From NCBI GenBank assembly GCA_017557425.1, contig JAFYYU010000011.1:1-64000 (forward strand): a DNA stretch of 64,000 nucleotides. The letters run 5' to 3'. The position numbers were made by a program, and so were the translations under genes. A model generated the notes under the pieces. The model had not been told where the DNA came from, made no database searches, and saw nothing but the letters and a program-made list of their open reading frames with translations. Source of the stretch: Muribaculaceae bacterium (GTDB taxonomy: Bacteria > Bacteroidota > Bacteroidia > Bacteroidales > Muribaculaceae). Of the stretch, positions 1 through 64,000 are shown piece by piece (positions within the stretch are counted from its first letter, which is position 1; each line of letters opens with the position of its first letter).

Positions 1-411
1 GTATTTTACGGGATTCCTTGCGTGCTCCTCATAGGGTGAAGCGTGGCTTGAGTTAACGGGTGAGGGCTGTGGCTGTTTTGGCGGCTAGGCGGGCATTGTT
101 GAGTACCAGCTGGATGTTGCTGGCCAGGCTGTCGCTGCTGGGTGCCAAACTCGGTGATCATGGCTTGCTTGGGCTACAAGGAGGCTCACTCGGTCTATAA
201 TAAAAAGCGCCGTGTGGCCGAAATCCTGGAATCCCCCAATAGCCTGGACGCATACATCCAGCAGTTCAGCCATTGAGGCTGGAAATAAGGGACCGTGTTT
301 CGCACGGGAAATTAAACAAATTATCACATCATTTTAATAGGATTTGAATAATTTCCCGCCCGGGCGCCCCTCCGATAGAGTTTTTGTCCACATCAAACTA
401 ACTGATTGCGA
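1..411. other. Left-edge region with no supportable complete gene
   Basis: This 411-base stretch lies beyond the 3' end of tatD. I find no complete gene with a recognisable family. Two short coding-like fragments are visible. On the + strand 160-276 opens with ATG and ends at TGA 274-276, with a plausible charged C-terminal sequence ending IQQFSH. On the - strand a frame ending at TAA 53-55 reads like an alpha-helical C-terminus (ending AKTATALTR) but is closed upstream by a stop near 157-159. Both may be remnants of decayed or rearranged genes. A 10-base GC palindrome CGCCCGGGCG sits at 357-366. No terminator with a clear T-run was found after tatD. Confidence 0.35.
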
Positions 412-1056
412 TTATTGAGGAATTAAAGGGAATAGCAGGCGCTGGGCATTGGATGTGACGAGTTGCATGACGGCTGGGGTGGTGAGCGTCAAGGTGCGGG
501 CGACCTGGGTGGCAACGTCAGTGATGGGGATGTCGCTGTCGTCGGTCTCGATGAGCAGACGGTCCGGCGGGGTGGCCTGCAGTGCCGCTGCATTGAAGCG
601 GGGGCCGTAAGAGAGGTAACAGCCGGCATCCAGCAGGGTGCGTGCCACATGGGCATTGCCACGCATGCCGTGGATGACAAGGGTGACGTCGTCGAGACCA
701 GCCCGATTGCGGGCATCAAGTATCTCGCGGGTGGCCCTGACGTTGTGGACGACGACTGGCTTGCCCAAGTCCCGAGCCAATTGCAGGTGACGGACGAAGG
801 CCGCCTCCTGCTCCACCAGGTCGCCACCGCGCAGGCGGTCCATTCCCGTCTCGCCGACGGCAAGCACCTGGGGATGGGTGGCACACTGCCGCAACAGGTC
901 GAAATCGCCAACAGTGAGCATATCCACGTCGTCCCACGGATGGAAACCCACTGAATACCACTTGCCGGGCTGCGGGTCAAAGCGGCGCGGGTCCACTGCA
1001 ATAAGCGCTGCAGTGGCATCGGTGCGGTGGGTATGGAAATCGACGATGGTGTTCAT
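412..1056 (-). CDS. tatD: TatD-family metal-dependent hydrolase (compact form)
   Basis: Predicted cytoplasmic TIM-barrel metal-dependent deoxyribonuclease-like hydrolase of the TatD family, 214 residues, shorter than the usual 250-265. The metal-site pattern is present: FHTH at residues 7-10, VGETGMDR with Glu69, His104 (VVHN), His129 (IHGM) and Asp172 in ETDDSD. The start codon overlaps the yidD stop by four bases (ATGA), so the two are probably translationally coupled in an rnpA-yidD-tatD unit. The family acts on DNA or D-amino-acid substrates in different organisms; the substrate here is unknown. In Bacteroides I would expect tyrS nearby, but it is not in this window. Confidence 0.88.
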
Positions 1057-1316
1057 GGCACGGGGTCATAGCCGCTGCCACCCCACGGGTTGCAGCGCAG
1101 GATGCGCCACACGGCCAGCGCCAGCCCCTTGAACGGGCCGTGCTTGCGTATCGCCTGGATGGCATAGTTGCTGCAGGTGGGCGTGAATCGGCAGGTGGGC
1201 GGCTTGAGCGGCGAGATATAACGCTGATAAAAACGGATGGGCTGAATGAGCAGCCATCCCAGCCCACGCAACAACGCGCGGCCCAACAGCCTGATTTTAT
1301 CAAAGATGATGATCAT
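1053..1316 (-). CDS. yidD: YidD, membrane protein insertion efficiency factor
   Basis: Small inner-membrane-associated protein of 87 residues that assists YidC-dependent insertion of membrane proteins. The family signature is clear: an amphipathic N-terminus, YQRYISPL, the three-cysteine motif [11 protein letters not shown], and the C-terminal [13 protein letters not shown]. The length fits the family (70-90). Its ATG overlaps the rnpA stop by four bases and its own stop overlaps the tatD start by four bases, so rnpA, yidD and tatD form a tightly coupled operon. The rnpA-yidD pairing is conserved across bacteria. Confidence 0.96.
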
Positions 1317-1726
1317 TGCGGTTCCTCGTTGACGGGTAATTGCTCGCAGGCGGCTTCCTGGGCGATGCGGGACAACAGCGACACCATTTTCTCGTTGATG
1401 ACACTATAGGGAGCAGGATTGCTGTCGAGATAGACAAAAGCGATGTCAACACCCCACCCCGCAAGCTCGAGAGGGGCCTGCAACAGTTCGCGGCGGTTGA
1501 GGCGGTAGGCCTCGCGCACGCGGCGGCGCAACGTGACGCGGCCCACGGCGCGGCGGATGCGCTTCTTGGGAATGGAGATGAGGAACTGCACGGGGTGCTC
1601 CCCACGGGGCCGCAGCCGGAAGGCCGCGCGCAAGGGGAACGCCATCAGCGACTTGCCCTCGTCAAAAAGCAGGTTCACCGCCGTTCGGCTGCACAGTTTC
1701 TCGTCTTTCTTCAGCTTATAGTCCAT
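1313..1726 (-). CDS. rnpA: Ribonuclease P protein component
   Basis: Protein subunit of RNase P, which binds the RNase P RNA and helps process the 5' ends of tRNAs. I chose the ATG at 1724-1726 (137 residues, beginning [10 protein letters not shown]) because upstream in-frame sequence overlaps the intergenic hairpin and because this matches the family N-terminus. The basic RNR-motif region is [16 protein letters not shown], where the usual Arg-Asn pair is Arg-Val (see findings). It is the first gene of the rnpA-yidD-tatD group and follows hemD with a terminator between them; a weak promoter-like TAATTTCG lies about 11 bases upstream of the start. Confidence 0.93.
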
Positions 1727-1743
1727 TACGGTTGCGAAATTAC

Positions 1744-1777
1744 AAAAAAATGGGGGCATGCCATCAAGCATGTCCCC
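1744..1777 (-). terminator. Intrinsic terminator after the hemD-like gene
   Basis: On the - strand a 10-bp stem (GGGGACATGC with GCATGCCCCC, one G-T wobble) with a 6-base loop is followed by ATTTTTTT. It separates the hemD-like gene from rnpA. Confidence 0.85.
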
Positions 1778-1797
1778 AAAAATATCTCCGACAAGAA

Positions 1798-2742
1798 TTA
1801 TTTCTTGGCTTTCTTGTCAGCCTTGGCCTTGCTGGTGGCGGCAGCCTTCTTGGCAGTGGCCTTAGGCTTGGCGGCCTCTTGCTTAGCCTTGCGGGTAGCG
1901 GCAGCCTTCTTGGCGGCCTCGGAGCGCTTGGCGGCAGCAGCCTGACGCTCTTTCTCGACCTTGGCAGCCTCACGGGCAGCCTTGCGTTCCATCTTCTCCT
2001 CCTCGGCGCGTTCCTTCTTCAGGTACTGGCCGATGGCGCTGGCCATCGAGGGAGCCTCGGGGGTAATGGTGACATCAACCTTGATGCCCGCCTTCTCGGC
2101 AGCCTCGAGGGTGGTTTGTCCCATGGCGGCAATCACGACGTTGCGCTCCATGTAGTCGGGGAAGTTGGTCGTGTAAGACTTGATACCTGCAGGCGTGAAG
2201 AACACCAGCATGTCATAATCCAGCGTCTCACCTGGCTTGAAGTCGTTGCTCACGGTGCGGTACATCACAGCCTTGACATATTTCACCTTGTTATTGTCGA
2301 GCACCACGGCCTTGTCGTTGTGAACATCGCTCACGGGCATCAGGTAGGTCTCCTTGTGATGCTTGGCGATGATGGGGATCAGGTCCTCCATCAGTCCGGT
2401 CTCGCTGTAGAATATCTTGCGCTTGCGGTAGATGACATACTTCTGCAAGTAGTGGGCGATGGTCTCGCTGACGCAGAAGTATTTCAATGTATCGGGCACA
2501 TTATAGCGCAACTCCTTGCACAGGCGGAAGAAATGATCAATCGCAGTGCGTGCCGTCAGAATGATGGCCGAATAGTCGGGCACATTGATTTTGGACTGCC
2601 TGAATTCCCGGGAAGTAAGCCCCTCCACTTTGATGAATGGTCTGAAAACTACTTCAACACCGTATTTTTTCTCCAGGTCAAAGTACGGAGACTTTTCAGA
2701 CGTTGGTCTTGGTTGAGAAACCAGAATCTTCTTAATGCTCAT
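1798..2742 (-). CDS. hemD: Uroporphyrinogen-III synthase (HemD) family protein with Ala/Lys-rich C-terminal tail
   Basis: Residues 1-243 match the HemD family as found in Bacteroidetes (start MSIKKILVSQPRP, central ILTARTAIDHF, and MLVFFTPAGIKSY near 178-190). The reaction is cyclisation of hydroxymethylbilane to uroporphyrinogen III. Residues about 244-314 are a low-complexity tail made almost only of Ala, Lys, Glu and Arg, histone-H1-like at the end and possibly coiled-coil in its first part. No other haem gene is nearby. The start directly abuts the stop of the DUF4271 gene (no gap), so the two are cotranscribed; a possible internal promoter TACCTTTG lies at 2825-2832. The catalytic role is moderately sure, because HemD sequences are poorly conserved. 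Confidence 0.8.
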   Translation of the reverse strand: MSIKKILVSQPRPTSEKSPYFDLEKKYGVEVVFRPFIKVEGLTSREFRQSKINVPDYSAIILTARTAIDHFFRLCKELRYNVPDTLKYFCVSETIAHYLQKYVIYRKRKIFYSETGLMEDLIPIIAKHHKETYLMPVSDVHNDKAVVLDNNKVKYVKAVMYRTVSNDFKPGETLDYDMLVFFTPAGIKSYTTNFPDYMERNVVIAAMGQTTLEAAEKAGIKVDVTITPEAPSMASAIGQYLKKERAEEEKMERKAAREAAKVEKERQAAAAKRSEAAKKAAATRKAKQEAAKPKATAKKAAATSKAKADKKAKK

Positions 2743-3606
2743 TTAGCTATTTATAGACTGTAAAATACCACTAAACCAATACGTTAGCCCCGTCACAAGG
2801 ACTAAGGGTACGATTTCGACGGCGCAAAGGTACAACAAAAAATAGATAATAGAGGACAAATTGCTATAAAAAATTCTAAATCCCTTGATGATGAAAATGA
2901 GGCGTCCTACCAGATACAGTGAGGCCGCTACCCATAACAGTAATTTGCCATGGGCGGGATATAACATCAACAGGAACAGCACGGGAAGCAACACCAGCCC
3001 CAGAAAAGCCTGAGACGCCTTAAACCCGTCGATCCACAGCTTGGAGGCCACGGTGTCTAGAAAAGTGTAGCCCAACACCTTGTAAGCCACCCACTGGGCG
3101 GCATAGAAGACGAGTGCCACTCCCGTGTAGGCAGCCACATACAGGAAGATGCCCTGCTGCAGCGAGGATGCCAATGCCGGCCACAGCAGCTGAACGGCAA
3201 AATAGATGATGAAACCCTCGACAATACATGTGTTGGCGACCAACGCGGCCTGGATACTGGTCTCGTGGACGGTGTGGTCCTCGAACAGGTTCTCGCGGCG
3301 GCGGGTCGAAAACATGTAATGGAAAAAGTTCTCAATATACTTGTGGCCCGAGTGATAGCACAGCGTCACTGCCAACAGACCCACCAGCAGCAGGAACATC
3401 GAGGGCGTGTCATGAAGCGGCGAACGGGCGAAAGACAACGCCTCACCGCCCACGGGGACCTCCATCACGGGCAAACCGTTGATGCTGCCCAGCACCGTGT
3501 CGCAAGGAGCCGCGGCAGGAAAACCGTCAACGTACTGCGGAGCATAATAGGGCTCCACAGCATCGGCGGCATGGACCGTATCGGCAGGATGGGCAGGTGC
3601 GGGCAT
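2743..3606 (-). CDS. DUF4271 integral membrane protein
   Basis: Bacteroidetes-specific membrane protein of unknown function, 287 residues from the ATG at 3604-3606 (a TTG two codons upstream is possible). Residues 1-70 form a Pro/Ala-rich, probably non-cytoplasmic region, followed by about six hydrophobic helices (first SMFLLLVGLLAVTL, last FLLYLCAVEIVPLVLVTGL). The gene is sandwiched between the LOG-family gene (six bases upstream) and hemD (abutting). The order DUF4271-hemD-rnpA-yidD-tatD is one I recognise from other Bacteroidetes. A role tied to the neighbours is not evident. Confidence 0.85.
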   Translation of the reverse strand: MPAPAHPADTVHAADAVEPYYAPQYVDGFPAAAPCDTVLGSINGLPVMEVPVGGEALSFARSPLHDTPSMFLLLVGLLAVTLCYHSGHKYIENFFHYMFSTRRRENLFEDHTVHETSIQAALVANTCIVEGFIIYFAVQLLWPALASSLQQGIFLYVAAYTGVALVFYAAQWVAYKVLGYTFLDTVASKLWIDGFKASQAFLGLVLLPVLFLLMLYPAHGKLLLWVAASLYLVGRLIFIIKGFRIFYSNLSSIIYFLLYLCAVEIVPLVLVTGLTYWFSGILQSINS

Positions 3607-3612
3607 AGTCAA

Positions 3613-4194
3613 TCAATACTTAGACTCAAACTGTACGGGATTGTTGTCATCGAGTAGAGAAATGGCCTCGGCGGGAGTAGCAGCCACCTGCCATAGCAGG
3701 CCGTGGGAAGACTTCATGAAACCCTCGTCGATGGAATGGCGCAGCATCGCCAGCAACGGGTCATAATAACCCAGCGTGTTCAGGATGATGACGGGCACTT
3801 TGACCAAACCCAGCTGGCGCCATGTGAGCGTCTCAAGTAACTCCTCGAGCGTGCCCACGCCTCCCGGCAGAGCGATAACGGCATCGGCCATGTCACTCAT
3901 GATCTGTTTGCGCTGGTGCATGTCGGCAGTGACAATGACATCGCTCAAGCGGTCATAGCACCAGCCGTTGTCCACCATAAACTTGGGAATGACACCTGTG
4001 ACCTCGCCCCCGGCATCAAGCGTACCATCGGTCACGGCACCCATCAAGCCCACAGCACCGCCACCGTTCACACAACGCCAGCCACCCTGAGCCAACAAGG
4101 TGCCCAACTGGTGCGCATCCGCCAGATAGCGTTCATCGATATTGGCGCTTGAAGCGCAAAAGACGCAAACATTGCCCCGGATCTCTCTTTTCAT
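3613..4194 (-). CDS. LOG-family nucleoside 5'-monophosphate phosphoribohydrolase
   Basis: Cytosolic Rossmann-fold enzyme of the LOG (lonely guy, TIGR00730) family, which releases free base from nucleoside (cytokinin) 5'-monophosphates in characterised members. Key motifs are present: GGGAVGLMG (44-52), MHQRK (92-96) and PGGVGTLEEL (110-119) with catalytic Arg95 and Glu117. Length 193 is typical. The only ATG lies just five bases after a TAnnTTTG promoter element, suggesting a leaderless transcript. It heads the run into DUF4271 and hemD. The physiological substrate in bacteria is usually unknown. Confidence 0.9.
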   Translation of the reverse strand: MKREIRGNVCVFCASSANIDERYLADAHQLGTLLAQGGWRCVNGGGAVGLMGAVTDGTLDAGGEVTGVIPKFMVDNGWCYDRLSDVIVTADMHQRKQIMSDMADAVIALPGGVGTLEELLETLTWRQLGLVKVPVIILNTLGYYDPLLAMLRHSIDEGFMKSSHGLLWQVAATPAEAISLLDDNNPVQFESKY

Positions 4195-4199
4195 GGCTG

Positions 4200-4207
4200 C
4201 AAAGGTA
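4200..4207 (-). promoter_or_regulatory. Promoter -7 element for the LOG-family operon
   Basis: TACCTTTG on the - strand matches the Bacteroidetes -7 consensus TAnnTTTG and is followed by CAGCC and then the ATG, leaving almost no 5' leader. No good -33 TTG is visible. Confidence 0.6.
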
Positions 4208-4289
4208 CAATTTTTTCATAAAATAGGGATGCAGATGTAACTTTTGGGGCTTTTCGGAGTCTAAAGAATAAAAAAACAGGCAAAAATGC

Positions 4290-4319
4290 TTGACCATTCA
4301 TTAAAAGGTAGTATCTTTG
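4290..4319 (+). promoter_or_regulatory. Promoter for the small secreted protein gene
   Basis: TTG at 4290-4292, a 19-base spacer and TATCTTTG at 4312-4319 followed by C: a full Bacteroidetes promoter. The predicted transcript begins about 17 bases before the ATG at 4343. Confidence 0.75.
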
Positions 4320-4342
4320 CCGATTGAAACCAAGTGAGTAAG

Positions 4343-4654
4343 ATGAAGCGCGCACTCTACATAGCAGTCTGCATGTTGGCCATGGGTGGCATGAATGCCA
4401 TTCCCATGCCAGACAGCTTTTTGCCCCAGCGTGTCGAGACCGTTGCGACAGGTCCCACCGCCCAGGGTGCTGAAGGCCGGATTGTTTTCACTGCAGGCAG
4501 TAGTGACGCCACTTTCAATGTCTATTCCATCACGGGTCAGTTGGTCAAGGTGGTACGCGTGAGTGCTGACCAGCGCGTCACAGTGGACTTCCCCAAGGGT
4601 TTCTATATCGTGAAGTGCAGCAACCAGTGGTCGCGCAAGGTGGTGGTGCGTTAA
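4343..4654 (+). CDS. Small secreted protein that is mostly a type IX-like C-terminal domain
   Basis: A 103-residue exported protein. The ATG at 4343 is preferred over the in-frame GTG at 4334. Residues 1-20 form a signal peptide (ALYIAVCMLAMGGMNA). After a linker of about 25 residues, the remainder (FNVYSITGQLVKVVR, then FPKGFYIVKCSN, ending KVVVR) resembles the type A sorting domain used by the type IX secretion system. No catalytic or binding domain precedes it, which is odd for a sorting signal. It may be a remnant of a larger secreted protein or a stand-alone beta-sandwich. The gene has its own promoter and is followed by a hairpin. Confidence 0.7.
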   Translation: MKRALYIAVCMLAMGGMNAIPMPDSFLPQRVETVATGPTAQGAEGRIVFTAGSSDATFNVYSITGQLVKVVRVSADQRVTVDFPKGFYIVKCSNQWSRKVVVR

Positions 4655-4711
4655 CACGGCTGCCTGACGCGTGTGTGCCGACCGATGACCTTATAGAAGA
4701 TAGAGATGTAT

Positions 4712-4740
4712 GGGCGTGACTGTGTCACGTCCCTTATTGT
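4712..4740 (+). terminator. Probable terminator hairpin
   Basis: GGGCGTGAC, TGT, GTCACGTCCC (one bulge) followed by TTATTGTTT, located between the small secreted protein gene and cls. The T-run is imperfect. Confidence 0.55.
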
Positions 4741-4769
4741 TTAACATAAACTGAAGAATCGCCAAGGAA

Positions 4770-6221
4770 ATGATTCTCGCCGAGTTGTTCCCATACGCCA
4801 ACGTTGTCTATAACATCCTCACGGTGTTGTACATCTTGACTGTTCTTGCCGTCATCGTAGTGGTGCTGAGCGAGAACCGCAACCCGGTCAAGTCGATGGC
4901 GTGGGTGCTGGTGCTGCTGTTGCTGCCGGTGGTGGGCTTGGTGATTTACCTGATATTCGGACGCAGCCTCAAGGGCATGAGACTGATATCCAGCTCTGAC
5001 CTGCGCGAGTTGCGGCGCATGAACGACTACGATGACCACAGCGAATTAGTGCCAGATGTGAGTGACAGCTCCCGACAACTCATCGCCTTGGTCAACAAAC
5101 TGGCAGGTCCCCACCTGTTCACAGGAAATGACATCGAAACTCTCACCACAGGAGAGGGAAAATTCACCTCACTGCTGAGCGATATCAAGGAGGCAAAGGA
5201 TTACATCCATGTGCAGTATTTCATCCTCGAGGATGATGCCGTGGGCCGTCAGCTCATCGACTTGCTCAAGAAAAAGGCGCTTGAGGGCGTGCAGGTGAGG
5301 TTGCTCTATGACTACGTGGGGTCGTTCTATCTGCGTCCCCGCGTGCTCAAGGAGATGCGACGCGCCGGCATCGAGGTACATCCGTTCTTGAAGGTGACAC
5401 CTGCCAATGTCGCTTTCCGCATCAATTGGCGCAATCACCGCAAGATTGTCGTCATCGACGGCAAGATAGGCTATGTGGGCGGCATGAACATCGCCGAGCG
5501 CTATGTGACAGGTGACAAGAAATGGCCGGTTGCCTGGCGCGACACCCATCTGCGCATCTCAGGCGAGGCGGTGGCGGCGCTGCAGTACTCTTTTGCCATC
5601 GACTGGATCTTCACCACACGCAAATTGCTCACATCGTCCACGATGCACTATGATGCTCCCCCTGCCAGCCACGACTATATCGTGCAGATGATGGGAAGCG
5701 GCCCGACCAACCGCTGGAACAACATCTCGTTTGTGTTCCAGCGCGCCATCTCGATGGCTAAAAAGCGCATCTATATCCAGACGCCTTATTTCCTGCCCAG
5801 CGAATCCCTGCTCAAGGCATTGCAGAGCGCGGCCCTGTCGGGTGTTGACGTCAGGCTGATGATTCCACGGCGTCCCGACTCATGGATGCTACGTCTTGCC
5901 ACGGGCTCCTACATTAAGCAGTGCCTGTTGTCGGGCATGAAGATCTATTTCTATGAGCCTACGGTCATGCACGCCAAGGTGGTACTCACCGATGACGAGT
6001 TCGTCACAACCGGCTCGACCAATTTCGATTTCCGCAGCTTTGAACACAACTTTGAGTTCAACACACTGATATACAGCAAAGAATTTAACGAGAAGATGTG
6101 TGCCACTTTTGAGGCCGACATGGAGCAGTGCTCCCGCGTGAGCATGGGCAAATGGAAAAAACGCCCGCTCATGCAGAAGGCCCTCGAATCGGTTATCCGC
6201 CTTTTCAGTCCCATCCTGTAA
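4770..6221 (+). CDS. cls: Cardiolipin synthase (phospholipase D superfamily)
   Basis: Inner-membrane enzyme that condenses two phosphatidylglycerols to cardiolipin and glycerol. The 483 residues contain two N-terminal transmembrane helices (about 14-33 and 44-63) followed by two PLD domains, each with an intact HxKxxxxD motif: His223/Lys225/Asp230 in NHRKIVVIDG, and His401/Lys403/Asp408 in MHAKVVLTDD. The length and layout are those of ClsA-type synthases. It lies ten bases upstream of ispE, so the two are probably cotranscribed. The start ATG follows AAGGAA closely. Confidence 0.95.
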   Translation: MILAELFPYANVVYNILTVLYILTVLAVIVVVLSENRNPVKSMAWVLVLLLLPVVGLVIYLIFGRSLKGMRLISSSDLRELRRMNDYDDHSELVPDVSDSSRQLIALVNKLAGPHLFTGNDIETLTTGEGKFTSLLSDIKEAKDYIHVQYFILEDDAVGRQLIDLLKKKALEGVQVRLLYDYVGSFYLRPRVLKEMRRAGIEVHPFLKVTPANVAFRINWRNHRKIVVIDGKIGYVGGMNIAERYVTGDKKWPVAWRDTHLRISGEAVAALQYSFAIDWIFTTRKLLTSSTMHYDAPPASHDYIVQMMGSGPTNRWNNISFVFQRAISMAKKRIYIQTPYFLPSESLLKALQSAALSGVDVRLMIPRRPDSWMLRLATGSYIKQCLLSGMKIYFYEPTVMHAKVVLTDDEFVTTGSTNFDFRSFEHNFEFNTLIYSKEFNEKMCATFEADMEQCSRVSMGKWKKRPLMQKALESVIRLFSPIL

Positions 6222-6231
6222 TCCCGCCGAC

Positions 6232-7056
6232 ATGATTACTTTTCCCAACGCAAAAATCAATCTGGGCTTGAATATCGTAGAGCGCCGCCCTGACGGCTAC
6301 CACAATATCGAGACCGTGTTTTATCCTGTTCCCCTGACTGACGTACTGGAAATCGTGCCCGCCAACGATGGCGACGAGACGACGCTCACCAGCTATGGCA
6401 ACAAGGTGGACTGCCCACCCGAGAAGAATCTGGTGATGAAAGCCTACCGCCTGCTGCAGGCGCAATATGGCCTGCCCGCTGTGGCGATTCATCTATACAA
6501 GCACATCCCCGACGGGGCCGGCCTGGGTGGCGGGTCGAGCGATGCAGCCCATGCCTTGGTCATGCTCAACAAGATGTTCTCTCTCGGATTGTCGGACCGG
6601 GAATTAGCCGCCCATGCCGTGACACTGGGCGCCGACTGTGCCTTCTTTATCTATAACCGCCCCATGCTGGCGACGGGAATCGGTGATGTGCTATCACCCA
6701 TCGATGTGAATCTCAAGGGCCGGACACTGCTGCTGGTCAAGCCCGCCATGGGTGTGGATACACGCACTGCCTACAGCCGCGTCAAGCCCCAGGCACCCGC
6801 GACGACGTTGACCGAAATCCTATCGCGCCCCATCAATAGCTGGGATGGCATGCTGGTCAACGATTTTGAGCCCAGCGTGTTTGCCGCACTGCCGCAGTTG
6901 TGGCTCATCAAGGCCCGCATGCTCGATGCCGGAGCGCAATATGCCGCCATGTCGGGTTCCGGCTCAACCATTTTTGGCATTTTCGACAGTGACAAACTGG
7001 CAGTCGCTGCGGCTGACACTTTTGCCGATTGCGCCACGTTTGTCCTGCAACTGTAA
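6232..7056 (+). CDS. ispE: 4-diphosphocytidyl-2-C-methyl-D-erythritol kinase
   Basis: GHMP-family kinase that phosphorylates CDP-methylerythritol in the non-mevalonate (MEP) pathway to isopentenyl diphosphate. 274 residues, typical length. The N-terminal AKINLGLNI with Lys8, the glycine-rich ATP loop PDGAGLGGGSSDAA (93-106) and the C-terminal SGSGSTIFGIF are diagnostic. It begins ten bases after cls and has a 65-base gap before grpE. Cytoplasmic. Confidence 0.97.
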   Translation: MITFPNAKINLGLNIVERRPDGYHNIETVFYPVPLTDVLEIVPANDGDETTLTSYGNKVDCPPEKNLVMKAYRLLQAQYGLPAVAIHLYKHIPDGAGLGGGSSDAAHALVMLNKMFSLGLSDRELAAHAVTLGADCAFFIYNRPMLATGIGDVLSPIDVNLKGRTLLLVKPAMGVDTRTAYSRVKPQAPATTLTEILSRPINSWDGMLVNDFEPSVFAALPQLWLIKARMLDAGAQYAAMSGSGSTIFGIFDSDKLAVAAADTFADCATFVLQL

Positions 7057-7121
7057 GAAGTGCGGTTTGGACTGGTTTTTGCACCTTTTAACAGGTAAAC
7101 TGACTTTAACACTACTACGAT

Positions 7122-7697
7122 ATGTCGAAAAAGAACAAAAAGAATCAAAATGACGAGGCCAAGGCTGCTCAGGAAGAAGTCCTCAACGAGGAGAACACTG
7201 AGCAGCAAGCACAAGAACAAGTAACCGAGGATGAAGCTACTCCCGAGGCGAAGATTGCCGAACTCGAGGAACAGCTCGAACAAGAGAAAAAGGAATACCT
7301 GTTCCTGATGGCAGACTTTGAGAACTTCCGCAAACGCACCATCAAGGAGAAAGCCGATATCATAAAAAACGGTACAGAGAGTGCCATGCGCGATCTCTTG
7401 CCCGTTGTCGACGACCTGGAGCGCGCTCTGGAAGCCATCAACAAGGGTGGCGACCTGGAAAGCCTCAAGGAGGGTGTTGACCTCATCTACAATAAATTTG
7501 TGAAATACCTGGAGAGCCAGCATGTGAAAGCAATTGACTCGACAGGCAAGGATTTTGACACCGACGTTCACGAGGCTGTGACAATGTTCCCCGCCCCTGA
7601 TCCCGCCATGAAAGGCAAGGTCATCGACACGACCATCAAGGGTTACATGATCAACGACAAGGTGTTGCGCCACGCTAAAGTGGTTGTAGGCAACTGA
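7122..7697 (+). CDS. grpE: Nucleotide exchange factor GrpE
   Basis: Nucleotide exchange factor for DnaK in the cytosolic Hsp70 cycle, 191 residues. An acidic, Gln/Glu-rich N-terminal region (residues 1-60) runs into a long coiled coil (EEQLEQEKKEYLFLMADFEN), followed by the four-helix and beta domain with the typical FRKRTIKEK and C-terminal HEAVTMFPAPD and GYMINDKVLRHAKVVV. dnaJ follows after 40 bases, and the spacer is a 7-bp tandem repeat beginning at the grpE stop codon. dnaK is not in this window. Confidence 0.97.
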   Translation: MSKKNKKNQNDEAKAAQEEVLNEENTEQQAQEQVTEDEATPEAKIAELEEQLEQEKKEYLFLMADFENFRKRTIKEKADIIKNGTESAMRDLLPVVDDLERALEAINKGGDLESLKEGVDLIYNKFVKYLESQHVKAIDSTGKDFDTDVHEAVTMFPAPDPAMKGKVIDTTIKGYMINDKVLRHAKVVVGN

Positions 7698-7726
7698 TTA
7701 GTGATTAGCGATTAGTGATTAGTGAG
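7695..7726. repeat. 7-bp tandem repeat in the grpE-dnaJ spacer
   Basis: Four consecutive heptamers TGATTAG, TGATTAG, CGATTAG, TGATTAG followed by TGAG. The first unit begins with the TGA stop of grpE. The repeat fills most of the 40-base spacer ahead of dnaJ. Function unknown. Confidence 0.9.
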
Positions 7727-7737
7727 TTGAATAAGAT

Positions 7738-8913
7738 ATGGCTCAGAAGAGAGATTACTACGAGGTGCTGGGAGTGGACAAGAACGCCACTGCCGATGAC
7801 CTGAAGAAGGCCTACCGCAAGCTGGCCATCCAGTACCACCCCGACAAACAGCAAGGCAAGAGCGATGCCGAGAAAAAGGCGGCCGAGGAGAAATTCAAAG
7901 AGGCTGCCGAAGCCTATAACGTGCTCAGCGATCCCGACAAACGCGCCCGCTATGACCAGTTTGGTTTTGCCGGCGAGCAGATGGGTGGTGGCGGTTATGG
8001 CGGAGGCATGTCGATGGAAGACATCCTCAGGCAGTTCGGCGACCTGTTTGGCGGATTCGGCGGATTTGGCGGTTTCGGAGACTTCTTTGGCGGAGGAGGC
8101 AGCAGCCAGGCTCAGCGCGTGAAGCGCGGCACTGACCTGCGCGTGCGCGTCAAGATGAACCTCAACGAAATTGCCAAGGGCACCGAGAAGAAACTGCGCA
8201 TCCCGCGCATGAAGTCCTGTGACAGCTGCCACGGCACGGGTGCAAAGAACGGCACCGCGCTGGAGAACTGCCCCACCTGCGGTGGCACGGGTGTGGAAAC
8301 CCGCATGCAGCGCACGATGTTCGGCACCATGCAGACCCAAAGCGTGTGCCACACCTGTGGCGGCAACGGCAAGCGCATCAAGGAGACCTGCCCGCACTGC
8401 AGCGGCAAGGGACTTGTGCGCAAGGAGGACGTGGTGAGCATCAGCATCCCTGCCGGCGTGTCCGACGGCATGACATTGCGAATGGCCCGTCAAGGTAACG
8501 ACGCCCCTGGCGGCGGTGTGCCCGGCGACCTGCTCGTAGTTGTCGAGGAGGTGCGCGACGCACAGCTCACCCGCGACGGCAACGACCTGATATACAATCT
8601 GATGCTTGATATTCCCACGGCTGTGCTCGGCGGTAAGGTCGAGGTGCCCACCGTCGATGGCAAGGCCCGCGTGACCATCAAGCCCGGCACACAGCCCGGC
8701 AGCATCCTGCGTCTGCGCGGCAAGGGCCTGCCCTCACCCGAGCGCTACGGCACGGGCGACCTGCTCATCAACGTCATGGTGTATATGCCCGAGAAACTTA
8801 ACGACAAAGAGAAAGAGGCCATCACGATGTTGCAGAACAGCGGCGAACACGTCAAGCCCAGCGACAGCGACAAGAGCCGTATCTTCTCCCGCTTGAGACA
8901 TATATTTGACTAA
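7738..8913 (+). CDS. dnaJ: Chaperone DnaJ (Hsp40, type I)
   Basis: Co-chaperone that binds unfolded protein and stimulates DnaK ATPase. The 391 residues contain a J domain with HPD at 34-36, a Gly/Phe-rich linker (about 80-120), a zinc-binding domain with four CxxCxGxG motifs ([32 protein letters not shown]) and the C-terminal substrate domain. It forms a heat-shock pair with grpE. An RluA-type gene follows after three bases and is likely cotranscribed. Confidence 0.98.
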
Positions 8914-8916
8914 GAA

Positions 8917-9834
8917 ATGGCCAATCGACGACATGACCACCGCGTGCCTCGCAATGACGACAAAGCCATTGTCCGTGAGGTGAAAGAGCCGGCCAAGCTG
9001 CTTGACTTTGTCATGCAGACTCTGGACGGCATCAGCCGCAACAAGGCAAAATCCATTCTGGCCCATGGCGGCGTCACCGTCGATGGCCAGGTGCAGTCTC
9101 ATGTCGATTTTCCGCTCGATGCAGGCAGCGTGGTGCAGATTCGCCGTCACGCGCAGCCTGCTTCGCTCAACAACCGATATTTCCGCATTGTCTATGAGGA
9201 CCAATGGCTCGTGGTCGTGGACAAGCAGCAAGGCGTGCTGTCGATGCCTGTTGGCGCCGGCAGTCTGAATATGAAGACATTGCTCGACCGCCATTTTGCC
9301 GAGACGCGCCAGCGTTGCACCGCCCATGTAGTACACCGCCTGGATGCCCGCACATCAGGACTCATGGTATATGCCAAGAGCGTTGACGTCCAGCAGCAGA
9401 TGACTGCCGACTGGCACAGCACCATCGTCGACCGCCGCTATGTCGCCGTGGTCGAGGGCGTGATGGAAGACCCCACCGGCAAGGTCGAGAGTTGGCTGCA
9501 TGATACTGACCGCATGGTGGTCGTGAGCAGCCCTGTGGATGACGGCGGCAAGTGGGCCGCCACCGAGTGGGAACTTGTCGAGCAGGCCCAGGACCGCGCT
9601 TTGCTGTTCCTGCACCTGCTCACGGGCCGAAAAAACCAGATCCGCGTCCACATGGCGGACATCGGACATCCCGTGGTGGGCGACGGCAAATACGGCCACC
9701 AGGATGACCCCGGCAGCCGCATGTGCCTACACGCCTTCCGTCTGGCGTTCCATCACCCGGTGACAGGCGAGGTAATGTCCTTTGAGACGCCTATCCCCTA
9801 CTTCTTCGGCACCGCACTTCACCGCAATTCCTAA
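8917..9834 (+). CDS. RluA-family 23S rRNA/tRNA pseudouridine synthase
   Basis: Converts specific uridines in structured RNA to pseudouridine. The 305 residues have an N-terminal S4-like RNA-binding domain (about 25-75, SRNKAKSILAHGGVTVDG) and an RluA catalytic domain with VVHRLDARTSGLMVYAKS, whose Asp is the catalytic residue, and GRKNQIRVHMADIGHPVVGD. The target site cannot be assigned from sequence. It starts three bases after dnaJ, so it may share heat-shock-linked transcription. A second, much longer RluA-type protein is encoded at 20647-22272. Confidence 0.93.
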   Translation: MANRRHDHRVPRNDDKAIVREVKEPAKLLDFVMQTLDGISRNKAKSILAHGGVTVDGQVQSHVDFPLDAGSVVQIRRHAQPASLNNRYFRIVYEDQWLVVVDKQQGVLSMPVGAGSLNMKTLLDRHFAETRQRCTAHVVHRLDARTSGLMVYAKSVDVQQQMTADWHSTIVDRRYVAVVEGVMEDPTGKVESWLHDTDRMVVVSSPVDDGGKWAATEWELVEQAQDRALLFLHLLTGRKNQIRVHMADIGHPVVGDGKYGHQDDPGSRMCLHAFRLAFHHPVTGEVMSFETPIPYFFGTALHRNS

Positions 9835-9853
9835 CACCTACTGAAATAACAAA

Positions 9854-9890
9854 TTTCCGGCCGACTGAGCATGTGTCAATCGGCCGGAAA
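9854..9890. terminator. Convergent-gene hairpin
   Basis: TTTCCGGCCGA (9854-9864) and TCGGCCGGAAA (9880-9890) form a perfect 11-bp stem between the rightward RluA gene and the leftward TPR gene; only A/T-rich flanks, no long T-run. Probably a bidirectional terminator. Confidence 0.7.
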
Positions 9891-9911
9891 CTATTTCGTT
9901 GTCGCCACAAC

Positions 9912-11588
9912 TTAGAACGGTAGTTCTTTGGGTGCGGACGGGTCGTCAGGCAGGTCGTCGTTTGCTGATGTGCCTTCGCCGCGTTGTTGACGCAGTTTCT
10001 TGATATATGCCAGCTCATTGATGGCGTAGTCGGCATTATCCTCCTCGTCGAGCATCCTGGTGAAGATTTCCTCGGCTTTGTCGAGCTGGTTGAAGTCGAT
10101 ATAGGCATAGCCGCGACGACGGCGCAGGAAATTGATCAAGTCCTTGATATTGTCGGGCAACTCGTCATCCTCGCTGAAATTGCGCTTCACCTCTTCCATG
10201 ACGCCCTCGGTATAGCTGAAGATGCGCATATCCTTGTTGCTGGCCATGGTGTTGACCAGTTCCATGGTGTGACGGATATTGCCGTCGGTAGCCATGAGAT
10301 CCAGATAGTAGAACGCCTGCTTAGACAGCCCCAACTTATTGTAGCAAAAGCCCAACTTATAGGCCGCTTCCATGAACACCTGCCTATGCTTGGCAGACAT
10401 CTCGAAGAAGTTCTCACGGAAACTGTTGAACACATTTTCCAGATGCAGGATGGCTTCATAATACCGTTCCGCATTAAACAGTTGCTGTCCCCAATACAGA
10501 TTATAGGCCACATCGGCGACGTTCACCTGATTGAGCATCTCCTGCTCCTCGGTCAAACTGCCCTCTTCCCGATTCTTGGCTTTGAGTTTGGCATCACTCC
10601 ACATGTAGTCAAATTCCTGCTGACGCTGCTTGTCGTCGCTGCGGTCCAGCGCGATAAGCATGCTCACGCTACGGGGTTGGCGCTCCTCGTTGCTCAACGA
10701 GTTCATGCGGCTGGCATTGCGCGGCACTTGAGTCAAGGTCACACGGGTGTAGATGCTGTGGTCGTCCTCGCCCTCGGCAGTGAGAGCGATGGTGAGCAGG
10801 CGCGGCTGCTCGTCGAGCCCCTGCTTGTAGTGGAGGTCCAGCATGGCATAGTCACGCGTGAGCCTTGCGTTTTTGCCTTCACCTTCGACCAATACACGGC
10901 GCAGGTCGTAGTTACGGATGGCTTGTTCGTCCTCGATGCGCTGCTGGCTGGTGACCGTGTTCACGGTCATGAACATCAGACGGCACTGCGGCAACGGCAT
11001 GACGGTCTCGAGCATTTGCCACAGGGGCAGCGTTCCCGTTCCCATGGCGATGCTGGCAGCGCTGCTGTCAAGCTGATGGCGCAGCTCCAGGCGGCGCAGC
11101 ATGAACATCTCGCGCTGGTGCTTGTAGAGTTCGCTCTCAAGGTCCAACGTGTCGTTATCCTTGGCCATGGACACCGCCTCATCAAAATCGTGGTTCCACT
11201 CCCGCTGGAAATGGAAGGCAGCCTTGAGTTCGTGCACGATCTCCTCGCTCTCCACCTTGTTGTTGAAGAAAGACAAGTGCACATCCACCTCGTTGGACTC
11301 ATGGTCCAGGGTGTAGCTATACTTGAAGAGGATATTGCCGTAGTTGCGCTCGTTGCACTTGGCGCGCACCAGATCCAGCTGACTCATTGGCGCTGTTGCC
11401 ATCGAGGGATAGGTCACCTCCACGCAATCGTCCTGCTTGCGGATGGCTGCGACAAAACGGGCGGCTTGGAACTCAAAGCTATAAAGCGTGGTATTATTTT
11501 CTGTTTCAGTGCTATACTGGCAATTATAATCCTTGAGAAACTGTTCAAAGTCAGCTGATGCAGATGCTTTTTTCTTCCTGATGCGCAT
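9912..11588 (-). CDS. TPR-repeat protein of unknown function
   Basis: 558 residues from the ATG at 11586-11588 (MRIRKKKASASADFEQF). An upstream in-frame extension would run through the promoter and the neighbouring gene, so I reject it. There is no signal peptide, so it is probably cytosolic. Residues 15-170 form an alpha/beta region resembling YbjN/chaperone-like folds, the middle is unassigned, and residues about 400-530 carry tetratricopeptide-like helices (YYEAILHLENVF, AAYKLGFCYNKLGLSKQAFYYL, AYIDFNQLDKAEEIF). An acidic, Pro-rich tail closes the protein. A tandem sigma-54-like element lies about 50 bases upstream. The function is not recognised; a scaffold or stress-related role would be a guess. 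Confidence 0.8.
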   Translation of the reverse strand: MRIRKKKASASADFEQFLKDYNCQYSTETENNTTLYSFEFQAARFVAAIRKQDDCVEVTYPSMATAPMSQLDLVRAKCNERNYGNILFKYSYTLDHESNEVDVHLSFFNNKVESEEIVHELKAAFHFQREWNHDFDEAVSMAKDNDTLDLESELYKHQREMFMLRRLELRHQLDSSAASIAMGTGTLPLWQMLETVMPLPQCRLMFMTVNTVTSQQRIEDEQAIRNYDLRRVLVEGEGKNARLTRDYAMLDLHYKQGLDEQPRLLTIALTAEGEDDHSIYTRVTLTQVPRNASRMNSLSNEERQPRSVSMLIALDRSDDKQRQQEFDYMWSDAKLKAKNREEGSLTEEQEMLNQVNVADVAYNLYWGQQLFNAERYYEAILHLENVFNSFRENFFEMSAKHRQVFMEAAYKLGFCYNKLGLSKQAFYYLDLMATDGNIRHTMELVNTMASNKDMRIFSYTEGVMEEVKRNFSEDDELPDNIKDLINFLRRRRGYAYIDFNQLDKAEEIFTRMLDEEDNADYAINELAYIKKLRQQRGEGTSANDDLPDDPSAPKELPF

Positions 11589-11641
11589 AGTGGTAAATGT
11601 GTTTAACGGGTGTAAAATGGGTGTAAAATGTACAAGAACAT

Positions 11642-11677
11642 TGCAATTATCGTGCCAATATCCAATTATCGTGCCAA
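11642..11677 (-). promoter_or_regulatory. Tandem sigma-54-type promoter elements upstream of the TPR gene
   Basis: On the - strand two 19-base units each begin TTGGCACGATAATTG. The downstream unit continues CA, giving TGGCACG, four bases, TTGCA, an exact match to the sigma-54 (-24/-12) consensus. The upstream unit has TTGGA at the -12 position and overlaps the stop codon of the binding-protein gene. Transcription from the good copy would begin about 40-45 bases before the TPR ATG. Confidence 0.7.
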
Positions 11678-12514
11678 GGTGGGGAACGTGCCACCAAAGT
11701 AACGACGCTGCAGGCCCAGATAGGCTGCCGTGTCCAGTTTCACCTGATTGTGCCAACGGTTGAGGCTGTCACACAGTCCCTGACGGTTCTTGGCCACCAT
11801 CCAGGACTGGAACTGCGACAGGCTGATAGCCACCGAGCGGTCGATATTGGGCAGGCGGGCGGCCATCGCACGGGCGATGGAGCGGTTGACCACGGCATAA
11901 CGTATCTCTCCCGCCGACACCATCATGATGAGTTGCTCGGGACCATAGAGTTCATCGACATGGACATAGATAGTATCGCCGATCTCGCGGCTCAGGCTGG
12001 CAATGCGGCCGATCATGGGTGACCCCTTGACTACCCACACCGTGTCACCCGCCAAATCCAGCTGGGAATGGATGGCCTGGCTGCCACGGCGCTGCACGAG
12101 CACCTGCTGGTCGATGTAGATGGGCTCGGTGAAGGCAAACCTGGATGTGTCGCGTGCCGTCATGGGGAACTGCGCCACCAGCACGTCATAGCGTCCCTCG
12201 TCAAGCCCCGCCAGGGCTTTCTCGAGCGTCACAACGGGATGGAACTTCACGTGACAGCCCACACTGTCGGCAATCATGCGCAAGAGGTCATAGTTGTAGC
12301 CACCCAGCGTGTCATCATAGGTATAATAGGTCACCGGGGAGTACTCGATGGCAATGTCGAGCGTGTCGCCGCCGCTGGGACGCTCGCCGGGAGCCTCCAC
12401 AGGCTTGTCACACATGCTCAATGCGACCATGCATGCCACCACTATTGCAAGCAGTAGCATGTAAAGTATCATCTGTCCACGCTTAGAGGATTGTTGTTGT
12501 CTCATCATTGCCAT
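11666..12514 (-). CDS. Transporter substrate-binding-domain protein (SBP_bac_3 type)
   Basis: Periplasmic solute-binding-type protein of 282 residues. An N-terminal hydrophobic segment (about 15-35, ILYMLLLAIVVACMVALSM) is followed by Cys, so it is either a membrane anchor or a poor lipobox (SMC). The rest fits the two-lobed amino-acid-binding fold found in SBP_bac_3 and in the N-domain of MltF: YNYDLLRMIADSVGC, then GRYDVLVAQFPMT and FAFTEPIYIDQQVLVQR. No permease, ATPase or lytic domain is adjacent, so it may be a sensor or an orphan binding protein. Three Met codons occur in the first four positions; I kept the first. Confidence 0.75.
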   Translation of the reverse strand: MAMMRQQQSSKRGQMILYMLLLAIVVACMVALSMCDKPVEAPGERPSGGDTLDIAIEYSPVTYYTYDDTLGGYNYDLLRMIADSVGCHVKFHPVVTLEKALAGLDEGRYDVLVAQFPMTARDTSRFAFTEPIYIDQQVLVQRRGSQAIHSQLDLAGDTVWVVKGSPMIGRIASLSREIGDTIYVHVDELYGPEQLIMMVSAGEIRYAVVNRSIARAMAARLPNIDRSVAISLSQFQSWMVAKNRQGLCDSLNRWHNQVKLDTAAYLGLQRRYFGGTFPTLAR

Positions 12515-12531
12515 CTACGATAATTAGAGTG

Positions 12532-12539
12532 CAAAATTA
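12532..12539 (-). promoter_or_regulatory. Promoter -7 element for the binding-protein gene
   Basis: TAATTTTG followed by C on the - strand, 17 bases before the ATG at 12514. Confidence 0.6.
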
Positions 12540-12564
12540 CTATTTTCTGCCCACATATACAATA

Positions 12565-12592
12565 CCGCCAACCTCATGAATGGGGCTGGCGG
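12565..12592 (-). terminator. Hairpin after the aminotransferase gene
   Basis: CCGCCAGCCCC and GAGGTTGGCGG form an 11-bp stem on the - strand about 25 bases after the stop, with a short AT-rich tail (TATTGTATA). Confidence 0.6.
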
Positions 12593-12618
12593 CAAATTAT
12601 CTCTGTTTTAGTAAAACC

Positions 12619-13812
12619 TTAACGGGCGTTGTAGGCCTCAAGGGCTTTCTCGAGGATCACCAGGGCGCGCTTCAGGTCTTCGATCTTGAGCACATAGGCC
12701 ATGCGCACCTCGTTCTTGCCGAGGCCCTTAGTGGCATAGAAACCGCTGGCTGGCGCCACCATCACGGTCTCTCCCTCGTAGTTGAACTCCTCAAGGCACC
12801 AGCGGCAGAAGTCGTCAATGTCCTCGACCGGCAGGCGGCTCACGGTGTAGAACGCACCCATGGGCATCGGGCAGAAGACACCGGGAATCTTGTTCAGACC
12901 CTCCACCAGGCAATTGCGGCGGGCGATGTACTCGTCATAGACGCCCTTGTGGTAAGCCTGGGGAGCGTCAAGCGATGCCTCAGCAACAATCTGTCCGATC
13001 AGGGGAGGGCTCAGGCGGGCCTGGGCCAACTTCATGGCAGCGGCGCGCACTTCCTTGTTGCGGGTGATGAAGGCACCGATGCGGATGCCACACTCGCTGT
13101 AGCGCTTCGACACGCTGTCAATCATGATGACGTTGTTCTCGATGCCCTCAAGGTGCATGGCGCTGGTATAGGGAGCATCGCTATAGATGAACTCGCGGTA
13201 AACCTCGTCGGCAAACAGGAACAGGTCATATTTCTTCACCAGGTCACGCAGGCGCATCAGTTCCTCGCGGGTGTAGAGCGTGCCGGTGGGGTTGTTGGGG
13301 TTGCAGATCATGATGGCACGGGTGTGCTCGTTGATCACTTTCTCAAACTCCTCGACAGGAGGCAGGGCAAAACCGTCCTCGATGTGGGTGGTGATAGGAC
13401 GCACCTTGGCACCGGTCTCGCAGGCAAATCCCATGTAGTTGGCATAGGTGGGCTCGGGGATAATCACTTCGTCACCGGGATTCAGGCACACCATGAAGGC
13501 CATCTGAACGGCCTCACTGCCACCACAGGTAACAATGATATCGTCAACACTCAAATTGATGTCGTAGCGTTTGTAGTAACCCACCAGTTTCTCCAGATAG
13601 CTGGGATAACCCTGTGAGGGGCTGTATTCCAGCACCTTGCGGTCCACGTGCTTGAGAGCCTCCAAGCCCTCCTCGGGGGTATGCAGGTCAGGCTGACCGA
13701 TGTTGAGGTGATACACTTTGATACCGCGTTTCTTGGCGTCGGCGGCAAACGGGGCCAGCTTGCGGATGGGCGAAGCGGGCATGTCAATGCTGCGTTGTGA
13801 AAGCTTAGGCAT
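12619..13812 (-). CDS. PLP-dependent aminotransferase, class I/II
   Basis: Fold-type I aminotransferase of 397 residues related to aspartate/aromatic aminotransferases of the AspC/PatA type. Visible marks are NIGQPDLHTPE near the N-terminus, CGGSEAVQMAF, NPNNPTGTLYTREEL, the FADEVYREFIY segment and the PLP-binding lysine in SVSKRYSECGIRIG. Cytosolic. It is a single-gene unit with its own promoter and a terminator. The amino-acid specificity cannot be told from sequence. Confidence 0.92.
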   Translation of the reverse strand: MPKLSQRSIDMPASPIRKLAPFAADAKKRGIKVYHLNIGQPDLHTPEEGLEALKHVDRKVLEYSPSQGYPSYLEKLVGYYKRYDINLSVDDIIVTCGGSEAVQMAFMVCLNPGDEVIIPEPTYANYMGFACETGAKVRPITTHIEDGFALPPVEEFEKVINEHTRAIMICNPNNPTGTLYTREELMRLRDLVKKYDLFLFADEVYREFIYSDAPYTSAMHLEGIENNVIMIDSVSKRYSECGIRIGAFITRNKEVRAAAMKLAQARLSPPLIGQIVAEASLDAPQAYHKGVYDEYIARRNCLVEGLNKIPGVFCPMPMGAFYTVSRLPVEDIDDFCRWCLEEFNYEGETVMVAPASGFYATKGLGKNEVRMAYVLKIEDLKRALVILEKALEAYNAR

Positions 13813-13870
13813 AATTCTGTTTTCTTGTTATTATTTGATAATGATATTTGAAGTCATCTATTTCGGACTG

Positions 13871-13900
13871 CAAAATTACACTTTTTTTTTCAATCAACAA
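13871..13900 (-). promoter_or_regulatory. Promoter for the aminotransferase gene
   Basis: On the - strand TTG (13898-13900), 19 bases, TAATTTTG (13871-13878), then C. Leader of about 53 bases. Confidence 0.65.
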
Positions 13901-13999
13901 ATACGACCTCCAGACAATGGTCTCCAATAGACAATTTCTCGAACTATGTTAAAGTTGTGTTAAAATGGGGGGGTAACTGTGAATTTATATTTATTTGTA

Positions 14000-14007
14000 T
14001 ATCTTTG
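14000..14007 (+). promoter_or_regulatory. Promoter -7 element for the 313-residue secreted protein
   Basis: TATCTTTG followed by C, about 43 bases ahead of the ATG at 14050. The -33 region is AT-rich without a clear TTG. Confidence 0.6.
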
Positions 14008-14049
14008 CGATGAAACACAATTTCTATAACCGATTAATCATTTACTGAT

Positions 14050-14991
14050 ATGAAAAAGACATTACTTATCACGTTATTGGCCCTACTGAGCATGACCCAA
14101 GCAGTGGCTCAGGGTTATTGGTGGGATAATGAATACGAAAGTTATTTGCCTATTTCTCGCGAAGGCGTTAAGTGGGTTAACGAGAAGGTTATCATCAATC
14201 ATGGCGACACTACTCGCCATTATTACATCTATGAATTTTCAGGTAAGGATAGTGTCGGGTCCAATCCCATGAATTGGCACTTAGATAATGCCCTATACTA
14301 TTATACAGGAAATAATCTGGATACGGAGCAAGACAGTTTAATTGCGGGTATCAGTGATAATTACCCATATCTCTTGGAGGTGTCCTTTTTTAGGAACCAT
14401 GCCTATGATGCAGTAGAAGCCGAAGGAAGAAACATGATTGACCTTCCCATGTACACAAATGGTGGCACGAGAACACTATATCGTTTCCTTAAGTATGGTG
14501 ACGTATGGAATCTAATAGATTACTTTCTTAGTTATCAAGAATTTTCACACGATTATCATGGTACGGAGATATTCCTAACAAGAGAGAATTTTATTGAAGT
14601 GGATTCATTAGTTATTGAGGGGATCAACTGTAGTCGCTATGCTTATTTAGGAGAGGATGGTGAACCTTTGGCCTATATTGTCGAGGGCATCGGTTTCGAC
14701 AGTTACGAAATGGGTGACCTATTGACGCCGTTTACCAAGAAGCCAGACCCTGATGCCGACTATCAAGAATGGTGCGGCCTGTGCCACGTGGTGAAGGACG
14801 GACAGATCATCTACAAGGGCATGCGCTACGACCCAGGCAACATGACGGGCATCGACGAGGTGGTGGCTGAGAAGCGGCCACGTCAGTATGACGACAACTA
14901 CTACAACCTGATGGGCCAGCCCGTGGGCAAAACGCTGCCGACCTCCCCCGGCATCTACATCCACCACGGCCAGAAAATCGTGGTCAGGTAA
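14050..14991 (+). CDS. Secreted protein of unknown function with a type IX-like C-terminal tail
   Basis: 313 residues with a clean signal peptide (LLITLLALLSMTQAVAQ). The body is unassigned, rich in Tyr, Asp and Asn, and has no recognisable catalytic motif. The end NYYNLMGQPVGK followed by PGIYIHHGQKIVVR resembles the type A sorting tail of type IX secretion substrates. Base composition changes sharply inside the gene: the first about 650 bases are AT-rich, the last about 240 bases are GC-rich like the neighbours. It stands alone with its own promoter and a strong hairpin downstream. The body may have been acquired and fused to a resident C-terminal cassette. Confidence 0.75.
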   Translation: MKKTLLITLLALLSMTQAVAQGYWWDNEYESYLPISREGVKWVNEKVIINHGDTTRHYYIYEFSGKDSVGSNPMNWHLDNALYYYTGNNLDTEQDSLIAGISDNYPYLLEVSFFRNHAYDAVEAEGRNMIDLPMYTNGGTRTLYRFLKYGDVWNLIDYFLSYQEFSHDYHGTEIFLTRENFIEVDSLVIEGINCSRYAYLGEDGEPLAYIVEGIGFDSYEMGDLLTPFTKKPDPDADYQEWCGLCHVVKDGQIIYKGMRYDPGNMTGIDEVVAEKRPRQYDDNYYNLMGQPVGKTLPTSPGIYIHHGQKIVVR

Positions 14992-15013
14992 TTTACTGAA
15001 TGACCGAATAGAG

Positions 15014-15054
15014 TTATCGGGGCTCAAGCACCTGTCGTGCCTGAGCCCCGATAA
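15014..15054. terminator. Long convergent hairpin
   Basis: TTATCGGGGCTCAAGCAC (15014-15031) pairs with GTGCCTGAGCCCCGATAA (15037-15054) with one mismatch. It lies between convergent genes. There is no T-run, so it may act by structure alone. Confidence 0.7.
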
Positions 15055-15076
15055 GCGAATGTGATACTGTCACTTT

Positions 15077-17206
15077 TTAGTTCTTGCTCAGCAGGAGGTC
15101 GATGAGTGCGGTTACATCGGCGATGTTGATGCTGCCGTCTTCATTGACATCGGCTTCGGCAGGAGCAGCGCTCGCGTCACTCAGCAAATAGTCAATCAGC
15201 GTCGTCACATCAGCGATATTCACTGAGCCATCGTGGTTCACGTCACCCATCTGATAAACCGGACCATTGTCAAACAGGGTCACGGTCTGCATGTTGCTCC
15301 ACTCGCTGCGGGTGCCGTTCACATAGTAGGCCCTTACCCTGTAGTTGAACGTGCCGCCAGCGGTCAGGCCGTTTACGGTGTAGAACTTGTCGGTGATATC
15401 GGTAATCACGCGCGAGGTGGAATCGCCCGTCTCGGCAGGGATGGTAAGCATCATCTTGGCCGCGTCGTTCGTTGCACTGTAAATGTCCACCTGAGTAACG
15501 ACCACACGCTTGGTGTTAGAGCCGTCACCACCGGTAATCGTCACCTTTTGATTCTCATCTGCGTCACAGTTCAGGACAAATGTATAGACCTGCTCTGCAT
15601 TGACGACAGCACTTTGCACACTGCTACCACATGAGACGGTAACGGGTATGTCGGAGTCGGCAGATTGATAGGGTTTCATGGTGAGCATAACGGTCATCTT
15701 GCCACCGCTCTGCGTCATGTCGAGGGCAGGTGTGGTAAGAATACCCGCACTGCCACCGCCACCCAGGCGCAAGCCACCCCGCGCCTCATAGACGTTAGAG
15801 CCCGTCCATCCTTTATTCGTGCAATAATTGTCGATTTTAGAGACAGGACGAGAACCGTTCTCTGAAGCATAGGGGAAGCTCTCACTCATCACCAATGCAT
15901 ACACGCCAGGCTCGCTACCGTCATCGGTATTCACCTCCAGGGTGTAGCTGGTAACGTTTTCGGCAGGAGTCTCATCGGTCCAGTCGGCACGGAACGAGGT
16001 CAAGGTGATGTAAGCGCTGTCAGCGGGCAGCATCACGGGGTCATAGGCCTCGATGGGTGCCGGCGGTTCAATACCCATGACCATGAGTTCACCCAGGCTG
16101 TAGCTATAACCCTGATTGTTGAACGCACGCAGGGCAAAGTAGCCGTTACCAGTACCTCCCCAGCCCCAGTTGATGGAATACATACCAGTGGTGGCATCAT
16201 AGCCATCGACATTGAATGCGTGACCATAGAAAGAATTATAGGCATTGCTGTAGCTGTATGCGCAATAGACCACAGGGCGGCCTGCCGCCAGCTCATCCTG
16301 CAGCATCACACTCCAATCGGCATCACTGATGAGCATGTCTTCACCATTTGTGTCAAAGTTTAGCTTAGCCTTGTACTCGACATGGGCGCCCACATAGCCA
16401 AATAAGTGGCAGGCCCTGAGGATGTCGTCCTCCCATGCTTCACTACCCTCATTAGTGTAGTCCATCTGTTCGGCCTGGCCAATATATCGCATGAGCCATG
16501 CCACGGCATTTCGTTGGGTCTCGGTAGCGCTGAAATTGTATTCAGGCAGCATATTGGCCCAGTCAAAAGTGATGGAAGGCAACGTGGGGAGTTCAAAATG
16601 ACGGGTGCGTGTAGTGTATCCGGGAATTTCGGGCGTGGGCTGTGTGGGATACTGCCATTTGTAGAAAACCTGTGCCAGCGACGTGGCAGCACAGCCGGTC
16701 TGACCTCGGCGGTCACCATCCATGGGACACTGGTTGTAATAGGGATAACCTTGGTTCCACATGGCTACGAGCATCGGCTCGATACTTTCGGTACGGTTAG
16801 CCTTGAGTGAGGGTTTCTCCACCACCAGATCTGGATGGGCCTGGAGGTACTCCATCTGCTGCTTGTAACAGCCCAGCCAGAACTTCATGTTCTCGGGCAG
16901 GCTGTTCATGTCGTCCAGGGGACGGCTGCTGTAGGCTAAAATCTCCTGGGCACGGTCGTCGCCGGCGACAACAACAAAGCCCAGGTCGGTGTTCACAACA
17001 TAATAAGCGGCTTTATTGGCGCGGGTTGGGTTCATCTCCTGGTGGACCCACTTGATGGTGGGAGCGTCAGCATTGAAACTACCCTTTGCAGCATGGCTGG
17101 CCAGGAAACGTTGTGCATTGGAGCGGGCCATCGACACACTGACATCGGCAGCCATCACCTGAATCGCCACACACAAGAGGGCGAAAAGAATCAATAATTT
17201 TTTCAT
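15077..17206 (-). CDS. C10-family (streptopain-type) cysteine peptidase with dockerin pair
   Basis: Secreted papain-fold protease of 709 residues. Signal peptide 1-19; propeptide/inhibitor-like (Spi) domain about 20-135, including LGFVVVAGDDRAQEILAYS; catalytic domain about 140-385 with Cys172 (GQTGCAATSLAQV), His329 (FYGHAFNVDGYDA) and the SINWGWGG loop. A carbohydrate-binding- or MAM-like beta domain and a fibronectin-like segment follow. The last about 56 residues are two dockerin-type repeats (GDVNHDGSVNIADVTTLIDY; ADVNEDGSINIADVTALIDL). The nucleotides encoding them lie at 15080-15247. It has its own promoter and is a neighbour of a paralogue at 17390. Confidence 0.92.
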   Translation of the reverse strand: MKKLLILFALLCVAIQVMAADVSVSMARSNAQRFLASHAAKGSFNADAPTIKWVHQEMNPTRANKAAYYVVNTDLGFVVVAGDDRAQEILAYSSRPLDDMNSLPENMKFWLGCYKQQMEYLQAHPDLVVEKPSLKANRTESIEPMLVAMWNQGYPYYNQCPMDGDRRGQTGCAATSLAQVFYKWQYPTQPTPEIPGYTTRTRHFELPTLPSITFDWANMLPEYNFSATETQRNAVAWLMRYIGQAEQMDYTNEGSEAWEDDILRACHLFGYVGAHVEYKAKLNFDTNGEDMLISDADWSVMLQDELAAGRPVVYCAYSYSNAYNSFYGHAFNVDGYDATTGMYSINWGWGGTGNGYFALRAFNNQGYSYSLGELMVMGIEPPAPIEAYDPVMLPADSAYITLTSFRADWTDETPAENVTSYTLEVNTDDGSEPGVYALVMSESFPYASENGSRPVSKIDNYCTNKGWTGSNVYEARGGLRLGGGGSAGILTTPALDMTQSGGKMTVMLTMKPYQSADSDIPVTVSCGSSVQSAVVNAEQVYTFVLNCDADENQKVTITGGDGSNTKRVVVTQVDIYSATNDAAKMMLTIPAETGDSTSRVITDITDKFYTVNGLTAGGTFNYRVRAYYVNGTRSEWSNMQTVTLFDNGPVYQMGDVNHDGSVNIADVTTLIDYLLSDASAAPAEADVNEDGSINIADVTALIDLLLSKN

Positions 17207-17270
17207 AAAACCTAAGTATTACTAGTTAAACAAGAATCGGTTCAAGGTTGTTTTTCATCATTAATGAATG

Positions 17271-17301
17271 CAAAATTAGCAAAAACCAATCAAATAAACA
17301 A
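17271..17301 (-). promoter_or_regulatory. Promoter for the first C10 peptidase gene
   Basis: On the - strand TTG (17299-17301), 20 bases, TAATTTTG (17271-17278), then C. Leader of about 60 bases. Confidence 0.65.
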
Positions 17302-17321
17302 CTAGTCGGGTATTACCTTGC

Positions 17322-17360
17322 AAAAAACGGGGCTCGAAGCACAACCGTGCTTCAAGCCCC
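17322..17360 (-). terminator. Intrinsic terminator after the second C10 peptidase
   Basis: On the - strand GGGGCTTGAAGCAC and GTGCTTCGAGCCCC form a 14-bp stem with a single mismatch/wobble, followed by GTTTTTTG. Confidence 0.85.
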
Positions 17361-17389
17361 TATACATAGTGGATATATCAGTACTAAAA

Positions 17390-19768
17390 TCAGTTGCGGG
17401 TGAGCAGCATGTCGATCAGGGCGGTAACATCGGCGATGTTGATTTCGCCGTCGGTTTCCACATCGGCACAGTTGTCACAAACATCGACAGGCGCACCCAG
17501 CAGGTAGTCAATCAGGTCGGTGACATCAGAGATGTTCACGTCACCGTCATGGTTCACGTCACCCAGCTGATAGGCATGGCCGTTGTCGAACAGCGTCACA
17601 ATCTGTGACTTGCTCCAGGCGCTCTGAGTGCCATCGGTGTAGAGGGCTTTTACCCTATAGTAGAACGTGCCGGCCTCGGTCAGGTTCTTCACGAGATAAT
17701 TCTTATCAGCGATTCCCGTGACGAGGCGGTAGTTGGCATCACCTTCCTCGGCGACAGCCCTGAGCGAAAGCAGATCGTTCACGTCACCTGAATAAACCCT
17801 TATTACGGCCATGTCAGGCGAGAAGTAGCTATCGGTCGAAGTAATCGTGATCTTTTCGCCTTCGCTGGCAGTTACCAGCCAGGTATAAGTTTCACCTGTA
17901 GAGAACTGATGGCCAACAGGCGCTGTCTGGTCGGAACCAACAGTGATATTGCCACTACCATAATAGGTTTCAACAGTGGTAATCTGCATGGTGAACACAT
18001 CATTGTTAAAGCCAGCAGGAACAGTATAGGCGATATAGCCGTCACCGGAGTAGTTGCTGAAGTAGATGGCGCCATTACCCACCTTGGTACCATTGCCACT
18101 CCAGGGAGCGGTAAGCGTAATGCTCTCATAGCCGCTGGTGTAGCCCGTGGCATTGATGGAGTCGAGCAATTGGACGGCGGGCTTGGTGTTCACCTCAAGG
18201 GTGTAGCTGTCCACATACTTGTCGGCAGTCTCATCGGTCCAGTCGGCACGGAACTGCGTCAGGTTGATATAGGCCTCGTTAGCAGGCAACATCACGGGAA
18301 CAAAAGTCTCCAACGTAGCATCGCCTTCGATTGTCACCGTCTTATCATCGGCGCCAGCATTGCTCAAAGTAATCGTGGCAGTATGGTGGCCAGCAGTGAG
18401 CGGAGCATAGGTCACCGTGATCACTCTGCCTTCATCCTGGTCGCGAGTTGAGACATGGTCGGCATCGATCGAGAAGAATCCGCTCTCATCGTTGAGTGTC
18501 AAGAGGATATCGCTCGTGAGTTCATGTCCCTTAACGGTAAAGGTGGCCGTGGCACTCTGTTCAACATAGGCCTCGAGATTCAATCTTGAAGGACTTACCT
18601 TGATGGCAGGACCCTGAGGAGGCGGCTGGATGCCCATGATCATCTGTTGCTCGATGTTGAAGGTATAACCGCCGCTCGAGAAGGCATTCAGGGCAAAATC
18701 GCCGTTGCCGTCACCGCTCCAGCCCCAGTTCACATGGTAAGTGTTGGTGCTAGCGGTATAGCCATCCACATTAAAAGCGTGGCCGCTCCATCCAAACCAT
18801 GAATAGTCATAGGCGCAATACACTACAGGGCGGCCCTCGGCCATCTCATTCTGCAGCAAAGCGGCCCACTCGTCGTCGGTATAATAGGTAGCGGTGTCGT
18901 TGCCGTAGTCATCGGTACGGGTCTTGAACTCCAGGCGGGCACTCTCCTCGTCGTAGCCAAAGAATTTGACGGCACGCAGGATGTCAGCACCCATCGCACC
19001 ACTGCCGCTGGGAGTATAGTCCATCTGCTCCTCCTGGCCCACATAGCGCATCAGCCAAGCCACAGCATCGGCCTGAGCAGTGTTGTAGGAACCTGTGTAC
19101 TTATCCAGCATGTTGTCCCAGTCAAAAGTAATAGAGGGCAATGCCTCGATCTGGAAGCCGTAGCTTGCATTGGTGTAACCCTCGACAGGGGGAGTCGGGT
19201 CAGTGGGGAATTTCCAGTAATAGAACACCATCGACAGCGATGTGGCGGGGCAGCCCGTCAAGCAGAACGAGCCGTTATACTTGGGACAGTGGTTATAGTA
19301 GGGGGCTTCCTGGTCCCACTCGGCCGTGAGCATCGGAGCAACGGTGGCAGTCCTGAGCGACCTGCCGGATTCCTGCTTGTCCACCACAAGTCCCGGATGC
19401 TCTTGCAGGTATTCTATTTGGCGTTTGTAAGTACTGAGCCAGAATTTCATATTGTCAGGCATACGGTCCAGATCCAACGGACGGTCACCATAGGCAAGGA
19501 TATCGCGTGCACGATCATCACCCGAAACGATGACAAAGCCATTCCTGTAATTGAAAATGTAAAATGCTGCATTTGCAGCTTTCACTGCACTCTTCTCCTC
19601 ATAAATCAACCTGAGTCCATCGGCGCCGGGGGCCATTAAGCTACCCTTGCCGGGCTGATTCTGGAGGTACTTCTGAGCCGTGGCCTTAGCCGACATCGCA
19701 TCGACAGGACTTGCCATGGCTGACATCGCCGTCATAATAAGGACGGCAAGAAACATGATTTTCTTCAT
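17390..19768 (-). CDS. C10-family cysteine peptidase with Ig-like insert and dockerin pair
   Basis: 792-residue secreted paralogue of the 15077-17206 protease. Signal peptide 1-19; Spi-like prodomain about 20-140; catalytic domain with Cys173 (LTGCPATSLSMVF) and His330 (SGHAFNVDGYTA). Residues about 420-515 form an additional Ig-like domain of the BACON/ASPM-Hydin type (ATFTVKGHELTSDILLTLN), absent from the paralogue. A CARDB/MAM-like region and fibronectin-like segment follow. The dockerin pair (GDVNHDGDVNISDVTDLIDY; ADVETDGEINIADVTALIDM) is joined by a linker containing two Cys (VCDNC). A weak promoter-like TAACTTCG lies at 19842-19849. Confidence 0.92.
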   Translation of the reverse strand: MKKIMFLAVLIMTAMSAMASPVDAMSAKATAQKYLQNQPGKGSLMAPGADGLRLIYEEKSAVKAANAAFYIFNYRNGFVIVSGDDRARDILAYGDRPLDLDRMPDNMKFWLSTYKRQIEYLQEHPGLVVDKQESGRSLRTATVAPMLTAEWDQEAPYYNHCPKYNGSFCLTGCPATSLSMVFYYWKFPTDPTPPVEGYTNASYGFQIEALPSITFDWDNMLDKYTGSYNTAQADAVAWLMRYVGQEEQMDYTPSGSGAMGADILRAVKFFGYDEESARLEFKTRTDDYGNDTATYYTDDEWAALLQNEMAEGRPVVYCAYDYSWFGWSGHAFNVDGYTASTNTYHVNWGWSGDGNGDFALNAFSSGGYTFNIEQQMIMGIQPPPQGPAIKVSPSRLNLEAYVEQSATATFTVKGHELTSDILLTLNDESGFFSIDADHVSTRDQDEGRVITVTYAPLTAGHHTATITLSNAGADDKTVTIEGDATLETFVPVMLPANEAYINLTQFRADWTDETADKYVDSYTLEVNTKPAVQLLDSINATGYTSGYESITLTAPWSGNGTKVGNGAIYFSNYSGDGYIAYTVPAGFNNDVFTMQITTVETYYGSGNITVGSDQTAPVGHQFSTGETYTWLVTASEGEKITITSTDSYFSPDMAVIRVYSGDVNDLLSLRAVAEEGDANYRLVTGIADKNYLVKNLTEAGTFYYRVKALYTDGTQSAWSKSQIVTLFDNGHAYQLGDVNHDGDVNISDVTDLIDYLLGAPVDVCDNCADVETDGEINIADVTALIDMLLTRN

Positions 19769-19943
19769 AAAATGATTGTTAATTAATAGAATATAAAATG
19801 AACGTTAGTAGCTAAAAACATGAGTTGGTCTCTACAGGCTGCGAAGTTAAGCATAATTTTGCCATTATACCATTATTTAAGGGAAATAATCGTGCCATAA
19901 AGTCAAAACAAGTGAATGGATAGCCTGTCTCCATTATTGAAAC

Positions 19944-19974
19944 AAAAAAACGGGAAGTCCAAATGACCTCCCGA
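19944..19974 (-). terminator. Intrinsic terminator after the TonB-domain gene
   Basis: On the - strand CGGGAGGTCATTTGGACTTC then CCG followed by seven T; a 9-bp stem with a wobble. Confidence 0.8.
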
Positions 19975-20008
19975 TAGTTCTCAAAGAATAGCTGTCAACA
20001 GCTGTGTG

Positions 20009-20449
20009 TCAGAGCCTGAAGTTAATGGGCAACACCACCCTGACAGGGACCGCATGCTTGCCCACCTTGCCCACGCTCCACTTGGGCATCTCGCCGATCA
20101 CACGGATAGCTTCACGGTTCAGACTTTCATCACCCGCCCCACGGATCACGCGAACATCGCTCACACGGCCGTCGGTGCCCACGATGAAACTGCACAGGAC
20201 GCGGCCCTGGATGCGGTTCTTATAGGCATAATACGGATATTCGCGGGTCTTGTTGATGAAGTTGATCAAGCCACGCTCACCACCAGGGAACTGGGGCTGG
20301 ATGTCCACGTAGTCAAACTCATAGACCTCCATATAGGACTGCTTGGACTGTGGATTGACAGTAGTGACATGACGAACCTGTGCTGCCATAGGCAACACTG
20401 CAGCCATAGTCAACAATGTCAATAATCCGAAGCGTAACTGTCTGAGCAT
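20009..20449 (-). CDS. TonB C-terminal-domain protein (periplasmic)
   Basis: 146 residues from the ATG at 20447-20449 (MLRQLRFGLL). The signal peptide is LLTLLTMAAVLPMAAQ. The remainder is a TonB C-terminal domain: FPGGERGLINFINKTREYP, GRVLCSFIVGTDGRVSDVRV, ESLNREAIRVIGEMPKW and VPVRVVLPINF. There is no N-terminal transmembrane anchor and no proline-rich spanner, so it is not a classical TonB energy transducer; Bacteroidetes have many such free-standing energy-transducer-like proteins. Longer upstream in-frame sequence was rejected because a full promoter lies inside it. Confidence 0.87.
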   Translation of the reverse strand: MLRQLRFGLLTLLTMAAVLPMAAQVRHVTTVNPQSKQSYMEVYEFDYVDIQPQFPGGERGLINFINKTREYPYYAYKNRIQGRVLCSFIVGTDGRVSDVRVIRGAGDESLNREAIRVIGEMPKWSVGKVGKHAVPVRVVLPINFRL

Positions 20450-20509
20450 AGGCCTTCTAGATTGTTTAAATGGTGTGCAAAAAGACGGTTTTGCCCTCTT
20501 TTTACGGCA

Positions 20510-20539
20510 CAAATATAGAGTTACAAACGCAAACCGCAA
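20510..20539 (-). promoter_or_regulatory. Promoter for the TonB-domain gene
   Basis: On the - strand TTG (20537-20539), 19 bases, TATATTTG (20510-20517). Leader of about 55 bases. Confidence 0.7.
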
Positions 20540-20646
20540 AATCCATGTGTTTAATTTTGCAAACAATTAGCATTGTTTCAGTCTTTTTGACTAAAACACG
20601 CAAATATCAAAAAAAATGTAAATATTTTCAATTCTGCATCAAACAG

Positions 20647-22272
20647 TTAGAACGGCGGGGCACATTCAAGGGTCATACTTTGGCCTGACGCCGGATGAAC
20701 CAAAGTAATTGACTGGGCGTGAAGCATCAACCTGCTTGAAGCGTTTCCATACAGGCGGTCGCCCACAATGGGGCAGTTCAGCCCTTGGGGATGAGAGCAA
20801 TGGACCCGCAATTGATGGGTTCGCCCCGTGAAAGGCTCCAGGGCTATTCGGGTCAAACCGTCTGAACGCTCAAGAACATGGTAACGGGTCACGGCACGCT
20901 TGCCCTGATCATAATCTACCCGCTGACGCGGCCTATCGTCAATATCGGGCAGCAACGGGAGGTCGATAATGCCCTCATCTTGCAACACTTGACCTTCAAG
21001 CAGGGCGATATAGCGCTTCTTGATGGTGTGGTTTTCGAATTGTTGCTGCAGGGCCTTGTGTGTAATTTTATCCTTGGCAAAGACCACGAGCCCGGATGTC
21101 TCCTGATCCAGGCGATGAACCACGATGGGGCCATGGGCCTCGGGAAAAGCATCCTGATAACGGGTGAGCAAGCTGTCGTCCAGCAACTTACCCGGCACAG
21201 TGAGCATCCCAGACGGCTTGTTCAGGACAGTGAAACAATCATCATCATAGACCACATCCAGGGCATCTTCATCCATCGGCTGTCCAAGCGGGTTTTCCTC
21301 CACGTCTAGTCCTTGAAGCATAAAGTCGAGGATGGGTTTGCACTTGCTGCGGCATGCGGGATAGAAGTGGCCATGATGCCGCACCTCGCCCACAGGGGAA
21401 TCCCCCCACCAGAATTCAGCCATGCACATGGGCTTCAGCCCGTTGTTGAAAGCATAATTGAGCAAGCGCGGAGCACAGCACTCCCCTGCGCCGGCAGGCG
21501 GCAAGGTGCCCAAAGGCTTAAACACATCCACCAGATCCCGCGTCTCTCCCCGTCCGTTTTTCACGATGAAAAGGCGGAAAATCCGCTCTTGCAAAGCCTC
21601 GCTCATCGCCTTGCGGCGCGCCTTCAAATGATCGATACGGCAACAAAAAGCGCCGATTTCATCGGTAGTTTTCGCCAGTTCCTCTTCATGGCGACGGCGT
21701 ATGCGCTTTAATTCAGCCTTTTCAAAGCGGCTCTGATTCAGCAGTTCCTCCCGTTCCTCGTCTGTCAGGCCTCCAGCATCACGGCGCTGGTCTCGCTCTT
21801 GCTTGTGAAGGGCCATCATGGCTTTAAAACTGCCGATTTCATCGGACATTTCCTGTTTCATGGAAGCCTCACGCTGTTGTAAAGCCAACAATTCGGGCGA
21901 ATGTTCCAAGCGCTCAACTTCATGATTCATGGCCGTAATCCGGGCTTCACCCTGCTTGAACACGCCTTGAGGATCCAGCAGGTCATAGACAGGCGGCACA
22001 AAGAAGTCATGCTGCACGCTTCCCGCCAGATTGCCCGAAAAGGCCGCCAAGTAGCCCAGCCGGCCCTGGCCGTCCAGCGCCACCAGCACGCCAAGCATCT
22101 TGCCCGCAGCCAGTTCCTCGGCCCAATCGTCCCTGCCCGCAACATAACGTTGCACCTGCTCAACTGCCAAGAGCGCCAGCGGATGCGGCTCATAGCAGAA
22201 CGGGCATGTGAATCGCTGCGGTAACTCTACCGCCGCCTCACAATTCTCAAATGGATGAAATCGGTCGTTCAT
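20647..22272 (-). CDS. Long RluA-type pseudouridine synthase with N-terminal coiled-coil extension
   Basis: 541 residues from the ATG at 22270-22272. Residues about 1-110 contain a Cys pair (CPFCYEPHPLA) and a small alpha/beta region; about 125-235 is a long charged coiled coil; a Cys-rich segment with GHFYPACRSKCKPIL precedes the RluA catalytic domain (about 335-541). That domain has VVHRLDQETSGLVVFAKD with the catalytic Asp, and GRTHQLRVHCSHPQG. Extended RluA-type proteins of this kind are known in Bacteroidetes; the RNA target is unknown. A promoter element sits five bases before the start, implying a nearly leaderless mRNA. It is divergent from xth. Confidence 0.9.
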   Translation of the reverse strand: MNDRFHPFENCEAAVELPQRFTCPFCYEPHPLALLAVEQVQRYVAGRDDWAEELAAGKMLGVLVALDGQGRLGYLAAFSGNLAGSVQHDFFVPPVYDLLDPQGVFKQGEARITAMNHEVERLEHSPELLALQQREASMKQEMSDEIGSFKAMMALHKQERDQRRDAGGLTDEEREELLNQSRFEKAELKRIRRRHEEELAKTTDEIGAFCCRIDHLKARRKAMSEALQERIFRLFIVKNGRGETRDLVDVFKPLGTLPPAGAGECCAPRLLNYAFNNGLKPMCMAEFWWGDSPVGEVRHHGHFYPACRSKCKPILDFMLQGLDVEENPLGQPMDEDALDVVYDDDCFTVLNKPSGMLTVPGKLLDDSLLTRYQDAFPEAHGPIVVHRLDQETSGLVVFAKDKITHKALQQQFENHTIKKRYIALLEGQVLQDEGIIDLPLLPDIDDRPRQRVDYDQGKRAVTRYHVLERSDGLTRIALEPFTGRTHQLRVHCSHPQGLNCPIVGDRLYGNASSRLMLHAQSITLVHPASGQSMTLECAPPF

Positions 22273-22277
22273 CACGA

Positions 22278-22285
22278 CAAAATTA
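22278..22285 (-). promoter_or_regulatory. Promoter -7 element for the long RluA gene
   Basis: TAATTTTG on the - strand followed by TCGTG and the ATG. Divergent from the xth promoter. Confidence 0.6.
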
Positions 22286-22303
22286 CAGTTTTTTCACCGA
22301 GTA

Positions 22304-22336
22304 TTGTGTTTTAGCACAATATCTTTAGTACATTTG
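22304..22336 (+). promoter_or_regulatory. Promoter for xth
   Basis: TTG (22304-22306), 22 bases, TACATTTG (22329-22336), then C; 18 bases before the ATG. Confidence 0.6.
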
Positions 22337-22354
22337 CAACAAAAAAAGACTACA

Positions 22355-23110
22355 ATGAAATTTATCTCGTGGAACGTGAACGGCTTGAGGGCCGTGGTGG
22401 GCAAAGGCTTTGGTGACATCTTCAAGCAACTGGATGCAGACTTCTTCTGTCTGCAGGAGACCAAACTGCAAGAGGGACAATTGGACCTGGAATTTGACGG
22501 CTACCATTCCTACTGGAACTATGCCGAGAAGAAAGGCTACTCGGGAACGGCCATCTACAGCCGCCATGAGCCGCTTAATGTGACCTGCGGCATGGGCATC
22601 GATGAACATGACCGTGAGGGACGTGTCATCACGCTGGAAATGCCCGATTTCTATCTTGTGACGTGCTACACACCCAACAGTCAGGACGAATTGCGCCGCC
22701 TGGACTACCGCATGACATGGGAGGACGCCTTCCGCAACTTCCTGCTCGCACTTGACAAGAAGAAACCCGTCATCGTGTGCGGAGACCTGAACGTGGCACA
22801 CCAGGAGATAGACCTCAAGAACCCCAAGACCAACCGCCGCAATGCCGGTTTCACCGACGAGGAGCGCGAAAAGATGACTGTCCTGCTCGATGCAGGCTTT
22901 ACCGACACATGGCGCTTCTTCAACCCCGATGTCACCGACATCTATTCGTGGTGGAGTTACCGCTTCAGGGCCCGCGAGAAGAACACGGGGTGGCGCATCG
23001 ACTACTTCCTGGTGAGCAACCGCCTGCAAGCGCAGCTAGCCGACGCCAAAATCCACACCGACATCTTCGGCAGCGACCATTGCCCCGTCGAAGTGGATAT
23101 CAACTTCTAA
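22355..23110 (+). CDS. xth: Exodeoxyribonuclease III
   Basis: AP endonuclease and 3'-5' exonuclease of base excision repair, cytosolic, 251 residues from the ATG at 22355 (MKFISWNVNGLRA). An upstream in-frame extension overlaps the promoter and was rejected. Diagnostic motifs: SWNVNGLRA, CLQETKLQEGQ (metal-binding Glu), GREGR-like loop, CGDLNVAHQEIDLKNPK, YSWWSYRFRAREKNTGWRID and the terminal GSDHCPVEVDI with catalytic His. The next gene starts 13 bases later. Confidence 0.96.
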   Translation: MKFISWNVNGLRAVVGKGFGDIFKQLDADFFCLQETKLQEGQLDLEFDGYHSYWNYAEKKGYSGTAIYSRHEPLNVTCGMGIDEHDREGRVITLEMPDFYLVTCYTPNSQDELRRLDYRMTWEDAFRNFLLALDKKKPVIVCGDLNVAHQEIDLKNPKTNRRNAGFTDEEREKMTVLLDAGFTDTWRFFNPDVTDIYSWWSYRFRAREKNTGWRIDYFLVSNRLQAQLADAKIHTDIFGSDHCPVEVDINF

Positions 23111-23123
23111 ACCCAATCCAGTT

Positions 23124-24314
23124 ATGTCCCAAACAGAACAAAAGAAATATGACTTTGACCGCGTGGTGAGGATGGTGCTGACACTCATCAGCGTGGCCGT
23201 GGGCGTATGGCTTGTCAACTATCTGAGTCCTGTGCTCATGCCGTTTGTTGTCGGCTTTATCCTCGCCTACCTCATCGAGCCGTTGGTAGAGTGGCTGCAA
23301 AAGAAAGCGCATATCAAGACCCGCGCCATCGCTGTGGTGCTGGCTCTCGTCATCGTCATTGCGGTCATTACAGGCCTGTGCTGGCTTATCATTCCTTATC
23401 TGATTGATGAGTTCGGGGAGATGTCCAAGCAACTGGCGGCATACGCCAAGTCCTCGCTGAGGATCCCATACGTGCCCGCCGAAATCAACGAGTTCATCCA
23501 GCGCTACATCGACCTGGACAAGATTAACGAGATGTTCAGCAAACAGCAATGGATGGACATCATCAACAAGGCGGCTTCGGGCGCCTGGTCGGTGGTGGGC
23601 GGCACAATGAGCGTGATTTTCAACATCCTGTCATGGTTCATCGTGCTGTTGTACATGTTTTTCATCCTGCTGGATTTCAACAAGTTGTCGAGAGCTTTTA
23701 AGGCTGCGATACCCCGCAAGTACCGCCGCATGTCGTTGCGCATCTTTGGCGATGTTGCCGACACGATGAGACGCTACTTCCGCGGCCAGGCCGCCGTTTC
23801 ATTCTTTGTGGGCGTGATCTTCGCCATCGAGTTCTATATCATCGGGCTGCCCATGGCCATTGCCTTCGGTATGTTTGTGGGCCTGCTGAACATGGTGCCC
23901 TATCTGCAACTTGTTTCCATCCCCATCGCCGCATTCCTGTGCCTGGTAGCCACAGCCGCGACGGGAGCCAGTTTTTGGGTGATGTTCGCGTGGGTCATTG
24001 TCGCCTATATCATTTGCCAGGTCATTCAGGACATGGTGCTCATCCCCACCATCATGAAGAACCAGATGGGCCTGAATCCCGCCATCATCTTCCTGTCATT
24101 GTCGCTGTGGGTCTATGTGCTGGGCTTCATCGGACTGATTATCGGCCTGCCGTTGACGACACTGATCATTTCCTATTATTGCGAGTATGTGCTTCACCAG
24201 CCCAACCCGTTGCACAAGACCAAAAAGAAGGAAGCAGTGACCAAAAAAGCGCCACTGGCCTTAACGTCATCCTTCATCAGCCAGTACGGCAACGAGGATA
24301 AGAAGAAAGAATGA
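23124..24314 (+). CDS. AI-2E family transporter (PerM/YdiK-like)
   Basis: Inner-membrane protein of 396 residues with about eight hydrophobic helices. It begins with two helices after residue 15 (LTLISVAVGVWLVNYLSPV, then VVLALVIVIAVITGLCWLII), has a charged periplasmic segment (about 95-160) and a C-terminal membrane core including FFVGVIFAIEFYIIGLP and the conserved QVIQDMVLIPTIM. The family contains exporters of AI-2 and Na+/H+ antiporter-like members; the substrate here is unknown. It lies between xth and miaA, overlapping miaA by four bases. Confidence 0.9.
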   Translation: MSQTEQKKYDFDRVVRMVLTLISVAVGVWLVNYLSPVLMPFVVGFILAYLIEPLVEWLQKKAHIKTRAIAVVLALVIVIAVITGLCWLIIPYLIDEFGEMSKQLAAYAKSSLRIPYVPAEINEFIQRYIDLDKINEMFSKQQWMDIINKAASGAWSVVGGTMSVIFNILSWFIVLLYMFFILLDFNKLSRAFKAAIPRKYRRMSLRIFGDVADTMRRYFRGQAAVSFFVGVIFAIEFYIIGLPMAIAFGMFVGLLNMVPYLQLVSIPIAAFLCLVATAATGASFWVMFAWVIVAYIICQVIQDMVLIPTIMKNQMGLNPAIIFLSLSLWVYVLGFIGLIIGLPLTTLIISYYCEYVLHQPNPLHKTKKKEAVTKKAPLALTSSFISQYGNEDKKKE

Positions 24315-25204
24315 CCAGAACGTTGATCGTCATCACTGGTCCAACAGGAGTGGGCAAGACAGCGGCTGCCATCCAACTGGCGCAGCGGCTGAACTGTGAC
24401 ATCATCAACGCCGATTCACGTCAGATTTATCGCGGCATTCCCATCTGTACGGCAGCCCCCACGCCCGAGGAGTTGGCTGCCGCCAAGCACCATTTCGTCG
24501 CCTTCAAAGACCTGGAGGAGAGTTACAGTGCAGCCCAGTTTGAGAGCGATGTGATGAATCTGTTGCCCGAGTTGTGGCAGCAGGGCGACACCGTGGTGAT
24601 GTGCGGCGGCTCGATGCTCTATGTGGACGCCGTGTGCCGCGGCATCGACCAGTTGCCGGACATCAGCCCCGAGGTACGTGCCGCCGTCAAAGAGAAACTG
24701 GCCCGTGAAGGGCTGGAGAGCCTGGTGGCTGAACTGGAACGGCTGGACCCGCAATATGCCGCAACAATCGACCGCAAAAACACCAGCCGCGTGTGCCACG
24801 GCGTGGAAATATGCCGTCAAGCCGGCGTTCCCTACTCCACCCTGCGCACCGGCACGGCCAAGCAGCGCGACTTCAATATCATCAAGCTGGCCTTGAACAT
24901 CCCTCGTGACCAACTGTTTGAGCGCATCAACCGTCGGGTGGACCGCATGATCGAGATGGGGCTGGAACAAGAGGCCCGCTCGGTCTATCACCTGCGGCAC
25001 CTCAACTCACTCAATACCGTGGGGATGAAGGAGATGTTTGCCCTGTTTGACGGCACGATGGACCGTCACACCGCCATCGAGCGCATCAAGAAAAACACCC
25101 GCGTCTATGCCAAGAAGCAACTCACCTGGTACCGCCGGGACAATGAGATTACCTGGGTCATGCCTGAGGATGCGGTTACTACCGCACTACAGTTGCTCGA
25201 CTAG
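24311..25204 (+). CDS. miaA: tRNA dimethylallyltransferase
   Basis: Transfers dimethylallyl to N6 of A37 in tRNAs that read codons starting with U. 297 residues, cytosolic. The P-loop GPTGVGKTAAA is at 10-20, followed by NADSRQIYRG, the substrate-binding DLEESYSAAQFESD and CGGSMLYVDAVCRG, and the C-terminal RVYAKKQLTWYRRDN. The start overlaps the AI-2E transporter stop by four bases, so they are cotranscribed. A convergent hairpin follows. Confidence 0.96.
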   Translation: MTRTLIVITGPTGVGKTAAAIQLAQRLNCDIINADSRQIYRGIPICTAAPTPEELAAAKHHFVAFKDLEESYSAAQFESDVMNLLPELWQQGDTVVMCGGSMLYVDAVCRGIDQLPDISPEVRAAVKEKLAREGLESLVAELERLDPQYAATIDRKNTSRVCHGVEICRQAGVPYSTLRTGTAKQRDFNIIKLALNIPRDQLFERINRRVDRMIEMGLEQEARSVYHLRHLNSLNTVGMKEMFALFDGTMDRHTAIERIKKNTRVYAKKQLTWYRRDNEITWVMPEDAVTTALQLLD

Positions 25205-25257
25205 TCCTTGATTTAATACAAGCTGTCGCTTGCATTACTGGACGCGACTGGTTATAG

Positions 25258-25293
25258 AAGAGGAGCGTGGATGCTTGTTCCACGCTCCTCTTT
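25258..25293. terminator. Convergent hairpin between miaA and a C10 peptidase
   Basis: AAGAGGAGCGTGGA (25258-25271) pairs with TCCACGCTCCTCTTT (25279-25293), a near-perfect stem of about 13 bp with a 7-base loop. No long T-run. Confidence 0.75.
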
Positions 25294-25314
25294 ACCTGCT
25301 TGAAATCTTGTCTA

Positions 25315-27879
25315 TTAACTGTTCAGGATGATGTCGATGATGACGTTGACGTCGGCGATGTTGACCTCGCCGTCGCCGTTGACGTCGGCGGCACCGTTTT
25401 CGGTATCGGTCAGGATGACGTTGATGACGCAGTTGACGTCGGCTATGTTGACCTCGCCGTCACCATTCACATCACCGGGCATGTTGTCGGAGTAATACAA
25501 GACGATGTCATCGACATAGGTTGATCCCGAACCGCCTGCAATCATCGCGATGCGTAACAGGGCCGACTGGTCGGCAGTCAAGTTAAGGAACCATGTGGCA
25601 AGCGCTTGGCTCTTTTCGGGCACTTCAGCGGCTTCCAGGTTGTCGATGGTGATAGCAGTTACCCAATTGGCTCCGCCGTCAAGTGAATAGTCCAGTCGAT
25701 ATTTGGACAGCGTTGAGGTCGGATTGAAGAAAGTTGCCTGGGCCATGAAAAAGTTGTGGCTCAAAGGCTGGGAGGTGGTGATGGCACTGGGTAGCTTCAT
25801 CATGACAGAATGGTCGCCAAAACATTTGCCCTCGCCCGGTGCACGCACACCGCTCTTGTTGAAACTCCAGGTGACGAAGTTGCCTTGCACATTCTTGTCA
25901 CTGGTGCTGTTGTTGGCCCTCATGCTCTCAAAGTCCTCAACCAACTGTTCACACACGGGTAACACAATGAAGGTTTGCACGGCTTCATCATTCTCCCATG
26001 ACCATCCTTCAGGCGTCATCATCATGGGATTGCCGCCCTCGTCATTCAACGCCAGATGATAGCGTCCCCACTCGGCGGGAGCGGTCAGCTGCATCTGGTA
26101 GGTTATTGTGTTGTTGCCTGGAATCTGCACCTGGCACAGATCGCTGGTGGATATTTCCTGTTTGTCATCGTTGAGCAGTGACAGATAGACATGGCCGAGA
26201 GGGCCAAGACCTGATGACCACCAAGTGCGGTAAGACAAAGCCACATCCACGTTAAAGGGTCGGTCGACCAGGATACCAGACGGCAAGTTAAAGGCAGTAA
26301 CAGTGTAAAGGTCTGACAGGAAACAATCCGACAGATAGGCCGTATCGTTGCGTACCGTCATCTTGACGTAGAGTTCCTTGCCGCTATGGTGACGCACCTC
26401 CTGGTCATAGTTGATGCCCCCATCCTGCGAGTAGAACAATTTAATCTTGTATTCTCCCTCCTCGAGCGAGTTCGGCAAATCCATAGTAATCGACCAGCCG
26501 GATGAATACCAACCCTGACCCAAATACTCCCTTTGGACAAACCGTTGTCTTTGACGCTCAATGCCATTGTTGTCAAACACGCTCAGCGACAAGGGTATAT
26601 CGGCATAATAGTAGGTCTCGCCGTCATTATTGACATACTCTCCCGTGGCTTTGTTGCCTTGAACCAGGAAATCCTCGGTATCGACAGTAATCTCTTGGCC
26701 CAAAGGAGCCGCCGTGGTGACGGGAGTCAGACGGCTGCGGACATACAGGACCTCCTGGACCATATCGGTCTGCGGCTCAGGAACCAGGCCGAAAAGGCCG
26801 TCCTGCATGTACTTGAAGTCCATAGTATTGGTGGGAGCGAGCAACGAGACCATGAAATAGCCGTCATAGGCTCCGCCCCAGCCCCAGTTGACATGGAAAT
26901 AGCCATCGGCATTGAAGCCGTCGAGGATAAAGGCATGGCCTCCGTCGTAGGCATAACCGCAATACATGACCGGGCGGCTCAGGCTGATCTCATCAACCAG
27001 GAACTGGTCCCACTCGTCGGCATCGAAATAGTCGCGGTTGAGCCAGTAGCACTTGGCGGTGTAGTCAAAATAACGATGCAGGGCCTCGCTGGCAGCATAT
27101 TCTGACGCGCCGCTGCTCTCGCCATACCCCATGTCCATCGAGATGCCCACATCCGACATCAGGCGGGCGACGGCGTCACATGACTCTTCACTGCTGTTGG
27201 AATCATAGACATCGAGCATCAAGTCCCAACGGTAGGTCGACTGGCTGAAGTCGGCACTGAGCTGGGTAGGGGTCGAGCCGTTCACGTTGCAATTATAGGA
27301 ATGGCTTCCCCGACCGACGGCGGGCCAGTCGTAATACTTCATCATCTGAGCGGTAGCGGTGGCCACACAGCCAGCAGCCGAGTGGACGGCATTGCCGTTG
27401 GACAGGGTGTAGGTGGGGCAGTAGTTGTTATAGGGCTCGCCCTGATTCCATTGGGTCGTCACCAGCGGAGAAACGGGGGTCGCGCGCTTGGCGGGCCTGT
27501 GGGCCAAGGCGCCTTCATTGCTCTGCAGGTAAGCAATCTGACTGTTCATCTCATCCAACCAGTACTGCACGGCAGGAGGCAGGGTGTTTGCCGAAAAATC
27601 ACCGGCATCACCATAGCCCAACACTTGAGGCAGGCGGTCGTCGCCGGCAATGATGACGTAACCGCCCCGGGCACCACGGTCATAGACATAAAAACGGTTG
27701 CTTTCGGCCTTATAGGCAAGCCGCATGGGCGAAGTAACGGATGGTGCCATGAACCGCGTGGCGTTTTGCGAGAAGAAGTTGTTGGCCACTTGACGGGCAT
27801 CTGTCTCGCTGACTTGTTTAGCCTGCATGCTGCAGACCGCCATCAACGTGAGGCATAAGATGAAGAGTACTCTTTTCAT
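25315..27879 (-). CDS. C10-family cysteine peptidase with dockerin pair (third copy)
   Basis: 854 residues from the ATG at 27877-27879 (MKRVLFILCLTLMAVCSMQA, signal peptide). Spi-like prodomain about 21-125 (YVIIAGDDRLPQVLGYGD); catalytic domain with Cys171 (SAAGCVATATAQMM) and His315 (GGHAFILDGFNADGY). A long beta-rich region (about 380-790) includes a segment with CARDB-like and jelly-roll character and the sequence YVDDIVLYYSD typical of MAM/concanavalin-like ends. The dockerin pair is coded at about 25318-25476 (GDVNGDGEVNIADVNCVIN; ADVNGDGEVNIADVNVIID). It is more divergent from the two other C10 proteins than they are from each other. A 13-bp inverted repeat overlaps its promoter. Confidence 0.92.
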   Translation of the reverse strand: MKRVLFILCLTLMAVCSMQAKQVSETDARQVANNFFSQNATRFMAPSVTSPMRLAYKAESNRFYVYDRGARGGYVIIAGDDRLPQVLGYGDAGDFSANTLPPAVQYWLDEMNSQIAYLQSNEGALAHRPAKRATPVSPLVTTQWNQGEPYNNYCPTYTLSNGNAVHSAAGCVATATAQMMKYYDWPAVGRGSHSYNCNVNGSTPTQLSADFSQSTYRWDLMLDVYDSNSSEESCDAVARLMSDVGISMDMGYGESSGASEYAASEALHRYFDYTAKCYWLNRDYFDADEWDQFLVDEISLSRPVMYCGYAYDGGHAFILDGFNADGYFHVNWGWGGAYDGYFMVSLLAPTNTMDFKYMQDGLFGLVPEPQTDMVQEVLYVRSRLTPVTTAAPLGQEITVDTEDFLVQGNKATGEYVNNDGETYYYADIPLSLSVFDNNGIERQRQRFVQREYLGQGWYSSGWSITMDLPNSLEEGEYKIKLFYSQDGGINYDQEVRHHSGKELYVKMTVRNDTAYLSDCFLSDLYTVTAFNLPSGILVDRPFNVDVALSYRTWWSSGLGPLGHVYLSLLNDDKQEISTSDLCQVQIPGNNTITYQMQLTAPAEWGRYHLALNDEGGNPMMMTPEGWSWENDEAVQTFIVLPVCEQLVEDFESMRANNSTSDKNVQGNFVTWSFNKSGVRAPGEGKCFGDHSVMMKLPSAITTSQPLSHNFFMAQATFFNPTSTLSKYRLDYSLDGGANWVTAITIDNLEAAEVPEKSQALATWFLNLTADQSALLRIAMIAGGSGSTYVDDIVLYYSDNMPGDVNGDGEVNIADVNCVINVILTDTENGAADVNGDGEVNIADVNVIIDIILNS

Positions 27880-27914
27880 ATTCAGATTAAAAATCGTTTT
27901 GATATTATTTTTTG

Positions 27915-27922
27915 CAAAAGTA
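27915..27922 (-). promoter_or_regulatory. Promoter -7 element of the third C10 peptidase
   Basis: TACTTTTG followed by C on the - strand, about 35 bases before the ATG. A TTG at 27945-27947 lies 22 bases upstream, inside the right arm of the inverted repeat. Confidence 0.6.
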
Positions 27923-27956
27923 ATGAATCTTGCCCCATTAGACGCAAGATTCATTA
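27921..27956. promoter_or_regulatory. Perfect 13-bp inverted repeat over the promoter: operator and/or cutC terminator
   Basis: TAATGAATCTTGC (27921-27933) and its exact complement GCAAGATTCATTA (27944-27956), separated by 10 bases. It overlaps the -7 element by two bases and covers the -33 region of the C10 gene. It also lies 44 bases after the cutC stop and on the - strand is followed by CTTTTGC, so it could alternatively be a terminator. Confidence 0.7.
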
Positions 27957-27999
27957 CATTTTTTCATATCACACCCCGAATAACGGGATTGCGCCCCCT

Positions 28000-28749
28000 T
28001 TAAAGCAGTTGGGCGATGGTGTCCCTGACGCGCCGTGCGGTGGTGTTGTCCAGAGCGGCCTCGTTGGCGCCTGGCCGGCCCATATAGAGGTTGGGATTCA
28101 CATATTGCATGGCGCTAGGCTGCTGCTCACGGCCTGAAAAATGGAACTCGTTCAGCCCTGTTTTATCACGCAATTCGCGGATGTTCTGCTCGGTCACGCC
28201 ACTACCCGCCATGAGGATGATGCGGCCTGCTGCCTGGCGGTTGAGCTTTGCCAGCAGGTCAGCACCTTGGATGGCCTTGGGTTGCTGGCCCGAAGTGAGT
28301 ATGCGATCAAAACCCAGGTCGATGACGGTTTCCAACGCCTGCTCGGGGTTGACAGCGCGGTCAAAAGCGCGGTGCATCGTCACGCTCATCCCCTTGCTGC
28401 ACTCCATCAGGTAACGGTTCTTTTCCACGTCAATTGTGCCGTCGGCATTCAAGCAGCCGAACACGACGCCGTCAACACCCAAATTACGGCACACGGCGAT
28501 ATCGGCCGCCATGCGCTCCACCTCCAGGTCAGTATAGAGGAAATCGCCTCCACGAGGGCGGATAATCACATGCAGGCGCGTCGTTGTCAACACTCGGCGT
28601 GCCACCTTGATTTCGCCATAACTGGGCGTCGTGCCGCCTTCGGGGATGCCCGCACACAACTCCACGCGGTCAGCGCCACCCTCTTGTGCGGCAATGCAGG
28701 ATTCTACTCCATTGGCGCACACTTCAACCATAAAATCCTCTCGTCTCAT
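28000..28749 (-). CDS. cutC: CutC-family protein
   Basis: Cytosolic TIM-barrel protein of 249 residues, historically named copper homeostasis protein CutC. Features: VEVCANGVESCIAAQEGGAD, RVELCAGIPEGGTTPSYG, the conserved HVIIRPRGGDFLYTD, VTMHRAFDR and ILTSGQQPKA. A copper role is poorly supported for most bacterial members. Here its start is three bases after the stop of a phosphodiester glycosidase gene, making it the last gene of the glycan locus and suggesting a metabolic role connected with sugars (inference). Confidence 0.9.
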   Translation of the reverse strand: MRREDFMVEVCANGVESCIAAQEGGADRVELCAGIPEGGTTPSYGEIKVARRVLTTTRLHVIIRPRGGDFLYTDLEVERMAADIAVCRNLGVDGVVFGCLNADGTIDVEKNRYLMECSKGMSVTMHRAFDRAVNPEQALETVIDLGFDRILTSGQQPKAIQGADLLAKLNRQAAGRIILMAGSGVTEQNIRELRDKTGLNEFHFSGREQQPSAMQYVNPNLYMGRPGANEAALDNTTARRVRDTIAQLL

Positions 28750-28752
28750 CAG

Positions 28753-30396
28753 TTATTTATTCAGAATGATATCGATGACATCAGTTACATCACCGATGTT
28801 GACTCTTCCGTCACTGTTGACATCTGCGGCCGAGTTGCTGGGCAGGCCACCCAAAATGATGTCGATGAGGTCTGTGACATCAAAAATATTGACCTCGTCG
28901 TCGCCGTTCACGTCGCCCTTCAACGGCGACTTGAAGATGGTAGCATGTTGAGCGGCCGTAATGCCATTGTAAGCCACATACAGATTGCCCGATGCGGCTT
29001 CGGATGCCGAATGGAACGTGCCGTCATCGTCAAATGATCCCAACTGGGGGTCACAGGAGAATACACACCCCGACAAACCCTTAGTCTTGAGGACACCATA
29101 CTGGTTATATCCCCATACCCCGAATGACGTTGTAGTTGATGACGGGAGGCTATAGCAACCCGGCTCAAACCCGATGATGCTGATTTGGTCATCGACGGGA
29201 GCAGTGGATATCAACAAACATCCATTGGCCACTGGACGCACCTGGCCGTCACTAGGGCTGTTGATGACCTCATCGTTAACCACCATGCACGATGAGCCGC
29301 CACCATCCAGATTCATGGCGTTGGCTGCGCCAAGGGCAACGAAGATGCCCATCATATCCTTGAGCGTGGCACCTATCGAGATATCCTGGCGTCCGTCCAC
29401 CACAACGAAGTAGAGTCGCGTGGTATCGGCATTAAAACCGACCGCCGTACGGGGGTGCAGCTCATTCCAGTCGTCCACGAATTCGCCATTCTGCATGATG
29501 ATGTCGCCACTGCCACCGATGAGTTGATGGATTTTCACATCGCCCGGCACATTGTTGAACTCAAGTTTGAAACTGACTGAAAGTTCATCGCCTTTACTCA
29601 TTGTGGCGGCATGTTCGGCGAATGTGCCCTTGAGCCACAGGATAGCCTTGCCGTCCGGTATCGACTTCAAGCCCTTGGCATCGAAAACCGAATCCACCAC
29701 GCATTGCTCCACACCATTGGGTTTCCATTGAAACGGTCCTTCGGCAGGGCGCAGCTGCACCATTTTACCCGATGTCGAATAATAATAGGTCGTGGGGCCA
29801 AAAGCGTTAGTGAACAGAACAGACTGATTATCAGCAATCGCCTCATTGTAATAACGCAAACGGTTCACCAGATTGAGGGAGAAAACGTCATCACCACAGG
29901 TAATCTGACCTGTGAACTTCAACCGGTCAAAATAAGGATGCTGATTGTCGTCCATCAAGAAGCAGACACAATTGTGGGTACTCTCCAACATTTCGCCATT
30001 AGTGACCTGTCCACTCAATGGGATACCTATCTCATAGATTGGCGATGTCATGAAAAAATCCCCATTAAACGCCGCCACCACCTCATGACCTGGGCTTGTG
30101 TTGCGTGTCGCCATGTGGACAGGAGTCTCAACGCCCCATGAATTGCCGGAGCCCATACAGGTTTCCATCACGATGTAGGGATTGGTCATGTCGATCTCGG
30201 TCACACACACCTTGAGCGGTAAAGCAGGGATGTCAAACTTGGCCGAAGTCACGCCCGGTCCCACCAAATGCGGGAAAATGAGCGTATCCACGTCATAGGC
30301 CTGGTCCCGGATGACCCACTGGTCACGTGCGCTGACTGAAGAAGTGCCCAGAATGACCGCAACGAGCAGAGCTAACAATAAACGATAACTTTTCAT
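28753..30396 (-). CDS. Phosphodiester glycosidase (NAGPA-like) with dockerin pair
   Basis: 547 residues from the ATG at 30394-30396 (MKSYRLLLALLVAVILG, signal peptide). Residues about 80-400 match the phosphodiester glycosidase family related to human uncovering enzyme NAGPA, which hydrolyses GlcNAc-1-phosphodiesters: AAFNGDFFMTSP, PRTAVGFNADTTRLYFVVVD and the family signature AMNLDGGGSSCMV. A short beta segment follows, then a dockerin pair (GDVNGDDEVNIFDVTDLID; ADVNSDGRVNIGDVTDVID). It begins two bases after the stop of a longer paralogue and is followed three bases later by cutC. Secreted to periplasm or cell surface. Substrate unproven. Confidence 0.88.
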   Translation of the reverse strand: MKSYRLLLALLVAVILGTSSVSARDQWVIRDQAYDVDTLIFPHLVGPGVTSAKFDIPALPLKVCVTEIDMTNPYIVMETCMGSGNSWGVETPVHMATRNTSPGHEVVAAFNGDFFMTSPIYEIGIPLSGQVTNGEMLESTHNCVCFLMDDNQHPYFDRLKFTGQITCGDDVFSLNLVNRLRYYNEAIADNQSVLFTNAFGPTTYYYSTSGKMVQLRPAEGPFQWKPNGVEQCVVDSVFDAKGLKSIPDGKAILWLKGTFAEHAATMSKGDELSVSFKLEFNNVPGDVKIHQLIGGSGDIIMQNGEFVDDWNELHPRTAVGFNADTTRLYFVVVDGRQDISIGATLKDMMGIFVALGAANAMNLDGGGSSCMVVNDEVINSPSDGQVRPVANGCLLISTAPVDDQISIIGFEPGCYSLPSSTTTSFGVWGYNQYGVLKTKGLSGCVFSCDPQLGSFDDDGTFHSASEAASGNLYVAYNGITAAQHATIFKSPLKGDVNGDDEVNIFDVTDLIDIILGGLPSNSAADVNSDGRVNIGDVTDVIDIILNK

Positions 30397-30398
30397 GT

Positions 30399-32762
30399 TC
30401 AATTCAGGATGATGTCGATGACGGCATTGACATCGGCGATGTTGACCTCGGTATCACCATTCACGTCACCATTGGGCAGCGTGTTACCGGTTAGTATCAT
30501 GTCGATGATGGCGTTGACGTCGGCAATGTTGACCTCGCCGTCACCGTTCACGTCGCCCTTGAGTGCCTCTTCTTGAGGCATATTGGCATAGACGAGTTCC
30601 ATGCCTGGAATCTTGAGGCTGTACTGCTCTCCTGAGGTAACAGTGTTGAAGGTGAAGTAGTAATATACCAAATGCAAGGGGAAGTTTCCTAAGTCGGCTG
30701 CGTCACAGATATCTGTCACGGGGACGTCAATCACGATCATCTCCTCGTCGCCAGCGTTTTCGATGGGATATTCGATCTGAACACGCTCACCATAGGCTGT
30801 CTCAACGAGATATTTGATGGTTTTGAATTGGATGCCGCCGGGATTCATGCGCAAGCGCAGCGTATCGGGCAAGCCCCACATCTGCACAGACTTGGCAATC
30901 TTGATATAAGGGTTGCGGGACGAAGCGCCCGTGAAATCGATTTGAAGGCCGTTATCAAGCGCTGACCACTCACAGGATTTGCCACCGCTCATAGTGACAG
31001 CCCAAGTGTCAGGATCAAGGGGAGCATTCTCGACGGTGGTCACCCGTGCCTTGGGGTTCTCGACCCTTACCAGCAGTGAGTCGGCCAGCAACGGATGGCT
31101 GGAGCCCACAAAAGTCTGCCCGTCGGCCACTGCTGTAATAATGCCTTGTTCATCAACTACACAGACACTCTCGTCAGAGGAAGTCCATGCAACCACACTA
31201 GGGTCCACCTTGTCCAACCCGTAACCGCTAATGCCATTAATATTGATGGCATAGTTGTGATACTGGTCAATGACAACGCTGTCGCTCACCAGCTGCCACT
31301 GCGCTTCCATAATGGTGACAGGCTGGGAAGCGGTAATACCATTGTAGGACACATACAGATTGCCCGAAGCCGGCGTAGAAACCGCATGGAAAAAGCCCTC
31401 ATCATCGAAGTAACCCACCTGGGGGTCGCACGAGAAAGAGCAGCCCTGCAGGTCGCGCGTCTTCAAGACGCCATACTGGTTATAGCCCCAGACATCAAAG
31501 GCTGTCGTTGCCGAAATAGACAAATTGTAGCACCGTGGCTCAAAGTTGATGATACCGATCTCGTCATCCTCGGGAGCAATCGATACCAGCAGGCAGCCAT
31601 TGCCCACGGCACGTACCGGTCCGTCGCTGGGATGATTCAGGACCTCGTCGTTGGCCAAGATGCATGACGAACCACCGCCATCCAGGTTCACCGCCGTAAC
31701 GGCGCCCAAGGCATCAAAAATACCCTTAAACTCCTTAAGCGTAACGCCGACCGAAGTCATGTGTCGCCCGTCAACAACGACAAAATAGAGGCGCGTGCTG
31801 TCGGCATTAAAGCCGATGGCAGTGCGGGGATGTCGCTCGGCCCAGTCCTCCATGAACTCACCATTTTTCATGATGATGTGGTTGCTGCCGCCAATGAGTT
31901 GGTGGATATTCACGTCGTTGGGGCCATTGTTGAGCGTCAGGGTGAAACTGATGTCCAGTTCATCACCCACGTTCATCCATGACGTCTGGTTGGCATAGGT
32001 GCCCTTGAGCCACAAGATAGCCTTCCCGTCAGGTATCGTTGTCGAACCCTTGGCGTCAAAAATATCCTCAATAACACACCGCTCAACGCCATTAGCCTTC
32101 CAACTGAAAGGCTCGCCGACAGGGCGCAGCAGGACCATCTTGCCGGAACTGGAGCCGTCATAGGTCACAGGACCATAGCTGCGGGTGAACAGGAAAGACT
32201 GGTTGGTCGCGATGTTCTCATAGGCGTAACGCATGCGGTTCACCAGATTGAGCGCAAACGAATGCTCACCGCTGGTGACACGGCCACTAAAAGTCAAGCG
32301 GTCGATATAGGGCCTGTTTTCATCATCCAGCACCAGACATGCGCGATTGTGGCTGCTGAGTACCAACTCGTCGTTGCGCACCTGTCCGCTCAGGGGCAAG
32401 CCCACCTCGTTGGTGGGCGAAGTCATAAAGAAGTCGCCATTGAGGGCACTCACCACCTCATGTCCGGGCCGCGTGTTGCGCGTCGCCATGCTCACCGGCG
32501 TCTCGCAGGCCACCGATTTCTCGCCTCCCAAGCAGGTTTCCATGACGATGTAAGGATTGGTCAAGTCCATCTCCACCACGCTCACCTTGAGCGGCAGTGC
32601 CGGGATGTCGTATTTGGCAGCCGTCACGCCCGGACCCGCCAGATGCGGGAAAATAAGCGTGTCCACCTCATAGGCTTTGTCGCCGATGGTCCACGTGTCA
32701 CGGGACCAGCCCGTGACGGCCATCAGCGACAAAGATATCGCTAATACTAACAGCCGTTTCAT
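30399..32762 (-). CDS. Phosphodiester glycosidase (NAGPA-like) with extra beta domains and dockerin pair
   Basis: 787-residue secreted paralogue of the downstream gene; the N-terminal ~400 residues are closely similar (GDKAYEVDTLIFPHLAGPGV; ALNGDFFMTSP; VNLDGGGSSCILA). Between the catalytic part and the dockerins it has about 240 additional residues: a Big_2-like Ig domain (VVAWTSSDESVCVVDEQG) and a galactose-binding-like beta-sandwich. The dockerin pair is GDVNGDGEVNIADVNAIID and GDVNGDTEVNIADVNAVID (coded at about 30402-30560). Its ATG overlaps the stop of the upstream gene by four bases. The signal peptide is LLVLAISLSLMAVTGWS. Confidence 0.88.
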   Translation of the reverse strand: MKRLLVLAISLSLMAVTGWSRDTWTIGDKAYEVDTLIFPHLAGPGVTAAKYDIPALPLKVSVVEMDLTNPYIVMETCLGGEKSVACETPVSMATRNTRPGHEVVSALNGDFFMTSPTNEVGLPLSGQVRNDELVLSSHNRACLVLDDENRPYIDRLTFSGRVTSGEHSFALNLVNRMRYAYENIATNQSFLFTRSYGPVTYDGSSSGKMVLLRPVGEPFSWKANGVERCVIEDIFDAKGSTTIPDGKAILWLKGTYANQTSWMNVGDELDISFTLTLNNGPNDVNIHQLIGGSNHIIMKNGEFMEDWAERHPRTAIGFNADSTRLYFVVVDGRHMTSVGVTLKEFKGIFDALGAVTAVNLDGGGSSCILANDEVLNHPSDGPVRAVGNGCLLVSIAPEDDEIGIINFEPRCYNLSISATTAFDVWGYNQYGVLKTRDLQGCSFSCDPQVGYFDDEGFFHAVSTPASGNLYVSYNGITASQPVTIMEAQWQLVSDSVVIDQYHNYAININGISGYGLDKVDPSVVAWTSSDESVCVVDEQGIITAVADGQTFVGSSHPLLADSLLVRVENPKARVTTVENAPLDPDTWAVTMSGGKSCEWSALDNGLQIDFTGASSRNPYIKIAKSVQMWGLPDTLRLRMNPGGIQFKTIKYLVETAYGERVQIEYPIENAGDEEMIVIDVPVTDICDAADLGNFPLHLVYYYFTFNTVTSGEQYSLKIPGMELVYANMPQEEALKGDVNGDGEVNIADVNAIIDMILTGNTLPNGDVNGDTEVNIADVNAVIDIILN

Positions 32763-34147
32763 GACCGCAAGATTATGTCGATCACGGCATTGACGTCAGC
32801 GATATTCACCTCGCTGTCGCCGTTCACGTCACCCGCCTCGTCGTTGCGTCCTGTCAAAATCATGTCGATAATGGCATTCACATCGGCGATGTTCACCTCG
32901 CCGTCACCGTTCACGTCGCCGGGGATGACAGGCTGCGGCTGTTCGCCAGCGTCCACATTGCGCCCGATCTTATAGACCGCCATACCGTTATACGCTTTGA
33001 ACGTCAACAGGGTCACTTCCTCATAACCCTCATCGTCAACGCCATATTCCACGGCGAAGCAATGCACGCGCAAACCGCTGTCGTTGACCTTGCCCAGACT
33101 GTCGGCGGGAATCTTCCAGTACTTGGTCATGCCACCCAGTGACATGCCTTCGCCCAGTTCACAGATGTTGGCCTGGCAACCGTAGCCACCGCCATTCATG
33201 TCGGCGATTACATACACGAGGAAGTCACGGTCATCGAGTTTGAACTCCACACAGCCGTTGGGCGTTGCCTTGGGCCATAAAGCAGGATCCGTATCCTCAA
33301 ACGAGTCGATTACCGAACCCGTGAAGTCATAAATCACAGGGGCCGTGTCAAAGCAGTCGATATAGAACATCTCGCCGCTGTAGCGGGACTCTTCGTCGGG
33401 ACCCTCAATCATCTTGATGACCGGTGCAAGCGAGAAGCCGGTTTTGGTCTCGGGATAGAAATTGATGACGTCCATATAGGGATCACCGTCAAAGCCGCCC
33501 TCCCAGTCACCGCCTTGGTCAGCGTGCATGCGGTACAACGTCGGGAAGCCCGGGTCGGCGGTAGAGCCAGACACGGTCATGATGTTGCACTCGGCCTCCT
33601 CACGCGTGAGGTCACCGATGACGTCGAGATAGTCGGTGCGCTGCGGGGCATCGCCCTTGTCAAGCTCAACAATCAGGGTAAGTTCACCGGTCTCGGTATT
33701 CACCATATAAACAGGCACAAATTGCTGTGCCGTACTGGTCATTGGAGCCACCCAGATGTGATGGAAGTTATCTTTGCCGATGCTTGCCACTCCCAGGAAT
33801 CGTGTATAGGGTTCACCGTCGAGTGTCAAGGGCAGGTCGGGCAATGGACTGCCGTCAACGGCCGAGAAACGGTGAATAATCGACTGTGCGATGGTGTCAT
33901 TGCCAATGATGACGGGCTCCTCGCTACGGGCAACATAGACAATGCACTGGTCCATCGTCGCCGTGCGTGCGCGTTGGTTGCAGATGGCATTATCGGTGTA
34001 AGCCGTGCCGCTGTGCACGCGGTCAAAAATCCACTTGTTGACAATCTTGATGCCGTTAACCTCGGGGTAGGTCTGGCCATCGGTTCCCGCAAAAGCAGCC
34101 AGGGCTGCCGTAAACAGGAATACTAAAAGAAGATAGTTCTTTTTCAT
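32759..34147 (-). CDS. Secreted protein of unknown function, propeller-like, with dockerin pair
   Basis: 462 residues with signal peptide (YLLLVFLFTAALAAFA). The body (about 20-400) is built of short beta-rich repeats with Asp/Gly turns (for example HADQGGDWEGGFDGDPYMDV and DDRDFLVYVIADMNGGGYG) and looks like a beta-propeller, but I cannot assign a family or an active site. The C-terminus is a dockerin pair. It is a paralogue of the neighbouring 34271-35662 protein; motifs such as CELGEGMSLGGM and YGVDDEG and NGMAVYKIG are shared. A binding or sensor module for the locus glycan is possible. It overlaps the next gene by four bases. Confidence 0.75.
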   Translation of the reverse strand: MKKNYLLLVFLFTAALAAFAGTDGQTYPEVNGIKIVNKWIFDRVHSGTAYTDNAICNQRARTATMDQCIVYVARSEEPVIIGNDTIAQSIIHRFSAVDGSPLPDLPLTLDGEPYTRFLGVASIGKDNFHHIWVAPMTSTAQQFVPVYMVNTETGELTLIVELDKGDAPQRTDYLDVIGDLTREEAECNIMTVSGSTADPGFPTLYRMHADQGGDWEGGFDGDPYMDVINFYPETKTGFSLAPVIKMIEGPDEESRYSGEMFYIDCFDTAPVIYDFTGSVIDSFEDTDPALWPKATPNGCVEFKLDDRDFLVYVIADMNGGGYGCQANICELGEGMSLGGMTKYWKIPADSLGKVNDSGLRVHCFAVEYGVDDEGYEEVTLLTFKAYNGMAVYKIGRNVDAGEQPQPVIPGDVNGDGEVNIADVNAIIDMILTGRNDEAGDVNGDSEVNIADVNAVIDIILRS

Positions 34148-34270
34148 TATTTGAAAGTTTTATATGGGTTTTAAATCTTAAAAAATTGCGGATTGACGCG
34201 GATGTGGTTTTTCACGCTCCGTGCAATCCGCAACTATGAATTTCAGTGTATTCCCTTAGGGGGATTGTTA

Positions 34271-35662
34271 TCAGCCTCTCAGGATGATGTCGATGACGGC
34301 ATTAACGTCGGCAATGTTCACCTCGGTGTCTTCATTCACGTCACCGTTGGGCTCACTGTTGCCCGAGAGGATCATGTCGATGATAGCGTTGACGTCGGCA
34401 ATGTTCACCTCACCGTCACCGTTCACGTCACCCTTGACGACAGGCTCCGGCGGCGTTACGCTACCCACGTTGGAACCGATCTTGTAAACGGCCATACCGT
34501 TGTAGCACTTGTAGATGAACAGGGTCACTTCCTCGTTACCCTCGTCATCGACGCCATATTCCACGTTCATGCTCTGCACACGTGTACCGCCGTCACTCAC
34601 AGCACCCAGCTCATCGGGAACCATCCAGTAACGCTGCATACCGCCGAGCGACATGCCTTCACCAAGCTCGCAGATGTAAACCTGGCAGGCCTTGTTCACC
34701 ATCGTGGTCTCGTCAACACCAGTGTACTGTGCTGCCACATACACGATGAAGTTGCGGCCGTCAAGCGTGAATTCGCACACGCCGTTGGCACCTACGTCCA
34801 TCGGCCAGAAGGCGGGGTCAACGTTCTCGAAGTTATCTACCATGGTACCGGTCACGTCATACAGGATCGGAGCAGTCGAGAAGCCGTCGATGTAGAACAG
34901 CTCGCCGCTGTAGTTGCCTTCCTCCTCCAGCACCATCTTGGCAACGGGAGCATAGCCCCATTGCGTAACGGTCTCAGGATAGAATTCCAGAATGGCCAGG
35001 TAGGAATCGCCGTCAAAGCCACCTTCCCAGTCACCGCCCTGGTCAGCATGCCAGCGGTAGATGTACTCTGAGCTGGCGCCTACCGACATGATGTTGCACT
35101 CGTCCTCCTCGCGCGTGATGTCACCCATCACGTCGATGTAGTCGCAGCGCTGCAGGGCATCACCCTTGTCGAGTTCGCCCATCAGGGTGATCTCACCGGT
35201 CTCCTTATCCACCATATAGACAGGCTGAATCTGCGCCAGGTTGCTCGAGAACGGAGCCATATACAGGTGGCCGTAGTTATCCATGCCCACGGTGTTGCTG
35301 CTCAACGTAGCGCCGCCATACACGGCACCGTTCAGCGTCAGGGGCAGTTCCTTGATCAGCTCACCGTTGGTGGCATCCACCTTGTAGATGACGCTCTGCG
35401 ACAGCGTGTCGGTGCCTTGGATCACGGTGTTGGCGTTCGAGCGGGCGATGTAGATGTAACCGTCCTTCATCACGGCAGTGCGGGCACTGGTGTTGCAGTA
35501 CGGCATGTTGGGCCATACGTCAGGAGTGTGGGCACGGTCCTGAATCCACATGTTAACGATGTTGATACCGTTCACCGGTTCATAGTTTACACCATCGGTC
35601 ACAGCCCAAGCGGCGGTGGCAGCGGACAGCATCAACATGATCAAGAGTAAAGATTTCTTCAT
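34271..35662 (-). CDS. Secreted protein of unknown function, propeller-like, with dockerin pair (paralogue)
   Basis: 463 residues, signal peptide SLLLIMLMLSAATAAWA. It is the tandem paralogue of the 32759-34147 protein, with the same length and layout: a propeller-like body (HADQGGDWEGGFDGDSYLAI; ICELGEGMSLGGMQRYW; NGMAVYKIGSNVG) and a C-terminal dockerin pair (GDVNGDGEVNIADVNAIID; GDVNEDTEVNIADVNAVID). Gaps of 114 bases upstream and 123 bases downstream set both copies off from the tightly packed genes around them, so they may have separate transcripts. Function is not recognised. Confidence 0.75.
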   Translation of the reverse strand: MKKSLLLIMLMLSAATAAWAVTDGVNYEPVNGINIVNMWIQDRAHTPDVWPNMPYCNTSARTAVMKDGYIYIARSNANTVIQGTDTLSQSVIYKVDATNGELIKELPLTLNGAVYGGATLSSNTVGMDNYGHLYMAPFSSNLAQIQPVYMVDKETGEITLMGELDKGDALQRCDYIDVMGDITREEDECNIMSVGASSEYIYRWHADQGGDWEGGFDGDSYLAILEFYPETVTQWGYAPVAKMVLEEEGNYSGELFYIDGFSTAPILYDVTGTMVDNFENVDPAFWPMDVGANGVCEFTLDGRNFIVYVAAQYTGVDETTMVNKACQVYICELGEGMSLGGMQRYWMVPDELGAVSDGGTRVQSMNVEYGVDDEGNEEVTLFIYKCYNGMAVYKIGSNVGSVTPPEPVVKGDVNGDGEVNIADVNAIIDMILSGNSEPNGDVNEDTEVNIADVNAVIDIILRG

Positions 35663-35776
35663 AATTGATTGATTGTTAAATTGTTACGTATATTTCTACT
35701 TTTTATTTCATTAATAAGATAGCAAAGTAAAACAAAAAATCGCAAATGTCAAAATTTAGACTTCAGTTTTTAGACT

Positions 35777-37195
35777 TTATTCTTCTGCAGGCCCAAAATC
35801 CAACGCTTGGTCCATCCAGGCAATGCGGTCGTGCAGCCACCGTTTGATATAGGCCACTTCATCGTTAAAATCCTTGGCGACATAGTAGTTGGGCCACACA
35901 TATTGTCCCCAGCGGGGCCATGCCTGGCTGTTGCGCGCCTCGGCCCCGTGAGAGGTGAGTACGGAGGCCAGCGAATCGACGGAGGCCATCACACGATCCT
36001 CGCTCAGGTTGGCAGCGCGCATCTGCGCCCAACGGGCCTTGAGTTGTGCGGTATAGGCCTCGTCGCTGTTCAGCCGGTACCACCAGAAGGGCACGAGATA
36101 CACCTCGCCCGCACGGTACAGCACGTCGTTGCTCTGATAGACCCACGTGTCGGTCCGCCAACCGTCGCAGCGGTCGCAGTTGCCATAGGCCAGATTCGTG
36201 TCCCAGATCGCCATCTTGAAACGCCCATCGACGTCATCGCGCCGCTTATAAAACTTGCCGCTCAGGCGGTAGCCGTCCACATTGTGGCCGAGTTCGGTGG
36301 CAATCTGATAGTCGATGAACGATTCCACATCAAGGTAGCGTCGATACCCCGTCTCCGGGTCACTATAGCCGGGCGAGGCCAGAGCAGCCTCCATCCGGTT
36401 GATGCAACTGTGGATGTAGGCCAGTTGGCGGTCGTCAAGTTTGTCGTGATTGGGATATTTGTACTGGATCAGGATGTGTCTGTCCTTATAGGGAACGCCC
36501 GTACTGCTCACGGGGTGATAACGCGAGGTATAAGTCACCTCGTCGTTGCAGTCCACCTCTAGCAGGTAATCCCCCGTCAGTTCCTCGCCCTCGTCACGCG
36601 GTTTGAGCAAGTCCAGGCGGTGCCGGCCCTTGGAAACGACCTCCGAGAGGATATACACGCCATAATAGGTGCCATCGACAAAGAGTTCACAATAGCGGCC
36701 CTGAGGCGTGAATTCCATCCACGGGCGCATCAGCTCATAGGTGAGCAGGTCGCGCATCATGCTCTTATCGGCATACGGCGCGAGCAACGCCCAGTTGTCG
36801 TCACGCCCCATTCCCAGGATTTTGACCTTCTGCTTGGAGGCATACTTCATCGGGCCGTCCAACGTGCGGAAAGAGTACGGTTTCTTGGGAGAGTCGTTGT
36901 AGGTCGAGTTGCCGCGATAACGCAGGGCAATATGGCCCTGGTAGTCGATGCGCTGACCAGGATGAGCGACGGTGTCGGCATAGTTGAGCTGACCCTGACC
37001 GTTGTCGATGATCTTCATGCGCGCATCGATGCGCTCATAGCGGTCGATCGTTTTTCCCCTCACCTCGACCCACACGATAGGCAGATTGGTCGAGGTGAGC
37101 ACCACCCCGGTGTCATCAGGCGGGAAATTGTCCGCCTCATGCTTGCATCCTGCCAGCACCAGCACCAACATGGTTATGAAAAACAATCGCTTCAT
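35777..37195 (-). CDS. CotH-kinase-family lipoprotein
   Basis: 472-residue lipoprotein; signal FFITMLVLVLAGC with lipobox LAGC. The body matches CotH, an atypical secreted protein-kinase fold first known from Bacillus spore coats: LRYRGNSTYNDSPKKPYSFR, LGMGRDDNWALLAPYADKSM, MRDLLTYELMR, LFVDGTYYGVYILSEVV, DYQIATELGHNVDGY and the metal-site-like FKMAIWDTNLAYGN. The enzyme presumably phosphorylates an exported protein or a surface structure; the partner is unknown. No dockerin. It sits between the GHL10 gene (12 bases) and the two propeller-like genes. Confidence 0.87.
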   Translation of the reverse strand: MKRLFFITMLVLVLAGCKHEADNFPPDDTGVVLTSTNLPIVWVEVRGKTIDRYERIDARMKIIDNGQGQLNYADTVAHPGQRIDYQGHIALRYRGNSTYNDSPKKPYSFRTLDGPMKYASKQKVKILGMGRDDNWALLAPYADKSMMRDLLTYELMRPWMEFTPQGRYCELFVDGTYYGVYILSEVVSKGRHRLDLLKPRDEGEELTGDYLLEVDCNDEVTYTSRYHPVSSTGVPYKDRHILIQYKYPNHDKLDDRQLAYIHSCINRMEAALASPGYSDPETGYRRYLDVESFIDYQIATELGHNVDGYRLSGKFYKRRDDVDGRFKMAIWDTNLAYGNCDRCDGWRTDTWVYQSNDVLYRAGEVYLVPFWWYRLNSDEAYTAQLKARWAQMRAANLSEDRVMASVDSLASVLTSHGAEARNSQAWPRWGQYVWPNYYVAKDFNDEVAYIKRWLHDRIAWMDQALDFGPAEE

Positions 37196-37207
37196 ATCAG
37201 TTTTCCT

Positions 37208-39772
37208 CTATGAAAGAATAATATCGATAATCGCGTTAACGTCGGCGATATTCACCTCGCCGTCACCGTTCACGTCGCCAGGCGTTGACGTGTTGTCCGA
37301 AAGAATCATGTCAATCACGGCGTTGACATCGGCAATATTCACCTCGCCGTCACCGTTCACGTCACCCGTTACCGCCTCGCGATACACAAACGAGCGAACA
37401 GCGCAATAATCGGTGTACTGCACCGATGTGCCAGCCGCCAACGTGTGATAGGCATAACGGGCACGCACGTAGTAAGTCGTGCCGTCAACGAGCTTGCCGG
37501 AGCCCTTGATCGTGCCCAGCTGCGGTGTCTCAAAAACGCCGCCTTCCAACGTGCCGTTATAAGACGTGCGGGTCGGGAACGACTCGCTGCTGCTGATCTG
37601 TACCCTTAACGAACCAACGCCCTCCACAGGCTCAAATTTCACCACACTTGTCGAATAAAGCACCGTCTCACCCTCATCGGGGCAGATATACACAGGAACG
37701 GGCGGGATGACCTCGACAGTGGTGAACGATGAAACCGGCGTGACAACCGTGGCGGTGCCGTAGGTAGCTGTCACTCTTGCGTAATAAGTCGTCGCACCCG
37801 CGAAGCAGAACCGTGGAACCTGCCACTGGGCCTCTGTCAGACGGATGCTGTCGGGGTTATTCATCGTTGCTGTTGTAGAGAGCTCCAACACATAAGACGT
37901 TCCAGGCGCTCCTGCCGTCCATGTAATGACAGGCATCAAGGGCACCGATGTGGCGGCACTCGCAGGCGAAGTGATACGCATCTGACCCAGCGTGAACTGG
38001 CGCAGGTCACTGGCACAATCCCACTGGTTAAGACCACGAGCCACAACACGCCACCAGTATGTGCCAGCCTTCAGGCCGGGAATACGGGGCAAGGGGCAAC
38101 TCATCGAGTCAACCTCCACATGCGCAACGAGTGAGTCCATCTGCTCATCGGCATAAACCTGCACTACATAGGTAGCGGCATCGCCGCTCCATTGCAGGAA
38201 CGACAGTTCGGGGACCTCGGCACCGTCTTCGGGATAAACCAGGACAGGCTTGGTGGCTTGAGTAGGCACCACGCCCGGTGTTACGGGGGCATATTCGTTT
38301 TCCCAACGGTCAAGAATCGTCACGGCATAGCGGTAGCCATCACGCTTGTTGTTGGGAAGGGTATAAGAAGCCCAATAGCTCACACCCTCGATATACTGTG
38401 CCTGACAATGGAAATCGCTGTCCGCTACTCCGTCAGGAATGGCATAAATGACATAGCGCACATTGGGAATACTGTCCCACGTGAGTGTACCCTCGTTGTA
38501 ATTGAGGTTGTTCACTGTGCTATAGTTCTGGTCCGGCTTGAGCCATGCGGGAGCAGGGTTCAAGGCAATGGTCGAATAGAGGCTGTCCTTGAGCCAGGTG
38601 CGCAACTGCCTTACTTTGCCGTCGATGACCTCTTTCTTGTTGCGCCATGTACTATAGCGGAAATAAACCATGCCGGGGTTGCCGCCCGCCGCCATCGCAT
38701 CGCGCATGACATGGCCCTGCTTGACGAATTCGGCTAGCGTCCAGCCCTCCTCGTCAGGAATCCACTGGCTGATGAAGATATGGCGGTTGAAACGTGCGGC
38801 CATCTTGCCCCACCAGGTAGTGACCCCGGTAAAAGTGCCGGTTGTCTTCCAATATACCTGCGGAGCCAGGAAATCGATGGTTCCACGTGTCACCCATGCC
38901 ATGGGATCGCTGTAAATCTGGTTATATTGCCAGTCACTGCCCACGGGACAAGGCTCAACACCATACCTGTCGGCCACAGCTTGGGAGGTGCATGCCACAC
39001 CGGCGGGACCGATGCCGAAGCGCACCCACGGCTTGATCGTTTTCACCATGTCGTTGACGTCCTTGACCATCTGATTGACGTTCTCGCGGCGCCAGTCACC
39101 CTGGCTCATCGTGCCGCCAGCCGCCCGATAGGCGTTATACAGGTCGGCATCGAGCGAGAACGACGGATTGTCCTGATTATAGAAATAGTCGTCAAACACC
39201 AGTCCGTCAACGTCATATTTCTCCAAGATGTCCCTGCACACGTCAACCACACGCTGGCGTACTTCGGGGATGCCGGGATTGAGCACGGTCTCGTAACTCG
39301 TGGTCAAGAGCCACTCGGGATGAGTATAGATATAGTCCCGCTCGCTCTGTCCCCACTTGTTGTCACCGTGGCCGTAGCGATAGGGATTGACCCAGGCATA
39401 GACCTCGATACCCCGCTTGTGGGCCTCCTCGACCAAGAAACCAAACGGGTCGAACGCCGGTGCCACACCTCGCGTGCCCGAGACATAACTGGACCAGGGC
39501 TCGTAAGCCGAGTTGTACATCGCGTCACACATTGCCCTGACGTGGTAATACACCGCATTGATGTGGTTCACCAGCATCGTGTCGAGCATCTTGCGGCAGG
39601 CATTCTGCACAATGGGTGTATTGCTCGCTGTGATAGACCCGCTGGGCCAGTCACTCAAGTAGGCCGTCATCCAGATGCCTCGCTGTTCCCGTTTGGGAGG
39701 CATGTCAGCGGCAATGACAAAACTGGCGACAAAAGCCGCCAGTAATGCTATCAAGATTAATCGTTGTTTCAT
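37208..39772 (-). CDS. Family-10-like glycosidase (GHL10/YngK type) with dockerin pair
   Basis: 854 residues with signal peptide LILIALLAAFVASFVIA. Residues about 28-400 form the GHL10 (DUF187, YngK-like) TIM barrel: REQRGIWMTAYLSDWPSG, NAVYYHVRAMCDAMYNS, KRGIEVYAWVNPYRYG, YDVDGLVFDDYFY and PWVRFGIGPAGV. Three fibronectin-like or Ig-like modules follow (about 430-780), then a dockerin pair with nearly identical repeats (GDVNGDGEVNIADVNAVID; GDVNGDGEVNIADVNAIID), coded at about 37211-37366. Substrates of this family are poorly known (bacterial exopolysaccharide or amino-sugar polymers have been suggested). It is 12 bases upstream of CotH and 4 bases after the PKD gene. Confidence 0.88.
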   Translation of the reverse strand: MKQRLILIALLAAFVASFVIAADMPPKREQRGIWMTAYLSDWPSGSITASNTPIVQNACRKMLDTMLVNHINAVYYHVRAMCDAMYNSAYEPWSSYVSGTRGVAPAFDPFGFLVEEAHKRGIEVYAWVNPYRYGHGDNKWGQSERDYIYTHPEWLLTTSYETVLNPGIPEVRQRVVDVCRDILEKYDVDGLVFDDYFYNQDNPSFSLDADLYNAYRAAGGTMSQGDWRRENVNQMVKDVNDMVKTIKPWVRFGIGPAGVACTSQAVADRYGVEPCPVGSDWQYNQIYSDPMAWVTRGTIDFLAPQVYWKTTGTFTGVTTWWGKMAARFNRHIFISQWIPDEEGWTLAEFVKQGHVMRDAMAAGGNPGMVYFRYSTWRNKKEVIDGKVRQLRTWLKDSLYSTIALNPAPAWLKPDQNYSTVNNLNYNEGTLTWDSIPNVRYVIYAIPDGVADSDFHCQAQYIEGVSYWASYTLPNNKRDGYRYAVTILDRWENEYAPVTPGVVPTQATKPVLVYPEDGAEVPELSFLQWSGDAATYVVQVYADEQMDSLVAHVEVDSMSCPLPRIPGLKAGTYWWRVVARGLNQWDCASDLRQFTLGQMRITSPASAATSVPLMPVITWTAGAPGTSYVLELSTTATMNNPDSIRLTEAQWQVPRFCFAGATTYYARVTATYGTATVVTPVSSFTTVEVIPPVPVYICPDEGETVLYSTSVVKFEPVEGVGSLRVQISSSESFPTRTSYNGTLEGGVFETPQLGTIKGSGKLVDGTTYYVRARYAYHTLAAGTSVQYTDYCAVRSFVYREAVTGDVNGDGEVNIADVNAVIDMILSDNTSTPGDVNGDGEVNIADVNAIIDIILS

Positions 39773-39776
39773 ATCA

Positions 39777-41507
39777 TCAGAACAGGTTAGTCAAGCGCGG
39801 GTTGATGCACACGCCCAAAATCTTGTCCTTGTTGCCGTTGAAGTTATAGACCTTGCCATCGTCAGGATTGAAGTAATACAAGCCTGTGGTATAGGTCTTC
39901 TCGGTCGTGGCGGCACGGAAACCGAAGTAAACGTAGTGCGTCTGGGCATCCACCGCCATCTGGGTGGTGTAAACGCCCTCGGCATCGGTCGTGTTGATGG
40001 GATCGGCCTCCATGGTGATGAAATGGATGTACTTGTCATAGGTCACCGTGGCATTCTCGGCGGGGATGGCATACTGTGTGAATCCAACACCGGGCGTGGT
40101 GCCCTTGGTCATCCACACATACAGATAACCCAAGTCCTCATCAAGGGTGAAGCCACGCGGCTGTGTGGTCTCGAGCACGATGGGATGCGGAATAGGCACA
40201 CCAGTTCCGGTTTTGCCGATGTCACTCGGGCGGAAACGGTAAATGCCATTACCCGAGTAATTCTTGCCCCACCAGAACATGCCGGTGCGGTCGAGGTAGA
40301 GGCCCGTGTGGATAGCGCCATAGGCGATACCCTGGCCATAGTAACTCAACTGGTTATTGACCACAAAGTAGCCTGCCGTGCTGGTATAGACGGTGCTCTC
40401 GGTCTCACCGCGTGTAGATAGCGGGATTCGGCGCACACCCGTGTTACGGTCAGTATAATACAGGCTTGTCCCATCGGTGCAGCCCTGGAAGGGGTCGTTG
40501 AAGGCGGGACCGCCCACATTGGTGATCATCACATTGGTCGTCAGGCCATCGGCACTCATGACAGTAATCTTACCGTCACCCAGGTTACCGGCCTCGTCGT
40601 TGACGTAGTAATACTGTTTACCGCAGTCCAGGATATAGACGTTGTCCTGCTCGATGGTGGCACTGTCGGTCACCGTCTTCTCGGTAGCAAACACGAGCGT
40701 GGTGGGCATGTTGCCTGAGTTGACGCCCATGTCAAACGGCAGGTTCTTGGTACCGGCGGGCAATTGGGAGAGATCCACCAGTTTCACGGCCATAATGTTA
40801 CCGCCCTGGGTAGCATAATAGAGCGTGGGAGCGGGAATCGACGAACCCACCTGAACGTTGACATAACTGTCTTCCAGACGGCGGTTCTCGCCATTGATGT
40901 CAAACCAGGTCTGGAGGGTAATCTTCTGCGAACCGATGTTGCTGAAGGTCAGTTTGCCGGGGTTATCAATCGTGCCGTCAGCATGGCTGTAGCCCTCGAA
41001 GGTTGATATGATGTTACCGTCCTTGTCGCGGGTGCCGTCGGGGAAAGTCCACACATACTTGCAGGTCAAGTTCTCGGGGTTGGGCAACTCGATATCGAGT
41101 TTCACATCCACATCGTTGATGACCACAGGGGTCGCGCTCTGCTCGGCAACGCTCAGCACGGGTGCGATATCATAGATGAGCAACGGATAGGTGCAGCTGC
41201 CCACACCGTCAACCGTCAACGTCACTTGATAGATGCCAGCCTTAGCATACTTGTGCGAGGGATTCATATCGGTTGATGACGTACCGTCACCAAAGTCCCA
41301 CGAAACCGTACCTGTCTTGGACGAGGTATTGGTAAACTCTACGGTCGAAACCACATAGAAGTCAAGCCCATAACGATCATCGTCCACCCTATAGGTGAAG
41401 TCCACATCCTTGGTGGCAAAGTTGCCGTAGTCGGGCGTCTTGTCGATACACGACACGGTCATGACAGCCATCAGGGCAAGGAATGCTATTTTATTGAATG
41501 TCTTCAT
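39777..41507 (-). CDS. PKD-domain lipoprotein of a SusCD locus
   Basis: 576-residue lipoprotein (FLALMAVMTVSC lipobox, Cys about residue 20). A PKD domain follows (about 50-120: VSWDFGDGTSSTD, YQVTLTVDGVG), then a second Ig-like segment (CKYVWTFPDGTRDKDGN), and a propeller- or beta-rich C-terminal half. Such PKD-like family lipoproteins accompany SusC/SusD pairs in Bacteroidetes and probably act as surface glycan-binding proteins (SusE/SusF position). Intergenic gaps are 15 bases upstream and 4 bases downstream, so it belongs to the SusCD operon. Confidence 0.85.
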   Translation of the reverse strand: MKTFNKIAFLALMAVMTVSCIDKTPDYGNFATKDVDFTYRVDDDRYGLDFYVVSTVEFTNTSSKTGTVSWDFGDGTSSTDMNPSHKYAKAGIYQVTLTVDGVGSCTYPLLIYDIAPVLSVAEQSATPVVINDVDVKLDIELPNPENLTCKYVWTFPDGTRDKDGNIISTFEGYSHADGTIDNPGKLTFSNIGSQKITLQTWFDINGENRRLEDSYVNVQVGSSIPAPTLYYATQGGNIMAVKLVDLSQLPAGTKNLPFDMGVNSGNMPTTLVFATEKTVTDSATIEQDNVYILDCGKQYYYVNDEAGNLGDGKITVMSADGLTTNVMITNVGGPAFNDPFQGCTDGTSLYYTDRNTGVRRIPLSTRGETESTVYTSTAGYFVVNNQLSYYGQGIAYGAIHTGLYLDRTGMFWWGKNYSGNGIYRFRPSDIGKTGTGVPIPHPIVLETTQPRGFTLDEDLGYLYVWMTKGTTPGVGFTQYAIPAENATVTYDKYIHFITMEADPINTTDAEGVYTTQMAVDAQTHYVYFGFRAATTEKTYTTGLYYFNPDDGKVYNFNGNKDKILGVCINPRLTNLF

Positions 41508-41522
41508 CTTTCCTTCAGGTTT

Positions 41523-42569
41523 TTAGTTTAGTGTAACTTCCTTGTTGTCAGTGGTCACACCCACCTTGCCGTCAGTGTCATACACACGGAACTCCGGCAG
41601 CAGGAAATAGGTGCGGTTGAAGCTCACGGTGTAGGCCTTGTCGGCGGTGTTGTAAATCCATGACGTGAATGGGATCGTCTCAAGCATGCTCTTGAAATAA
41701 GGCATGTACTGGCGGCGCACCGTAGTGATCTTGCCACCCGTATCGTCGCTGTAACGCGAGAACAGCCAGAATGCTGACTTGTAAACCGGTTGCACGTTCA
41801 CGCCCGACGGAGCATCGCTCTCATTGGCGATCTCGTGATAGACGGCGGTACCGTCATCAGCCACCGTGATGTAGTAGTAGTGATCCACTTCGTCGGTGGT
41901 GAACCAGGCGTTGGACTTGTCGTCGGTGGTCGTGTCGGTCGGGAAGTCAATATTGTACTGGGCATTCAACTGCTGGAACAGTTCAACGGGGAAATTGTAC
42001 TTGATATAGACGTTGCGCAGGTCGTTATAGTAAATACTGTCCTTGGTCAGTGCATTGACCATATAGGCAGTGAACTCGTCCTTGAACGTCGAGGGATAAT
42101 AACTGTCAAACTTCTCCTGGTCCCACTCCTCGGGATTTACCCATGCCACAGGAGCCAGGGTGCGTGAAGTGGGGAAACTGTCGTTCAAAACATACTCATA
42201 TCCGTCCCACTCGGCCTTGCTGTGGGGGTAGGTGGCAACCATCTGGCTGGAGCGCACCGTGTCGGTGAGGGAGTAGTTCTTGGTATAGGCAAGCGACGTC
42301 GTCAACTTACTGGTCGCCGTAGCGGTCTGCTGGCGCTTGATAAGGCACCACACCTCGCTATGGTCAATCGCCTTCTCGCTGGTGGTGTAGTACTTACCCT
42401 TGAAAGTGGCGTAACGTCCTGCCTTAACCACGGTTGAACCCTGTTCCCAGTCCACCGTGGGCAGCACCTGACCGAGTTCGCCGTTATCGGCAAACGGGTC
42501 ATGTATCGCACACGAAGCAGTGAGCAGTGCCATCAGGGCTAACAGGCCATATATCTTAAATCGTTTCAT
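41523..42569 (-). CDS. Lipoprotein of unknown function in the SusCD operon
   Basis: 348-residue lipoprotein (LLALMALLTASC lipobox, Cys20) in third position after SusD. The mature part has no domain I recognise; it is Tyr/Asp/Thr-rich, mostly beta. A short segment near 20-60 (VVKAGRYATFKGKYYT) resembles an Ig-like strand pattern. It may be a surface glycan-binding accessory like SusE, or a DUF4843-like family; neither can be shown. A 7-bp tandem repeat fills the gap from the SusD stop to this start. Confidence 0.7.
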   Translation of the reverse strand: MKRFKIYGLLALMALLTASCAIHDPFADNGELGQVLPTVDWEQGSTVVKAGRYATFKGKYYTTSEKAIDHSEVWCLIKRQQTATATSKLTTSLAYTKNYSLTDTVRSSQMVATYPHSKAEWDGYEYVLNDSFPTSRTLAPVAWVNPEEWDQEKFDSYYPSTFKDEFTAYMVNALTKDSIYYNDLRNVYIKYNFPVELFQQLNAQYNIDFPTDTTTDDKSNAWFTTDEVDHYYYITVADDGTAVYHEIANESDAPSGVNVQPVYKSAFWLFSRYSDDTGGKITTVRRQYMPYFKSMLETIPFTSWIYNTADKAYTVSFNRTYFLLPEFRVYDTDGKVGVTTDNKEVTLN

Positions 42570-42578
42570 ATTCTATTT

Positions 42579-42609
42579 TAGTTTTTAGTTTCTAGTCCCT
42601 AGTTTTTAG
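42579..42609. repeat. 7-bp tandem repeat in the spacer after SusD
   Basis: On the + strand TAG recurs every seven bases at 42579, 42586, 42593, 42600 and 42607. On the transcribed (-) strand the units are CTAAAAA, CTAGGGA, CTAGAAA, CTAAAAA, CTAAAAT, starting at the SusD stop codon. Confidence 0.85.
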
Positions 42610-44528
42610 TTCTCTTGGGTCAACGAGGTGACTTCGCCATACTCGTGAGCCCAAATCATAGGCACCTGAAGCCACTTGTAGTTCTTGTAGGCTCCCAAAC
42701 GCTCGAGTTCCTGACGGTTGTACTTCTCCTCAGTCTCGGGGTCATAGTTGATGCGCTGGAGCCACGTGTTCTCTTTCTGCTCCTCGGTCAAACCGTCAAT
42801 CCAGTAGGCTGCATACAGGTTATAGGGCCTGCGCAGGGTGGGATAGACGATTTCCTGGTTGTCACCGATGCCGTAGTGGTTGCGGTTGTTACTGTAGTGG
42901 TAACGGCGCATATCGGTCCACTGCTCAGGCTGCAGGTACATGGCGATGTACTTCTGCTGCATCAGGTCACTCAGCGTGAACTCGCTGGGATTGAAGAACC
43001 AGTGCTTGTTACCGCGGTTTGTCACCTTGTCAACAGCAGGCTTGCTGCTCGTGCCACGGAAGTAGTCCTCATTGTCGAGGAAAGCGGTAACCTGTGCGAA
43101 CCAGTACTCAGCAGGCTGGTAACCAGGCTTGCCGCCGGCAACCGAGTTGCCGGGATACTTGTTATCAGTGCTTTCATTGTAATTCTCATTGGGATAGAGG
43201 CGCAGGAAAGCGGCAAGGTGGCGCTGGATATTCCACTGGGTGGCCTCCTTGGCCAGTGCGCACGCCTCAGTCTTGTTGCCTAACCAGTACTCAGCCTCGG
43301 CCTTGATGAAGTAGAGTTCCTCCATCGTGAAAATGGGATTGTAGGCATCGGCAGCGCCGGCATAAGCGCCCATATACAGGTTGGGATAGTTGGCAATCTT
43401 GTAGGATGTACCCATACCGATGTTGTTTTCCAGATAACGCATCTTGATGCGCTCACTGGTTACCGAGGCACTGGCAGGTCCCGTACGGGCAATCATAAGC
43501 AGACCGCAACGCGGGTCGTTGGCAAAGCCGTCGTGAGCACCCTCGGCGTTGAACATACCGCAGGTCATCTCGTTGTCGGGCTTGCTGATACCCATCAGGT
43601 CCACCATGAAGAACTTGCTCGGGATAGCGCTACCCAAGAGGTTACCGCGCGACTCCCAAGAGTTGATGACGGGCTGTGCCACGCTCCATACAGCGTTCTG
43701 TGTACCCGTTCCACCGTCCCAATAGTAGCGGGGCTCGTTGCCGAACCAAGCGTCACGACCGCCCTGATAGTCAAACACGTCGCCCTTGCGCCACTGGTTG
43801 ATGGCGGCATCGGCTGCAGCAATGATCTTCTGGCACATGGCCGGGCTGCGGTCAACATTGGGGATGTTGCGCAGCAACAGGCGGGCCTTGACAGCATACA
43901 CCAGACCTTTCCACTTCTCCAGGTCACCGCCGTAAACGCGGTCTTCCTTGGCAGTCAGCGGTTGATTGTCCGGATTGTTAATGATCTCGGGATCCTCATA
44001 CATGGCGATAAGGTCATCGCACTCCTGCATCATCCAGGCGTAAACCGAAGCCTGGGTGTCATAGGTGGGAGCGATGCTCTGGTAGGCCTCACTGCGAGGC
44101 ATATCGCCAAAGGCATCGGTCGTCAACTGAGTGGACATCAGCATGATGGTGCGGCCTATCAGCTCATAGTTGGGCGAGTTGATGGCCTTGGAGTTGTTCA
44201 CCAGGTTAACGGTGTTCTTGCCGATATCATAGAAATGACGGCGCCACATCGGGTGACGGTTCATCGTCAGCATCTCCCACTCGCACTTGTAGCTGTAGGC
44301 ACCCACCGAGCTCTTGCCGCCCGTGGTCAGCATCTGGGAGAAGTAGGCATAATATTCACTGTGGTCATAGACAATCTGCTGCGCATAATAAATGATGACG
44401 GGCAGACCATCCTTGGCTTCAATCGCATGGGCCCTGTCGGGGTTGACGTTGTCATCGAGGATATCGTTACAACTTACCGACACCAGGCCAACCAGCATTA
44501 ACAATGCTAAAAATTTAATCTTTTTCAT
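42606..44528 (-). CDS. SusD/RagB-family outer-membrane nutrient-binding lipoprotein
   Basis: 640-residue lipoprotein (MLVGLVSVSC lipobox, Cys20). It matches the SusD-like family with TPR-like helices: NTVNLVNNSKAINSPNYELI, GDMPRSEAYQSIAPTYDTQA, YFIKAEAEYWLGNK and the C-terminal NPSEFTLSDLMQQKYIAMYL. It lies on the lid of the SusC pore and delivers oligosaccharide. The gap to SusC is 14 bases. Its subfamily is the one annotated SusD/RagB nutrient-binding lipoprotein with longer C-terminus. Substrate not decidable. Confidence 0.95.
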   Translation of the reverse strand: MKKIKFLALLMLVGLVSVSCNDILDDNVNPDRAHAIEAKDGLPVIIYYAQQIVYDHSEYYAYFSQMLTTGGKSSVGAYSYKCEWEMLTMNRHPMWRRHFYDIGKNTVNLVNNSKAINSPNYELIGRTIMLMSTQLTTDAFGDMPRSEAYQSIAPTYDTQASVYAWMMQECDDLIAMYEDPEIINNPDNQPLTAKEDRVYGGDLEKWKGLVYAVKARLLLRNIPNVDRSPAMCQKIIAAADAAINQWRKGDVFDYQGGRDAWFGNEPRYYWDGGTGTQNAVWSVAQPVINSWESRGNLLGSAIPSKFFMVDLMGISKPDNEMTCGMFNAEGAHDGFANDPRCGLLMIARTGPASASVTSERIKMRYLENNIGMGTSYKIANYPNLYMGAYAGAADAYNPIFTMEELYFIKAEAEYWLGNKTEACALAKEATQWNIQRHLAAFLRLYPNENYNESTDNKYPGNSVAGGKPGYQPAEYWFAQVTAFLDNEDYFRGTSSKPAVDKVTNRGNKHWFFNPSEFTLSDLMQQKYIAMYLQPEQWTDMRRYHYSNNRNHYGIGDNQEIVYPTLRRPYNLYAAYWIDGLTEEQKENTWLQRINYDPETEEKYNRQELERLGAYKNYKWLQVPMIWAHEYGEVTSLTQEN

Positions 44529-44542
44529 AGTTCAGTCGGCCT

Positions 44543-47500
44543 TTAGAATGTTGCTTTAAGCGTGAAATTGAAACTGCGTGTGCTGGGCACATTGTAATTG
44601 TCGATACCAGCACCACCCGTACCACCTGATGTCGATGCCAGTACAGCGGGGTCATTACCGCGGTACTTGGTCAACAGCAGCAGGTTGCGCGCCGTGGCAG
44701 TAAGCGACAAACCCTTGATGGGCCAAGTGCGCTTGAAGTGCTTGCCGAAGTCATAACTCAGCGTCACATAACTCAAGCGGATATAGGAACCGTCCTCGAT
44801 AAAGTTGGACGAAACAGTAGCATAGTAGGTATTGATAAAGTAGGAGTCAAGCACAATGGGCGTGGTATTCTTGACATAGGTCGTAGTCCCGTCAGGACCG
44901 GGAACCGCCTGCACACCATCGATGATGTACTCACGGTTGCGGTACTTGTCGTACAGGCTGCTCATACCATTGGTGATCTGGCTGCGGCCGGTGACGTTAA
45001 CCACATCACCGCCCTTGCGGCCGTCGAACAGGAACGACAAGGTAGCGGCCTTGTATCGCAACGTGCTGCCGATACCCAGCAGCCAGTCGGGCTCGCGGTT
45101 ACCGATGTAAAGGCCCTTGGCGGCGTTGATGATGGGATAACCGTTCTCGTCGCAGACGATATGGCCGTCCGGGTCACGCACATAGTCCTTACCGGAGATA
45201 CCTGTCGAGGACTCACCCAGGCGTGCAACGGGGAAGATGTCGCCATACTGGGTACCCTGGATCTCGGTGATGTCGTTGGGCAAGTAGAGCACCTTGCTGC
45301 GGTTGAACGAGAAGTTGGCAAACGCACTCCATGAGAAATCGGTCGCCTTGATCAGATCCTGGTTCAACGAGATTTCCATACCGTGGTTCTCCAAACTACC
45401 CTCGTTACGGGTCTGGAGAATGGTACCTGAAGCGGGCGACACACGCACACTCACGATCTGGTTATCGACCGTGGTCGAGTAATAGGCGATGTCGAGGCGC
45501 GTCCAGTTATGGAAGAAGCGCAGGTCAGCACCGATCTCCCACGACTTGGTCATCTCAGGCTCGAGGTCCACAGCACGCGATGTGGTGGGATCCACACCGT
45601 AGCCGCCGTCGGGGAACAAGGTCCACTGCTTGTAGGTGTCGGTAAACAGGTAGCGCGGGCTATCCTTACCTACCTTTGCCCAGTTGCCACGCAACTTGCC
45701 GTAGCTGAACCAGTCGTTGCTCAGGTTGAACAACTCACTGAAGATGACACCTGCAGTAATTGAGGGATAGAAGTAGTTGGTCTTGGAGGCCTGCTTGAAG
45801 GCTGATGAACCGTCCATACGGCCCGTTACCGACAACTGCGCCATGCCCTTATAGTCAAACCTGAGTTCACCGAAGTGTCCATACTTGTTGTACTTGCTGT
45901 GATACAGGGTGGGATGGTTGCTGATGAGCAGGTCGCCGTTGGTGAAGTCTGTGTTGTTGAAACTGTAGAATTCACCACCCAACTGGAAGTGCTCATTATA
46001 AATGGAGGATTCCAGACCCTTGGTCTCCTTGAACTCCAGACCATAGAGGGCGCTTACCGTGTAGTCCTCGGCAAAGGTGTGCTGATAGGTGGCAAGGAAC
46101 TGCATGTTCAGCAAGGCGCCACGCGAGGGCTGGAAGCTGTATGAACCGTAACGGTCCTGCATATCAGACAGCTTGGTCTGAACATCATCGGCCGTGGGAT
46201 CAACCAGGTCGCCGTCATACAGGCGGGGGATGGTGTAGGAATCATACATCGAGTAACTCTTGTCATAACCCATCTTGCCGGTAAATACCAGGTTCTTGAT
46301 GGGCTCGTAGCTGATCTGCCCGTTGATGACGAAACGGTTGCCCTCGGTCTGACTCCAGTCCATGTAGCGGCCGAAGTAAGGAGAAACAGCGCCATTGATG
46401 CGCTCGGTATCAAGCAGGTTCTCCCAGTGGTCATAATAGGCCCACCAGTTCACGTGACCCTCGAGTGTGCGGTAGTCACTCATGTCCTTGTTGATACCCC
46501 AGTTATAGATGGTGGACATCGAGTTACCGAAGCCACGGCTCGTGCGGTTCATGAAGTTTGCGCTCAACTGAACGGTCACCTTGTCGCTGGGCTTGTAGGT
46601 ACCCTTGAGCAAGAGGTTGATCTGTTTGCGGTAATCCTTGGGAACGATACCCTGATTGTCAGTGTAGGAAACCGAAGCATACGACGAGAACTTCTCGGTT
46701 CCGCCGCTCACGCTCACGTCATACTTCTGCATCAGGCCCGTCTTGAGGAAGTTGCGCAGGTTGTCATAATAGGTATCGTTCTCGCTCATGTAGGGGCCCC
46801 AGCCGCCGCTGCCCATATTCTCCTTGTACATACCCTTGGCACCGGGAATGAAGGTGCTCTGGATCATGGGCAAGCGATAGGGCGTGTTGATCTCCAACGA
46901 AGCGGAAGCCGACACGGTGATTTCGCCGCTCTTGCCGCCACTCTTTGTGGTAATCATGATGACACCGTTGGCACCTTCCTGACCATAGAGTGCCGATGCG
47001 GCAGCACCTTTCAGGACGGTGATGTTCTCGATGTCATTGGGGTTAAGGTCGGCCAGCGTCGAGGCACCACCTCGGATGGCCATACCGTCAACAATCATCA
47101 GCGGCTCGTTGCTCTGCGAGTTGTTCATCGAAGAGATGGCACGGATGATGACCTGGGTCGATGAGTTGGGCGAACTACCGCCGGTGCTTACCTGAAGACC
47201 GGCAATCTTACCCTGCAACGAGTTGGCGAAGTTGGTAGAGCCGCCAGCGGTCACCTGTTCCTCGTCAAGGGACTGAACAGCAAAGTTCAGTTTCTTTTTC
47301 TCTTGGGTCTGGCCCATGGCGGTCACCACGACCTCACCCAGCACTTGGGCGTTCTCGTCAAGAACGATGTTGACCTCGGTTTGTCCCGGGCCAATCTTCA
47401 CGCTCTTGGGATTCATGCCCACGTAGCTCACGTCGAGCACGTCGCCGTCGTTAGCCTCAATCGAGAAACGGCCGTCAAAGTCGGTCGCCGTGCCGCGCGT

Positions 47501-47638
47501 CGTGCCGTGCACCTTGACCGACGCGCCGATAATCGGCTCGCCGTCGCTCGACTGTGTGACGACACCTGTCACCACGCGGGCTATGCCCGGCAGCGACAAG
47601 AGGCTCAACAGCAGCAGCAATAGTAACTGTTTTCTCAT
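44543..47638 (-). CDS. SusC/RagA-family TonB-linked outer-membrane transporter
   Basis: 1031 residues. Signal peptide 1-20; carboxypeptidase-regulatory-like domain about 21-100 (VVTGVVTQSSDGEPIIGAS); plug domain about 115-235 with the usual SusC motif (LKGAAASALYGQEGANGV, IMITTKSGG); 22-stranded barrel to the terminal Phe (SFNFTLKATF). There is no N-terminal signalling extension (STN), so it is probably not coupled to an ECF anti-sigma factor. Imports oligosaccharide with TonB. First gene of the SusCD operon; promoter-like TAAGTTTG at 47702-47709. Confidence 0.97.
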   Translation of the reverse strand: MRKQLLLLLLLSLLSLPGIARVVTGVVTQSSDGEPIIGASVKVHGTTRGTATDFDGRFSIEANDGDVLDVSYVGMNPKSVKIGPGQTEVNIVLDENAQVLGEVVVTAMGQTQEKKKLNFAVQSLDEEQVTAGGSTNFANSLQGKIAGLQVSTGGSSPNSSTQVIIRAISSMNNSQSNEPLMIVDGMAIRGGASTLADLNPNDIENITVLKGAAASALYGQEGANGVIMITTKSGGKSGEITVSASASLEINTPYRLPMIQSTFIPGAKGMYKENMGSGGWGPYMSENDTYYDNLRNFLKTGLMQKYDVSVSGGTEKFSSYASVSYTDNQGIVPKDYRKQINLLLKGTYKPSDKVTVQLSANFMNRTSRGFGNSMSTIYNWGINKDMSDYRTLEGHVNWWAYYDHWENLLDTERINGAVSPYFGRYMDWSQTEGNRFVINGQISYEPIKNLVFTGKMGYDKSYSMYDSYTIPRLYDGDLVDPTADDVQTKLSDMQDRYGSYSFQPSRGALLNMQFLATYQHTFAEDYTVSALYGLEFKETKGLESSIYNEHFQLGGEFYSFNNTDFTNGDLLISNHPTLYHSKYNKYGHFGELRFDYKGMAQLSVTGRMDGSSAFKQASKTNYFYPSITAGVIFSELFNLSNDWFSYGKLRGNWAKVGKDSPRYLFTDTYKQWTLFPDGGYGVDPTTSRAVDLEPEMTKSWEIGADLRFFHNWTRLDIAYYSTTVDNQIVSVRVSPASGTILQTRNEGSLENHGMEISLNQDLIKATDFSWSAFANFSFNRSKVLYLPNDITEIQGTQYGDIFPVARLGESSTGISGKDYVRDPDGHIVCDENGYPIINAAKGLYIGNREPDWLLGIGSTLRYKAATLSFLFDGRKGGDVVNVTGRSQITNGMSSLYDKYRNREYIIDGVQAVPGPDGTTTYVKNTTPIVLDSYFINTYYATVSSNFIEDGSYIRLSYVTLSYDFGKHFKRTWPIKGLSLTATARNLLLLTKYRGNDPAVLASTSGGTGGAGIDNYNVPSTRSFNFTLKATF

Positions 47639-47701
47639 TATTAAAATAGGTTTATTGATTAGGAATTATTATATATCAAAAGTGATTTCACGTTCAAACT
47701 A

Positions 47702-47709
47702 CAAACTTA
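47702..47709 (-). promoter_or_regulatory. Promoter-like -7 element for susC
   Basis: TAAGTTTG on the - strand, about 64 bases before the ATG. A 6-bp inverted repeat CAGTGT/ACACTG (47740-47756) lies upstream and could be a regulator site. Confidence 0.5.
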
Positions 47710-47816
47710 CACATTATTTTTTAATCATTAAACCAATCGCAGTGTTTTTAACACTGAAAATCCCATTATTTTTATTTTAACAACAAATTTTCAAGATTTT
47801 TCACAATAATAACAAC

Positions 47817-47870
47817 AAAAAATCGGAGTTCTCAGAGTACTCTGAGAGCTTCGAGAACTCCGAGAGCTCC
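47817..47870 (-). terminator. Palindromic 9-bp array acting as terminator after the GH20 gene
   Basis: Five units with GAG every nine bases (47826, 47835, 47844, 47853, 47862), each close to GAGnnCTCn and self-complementary. On the - strand the array folds (for example CGGAGTTCTC with GAGAACTCCG, and a 16-bp palindrome at 47831-47846) and is followed by GATTTTTTG. It lies 23 bases after the GH20 stop codon. Confidence 0.8.
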
Positions 47871-47892
47871 AATATTCAATAATCCGATATAG

Positions 47893-50370
47893 TTACTTGA
47901 AGAGGTAGGTCGTCACGCTCTCATGGCCCAGATAGAAAGTCTTGGCCTTGATGACCTGGGGCTGGTTCTTGACGGGCACGGGATTTGTCCAGCGGGGCGA
48001 GTCGATGGTAGGCTCGCTGCCGTCGAGGGTATAAGTCACCATTTCATCGGGATATTGGGTGTTGATGTGCAACATGCCGTCAACGAGCTTGATGCCCGGA
48101 GGTCCCACACGGAAGTTGTAACCCATGCTGCGCAACAGCGGCAACTCCCGGGTGCCGATTTTGAGGTTATACTGGTGGCGGGCCTCGTTATAGGCCTTGG
48201 TGTCGGTCAAGTCCTTGCTCCACTCGGGCATCGCGGTCCAAGCCCTCTCGCTCACGCCCATCATCTTGGGCAGCAACAGGTACTGTACCTCGTCAAAGCT
48301 GCGCAGGGTCTCGCCCCACAGCTGTGCCTGGATGCCGATGATGTTCTCGGGCTTTTCCAGCTTAGCCTTGCCATCGCCAGCAGTGGTGATGTTGAGGGGA
48401 GTGCCGTCAACGGCCGTGCGGGCACTGGCATAGATGTTGGCAGGCAGGCCGCTCCAGGCGTCAAACTCATCGACCTTGCCGCCCCAGTGCAATCCCTGCT
48501 CATTCTGGTGCCAGCTGTAACCCATATCCATGTAGAAGTTGGTCACATTGGACAGGATGACGGGATAGCCGTCATTGGCCAAGCGATAAGGCACATCACT
48601 GCGCGAACCCACGGTGCTCCAAGCGTTCACACCGGCCACACGGGGAGTCATAACGGCATTGAATTCGGGCTTGTGGTCAAGGGCCACTTCCTGCCATCCC
48701 TCGATGCGGATTTTGCGTGCAGCAAGCAGGTCACTGATGCGCCTGATGTAGTATTCACTTACCTCGTGCTGCGTCTTGAGGCCCTCGCGCTGCATGAGCG
48801 CCTGCACGTCGGGGCTCTTGGACCAGGCGTTGTTGGGCACCTCGTCGCCGCCCAGGTGGACGGTCTCAAGCTTCAGGCCGGCTCCCTTGTACATCTTCTG
48901 CAACTCCTCCACCACGCGGTCGATAAAGCGGTAAACGTCGTCACTGGCGACATTCAGCACGTTGTCGTGGTAGCTTTGGGCAGAGGTGAAGACACTCTCG
49001 TTCTTGTCGTCCCACAGGCGGAACTGCTCGGCCGTCGGGTTGTTCATGGCGCGGTTCTTCATCGCCACGATAGCGGCACGGGCATGGCCGGGCGTCTCGA
49101 TCTCGGGGATGATGCGCACGCCGTGGGCACGGGCATACTTCAACAGGTCGATGAACTCAGCACGAGTGAAATAGCCGTTGGCGCACTGTGACGGGTCGTC
49201 GGGGTTACCGTTGCCGTCAAAAATTTGTGCCAGATAGCCTTTCTCGTCGAGGGTAGCGCCGCGGCGGGCAGCCACCTGGGTTAACTCGGGGAATCCGGGG
49301 ATTTCCAGTCGCCAAGCCTCGTCGTCGGTGAAATGGAACTGGATGGTATTGATCTTGTAGTAGGACAAGAGGTCGATCATGCGCTTATAGTCATTAGGCT
49401 TGATGACGAAGTTGCGGGCGATGTCGAGCATCACGCCACGGTAGCCAAAGTCGGGCCAGTCGATGACGAAGCAGTTCTGCAGGCGGTGTCCCTTGCTGTG
49501 GTCGAGGGCTGCAATGAGTGTCTTGATGCCGTTCATCAACGCCGCTTGGGTGACGCCGTGGATGGAAATCTTGCCGTCATGCACACGCAGGGTGTAGTAC
49601 TCGCCGTTGGTGCTCATCTTCTTGTCGAGCAGCAATTCGATGACGGTGTTTTGCCCACTGGACACATACACGCCGCGTTTCTTCAACTCATCGGTGAGCA
49701 AGGCCTTGGCGCGGCGGTAACCACCCCACTGGAACCACTTTCCCGACTTTATGGACACCAGACTGCCCACCTGTGTAAAACCGTCCTCGATGTCCACCTG
49801 CTTGGGGGCGGGGAAGATGTCGTAGTCATTGCCCGTATAGCCGTCTCCAAAGCCGTTGATGGCCTCGTTGTAGGCATACATGTAGTTGCCGTCGGGATAG
49901 GCCTTGTGGTCACGCCACTGGCCAGGCTTGTCCAGCGGTGAACGCTTGATTTTGACGGCAATGGGTTTGGTCATGTCGCCACCCAGCACCACATGGCCAC
50001 CATTAGGCATGTAATTCTTGTTGATGACAGCTCCGCCCATCGTCATCTCCACCACCAGCGAGTCGCCGGCAGCCAGCGGCTTGTAGTTGGCATTGGGTTT
50101 GATGCGGTAATAGGTCGTGGAAACCTCTTCAACATCTACAGGACAACCGGCGGGCACGCTCACCGAACGGGAGAACTGGTTGAAAAAGAACTGCCAGTCA
50201 TCGGCCAACGGGTGCTTGGAAATGTTCTTGATGACAAAGCGCGAACTGTAGTTGTTCGCCGTGGTGTTGTTCTGTCCCATGTGCCAGTCCACGGCGATGG
50301 GAGACTGTGCGCCCATCGTCAAGGCAACGACAGCAAGGGCCATAGTAGTCAATAACTTGATTTTTTTCAT
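47893..50370 (-). CDS. GH20 beta-N-acetylhexosaminidase
   Basis: 825 residues, signal peptide LLTTMALAVVALTMGAQ. A CHB_HEX-like N-terminal domain (about 20-155, VDWHMGQNNTTANNY), a Glyco_hydro_20b domain (about 190-300), the GH20 barrel (about 305-680) with catalytic HLGGDEVPNNAW (Asp-Glu pair) and IPEIETPGHARA, and a C-terminal chitobiase-type domain (TLDGSEPTIDSPRW). It removes terminal GlcNAc or GalNAc from glycans in the periplasm or at the surface. The LMW phosphatase gene ends two bases upstream, so they are cotranscribed; a terminator divides it from SusC. Confidence 0.96.
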   Translation of the reverse strand: MKKIKLLTTMALAVVALTMGAQSPIAVDWHMGQNNTTANNYSSRFVIKNISKHPLADDWQFFFNQFSRSVSVPAGCPVDVEEVSTTYYRIKPNANYKPLAAGDSLVVEMTMGGAVINKNYMPNGGHVVLGGDMTKPIAVKIKRSPLDKPGQWRDHKAYPDGNYMYAYNEAINGFGDGYTGNDYDIFPAPKQVDIEDGFTQVGSLVSIKSGKWFQWGGYRRAKALLTDELKKRGVYVSSGQNTVIELLLDKKMSTNGEYYTLRVHDGKISIHGVTQAALMNGIKTLIAALDHSKGHRLQNCFVIDWPDFGYRGVMLDIARNFVIKPNDYKRMIDLLSYYKINTIQFHFTDDEAWRLEIPGFPELTQVAARRGATLDEKGYLAQIFDGNGNPDDPSQCANGYFTRAEFIDLLKYARAHGVRIIPEIETPGHARAAIVAMKNRAMNNPTAEQFRLWDDKNESVFTSAQSYHDNVLNVASDDVYRFIDRVVEELQKMYKGAGLKLETVHLGGDEVPNNAWSKSPDVQALMQREGLKTQHEVSEYYIRRISDLLAARKIRIEGWQEVALDHKPEFNAVMTPRVAGVNAWSTVGSRSDVPYRLANDGYPVILSNVTNFYMDMGYSWHQNEQGLHWGGKVDEFDAWSGLPANIYASARTAVDGTPLNITTAGDGKAKLEKPENIIGIQAQLWGETLRSFDEVQYLLLPKMMGVSERAWTAMPEWSKDLTDTKAYNEARHQYNLKIGTRELPLLRSMGYNFRVGPPGIKLVDGMLHINTQYPDEMVTYTLDGSEPTIDSPRWTNPVPVKNQPQVIKAKTFYLGHESVTTYLFK

Positions 50371-50372
50371 TT

Positions 50373-50867
50373 CTATATGTTGTTTTGTTCTATTATTCGG
50401 TTTAACAGGTTGTCGCAGGCATCCTCCAGCAGGTCAAGCACGAGCTCAAAGCCCTCGCTGCCCTCATAGTAGGGGTCGGGCACGTAGTCATAGTTGGGAT
50501 ACCGGCGGATGTAGTCACCCATCATCACAACCTTGTCCTGCTGCTCGATGGTCGCAGCCATGGAGCACAGGTCATCCACATTGGCGGCATCCATGCCCAC
50601 GATGAGGTCAAAGTCCTCAAAATCAGCCGAGTGCACCTTGCGTGCCCGATGGGTCAATTCATACCCTCTAGGGCGGGCATGGACCCTCATACGCTTGTCC
50701 GGCAAGTCACCGATGTGCCAGCCGCCAATTCCCGCCGAGTCGATGAAGAAACGGTCAGTCAAGCCCCGCTCGTCCACCATGCGCTGCATTACCGCTTGGG
50801 CTGCCGGTGACCTGCAAATGTTACCGAGGCAAATGAAAAGCACGCTGTATTTCGTTGATTCCGTCAT
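50373..50867 (-). CDS. Low-molecular-weight protein-tyrosine phosphatase
   Basis: 164 residues from the ATG at 50865-50867 (MTESTKYSVLFICLGNICRS); a TTG four codons upstream is less likely. The P-loop CLGNICRS (CX5R) is near the N-terminus, with the general acid Asp in DYVPDPYY. Dephosphorylates tyrosine on proteins, often capsule-related kinases; the partner is unknown. Cytosolic. It is the first gene of the LMW-PTP-GH20 unit and divergent from the DUF5715 gene. Confidence 0.95.
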   Translation of the reverse strand: MTESTKYSVLFICLGNICRSPAAQAVMQRMVDERGLTDRFFIDSAGIGGWHIGDLPDKRMRVHARPRGYELTHRARKVHSADFEDFDLIVGMDAANVDDLCSMAATIEQQDKVVMMGDYIRRYPNYDYVPDPYYEGSEGFELVLDLLEDACDNLLNRIIEQNNI

Positions 50868-50938
50868 TTGAAGGCGCAATATTACAAAAAAAGTGGGAAT
50901 TTTGAATACTAGATGGGCGGTTTTTCGTTATTTATATG

Positions 50939-50946
50939 TAACTTTG
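50939..50946 (+). promoter_or_regulatory. Promoter -7 element for the DUF5715 gene
   Basis: TAACTTTG followed by C, about 29 bases before the ATG at 50976. No clear -33 TTG. Confidence 0.6.
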
Positions 50947-50975
50947 CTTTTTCAAAACGTGATATAACCACAAAG

Positions 50976-51731
50976 ATGAACCGAAACATCTTGCGTATGC
51001 TGCCGCTTCTATTGCTGATGGGCTGGGCCCTGGCAAGCGTCACATCCTGCGGGTTTGGCAGCAGAGAGCAACAAGATACCACAGCATGGGACTACAAGGC
51101 GCCACCAGCGATGCCGGTGAACCGTGCCATCACGGGTGACAGCATGGGCCTGATTACCAATGCCGAGATTCATCGACTCCCCACCTACATCGATCAACGT
51201 CCCCTTAAGGAAATCTTCAACGACAGCAACGCCCTGCAACTCGTCGCTGCCGAGAAAAACGGCTTCAAGCCTGTGAACAGCCTGCGGGAAGCCTACCGCA
51301 TTAACAGACCGTTAATCAGGATTTATTCCTGCGATGCTTATATGGTGGATGACTTGACGGCATCGGTGCCTTACCTCGTGCCCAAAGCCGCGCAGTTGCT
51401 CAAGGAAATCGGGTATGCCTTCCAAGACACCATCCGCAAGCGCGGAGGCAAGGCATACCGCATCAAGGTGACGAGCGTGACACGTACCGTTCACAGCGTG
51501 TCCCAGCTCATGCGCCGCAACCGTTCCGCGACCGAGAATTCCTGCCACCAGTACGGGACCACGTTTGACATCAGCTGGGTGAAATTTGACTGCCTTGACC
51601 CGAGCATGGTCGTCTCGCTGGAGGACTTAAAAAACATCCTTGCCGAGGTCGTGCAGAGCTTCCGCAAGCAAGGCCGCTGCTATGCCATTTTTGAGCGCAG
51701 GTCGGGCTGCCTGCACATCACCGTAAGATAA
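50976..51731 (+). CDS. DUF5715-family lipoprotein with M15-peptidase-like motif
   Basis: 251 residues from the ATG at 50976; an upstream in-frame extension contains the promoter. Lipobox ASVTSC gives a lipidated Cys at about 24. The second half (TSVTRTVHSVSQLMRRN, SATENSCHQYGTTFDISWV) matches DUF5715. The segment S-x-x-H-x-x-G-T-x-F-D is close to the SxHxxGxAxD zinc motif of M15 D-Ala-D-Ala peptidases, so a peptidoglycan-related hydrolase is plausible but unproven. Located 33 bases upstream of the HAD gene. Confidence 0.82.
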   Translation: MNRNILRMLPLLLLMGWALASVTSCGFGSREQQDTTAWDYKAPPAMPVNRAITGDSMGLITNAEIHRLPTYIDQRPLKEIFNDSNALQLVAAEKNGFKPVNSLREAYRINRPLIRIYSCDAYMVDDLTASVPYLVPKAAQLLKEIGYAFQDTIRKRGGKAYRIKVTSVTRTVHSVSQLMRRNRSATENSCHQYGTTFDISWVKFDCLDPSMVVSLEDLKNILAEVVQSFRKQGRCYAIFERRSGCLHITVR

Positions 51732-51764
51732 CAATACAATAATTATATATTAATCATCAAACCA

Positions 51765-52505
51765 ATGACCTTACAACAGACTATCGCCGATTACCTGAAA
51801 TATACAGGGCAAAAAGGCTTAGACATCAGCGCCGCACTCATCGACTGCGACGGCGTCCTCTATGATTCAATGAAGTACCATACCCAGGCTTGGGTAAAAC
51901 TGATGAAAAAGAACGGCATCAAGTGCACACGTGACGAATTCTATGAAATGGAGGGAATGACAGGCAGCGAAATCATCAAGATGAAATTCAAGACCGGTGC
52001 AGGCAAAAACATCACCGATGACGAGGCCCATGCCCTGTATGGCGTGAAAACGCGCTACTTTCGCGAGCTGGGCGAGGCTCCTGTGATGCCTGGCGCCATG
52101 CGAGTGTTGGAGGCTCTCAAAGAAGCCGATGTGGATAGAATCCTGGTTACCGGTTCCCAACAAAACACTATCCTAGAGCGCATCGAGAAGGACTTCCCCA
52201 ACCTGTTTGGAGAAGTGAAAATCACCGGGCATGACGTGCGCAAGGGCAAACCCAATCCCGAGCCGTTCCTCAAAGCCATGATAAAGGCCGAGAAGAAGCC
52301 GCACCAATGCATTGTCATCGAGAATGCGCCCCTGGGGGTACAGGCAGCCCATGCCGCCGGCTGTTTCACTATTGGCGTGACCACAGGGCCCATCCCTGAG
52401 AAAGACCTATATAAGGCTGGCGCCGACCTCGTCTATAAAAACATGGATGAACTGGCCGCCGCACTGCCCTCGCTTCTTGTGGCGTTGACTCTCGTCAAGG
52501 CCTAA
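51765..52505 (+). CDS. HAD-superfamily phosphatase (beta-phosphoglucomutase-like subgroup)
   Basis: 246-residue cytosolic hydrolase. HAD motifs are intact: motif I DCDGVLYDS with Asp27 and Asp29, motif II VTGSQQ, motif III Lys in RKGKPNPEPF and motif IV IENAPLGVQAA. The helical cap between I and II (about 32-100) puts it in subfamily I with beta-phosphoglucomutase and sugar-phosphate phosphatases. The substrate is unknown. It lies six bases upstream of aroB, so the two are likely cotranscribed. Confidence 0.92.
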   Translation: MTLQQTIADYLKYTGQKGLDISAALIDCDGVLYDSMKYHTQAWVKLMKKNGIKCTRDEFYEMEGMTGSEIIKMKFKTGAGKNITDDEAHALYGVKTRYFRELGEAPVMPGAMRVLEALKEADVDRILVTGSQQNTILERIEKDFPNLFGEVKITGHDVRKGKPNPEPFLKAMIKAEKKPHQCIVIENAPLGVQAAHAAGCFTIGVTTGPIPEKDLYKAGADLVYKNMDELAAALPSLLVALTLVKA

Positions 52506-52511
52506 ACTGAT

Positions 52512-53549
52512 ATGGCACAGAACCTCATTTTCACCAACGATGTGATGGCCGCCATCGGGCAGATTGAAGCCCGGGGCGGTCACAACATCACGGTGTGGAT
52601 TGCCGACGTGAATACCGCACGCCTGTTGTCCACCCCACCCCGACATCTCATCACCATCCCCGACGGCGACGAAAACAAGACGCTTGAGACGGTGACTCGC
52701 GTATGGGACGAGATGGAACGCATGGGCGTGACACGTCACTCGCTGGTCATCAACCTGGGCGGTGGCATGGTGACCGACCTGGGCGGGTTTGCCGCAGCGA
52801 CGTTCAAGCGCGGCGTGAGGTTCGTCAATGTGCCCACTACCCTACTGGGCGCCGTCGATGCCGCTGTGGGAGGCAAGACGGGGATCAATTTTGGCGGGTT
52901 GAAGAACGAAATCGGCGCCTTTGCCCCTGCCAGCGACGTGATTACCTCAACGTGCTTTTTTGACACGTTGCCCATGCCCGAAGTCAAGTCGGGATTTGCC
53001 GAGGTGCTCAAGCATGCCATGCTCAGTGACCGCAATGAGTTCCTGCACCTGCTGGACCACGATTTCACTGTCCCTATCGACCATGACGAGTTGCTGGAAA
53101 GACTACGCCATTCGGTGCAGGTAAAGGAGGACATTGTCGCCCGCGACCCCAATGAGCAGGGTGAACGCAAGGCCCTTAATCTGGGGCACACCGTGGGCCA
53201 TGCATTTGAGAGCCTGGCGATGAAACGTGGCAAGCCCGTTCCGCATGGATATGCCGTGGCTTGGGGCCTGGTCACCGAAGCGGTCCTTTCCCATATCAAA
53301 CTAAAATTCCCAAGCGATGATGTGCACCGCTTGGGCTACTTTGTCAGGGACAATTACCGGGATTTCCCCTTTACCTGTGATGACTATGACGATTTGCTGG
53401 AATTGATGCGTCACGACAAGAAAAGCCGTGACGGTGAGATTACCTGCACCCTGCTTGCCGCCATCGGCGACTACCGCATTGACCAGACCGTCACTGCCGA
53501 TGACGTGACCGCCGCCCTCGACATCCTGCGCGACCTGCTGGGCGTGTAA
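52512..53549 (+). CDS. aroB: 3-dehydroquinate synthase
   Basis: Converts DAHP to 3-dehydroquinate in the shikimate pathway, using NAD and a divalent metal. 345 residues, at the short end for AroB. Motifs: LGGGMVTDLGGFAAATFKRG, PTTLLGAVDAAVGGKTGIN, metal ligands Glu in GFAEVLKHA, His in NLGHTVGHAFE and His in VPHGYAVAWG. Cytosolic. It follows the HAD gene by six bases and is convergent with the GH53 gene, four bases from its stop, with no evident terminator in that tiny gap. Confidence 0.96.
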   Translation: MAQNLIFTNDVMAAIGQIEARGGHNITVWIADVNTARLLSTPPRHLITIPDGDENKTLETVTRVWDEMERMGVTRHSLVINLGGGMVTDLGGFAAATFKRGVRFVNVPTTLLGAVDAAVGGKTGINFGGLKNEIGAFAPASDVITSTCFFDTLPMPEVKSGFAEVLKHAMLSDRNEFLHLLDHDFTVPIDHDELLERLRHSVQVKEDIVARDPNEQGERKALNLGHTVGHAFESLAMKRGKPVPHGYAVAWGLVTEAVLSHIKLKFPSDDVHRLGYFVRDNYRDFPFTCDDYDDLLELMRHDKKSRDGEITCTLLAAIGDYRIDQTVTADDVTAALDILRDLLGV

Positions 53550-53553
53550 ATCC

Positions 53554-54651
53554 TTATTGTTTGAATTTGCTCATTTCGTAGAGGGCCGGCAGCGCTTGGC
53601 CGTTAGCGCTGTTGAACAGTCCTCGGTTCAAGCCCCATCCACTGCCCTCGAAGCGGGTGCCGTAGAGGTTTTCCTCGGGATACCACCAGAATAGTCCCGT
53701 CACGTTGTCGTGGCGGTTCAACTCCTTGACCAGTTGGGCGGTGAATTCACGCTGCCCCTCGATAGTTCCCGGCAGGCAGTTTGAAAAATCCTCTTCACCG
53801 CGGTTCACGCCGTCGTGCTGGTAGTAATAAGCGGCCTCGACAATCATGACGGGTTTGTCGGGGTAGCGATGTGCTATGGAGTCGAGTGTGGCGCCCAGAT
53901 TGGGTATCGTGCCGTGCCACATGGGATAATAGCTCAAGCCGATGATGTCGTAGTCAACTCCTGCTTCGGCTAGGCGGTCATAGTAGTTGCGCGTCATTTC
54001 CCATACGCCGGCTTTTTCGGTATGGATGATGATCCCTGCCTCGGGGCACACCTCACGGCAAGCCTTGCAGCCAGCCTTGAGCAAGCGGGTAAACACGTTC
54101 CAGTTGTCATCCTTCATCGGATCGATGCGCCCCACGGGCCAGTCCATGCCGAAGGTAATCTCGTTGCCCACCTGAATCGTGGCGGGCACGACGCCAGCGG
54201 CCTTGAGGGCCATCAGGCAGTGGCGGGTATAGCGGTAGATACTGTCGGCGAGAACCCTGCCATCCAGACCTTCCCATCGTTTTGGGGTGAACTGTTTGGC
54301 CGGGTCAGCCCACGTGTCACTGTAGTGGAAATCGAGCATTACCTCAAAGCCACGTGCCTTGATGGTCTTGCACAGGTCGATGACATAGTCCAGGCTCTGG
54401 CACACGCCCTCGTCGTGATGACGGCCGGGAGCATTCTGCGGATCCACAAACAGACGCACGCGCATCATGTTCCAACCCTGCTGCTTGAACAGGTCATAAG
54501 GATCCACCGTCACGCCACACGAGTCCTTGTAAATCACTCCATGACGGGCATTGGAAGTCATCATCGAGATATCCCCGCCCAGCCATGACTGACACAGCGC
54601 CGACAGTCCCGTCGCCATCACCAGCATCAATACCGTTACACGTTTCATCAT
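53554..54651 (-). CDS. GH53 endo-beta-1,4-galactanase
   Basis: Secreted enzyme of 365 residues that cleaves beta-1,4-galactan side chains of pectin (type I arabinogalactan). Signal peptide 1-20 (MLVMATGLSALCQ). The GH53 barrel is complete: WLGGDISMM, NMMRVRLFVDPQ, VMLDFHYSDTWADP, acid/base Glu164 in VGNEITFG, IGLSYYPMW and nucleophile Glu272 in MIVEAAYYY. Stand-alone, without SusCD neighbours that fit pectin, and no dockerin. Two adjacent ATG codons are possible starts. Confidence 0.94.
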   Translation of the reverse strand: MMKRVTVLMLVMATGLSALCQSWLGGDISMMTSNARHGVIYKDSCGVTVDPYDLFKQQGWNMMRVRLFVDPQNAPGRHHDEGVCQSLDYVIDLCKTIKARGFEVMLDFHYSDTWADPAKQFTPKRWEGLDGRVLADSIYRYTRHCLMALKAAGVVPATIQVGNEITFGMDWPVGRIDPMKDDNWNVFTRLLKAGCKACREVCPEAGIIIHTEKAGVWEMTRNYYDRLAEAGVDYDIIGLSYYPMWHGTIPNLGATLDSIAHRYPDKPVMIVEAAYYYQHDGVNRGEEDFSNCLPGTIEGQREFTAQLVKELNRHDNVTGLFWWYPEENLYGTRFEGSGWGLNRGLFNSANGQALPALYEMSKFKQ

Positions 54652-54691
54652 ATCTGCTTGAATTATTTGGTTTTATTTATTCCCGATATTA

Positions 54692-54728
54692 AAAAAGTGC
54701 CGATAATCAATGACTATCAGCACTTTTT
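54692..54728 (-). terminator. Terminator after tRNA-Pro
   Basis: A 14-bp stem AAAAAGTGCTGATA/TATCGGCACTTTTT (one wobble on the - strand) ends in a T-run and lies just past the 3' end of the tRNA; it could also terminate the + strand less well. Confidence 0.85.
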
Positions 54729-54734
54729 GCGTTG

Positions 54735-54809
54735 TCGGGGTGACTAGATTCGAACTAGCGACCCCACGCCCCCCAGACGCGTACTCTAACCGGACTGAGC
54801 TACACCCCG
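54735..54809 (-). tRNA. tRNA-Pro (anticodon GGG)
   Basis: A complete cloverleaf on the - strand, 75 bases: acceptor CGGGGTG/CACCCCG with discriminator A, D-arm containing AGCTCAGTCCGG, anticodon loop CTGGGGG with anticodon GGG at 54772-54774 (reads CCC/CCU), and T-loop GTTCGAATC. CCA is not encoded. A promoter and a terminator flank it. Confidence 0.95.
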
Positions 54810-54849
54810 AACGCACTTGCCGAAACAGAATTTGTTTCGTAAAGCGGTG

Positions 54850-54880
54850 CAAAGGTAATACGGTTTTAAATACCGACCAA
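54850..54880 (-). promoter_or_regulatory. Promoter for tRNA-Pro
   Basis: On the - strand TTG (54878-54880), 20 bases, TACCTTTG (54850-54857), then C; about 40 bases upstream of the mature 5' end. Confidence 0.7.
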
Positions 54881-54949
54881 ATTTTTGAGTGATTTTTTTG
54901 CCTGCGAAATCAAAACTACGTATGCAACATGCTGATGCTGAATAAAATA

Positions 54950-54977
54950 GTAGAGACGCAAAATTTTGCGTCTCTAC
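54950..54977. repeat. 28-bp perfect palindrome, probable repeated extragenic element
   Basis: Half-site GTAGAGACGCAAAA (54950-54963) followed directly by its exact complement with no loop. Located between fba and tRNA-Pro. Similar palindromes with the core AGACGC/GCGTCT are recalled from Bacteroidales genomes (memory, not a search). Confidence 0.8.
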
Positions 54978-55018
54978 AACCTCACGGTTCATAAAACCGG
55001 AGTTTGGGGTTGATTTGG

Positions 55019-56020
55019 TTACTCGGCCTTGCCGTCGCTACCCAGCACCTCGATGATTTTGTGCTTGTAGAGCTTGGTCATCTCGTCGCGTGCGGGACCA
55101 CAGTATTTGCGGGGGTCAAACTCGCCGGGCTTCTCGGCAAACACCTTGCGCACAGCAGCAGTGAAGGCCAGACGGCTGTCGCTATCGATGTTGATCTTGC
55201 AAACGGCGCTCTTAGCAGCCTTGCGCAGCTGATCCTCGGGGATACCTACGGCATCGGGCAGGTTGCCACCGTGGGTATTGATGATGTCAACATACTCCTG
55301 GGGAACGCTCGATGAGCCGTGCAGCACGATGGGGAAGCCGGGGAGCTTCTTCTCGATCTCGGCGAGCACATCAAATGCCAGGGGAGGAGGCACGAGCTTG
55401 CCGGTCTGCGGGTCGCGGGTGCACTGCTCGGGCTTGAACTTGTAAGCGCCATGGCTGGTGCCGATGCTGATGGCCAGCGAGTCACAACCCGTGCGGGTAG
55501 CGAAGTCGATGACCTCCTCAGGCTTGGTGTAGTGCGACTCCTCGGCAACCACGTCATCCTCAACGCCAGCGAGGACACCCAGCTCAGCCTCAACGGTCAC
55601 GTCGTACTGGTGGGCATATTCCACAACCTTCTTGGTCAGGGCGATATTCTCCTCATAGGGGAGCGACGAGCCGTCGATCATCACCGATGAGAAACCGAAG
55701 TCAACACACGACTTGCACAGTTCAAAAGTGTCACCATGGTCAAGGTGGAGACAGATTTGGGGATGCTCCCAACCCAACTCCTTGGCGTACTGTACAGCAC
55801 CCTCGGCCATGTAACGCAACAGCGTCTGGTTGGCATACTTGCGGGCACCACTGGAAACCTGCAGGATAACGGGCGATTTCGTCTCGGCGCAAGCCTTGAT
55901 GATTGCCTGTAACTGCTCCATGTTGTTGAAGTTGAATGCGGGGATGGCATAGCCGCCATCGACTGCCTTGGCGAACATCTCGCGGGTGTTCACGAGTCCT
56001 AAATCCTTGTAATTTACCAT
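55019..56020 (-). CDS. fba: Class II fructose-1,6-bisphosphate aldolase
   Basis: Zinc-dependent glycolytic and gluconeogenic aldolase of 333 residues, cytosolic. Motifs: AIPAFNFNNMEQLQAII, the zinc site HLDHGDTFELCKSC, VMIDGSSLPYEENI, VEAELGVLAGVEDD with catalytic Glu, GTSHGAYK, VLHGSSSVPQEY and INIDSDSRLAFTAA. The length fits the family. A good promoter and an isolated position suggest a single-gene transcript. Codon choice is biased, as expected for a highly expressed gene. Confidence 0.97.
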   Translation of the reverse strand: MVNYKDLGLVNTREMFAKAVDGGYAIPAFNFNNMEQLQAIIKACAETKSPVILQVSSGARKYANQTLLRYMAEGAVQYAKELGWEHPQICLHLDHGDTFELCKSCVDFGFSSVMIDGSSLPYEENIALTKKVVEYAHQYDVTVEAELGVLAGVEDDVVAEESHYTKPEEVIDFATRTGCDSLAISIGTSHGAYKFKPEQCTRDPQTGKLVPPPLAFDVLAEIEKKLPGFPIVLHGSSSVPQEYVDIINTHGGNLPDAVGIPEDQLRKAAKSAVCKINIDSDSRLAFTAAVRKVFAEKPGEFDPRKYCGPARDEMTKLYKHKIIEVLGSDGKAE

Positions 56021-56067
56021 AATTTAGAGTTAAATATAATTGGAAAAACCATTAATTTTATTTGCTG

Positions 56068-56097
56068 CAAAGGTAAGGCATTTTTGTTGTTGGGCAA
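56068..56097 (-). promoter_or_regulatory. Promoter for fba
   Basis: On the - strand TTG (56095-56097), 19 bases, TACCTTTG (56068-56075), then C. Leader of about 45 bases. Confidence 0.75.
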
Positions 56098-56265
56098 AGC
56101 CAAAAGACAATATTTTTTCAACACCTTGGCTTCTTGACGGCCTGCTTGGTAGCCAAAGGCGAGCACAAACCCTCCAAAAGGCGTCGAAATCGGTATTTTT
56201 TTTGAATCCACGGCAAAAATCCTCATTTTTTTTATGACTTTATCATTTTTTTTATTATTTTTGCG

Positions 56266-56273
56266 ACCAACTT
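56266..56273 (+). promoter_or_regulatory. Promoter -7 element for the 511-residue dockerin protein
   Basis: TATTTTTG followed by C, about 61 bases upstream of the ATG; the region before it is extremely T-rich. Confidence 0.6.
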
Positions 56274-56334
56274 TAGAGATAACAATTCGACTTAATTATA
56301 ATCCGTTTATATTAACTTAAATTTTTATTGATTT

Positions 56335-57870
56335 ATGAAGAAACTATTACTGATCGCTGCATTGGCAGCCGTAGCATTTGGCGCAAACGCCGATGGCTAC
56401 AAGTTTGAAAAAGTGTGGGAACTGGATGTAAACTCCTTCGGCCTTGTGACTAATGACGTACGCGCGGGCTTCGGTATGGACGGCAAGGTCTATATCAATG
56501 ACAAGGGCACCCAAACCATCTATGAAGTTGATGAAAATGGTTTGACAGGAAAAACCTTCCCTGGTGGAGCCAACTGCGGTATCACCCGTGACGAGGCTGG
56601 CAACATCCTTGTGAGCACCGCCACATTCCCCGGTGTATGGGGTGCTGAGGCTGGCATCAAGGTCATCAATCCTGCTACTGGCGAATCTGTTGAATACTTA
56701 GTTCCCGAGGAGTGCGGTCTGCTGGGCCGTTGCGACTTTATCGGCTTCGCTAAAGGCAACTTCTTCGAGGACGGTGCGATTTACCTCACTGGCGGTAACA
56801 CCGGTACTGATCCCTACACTGCTGGTGTAGCTGTCTTCACCGTAACTGGTGGTGAAGTTGATTTTGACAACTGCTATACCGCTACTGTTGATCCTGCCGT
56901 AACCGGCCAGACTTCTACTGTCATCAACTACTACAAGGATCTGAATGGCGAAGACGCTCTGTTGTATGCTTACCGCAGTGGCGCTCCCAGCAAGCTGTTG
57001 GCTGACGGTGACAACTTCACCAAGACCAATATCTCTTTGCCCAACAAGGGTGCCTGCAACGGTTGCTTCCCCTTCGTTTGGGACGGCAAGGAACTCTTCG
57101 TTTACCCGACTCTGCCCAACTATTTTAATGGCTTCGCTATTGCCGAGGATGGTGCCGAGGCTCCCATGTTTGAGGTAGCAGCCACTGTTGCCGCCAATAT
57201 GAACGTTTTCCAGAACAACTGGGTTAATGCCGAGGTGGATGCTAATGGTGTAACCATTTATCAATATGCTCCTGGTGCTAACATCACTGTTTGGCGCCTG
57301 ACCAAGGACGAGCCCGCTCCCGAGCCCACCAATGTTTACATGCTAGGTGGTGACGACCAGGGTTGGGATCCCACCTCTGGTATCATGTTTGACTATGACA
57401 CCGAGAACAACGTTTACACTGCTACCATTACCTTCCCCGCTGAGTACAACTGGTTCGGCTTCACCACTGCGCTTGCCGAGAACAACGATGATGGTGGCTG
57501 GGCTTACATTGAGCCATTCCGCTTCGGTGCTGTTGCCGATGGCGACTACTGGTATACGGGCGAAGAGGACTACATCTCACTGACTTGGGACGCATATCAA
57601 GCAATCCGCATCCCCGGTGGCGAGTACAAACTGACCGTTAACCTTGCTGATATGAAGCTCATCATTGAGAAGGTACAGCCCGACTTCGTACGTGGCGACG
57701 TGGATGGCAGCACCATCGTTAACATTGCCGACGTTACTTCTCTGATCGACTTGTTGTTGACCGGCGCAGATATGGTTCCTGCAGCCGACTGCGACTTGGA
57801 TGGAAATATGAACATCGCCGATGTTACCACTTTGATCGACTACCTGTTGACCGGCAACTGGCCCGAGTAA
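56335..57870 (+). CDS. Secreted dockerin protein with propeller-like and SusF-like domains
   Basis: 511 residues, signal peptide LLLIAALAAVAFGANA. Residues about 20-325 have NHL/propeller-like repeats (GKVYINDKGTQTIYEVDENG; GITRDEAGNILVST). Residues about 330-450 resemble a SusE/SusF-type starch-binding-like domain (YMLGGDDQGWDPTSG). The C-terminus is a dockerin pair; the first loop is degenerate (GDVDGSTIVNIAD, Ser-Thr where Asp-Gly is normal), the second is good (CDLDGNMNIAD), and four residues NWPE follow. Codons prefer T in the third position of small amino acids, unlike the neighbours, which suggests high expression. No catalytic motif seen; a surface glycan-binding role is inference. 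Confidence 0.78.
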   Translation: MKKLLLIAALAAVAFGANADGYKFEKVWELDVNSFGLVTNDVRAGFGMDGKVYINDKGTQTIYEVDENGLTGKTFPGGANCGITRDEAGNILVSTATFPGVWGAEAGIKVINPATGESVEYLVPEECGLLGRCDFIGFAKGNFFEDGAIYLTGGNTGTDPYTAGVAVFTVTGGEVDFDNCYTATVDPAVTGQTSTVINYYKDLNGEDALLYAYRSGAPSKLLADGDNFTKTNISLPNKGACNGCFPFVWDGKELFVYPTLPNYFNGFAIAEDGAEAPMFEVAATVAANMNVFQNNWVNAEVDANGVTIYQYAPGANITVWRLTKDEPAPEPTNVYMLGGDDQGWDPTSGIMFDYDTENNVYTATITFPAEYNWFGFTTALAENNDDGGWAYIEPFRFGAVADGDYWYTGEEDYISLTWDAYQAIRIPGGEYKLTVNLADMKLIIEKVQPDFVRGDVDGSTIVNIADVTSLIDLLLTGADMVPAADCDLDGNMNIADVTTLIDYLLTGNWPE

Positions 57871-57896
57871 TCATCGATTCGGACTAAATAGTATTT

Positions 57897-57934
57897 GCAG
57901 GGGGCTTTGCAAGCAGAGCCCTCTGCTTGTTTTC
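57897..57934 (+). terminator. Intrinsic terminator after the dockerin protein gene
   Basis: GCAGGGGGCT (57897-57906) pairs with AGCCCTCTGC (10 bp with one wobble), followed by TTGTTTTCTT. Confidence 0.8.
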
Positions 57935-57967
57935 TTGCCCTTTTGGAGGGATTTAGCGCTAAGTTTA

Positions 57968-57997
57968 TTGTCTTACAAATAAAAATGGTTAACTTTG
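57968..57997 (+). promoter_or_regulatory. Promoter for speA
   Basis: TTG (57968-57970), 19 bases, TAACTTTG (57990-57997), then C; leader of about 40 bases. Confidence 0.75.
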
Positions 57998-58043
57998 CGC
58001 TCACATTTAACCGTATTGTATAACAAACTAAATAAACCGAGCC

Positions 58044-59960
<1,917 letters not shown>

Positions 59961-59965
59961 ATTTC

Positions 59966-60001
59966 TCTAGATACTCTAGAGATTCTAGACAATCTAGAAA
60001 A
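59966..60001. repeat. 9-bp tandem array of TCTAGA palindromes
   Basis: TCTAGA occurs at 59966, 59975, 59984 and 59993, an exact 9-base period; linkers are TAC, GAT, CAA and AAA. It starts five bases after the speA stop and ends directly at the truA start codon region. Confidence 0.9.
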
Positions 60002-60003
60002 AA

Positions 60004-60738
60004 ATGCGTTACTTTATCAAGCTCGGGTACAGGGGGGCGGCATACCACGGATGGCAGGTGCAGCCTCATGACTCCTCGGTGCAGCAGGTTATTGAGGAGG
60101 CGTTGGCCACGCTGCTGCGCACTCCCACGCCCGTCACTGGAGCGGGCCGCACAGATGCGGGTGTCAACGCCCGCCTGATGGTGGCCCATTTTGACACCGA
60201 ACAGCCCATCGCCGATGTTGACCGCCTCATCCATGGCCTCAATGCCCTGCTACCGCCAGATATCGCCATCTACAGCATCACGCCCGTCCACGACGACGCA
60301 CATGCCCGTTTTGACGCCACGAGCCGCACCTACAAGTACTTCGCAGTTACCCGCAAGGATCCCTTTCTGTATCCGCTTAGCTGGAAGTGCTCTCCTGACC
60401 TCGACTTCGTCTTAATGAACGAGGCCGCAGCCCGTCTGCTCGATTATACTGACTTCACCTCATTCTCGAAGCTGCACACCGACGTCAAGACCAACAACTG
60501 CCGCATCACACACGCCCAATGGACCCACGAGGGCGACCAATGGGTGTTCACCATCACTGCCGACCGCTTCCTGCGCAACATGGTGCGTGCCATTGTCGGC
60601 ACCCTCGTCGAGGTGGGCCGCCACAAGATGAGCGTTGAAGAATTCTGCCAGGTTATCGAGCGCAAAGACCGATGCGCCGCCGGCACCTCCATGCCTGGGC
60701 ATGCGCTGTTCCTCTGGGACATCACCTATCCCTATTAG
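60004..60738 (+). CDS. truA: tRNA pseudouridine(38-40) synthase
   Basis: Modifies uridines 38-40 of the tRNA anticodon stem. 244 residues, cytosolic. The catalytic Asp51 is in [12 protein letters not shown]; other marks are [42 protein letters not shown] and [20 protein letters not shown]. No Shine-Dalgarno site: the start is preceded by a run of A after the TCTAGA array. Confidence 0.96.
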
Positions 60739-60774
60739 TATTGAATATTTTATCAAAAATTTCTTGCACGGGTG

Positions 60775-60804
60775 TTGCCAGTTCAGGAAATTGTATTACC
60801 TTTG
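60775..60804 (+). promoter_or_regulatory. Promoter for rplU-rpmA
   Basis: TTG (60775-60777), 19 bases, TACCTTTG (60797-60804), then C. The leader is about 87 bases long and contains a GC-rich segment CCCGCGGGGC (60819-60828), possibly structured; an autoregulatory leader is conceivable but not demonstrable. Confidence 0.75.
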
Positions 60805-60897
60805 CACCCGCATTAGTGCCCGCGGGGCTGAGCAAAGTGTTGCATGAAATGATGTGACCGCCTCAGGGACAGTCATTTAAACTACAAGATTAAACAA

Positions 60898-61218
60898 ATG
60901 TACGCAATTGTAGAAATTCAGGGACAACAGTTCCGTGTCGAGACCGGCAAGAAGTTGTATGTCCACTATCTCGGCGACGAGCGCAAGGAAGGTGACTCTG
61001 TAGAGTTCGACCGTGTCCTGCTCGTAGATGCCGACGGTGCCGTTAAGGTTGGCGCACCTACCGTCGAAGGTGCAAAGGTTGTTTGCGAGGTAAAGGCTCC
61101 CCTCGTGAAAGGTGAACACATCATCGTTTTCAAGAAGAAACGTCGCAAAGGCTATCGCCGTCTCAACGGCCATCGCCAGCAGTTCACTCAGCTTGAGATT
61201 AAAGAAGTCGTTGCTTAA
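60898..61218 (+). CDS. rplU: 50S ribosomal protein L21
   Basis: Large-subunit protein that binds 23S rRNA near L20. 106 residues. [34 protein letters not shown] and the C-terminal [19 protein letters not shown] are diagnostic. It is followed after 30 bases by rpmA in the usual L21-L27 pair, with codon use of a highly expressed gene. Confidence 0.98.
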
Positions 61219-61248
61219 TTAACCATTTAAAAATCAAAACTCTAGATT

Positions 61249-61518
61249 ATGGCACATAAAAAAGGTGTCGGCAGTTCAAAGAACGGCCGCGAGAGCGAAA
61301 GTAAACGTCTCGGCGTTAAGATTTTTGGTGGTCAGTTTGCCAAGGCCGGTAACATCATCCGCCGTCAGCGCGGTACCCAGCATCGTCCCGGTCAGAACGT
61401 TGGCATGGGCAAGGACCACACCCTCTATGCCCTGGTTGACGGCACTGTAGAGTTCCAGCACCGCGCTGGTCACATCTACATCAACGTGATCGAGGCTCCC
61501 AAGGAGGAACAGAACTAA
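61249..61518 (+). CDS. rpmA: 50S ribosomal protein L27
   Basis: Large-subunit protein near the peptidyl-transferase centre. 89 residues: [53 protein letters not shown]. No N-terminal pre-sequence, so the Firmicute-type processed extension is absent. Cotranscribed with rplU and closed by a strong terminator. Confidence 0.98.
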
Positions 61519-61547
61519 ACAAGGAAAAATCCCAACCCTAAGGGAAT

Positions 61548-61588
61548 GAGGGTGAGCGCCGCAATGCGGTGTTCACCCTCGTTTTTTT
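61548..61588 (+). terminator. Intrinsic terminator after rpmA
   Basis: GAGGGTGAGCGCCGC (61548-61562) pairs with GCGGTGTTCACCCTC (61566-61580), 15 bp with two wobbles, then GTTTTTTT. Confidence 0.92.
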
Positions 61589-61608
61589 GTGGCTATGCTT
61601 TATTGCAC

Positions 61609-62049
61609 TCAGTATACCTCGGCCTCGACGTCGATGATTCGGGGATCGTTGGGATCGAAGTCCGGGATGGTGAGGTCGGCTTCCTCGCCCTCCTCGGGAC
61701 CGAACCACTCGCGCAAACGTTCACGGGCCTTGCGTTCAATCTCAGGAGTGATATACTTCTTCATCGTGAACAGTGCCCATGCCAATGCCGCGAGGTCGTC
61801 GGTAAAACCGAGTCCCAGGATGATATCAGGAATGAAGTCCAGCGGCAGGATGAAATAACCCAATGCCCCCAGCACCTTGAGTTTCAAACTCCTGGGAACA
61901 GCCGGGTCTCGTGAGACATAGTAGAGCACAAGGACGTAATAGACCGCCTTGCGGCCAGCCTTCTTGGCCACTTTCTTCAGTTTCTTCCACAACTTGCTGT
62001 CGCTGAAGTACTGGGCATAATCGTCAAGATTGATGTTATTGATTGCCAT
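61609..62049 (-). CDS. YkvA-family (DUF1232) membrane protein
   Basis: 146 residues. The DUF1232 core LGALGYFILPLDFIPDIILG and GFTDDLAALAWAL sits at about 78-115, with two hydrophobic helices; the N-terminus is basic (KLWKKLKKVAKKAGRK), the C-terminus acidic (EEGEEADLTIPDFDPNDP). The function of the family is unknown. It is a single gene convergent with rpmA; the 91 bases upstream hold no clear promoter. Confidence 0.88.
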   Translation of the reverse strand: MAINNINLDDYAQYFSDSKLWKKLKKVAKKAGRKAVYYVLVLYYVSRDPAVPRSLKLKVLGALGYFILPLDFIPDIILGLGFTDDLAALAWALFTMKKYITPEIERKARERLREWFGPEEGEEADLTIPDFDPNDPRIIDVEAEVY

Positions 62050-62140
62050 CCTTTTAAATACATGAATTGGTCATACATCAATCCCTTGCAGCAAATCGCG
62101 TGCCAAGTTTAAAATTTAAGTATAATGAAAAGGTGACAGT

Positions 62141-63475
62141 TTACTTGTCGCGGAGGGTGACTTTGACCTTGGCGATGCGGTGCTTGACGACCTTGATGAC
62201 AGTGAAGGTGAAACGGCCGTACTTCACGACCTCCTTTTCCTGGAGGAACTCGCCCTTGAGGTCGAGCAGGAAACCGGCGATGGTCTCGGCCTCCTCGGCA
62301 TGTTCGCCCAGTTCCTCTTCCTCGATGTCAAGGACGCGTGCAAAGTCGCTCAACAGCGTCTTGCCGTCAAACATCCAGGTGTCCTTGTTGATGCGGTTAT
62401 AGAACTTCTCCTCAGTGTCATATTCGTCGTTGATGTCGCCCACAATCTCCTCAAGCACATCCTCAAGGGTGGCAATGCCCTGTGTGCAGCCATACTCATC
62501 GACGATGATGGCCATGTGCATCTTCTTTTGACGGAAATCCTCCAGCAGGTCGTCGAGCATGCGGGTCTCGGGAACAAAATATGCGGGACGCATCAAGGTT
62601 TGCCACTTGAAAGTGTTGTCACGTGTGCCTATATAGGGCAACAGGTCCTTGGCATAGAGGATACCCTTGATGTTGTCGGGTGTCTCTTCATAGACAGGCA
62701 TGCGGGAATAGCCCGTGTCAATGACCTTGCGAACCACTTGGTCGAAGTCATCGTCCTGATCGATATCCACCACATCTACACGCGGCCGCATGATGTCGCT
62801 CACCGTCTTGTCGCCAAACGACAGAATACCCTCAAGCAACTCTTTGTCATCGGGGTCCTTTACTTCACTCACCTCGAGAGCTCGGGTAAGGTCATCGACC
62901 GAGAGCTCCTCGGTCTGTTGCGGAACGACCTTGTTCACCAGTCTTGTGCTGCGGACCAGCAGGGCAGTGAACGGCGAGAACAGCTTGATGGCAGCCTTGA
63001 TCGGTGCCGACGTTATCGCAGCGAACTTGACATTAAAGTTAGTGGCATATAGTTTGGGTATCACCTCGCCAAAGAGCAGGATGAGGAACGTGAGAATGAC
63101 CGTCTGAACGATGAAATTGAGTACTGTGCTCTTGAAATCAAAAATCTGGTTCATCGCATAGTTCAGCACGATGGCAATCATGATGTTGACCAGATTGTTG
63201 CCCACCAGTATAGTTGCCAACAACTTCTCGGGCTTGGCCAGCAATTCACGCACCCGCTCGCGGCGATGTGCGTCCTCGATGCTGTCCACGTCCTCAGGGC
63301 GCAACGAGAAATAGGCGATCTCGCTGCCCGAGTTAAATGCCGACAGGAATAATCCTAAAACGGCGACAATGATGGCGATGATGCTACCCGCAGTAGGGGT
63401 GTTGAAAGTGACAAGCGGATGTCCGCTCACTGTGCAGAGTACCGATAAAAGGCACGATAACGGGTCAGGGTCCAA
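62141..63475 (-). CDS. gldE: GldE/CorC-type hemolysin-family membrane protein (CNNM, CBS pair)
   Basis: 444 residues. An N-terminal hydrophobic stretch and a CNNM domain with three or four helices (about 28-200: IIAIIVAVLGLFLSAFNSGS; FLILLFGEVIPKLYATN), two CBS domains (about 215-340: RPRVDVVDIDQDDDF; HMAIIVDEYGCTQGIATLED) and a CorC_HlyC domain at the end. This is the family annotated as gliding-associated GldE in Bacteroidetes, also present in non-gliders; probably ion (Mg/Co)-related. No ATG fits the start; TTG at 63473-63475 is used here, with GTG at residue 17 as alternative. Its promoter lies 30 bases upstream. Confidence 0.88.
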   Translation of the reverse strand: MDPDPLSCLLSVLCTVSGHPLVTFNTPTAGSIIAIIVAVLGLFLSAFNSGSEIAYFSLRPEDVDSIEDAHRRERVRELLAKPEKLLATILVGNNLVNIMIAIVLNYAMNQIFDFKSTVLNFIVQTVILTFLILLFGEVIPKLYATNFNVKFAAITSAPIKAAIKLFSPFTALLVRSTRLVNKVVPQQTEELSVDDLTRALEVSEVKDPDDKELLEGILSFGDKTVSDIMRPRVDVVDIDQDDDFDQVVRKVIDTGYSRMPVYEETPDNIKGILYAKDLLPYIGTRDNTFKWQTLMRPAYFVPETRMLDDLLEDFRQKKMHMAIIVDEYGCTQGIATLEDVLEEIVGDINDEYDTEEKFYNRINKDTWMFDGKTLLSDFARVLDIEEEELGEHAEEAETIAGFLLDLKGEFLQEKEVVKYGRFTFTVIKVVKHRIAKVKVTLRDK

Positions 63476-63504
63476 AATACAAGTCGTTTTGTTGAATAAT
63501 GCGA

Positions 63505-63535
63505 CAAAGATAGTGCAATTTTAGAACGTGTGCAA
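63505..63535 (-). promoter_or_regulatory. Promoter for gldE
   Basis: On the - strand TTG (63533-63535), 20 bases, TATCTTTG (63505-63512). It supports a start downstream of 63499 and thus the TTG start codon or a later one. Confidence 0.7.
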
Positions 63536-63547
63536 CAAATGAGCGAA

Positions 63548-64000
63548 TTACCGCATGGGCTCGACGGTGTAACCCGCATCACGCAACAGCTGCAGCAGCC
63601 CCTGTTCTCCAGGCAAGTGGCCGGCACCGACGCACACGAGACATGCGCGCTCGGGCATGATCGTAATGAGTTTCTCGACCCAGCTACGGTTGCGGTTGTA
63701 AATGAGCGCATCCATCTGCTCCTCGCTGTCTCCGCCAATGGTGGCATCGGTCATCACAGCAAGCAATTTATCCAAGTCTTGAGCCATATAGGCATCGGCA
63801 AGCGCAGCAGACTGCACCTGGAAAAACTCGTCCTGCCTGCATGCCTCAACCAAGCCTTTGGCCTGTTCGGCAAGCGACCCATTAAAGAGCAGATCAATCT
63901 GCTCATCCACGCTCTCAAGGCCCACCGAAGGGCGGCCTGCCTCGTTGGCACGGTTCTGCACCATGACGTCAATCAGGCTATTGGTATCAAAATTGGGGAA
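63548..64000 (-). CDS. TraB/GumN-family protein, C-terminal part, cut by window edge
   Basis: The reading frame is open to base 64000, so the N-terminus lies outside the window; at least 150 codons are visible. The C-terminal half matches the TraB/GumN (PrgY-like) family: FDTNSLIDVMVQNRANEAGR, VGLESVDEQIDLLF, RNRSWVEKLITIM and the terminal CVGAGHLPGEQGLLQLLRDA with its conserved GAGH motif. Members are membrane-associated or periplasmic proteins proposed to be metalloproteases related to Tiki. A Met at 63962-63964 is internal, not the start. The 72 bases before gldE contain the gldE promoter. Confidence 0.85.
   Translation of the reverse strand, partial: FPNFDTNSLIDVMVQNRANEAGRPSVGLESVDEQIDLLFNGSLAEQAKGLVEACRQDEFFQVQSAALADAYMAQDLDKLLAVMTDATIGGDSEEQMDALIYNRNRSWVEKLITIMPERACLVCVGAGHLPGEQGLLQLLRDAGYTVEPMR

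Follow-up and report, generated by a model that had tools for sequence, protein, structure and literature searches.

A conserved SusCD locus directed probably at the bacterial cell wall lies in the window, the whole stretch of 64,000 nucleotides from a Muribaculaceae bacterium that was analyzed. As judged by comparison of loci, what is conserved in it comprises SusC and SusD, a pair of lipoproteins, GHL10, a propeller-like protein and NAGPA, to which a CotH kinase is a genus-level addition. At the level of sequence, a dockerin replaces the type IX secretion (T9SS) sorting domain in homologous proteins of this one locus.

Gene content and organization of the locus

In the ORF list of the window, 13 ORFs lie on one strand (-), from LMW-PTP (50373-50879) through CutC (28000-28749):

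50373..50879 (-): LMW protein tyrosine phosphatase, cytosolic; LMWPc 139 bits; genus-level neighbour
47893..50370 (-): GH20 beta-hexosaminidase, signal peptide, without dockerin; Glyco_hydro_20 286 bits; genus-level neighbour
44543..47638 (-): SusC-type TonB-dependent transporter, core; Pfam Plug, CarbopepD_reg_2 and TonB barrel
42606..44528 (-): SusD-like lipoprotein, core; SusD-like_2 73 bits
41523..42569 (-): unknown-fold lipoprotein, core, lipobox TASC; homologues at the same locus position
39777..41507 (-): PKD lipoprotein, core; PKD_4 57 bits
37208..39772 (-): GHL10, core; GHL10 186 bits, C-terminal dockerin 37217-37366 (Dockerin_1 31 bits)
35777..37195 (-): lipoprotein resembling CotH kinases, accessory at genus level; complete CotH domain, 180 bits
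34271..35662 (-): propA, propeller-like, secreted, core family; dockerin 34283-34435 (Dockerin_1)
32759..34147 (-): propB, propA paralogue (59% identical); dockerin 32771-32923 (Dockerin_1)
30399..32762 (-): NAGPA1, phosphodiester glycosidase domain, core; NAGPA 98.9 bits, C-terminal dockerin 30408-30560 (Dockerin_1)
28753..30402 (-): NAGPA2, the other phosphodiester glycosidase, with 60% identity to NAGPA1; NAGPA 112 bits, dockerin 28768-28920
28000..28749 (-): CutC family cytosolic protein; CutC 232 bits; genus-level neighbour

The gene content given in the first-pass annotation was largely borne out, since LMWPc, GH20, the SusC-type receptor, SusD-like_2, PKD, GHL10, CotH, both NAGPA domains and CutC all scored above the Pfam cut-offs. 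The term "propeller" for propA and propB was without Pfam support, the sole Pfam match of both being the dockerin. The dockerins had been overlooked; they are of type I, above the Pfam cut-off and C-terminal on GHL10, propA, propB, NAGPA1 and NAGPA2. The gaps, described as tiny, measured -4 to +36 bp in nine of 12 cases, but three were wider, namely 114 bp between CotH and propA, 123 bp between propA and propB, and 254 bp between GH20 and SusC. The last of these contained three promoter-like matches on the coding strand, so the thirteen genes need not form one transcript; across the region such matches numbered 23 against 12.9 expected (by consensus only in both cases). The gene order is not due to chance, because the same order was found in dozens of loci. 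The description of the region as a SusCD nutrient locus was upheld: the SusC and SusD homologues are adjacent, and lipoproteins lie in one run with the glycan-active enzymes GHL10, NAGPA and GH20 (lipoboxes were judged by eye and surface exposure is predicted). No amidase, NamZ, AmpG or MurNAc kinase was present in the window locus.

Conservation of the core and position of CotH

The comparison set consisted of 44 loci from named contigs and 8 from other genomes. Genus-level counts were confined to those of the 40 loci L044-L083 in which GHL10 and propA are both whole (32 loci), and 30 of these were genus-like, a term that denotes GHL10 identity of at least 70% and is an identity rule, not taxonomy. 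The core was kept in eight distant genomes from six families, among them one same-family genome whose stretch (L127) shows SusC to GHL10 only. In other Bacteroidales families it occurred without CotH, GH20, LMW-PTP or CutC within the stretches seen, and GH20, LMW-PTP and CutC had no match in any of the 13 loci that were examined from outside the genus, namely the eight distant ones and L074, L075, L076, L082 and L083. CutC was found in 26 of the 30 genus-like loci, and a NAGPA2-type copy in only two. GH20 stood upstream of SusC, together with LMW-PTP, in all five genus stretches showing more than 1 kb there, a count that excludes L163 (which ends within SusC) and L164 (671 bp upstream shown, no GH20 match).

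The SusD-like protein was 90-94% identical across seven genus stretches. Homologues of the PKD lipoprotein, which probably binds glycan at the surface, were 36-42% identical in seven order-level loci and 47% identical in one same-family genome. The unknown-fold lipoprotein had homologues of 22-30% identity at the same position in seven order-level loci, and gave no Pfam match and no PDB match even by profile. Homologues of propA were also present at order-level loci.

The CotH domain of the window was complete (positions 1-322 of 322, E 1.2e-52, Pfam), with a lipobox-type N-terminus and no dockerin; a phmmer search against the PDB gave no match. In the accessible part of PMC7821199, D228 and D251 are named as the catalytic aspartates of Bacillus subtilis CotH. 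CotH was present in 26 of the 30 genus-like loci (L058 being counted as positive, though CotH follows NAGPA1 there) and in none of the 13 loci outside the genus. The first-pass annotation had presented the pairing of the CotH kinase with phosphodiester glycosidases as the system itself, and had named absence of the neighbourhood from every related genome as the observation that would count against it. The neighbourhood was found in relatives, and the locus stands; the same relatives, through their CotH absences, ruled out the pairing of kinase and phosphodiesterase as the core. It is also very improbable that a secreted CotH kinase and the phosphodiester glycosidases jointly act on sugar phosphates. 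The position of CotH inside the run in most genus-like loci, where it stems from at least two well-supported lineages in the tree, indicates that it is often retained, but it was missing from four of these loci and from all 13 examined outside the genus. In addition, CotH is multi-copy in the genome of the window (14 matches, including duplicates at contig ends), and none of the other copies was near a NAGPA match.

Among 52 distinct CotH sequences (BLAST score of at least 200), 24 carried a lipobox, 26 a dockerin and two both, a near-perfect exclusion in the 2 x 2 table. The tree, for which L054 (dockerin visible) and L105 (dockerin cut by the locus end) were relabelled by hand, showed one single switch, and the exclusion was dropped as independent proof of tethering.

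Dockerins at the place of T9SS sorting domains

In genus g138, represented by two genomes (G404 and G648), GHL10, the propeller-like protein and NAGPA end in T9SS sorting domains. TIGR04183 scored above the cut-off in eight of nine relatives' proteins scanned. Of five proteins scanned from the same family, three scored above it, each of them from G005, and two gave no match. NAGPA1, the only window protein scanned with NCBIfam, had no TIGR04183 match, and all five secreted core proteins of the window end in a dockerin. When NAGPA1 was aligned with homologues whose tails are of the T9SS type, the alignment stopped 7-10 residues before the dockerin in six of eight cases, whereas with dockerin-bearing homologues it reached the end. 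GHL10 alignments ended anywhere from 70 residues before to 38 residues after the dockerin start. SprA was detected in 50 of 50 genomes, including that of the window (E 6.3e-184, 2502-aa frame).

Dockerins numbered 29 to more than 100 per genome in all 14 genus genomes, whereas 28 of the 29 remaining members of the family had 0-3; up to about 102 candidates were scored per genome, so that the highest counts are lower limits. Sorting domains were also few in some family members that have one dockerin or none (G026, two; G009, four; G007, five). The genome of the window gave 125 dockerin matches, some of them duplicates at contig ends. Among the best 30 by score, two of which were such duplicates, the dockerin was C-terminal in 27 of 29 judgeable cases.

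Cohesins of the same genome

The dockerins may tether the enzymes to surface cohesins. By Pfam, the genome of the window gave two cohesin matches at E up to 1, one of them above the cut-off, and a cohesin above the cut-off was found in 9 of 50 genomes, dockerin-poor genomes included. The same genome has divergent modules which Pfam misses; the profile they belong to has cohesins as its best PDB matches. There were at most two cohesins per protein among the stretches of this genome that were read (about 5% of it), and at least four in tandem in G060, a genus genome.

At least one cohesin protein of this genome appears to have a tail of the family type. The C-terminus of L172 matched a profile of NAGPA/CotH tails from other genera, built on four sequences picked by eye, at E 6.8e-6. 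Two other cohesin proteins matched at 0.033 (L139, from G187) and, weakly, at 0.15 (L173:8490-10601, of the same genome as L172); these three headed the ranking, ahead of every decoy (the best of which reached 1.3), and a third LRR-cohesin protein of the genome (L173:10768-12732) was absent from the match list. The classification of the cohesin proteins as TIGR04183-type T9SS cargo was rejected, as no NCBIfam TIGR04183 match was found on the tails, and a profile built from distant locus tails scored them no better than decoys.

The scarcity of detectable cohesins would also suit dockerins that are leftovers or calcium-binding end caps, on enzymes that are soluble or periplasmic. We consider this unlikely, given the extreme C-terminal position of the dockerins, their high number in every genus genome and the existence of the cohesins that Pfam misses.

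The cell wall as probable target

GHL10 is predicted to be a peptidoglycan lytic transglycosylase of the Cwp19 family. It matched the Cwp19 structure 5oq2 at E 6.7e-58 and kept eight of the 11 pocket residues checked, although the alignment falls short of F367 and S368. The changes were Q77H, S250G and G328S; G328S was common to all ten GHL10 homologues compared, Q77H was shared only with L076 and L127, and S250G only with L076. Cwp19 itself is described as a lytic transglycosylase in the accessible text of PMC6016235. The NAGPA domain of NAGPA1 carries the motifs HPRT...G and NLDGGGS, which aligned with 3ohg and 6ozd, and the PDB matches included 6pku and 6pkg, whose chains are named as the animal enzyme.

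An Amidase_3 gene accompanied the core in seven of seven loci outside the family of the window. In g138 the same-strand run goes on with a MurNAc/GlcNAc-type kinase (E 2e-115 against 8oqk for that of G404), SpoIID (tested in G648), an AmpG-family permease and NamZ. This extended MurNAc-recovery run is limited to one genus and counts as one event. The first-pass annotation had proposed an amino-sugar polymer with phosphodiester links; within that proposal the best fit is the teichoic-acid-like option, given that in relatives this core is associated with enzymes for peptidoglycan.

The same surface locus might serve another polymer (capsule, exopolysaccharide, phosphomannan or mucin-type glycan), if GHL10 and NAGPA are poly-specific and the amidases beside the loci of distant relatives point to a different local use. 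Loci for host glycans often contain GH20, the substrate of NAGPA in animals is GlcNAc-P-Man, and in the lineage of the window the locus lacks an amidase. Moreover, another GHL10 protein, DogH, is reported as active on starch in the available part of PMC9967864. However, the constant presence of Amidase_3 in the other families and the MurNAc-recovery genes of g138 speak against such a target, which we regard as doubtful.

The closest solved chain to SusC was BT_2264 (5fq6_B, E 9.8e-92), which we take to be a peptide importer. Sequence comparison gave no match between the complex of BT_2264 and either of the accessory lipoproteins, and a BT2261-2264-like importer was not adopted. A peptide import system is at odds with GHL10 and NAGPA, which are not peptidases. 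Recycling of the cell's own wall could be suggested by AmpG, which is part of the recycling cluster of Tannerella forsythia in the portion of PMC7670621 available, but surface-type tails, whether dockerin or T9SS domain, would be needless for periplasmic self-recycling. We hold peptide import or self-recycling to be improbable.

Discussion

We give roughly an even chance to the proposal that the locus encodes a surface utilization system for bacterial cell wall, in which the secreted enzymes are held by dockerins and not by T9SS sorting domains as in distant relatives. The substrate would be peptidoglycan carrying polymers attached via sugar-1-phosphodiesters. GHL10, going by its family, would cut the MurNAc-GlcNAc backbone, and NAGPA would remove GlcNAc-1-P-linked polymers, a step proposed because the wall-teichoic-acid linkage, GlcNAc-alpha-1-P-6-MurNAc, resembles the substrate of the human NAGPA-type enzyme, GlcNAc-alpha-1-P-6-Man. 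The two lipoproteins would bind the fragments, SusCD would import them, and GH20, in the periplasm, would trim GlcNAc. Each secreted core protein would dock by its dockerin, seen as a replacement in the sequence, on cohesin-bearing surface proteins. CotH, as a later genus-level addition, may phosphorylate surface proteins or glycans.

Only tentatively do we suggest a wider picture, in which a lineage of rumen Bacteroidota swapped T9SS sorting domains for dockerins on a large share of its surface enzymes and a few T9SS-exported cohesin proteins receive these dockerins. This would be a Gram-negative, T9SS-anchored, cellulosome-like surface, digesting bacterial walls through the conserved GHL10/NAGPA/amidase SusCD locus. 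A ruminant gut bacterium carrying the locus probably eats the cell walls of other bacteria.

Comparison with known systems

Like Bacteroidales polysaccharide-utilization loci, the locus has a SusC/SusD pair that forms one run with surface lipoproteins and enzymes acting on glycans. It differs in that its enzymes are dockerin-tagged and not lipidated, its predicted target is the bacterial wall, and no regulator of HTCS, ECF or AraC type was found among the 37 scanned window ORFs.

The peptidoglycan-recovery cluster of T. forsythia comprises AmpG, MurT, MurK and MurQ (PMC7670621, part of the text), and a title cited in PMC10465942 shows NamZ to be known for this species. In g138, genes for NamZ, a kinase and an AmpG-family permease stand next to the window-type core. 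However, the T. forsythia cluster is described, in the text available, with inner-membrane uptake, whereas here SusCD, GHL10 and NAGPA would carry out the steps at the surface and the outer membrane. The accessible T. forsythia literature on AmpG and MurNAc kinases names no outer-membrane importer. In a conserved SusCD locus that includes enzymes for peptidoglycan, cell-wall scavenging by Bacteroidales would gain a candidate for its outer-membrane step.

With Cwp19 of Clostridium difficile (PMC6016235, PMC5765458; excerpts), the window GHL10 shares its domain and eight of the 11 pocket residues checked, but three pocket residues differ and a dockerin stands where Cwp19 has cell-wall-binding repeats. 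The C-terminal type I dockerins and the cohesin modules of the same genome recall the cellulosome; the differences are a Gram-negative host with a T9SS, divergent cohesins and the low number of cohesins per protein, and no cellulose-binding scaffoldin was seen in the stretches of this genome that were read. By their tails, the relatives' GHL10, propeller-like protein and NAGPA are T9SS cargo, and the genome of the window has SprA, but the window proteins carry a dockerin at the place of the sorting domain.

In the parts of these sources available, cohesins and dockerins are listed in some rumen Bacteroidetes bins (PMC6071333), and one rumen Bacteroidetes genome is stated, as others of the phylum, to be without either (PMC5831590). 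Neither a GHL10/NAGPA SusCD locus nor a swap of dockerin for T9SS domain was found described in the accessible open-licence PMC literature. Dockerin-bearing proteins in loci of rumen Bacteroidetes are reported in PMC7480376, where, in the text available, the role of the dockerin is undefined; here it replaces a sorting domain in homologous proteins of one locus. This swap could explain the role of dockerins in this group and, with dockerin and T9SS domain at one place in homologues, turns the surface-attachment job of the dockerin into a simple experimental question.

Organization of the locus

The stretch from 28000 to 50879 was filled by 13 ORFs, all on one strand. Pfam bore out the gene names of the first-pass annotation, except that its two 'propeller-like' proteins (propA and propB) and the first lipoprotein had no family of their own. 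What it had observed was right, yet incomplete, because type I dockerins on five proteins had been overlooked. GHL10, propA, propB, and the phosphodiester glycosidases NAGPA1 and NAGPA2 each carried a C-terminal type I dockerin above the Pfam cut-off, and these dockerins are the most telling feature of the locus. As read by eye, lipobox-like signal peptides were present at the start of SusD, the unknown lipoprotein, the PKD protein, and CotH, and ordinary signal peptides were present on the five dockerin proteins and GH20. From this pattern of domains and signal peptides, the layout comprises an importer, surface lipoproteins, dockerin-tagged secreted proteins, GH20, and two cytosolic proteins; GH20 is probably periplasmic, and LMW-PTP and CutC are the predicted cytosolic pair. 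Other genes of the window were as follows.

15077-17206, minus strand: C10 (streptopain-type) peptidase with Spi inhibitor domain and C-terminal dockerin
17390-19768, minus strand: a second such peptidase, with the same domains
25315-27954, minus strand: a third such peptidase, with the same domains
50913-51731, plus strand: DUF5715 protein, divergent neighbour of LMW-PTP, placed likewise in five genus stretches; its HxxGxxxD-like motif we take to be reminiscent of M15-type peptidoglycan peptidases
56335-57870, plus strand: 511-aa protein whose sole Pfam match was a C-terminal dockerin

Conserved core and genus-level neighbours

The comparison used 44 loci obtained via NAGPA alignment, of which the first 40 were Bacteroidales by title, together with eight other-genus loci carrying the PKD lipoprotein. 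This lipoprotein was found in 9 of 393 Bacteroidales genomes, own genome counted (E ≤ 1e-30), which is a lower limit because the query was a single sequence. The MAGs behind the contigs with 74-88% identity to NAGPA1 bore the labels Muribaculaceae, Prevotellaceae, or Bacteroidales, and titles that told the source gave the rumen or another part of the ruminant gut; RUG in MAG names stands for rumen.

Seven loci from other families kept the order SusC, SusD, lipoprotein, and PKD lipoprotein, followed by GHL10 and NAGPA in either order; a propeller-like protein was often present, and NAGPA copies numbered up to three. Within the stretch seen, L127, from the same family, showed SusC to GHL10 only and then a GH31 gene. 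CotH, GH20, LMW-PTP, and CutC had no match in the fetched stretches of any of the eight other-genus loci (0.4-4.2 kb upstream of SusC seen) or in those of L074, L075, L076, L080, L082, and L083. Among 30 genus-like loci (GHL10 identity 70% or more; only loci with whole GHL10 and propA counted), CotH lay within the run in 26, the exceptions being L060, L061, L063, and L066, and a second, NAGPA2-type gene was present in two. LMW-PTP and GH20 were upstream of SusC in all five genus stretches showing more than 1 kb there (L165-L168 and L170), with one extra gene between in L167; in L164, outside these five, GH20 was unmatched in the 671 bp seen upstream of SusC. L079 held LMW-PTP, GH20, CotH, NAGPA2, and CutC while the remaining core was absent, so the core and flanks are separable.

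L058 was rearranged: one strand carried propA, propB, NAGPA1, and a dockerin CotH, and the opposite strand CutC, GHL10, PKD, lipoprotein, and SusD. In L167 (10859-12163; genome G164), one genus member, a SusE/SusF-like protein between SusC and GH20 had a near-N-terminal dockerin match just below the cut-off.

Dockerins in place of T9SS sorting domains

The GHL10, propeller, and NAGPA proteins of the distant core loci carried C-terminal T9SS type A sorting domains. The model TIGR04183 was above cut-off in 8 of the 9 relatives' proteins scanned, and the L131 propeller protein scored 20.5 of 23 bits; window NAGPA1 was unmatched. Within the same family, G005 had TIGR04183 on two NAGPA and one GHL10. 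It was missing from one G005 NAGPA and one G155 CotH homologue, which ended in another short tail, as did two G003 NAGPA (one cut by the stretch).

Against homologues with T9SS-type tails, the NAGPA1 alignment stopped 7-10 residues before the dockerin in six of eight cases (the remaining two stopped 77 and 83 residues before it), while the GHL10 alignments ended between 70 before and 38 after the dockerin start and the propeller alignments between 17 before and 18 after it. Against dockerin-bearing homologues (L076, L082), the alignments reached the protein end. Judged by these end points, the dockerin occupies the place of the T9SS sorting domain in the locus proteins. Dockerins in rumen Bacteroidetes PULs have been reported, their role being called undefined (PMC7480376, in part); among the open-licence PMC papers searched, none was found to describe homologous proteins in which a dockerin has taken over from a T9SS domain.

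SprA was present in all 50 genomes compared and in none of 14 control genomes, Bacteroides ihuae included. Each of the 14 genus genomes had from 29 to over 100 dockerins, the highest counts being lower limits; G001, another family member, had 31, the remaining 28 members of the family had 0-3, and the seven order-level core carriers had 0-1. TIGR04183 matches came to 6-17 in the genus, 2-87 elsewhere in the family, and 39-85 in the order-level carriers. However, G026, G009, and G007 also had few sorting domains but no dockerin expansion, so replacement is not proven by these counts alone. Among the best 30 of 125 own-genome dockerins, two of which were contig-end duplicates, 27 of the 29 judgeable were within 10 residues of the stop codon. 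The own-genome assembly was 2.58 Mb in 24 contigs and 85% complete; contig ends C1/C13, C9/C17, and C11/C19 gave identical matches, suggesting overlapping assembly ends, and thus its dockerin and CotH gene counts are slightly inflated.

Candidate cohesin partners

The own genome gave two Pfam cohesin matches at E up to 1, one of them above cut-off, and above-cut-off cohesins occurred in 9 of 50 genomes, inside and outside the genus. A profile built on two own-genome modules gave 29 domain matches in the loci examined, and when an alignment of 21 such modules was compared with the PDB, the first six matches were all cohesins (best E 7e-6). The own-genome cohesins were located in BspA-type LRR proteins with an internal dockerin, plus one small cohesin-dockerin protein. 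The ends of the LRR-cohesin proteins were not TIGR04183 domains and had decoy-like scores with the distant-tail profile. With the profile from four other-genus tails, the top three were L172 (E 6.8e-6), L139 (G187; 0.033), and L173 (0.15), and the best decoy was 1.3. That cohesin proteins keep a family-type tail, a putative T9SS signal, while their clients bear dockerins would fit, but thinly. Cohesins have been listed in some rumen Bacteroidetes bins (PMC6071333, in part). A genus relative carried at least four tandem cohesin modules in one protein, a candidate multi-cohesin scaffoldin (L142, G060:C11:74291-77653).

Anchoring of CotH

Of 52 CotH homologues, 24 had only a lipobox, 26 only a dockerin, and two both. 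A single anchor switch suffices on the CotH tree, which suggests a one-off event, not a repeated pattern. The locus CotHs were divided among at least two well-supported groups of the tree, with a third possible depending on a poorly supported fork, and the dockerin CotHs included paralogues from elsewhere in the genomes. This placement indicates that CotH either was recruited here more than once or was itself the source of paralogues elsewhere.

Predicted substrate

The locus had been interpreted as pairing a CotH kinase with phosphodiester glycosidases against an amino-sugar glycan with phosphodiester links, which was half right; its sequence is most likely that of a bacterial-cell-wall utilization system with dockerin-tagged secreted parts. 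The window GHL10 domain matched Cwp19, a peptidoglycan lytic transglycosylase (PMC6016235, in part), at E 6.7e-58. Of the 11 Cwp19 pocket residues (PMC5765458, in part) checkable in it, W36, W127, R132, D195, D196, Y197, Q295, and Y297 were retained, and the departures were Q77H, S250G, and G328S, the last of which recurred in each of the ten GHL10 homologues compared.

Each of the seven loci from other families had an Amidase_3 (N-acetylmuramoyl-L-alanine amidase) gene next to its core (L132, L133, L134, L156, L157, L158, and L131, whose gene runs on into L159). Six of the small genes ahead of it were PD40 by Pfam or linked to one another by BLAST; that of L132 itself had no Pfam match, and that of L133 matched the others in size. 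In G647, one additional gene separated the last NAGPA from this pair. However, the amidase was absent from the window locus itself, which counts against the cell-wall reading. Downstream of the core in L161 (3638-8750; G612) were a second gene that matched the amidase gene over partial length at 31% identity, and in which Pfam gave no Amidase_3 at E 1e-5, and a second PD40-like gene alongside.

Wall teichoic acid is linked through GlcNAc-alpha-1-P-6-MurNAc, and the animal NAGPA enzyme acts on GlcNAc-alpha-1-P-6-Man. Because the bond is of the same kind, NAGPA would have a natural place in cell-wall digestion.

In another genus (G404, G648), the same-strand run extended into genes for a kinase, a metallophosphoesterase, and SpoIID (G648), as well as NamZ (E 2e-88) and an AmpG-family permease whose TIGR00901 match (E about 1e-47) was under the curated cut-off of that model. 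Of the solved chains, 8oqk (E 2e-115) and 8oqw, both GlcNAc/MurNAc kinases, were nearest to the G404 kinase. NamZ enzymes of Tannerella forsythia are known from a title cited in PMC10465942, and, in the available parts of the sources, the peptidoglycan-recovery cluster of this species consists of AmpG, a MurNAc transporter, a kinase, and an etherase (PMC7670621), with a second kinase encoded upstream (PMC10465942).
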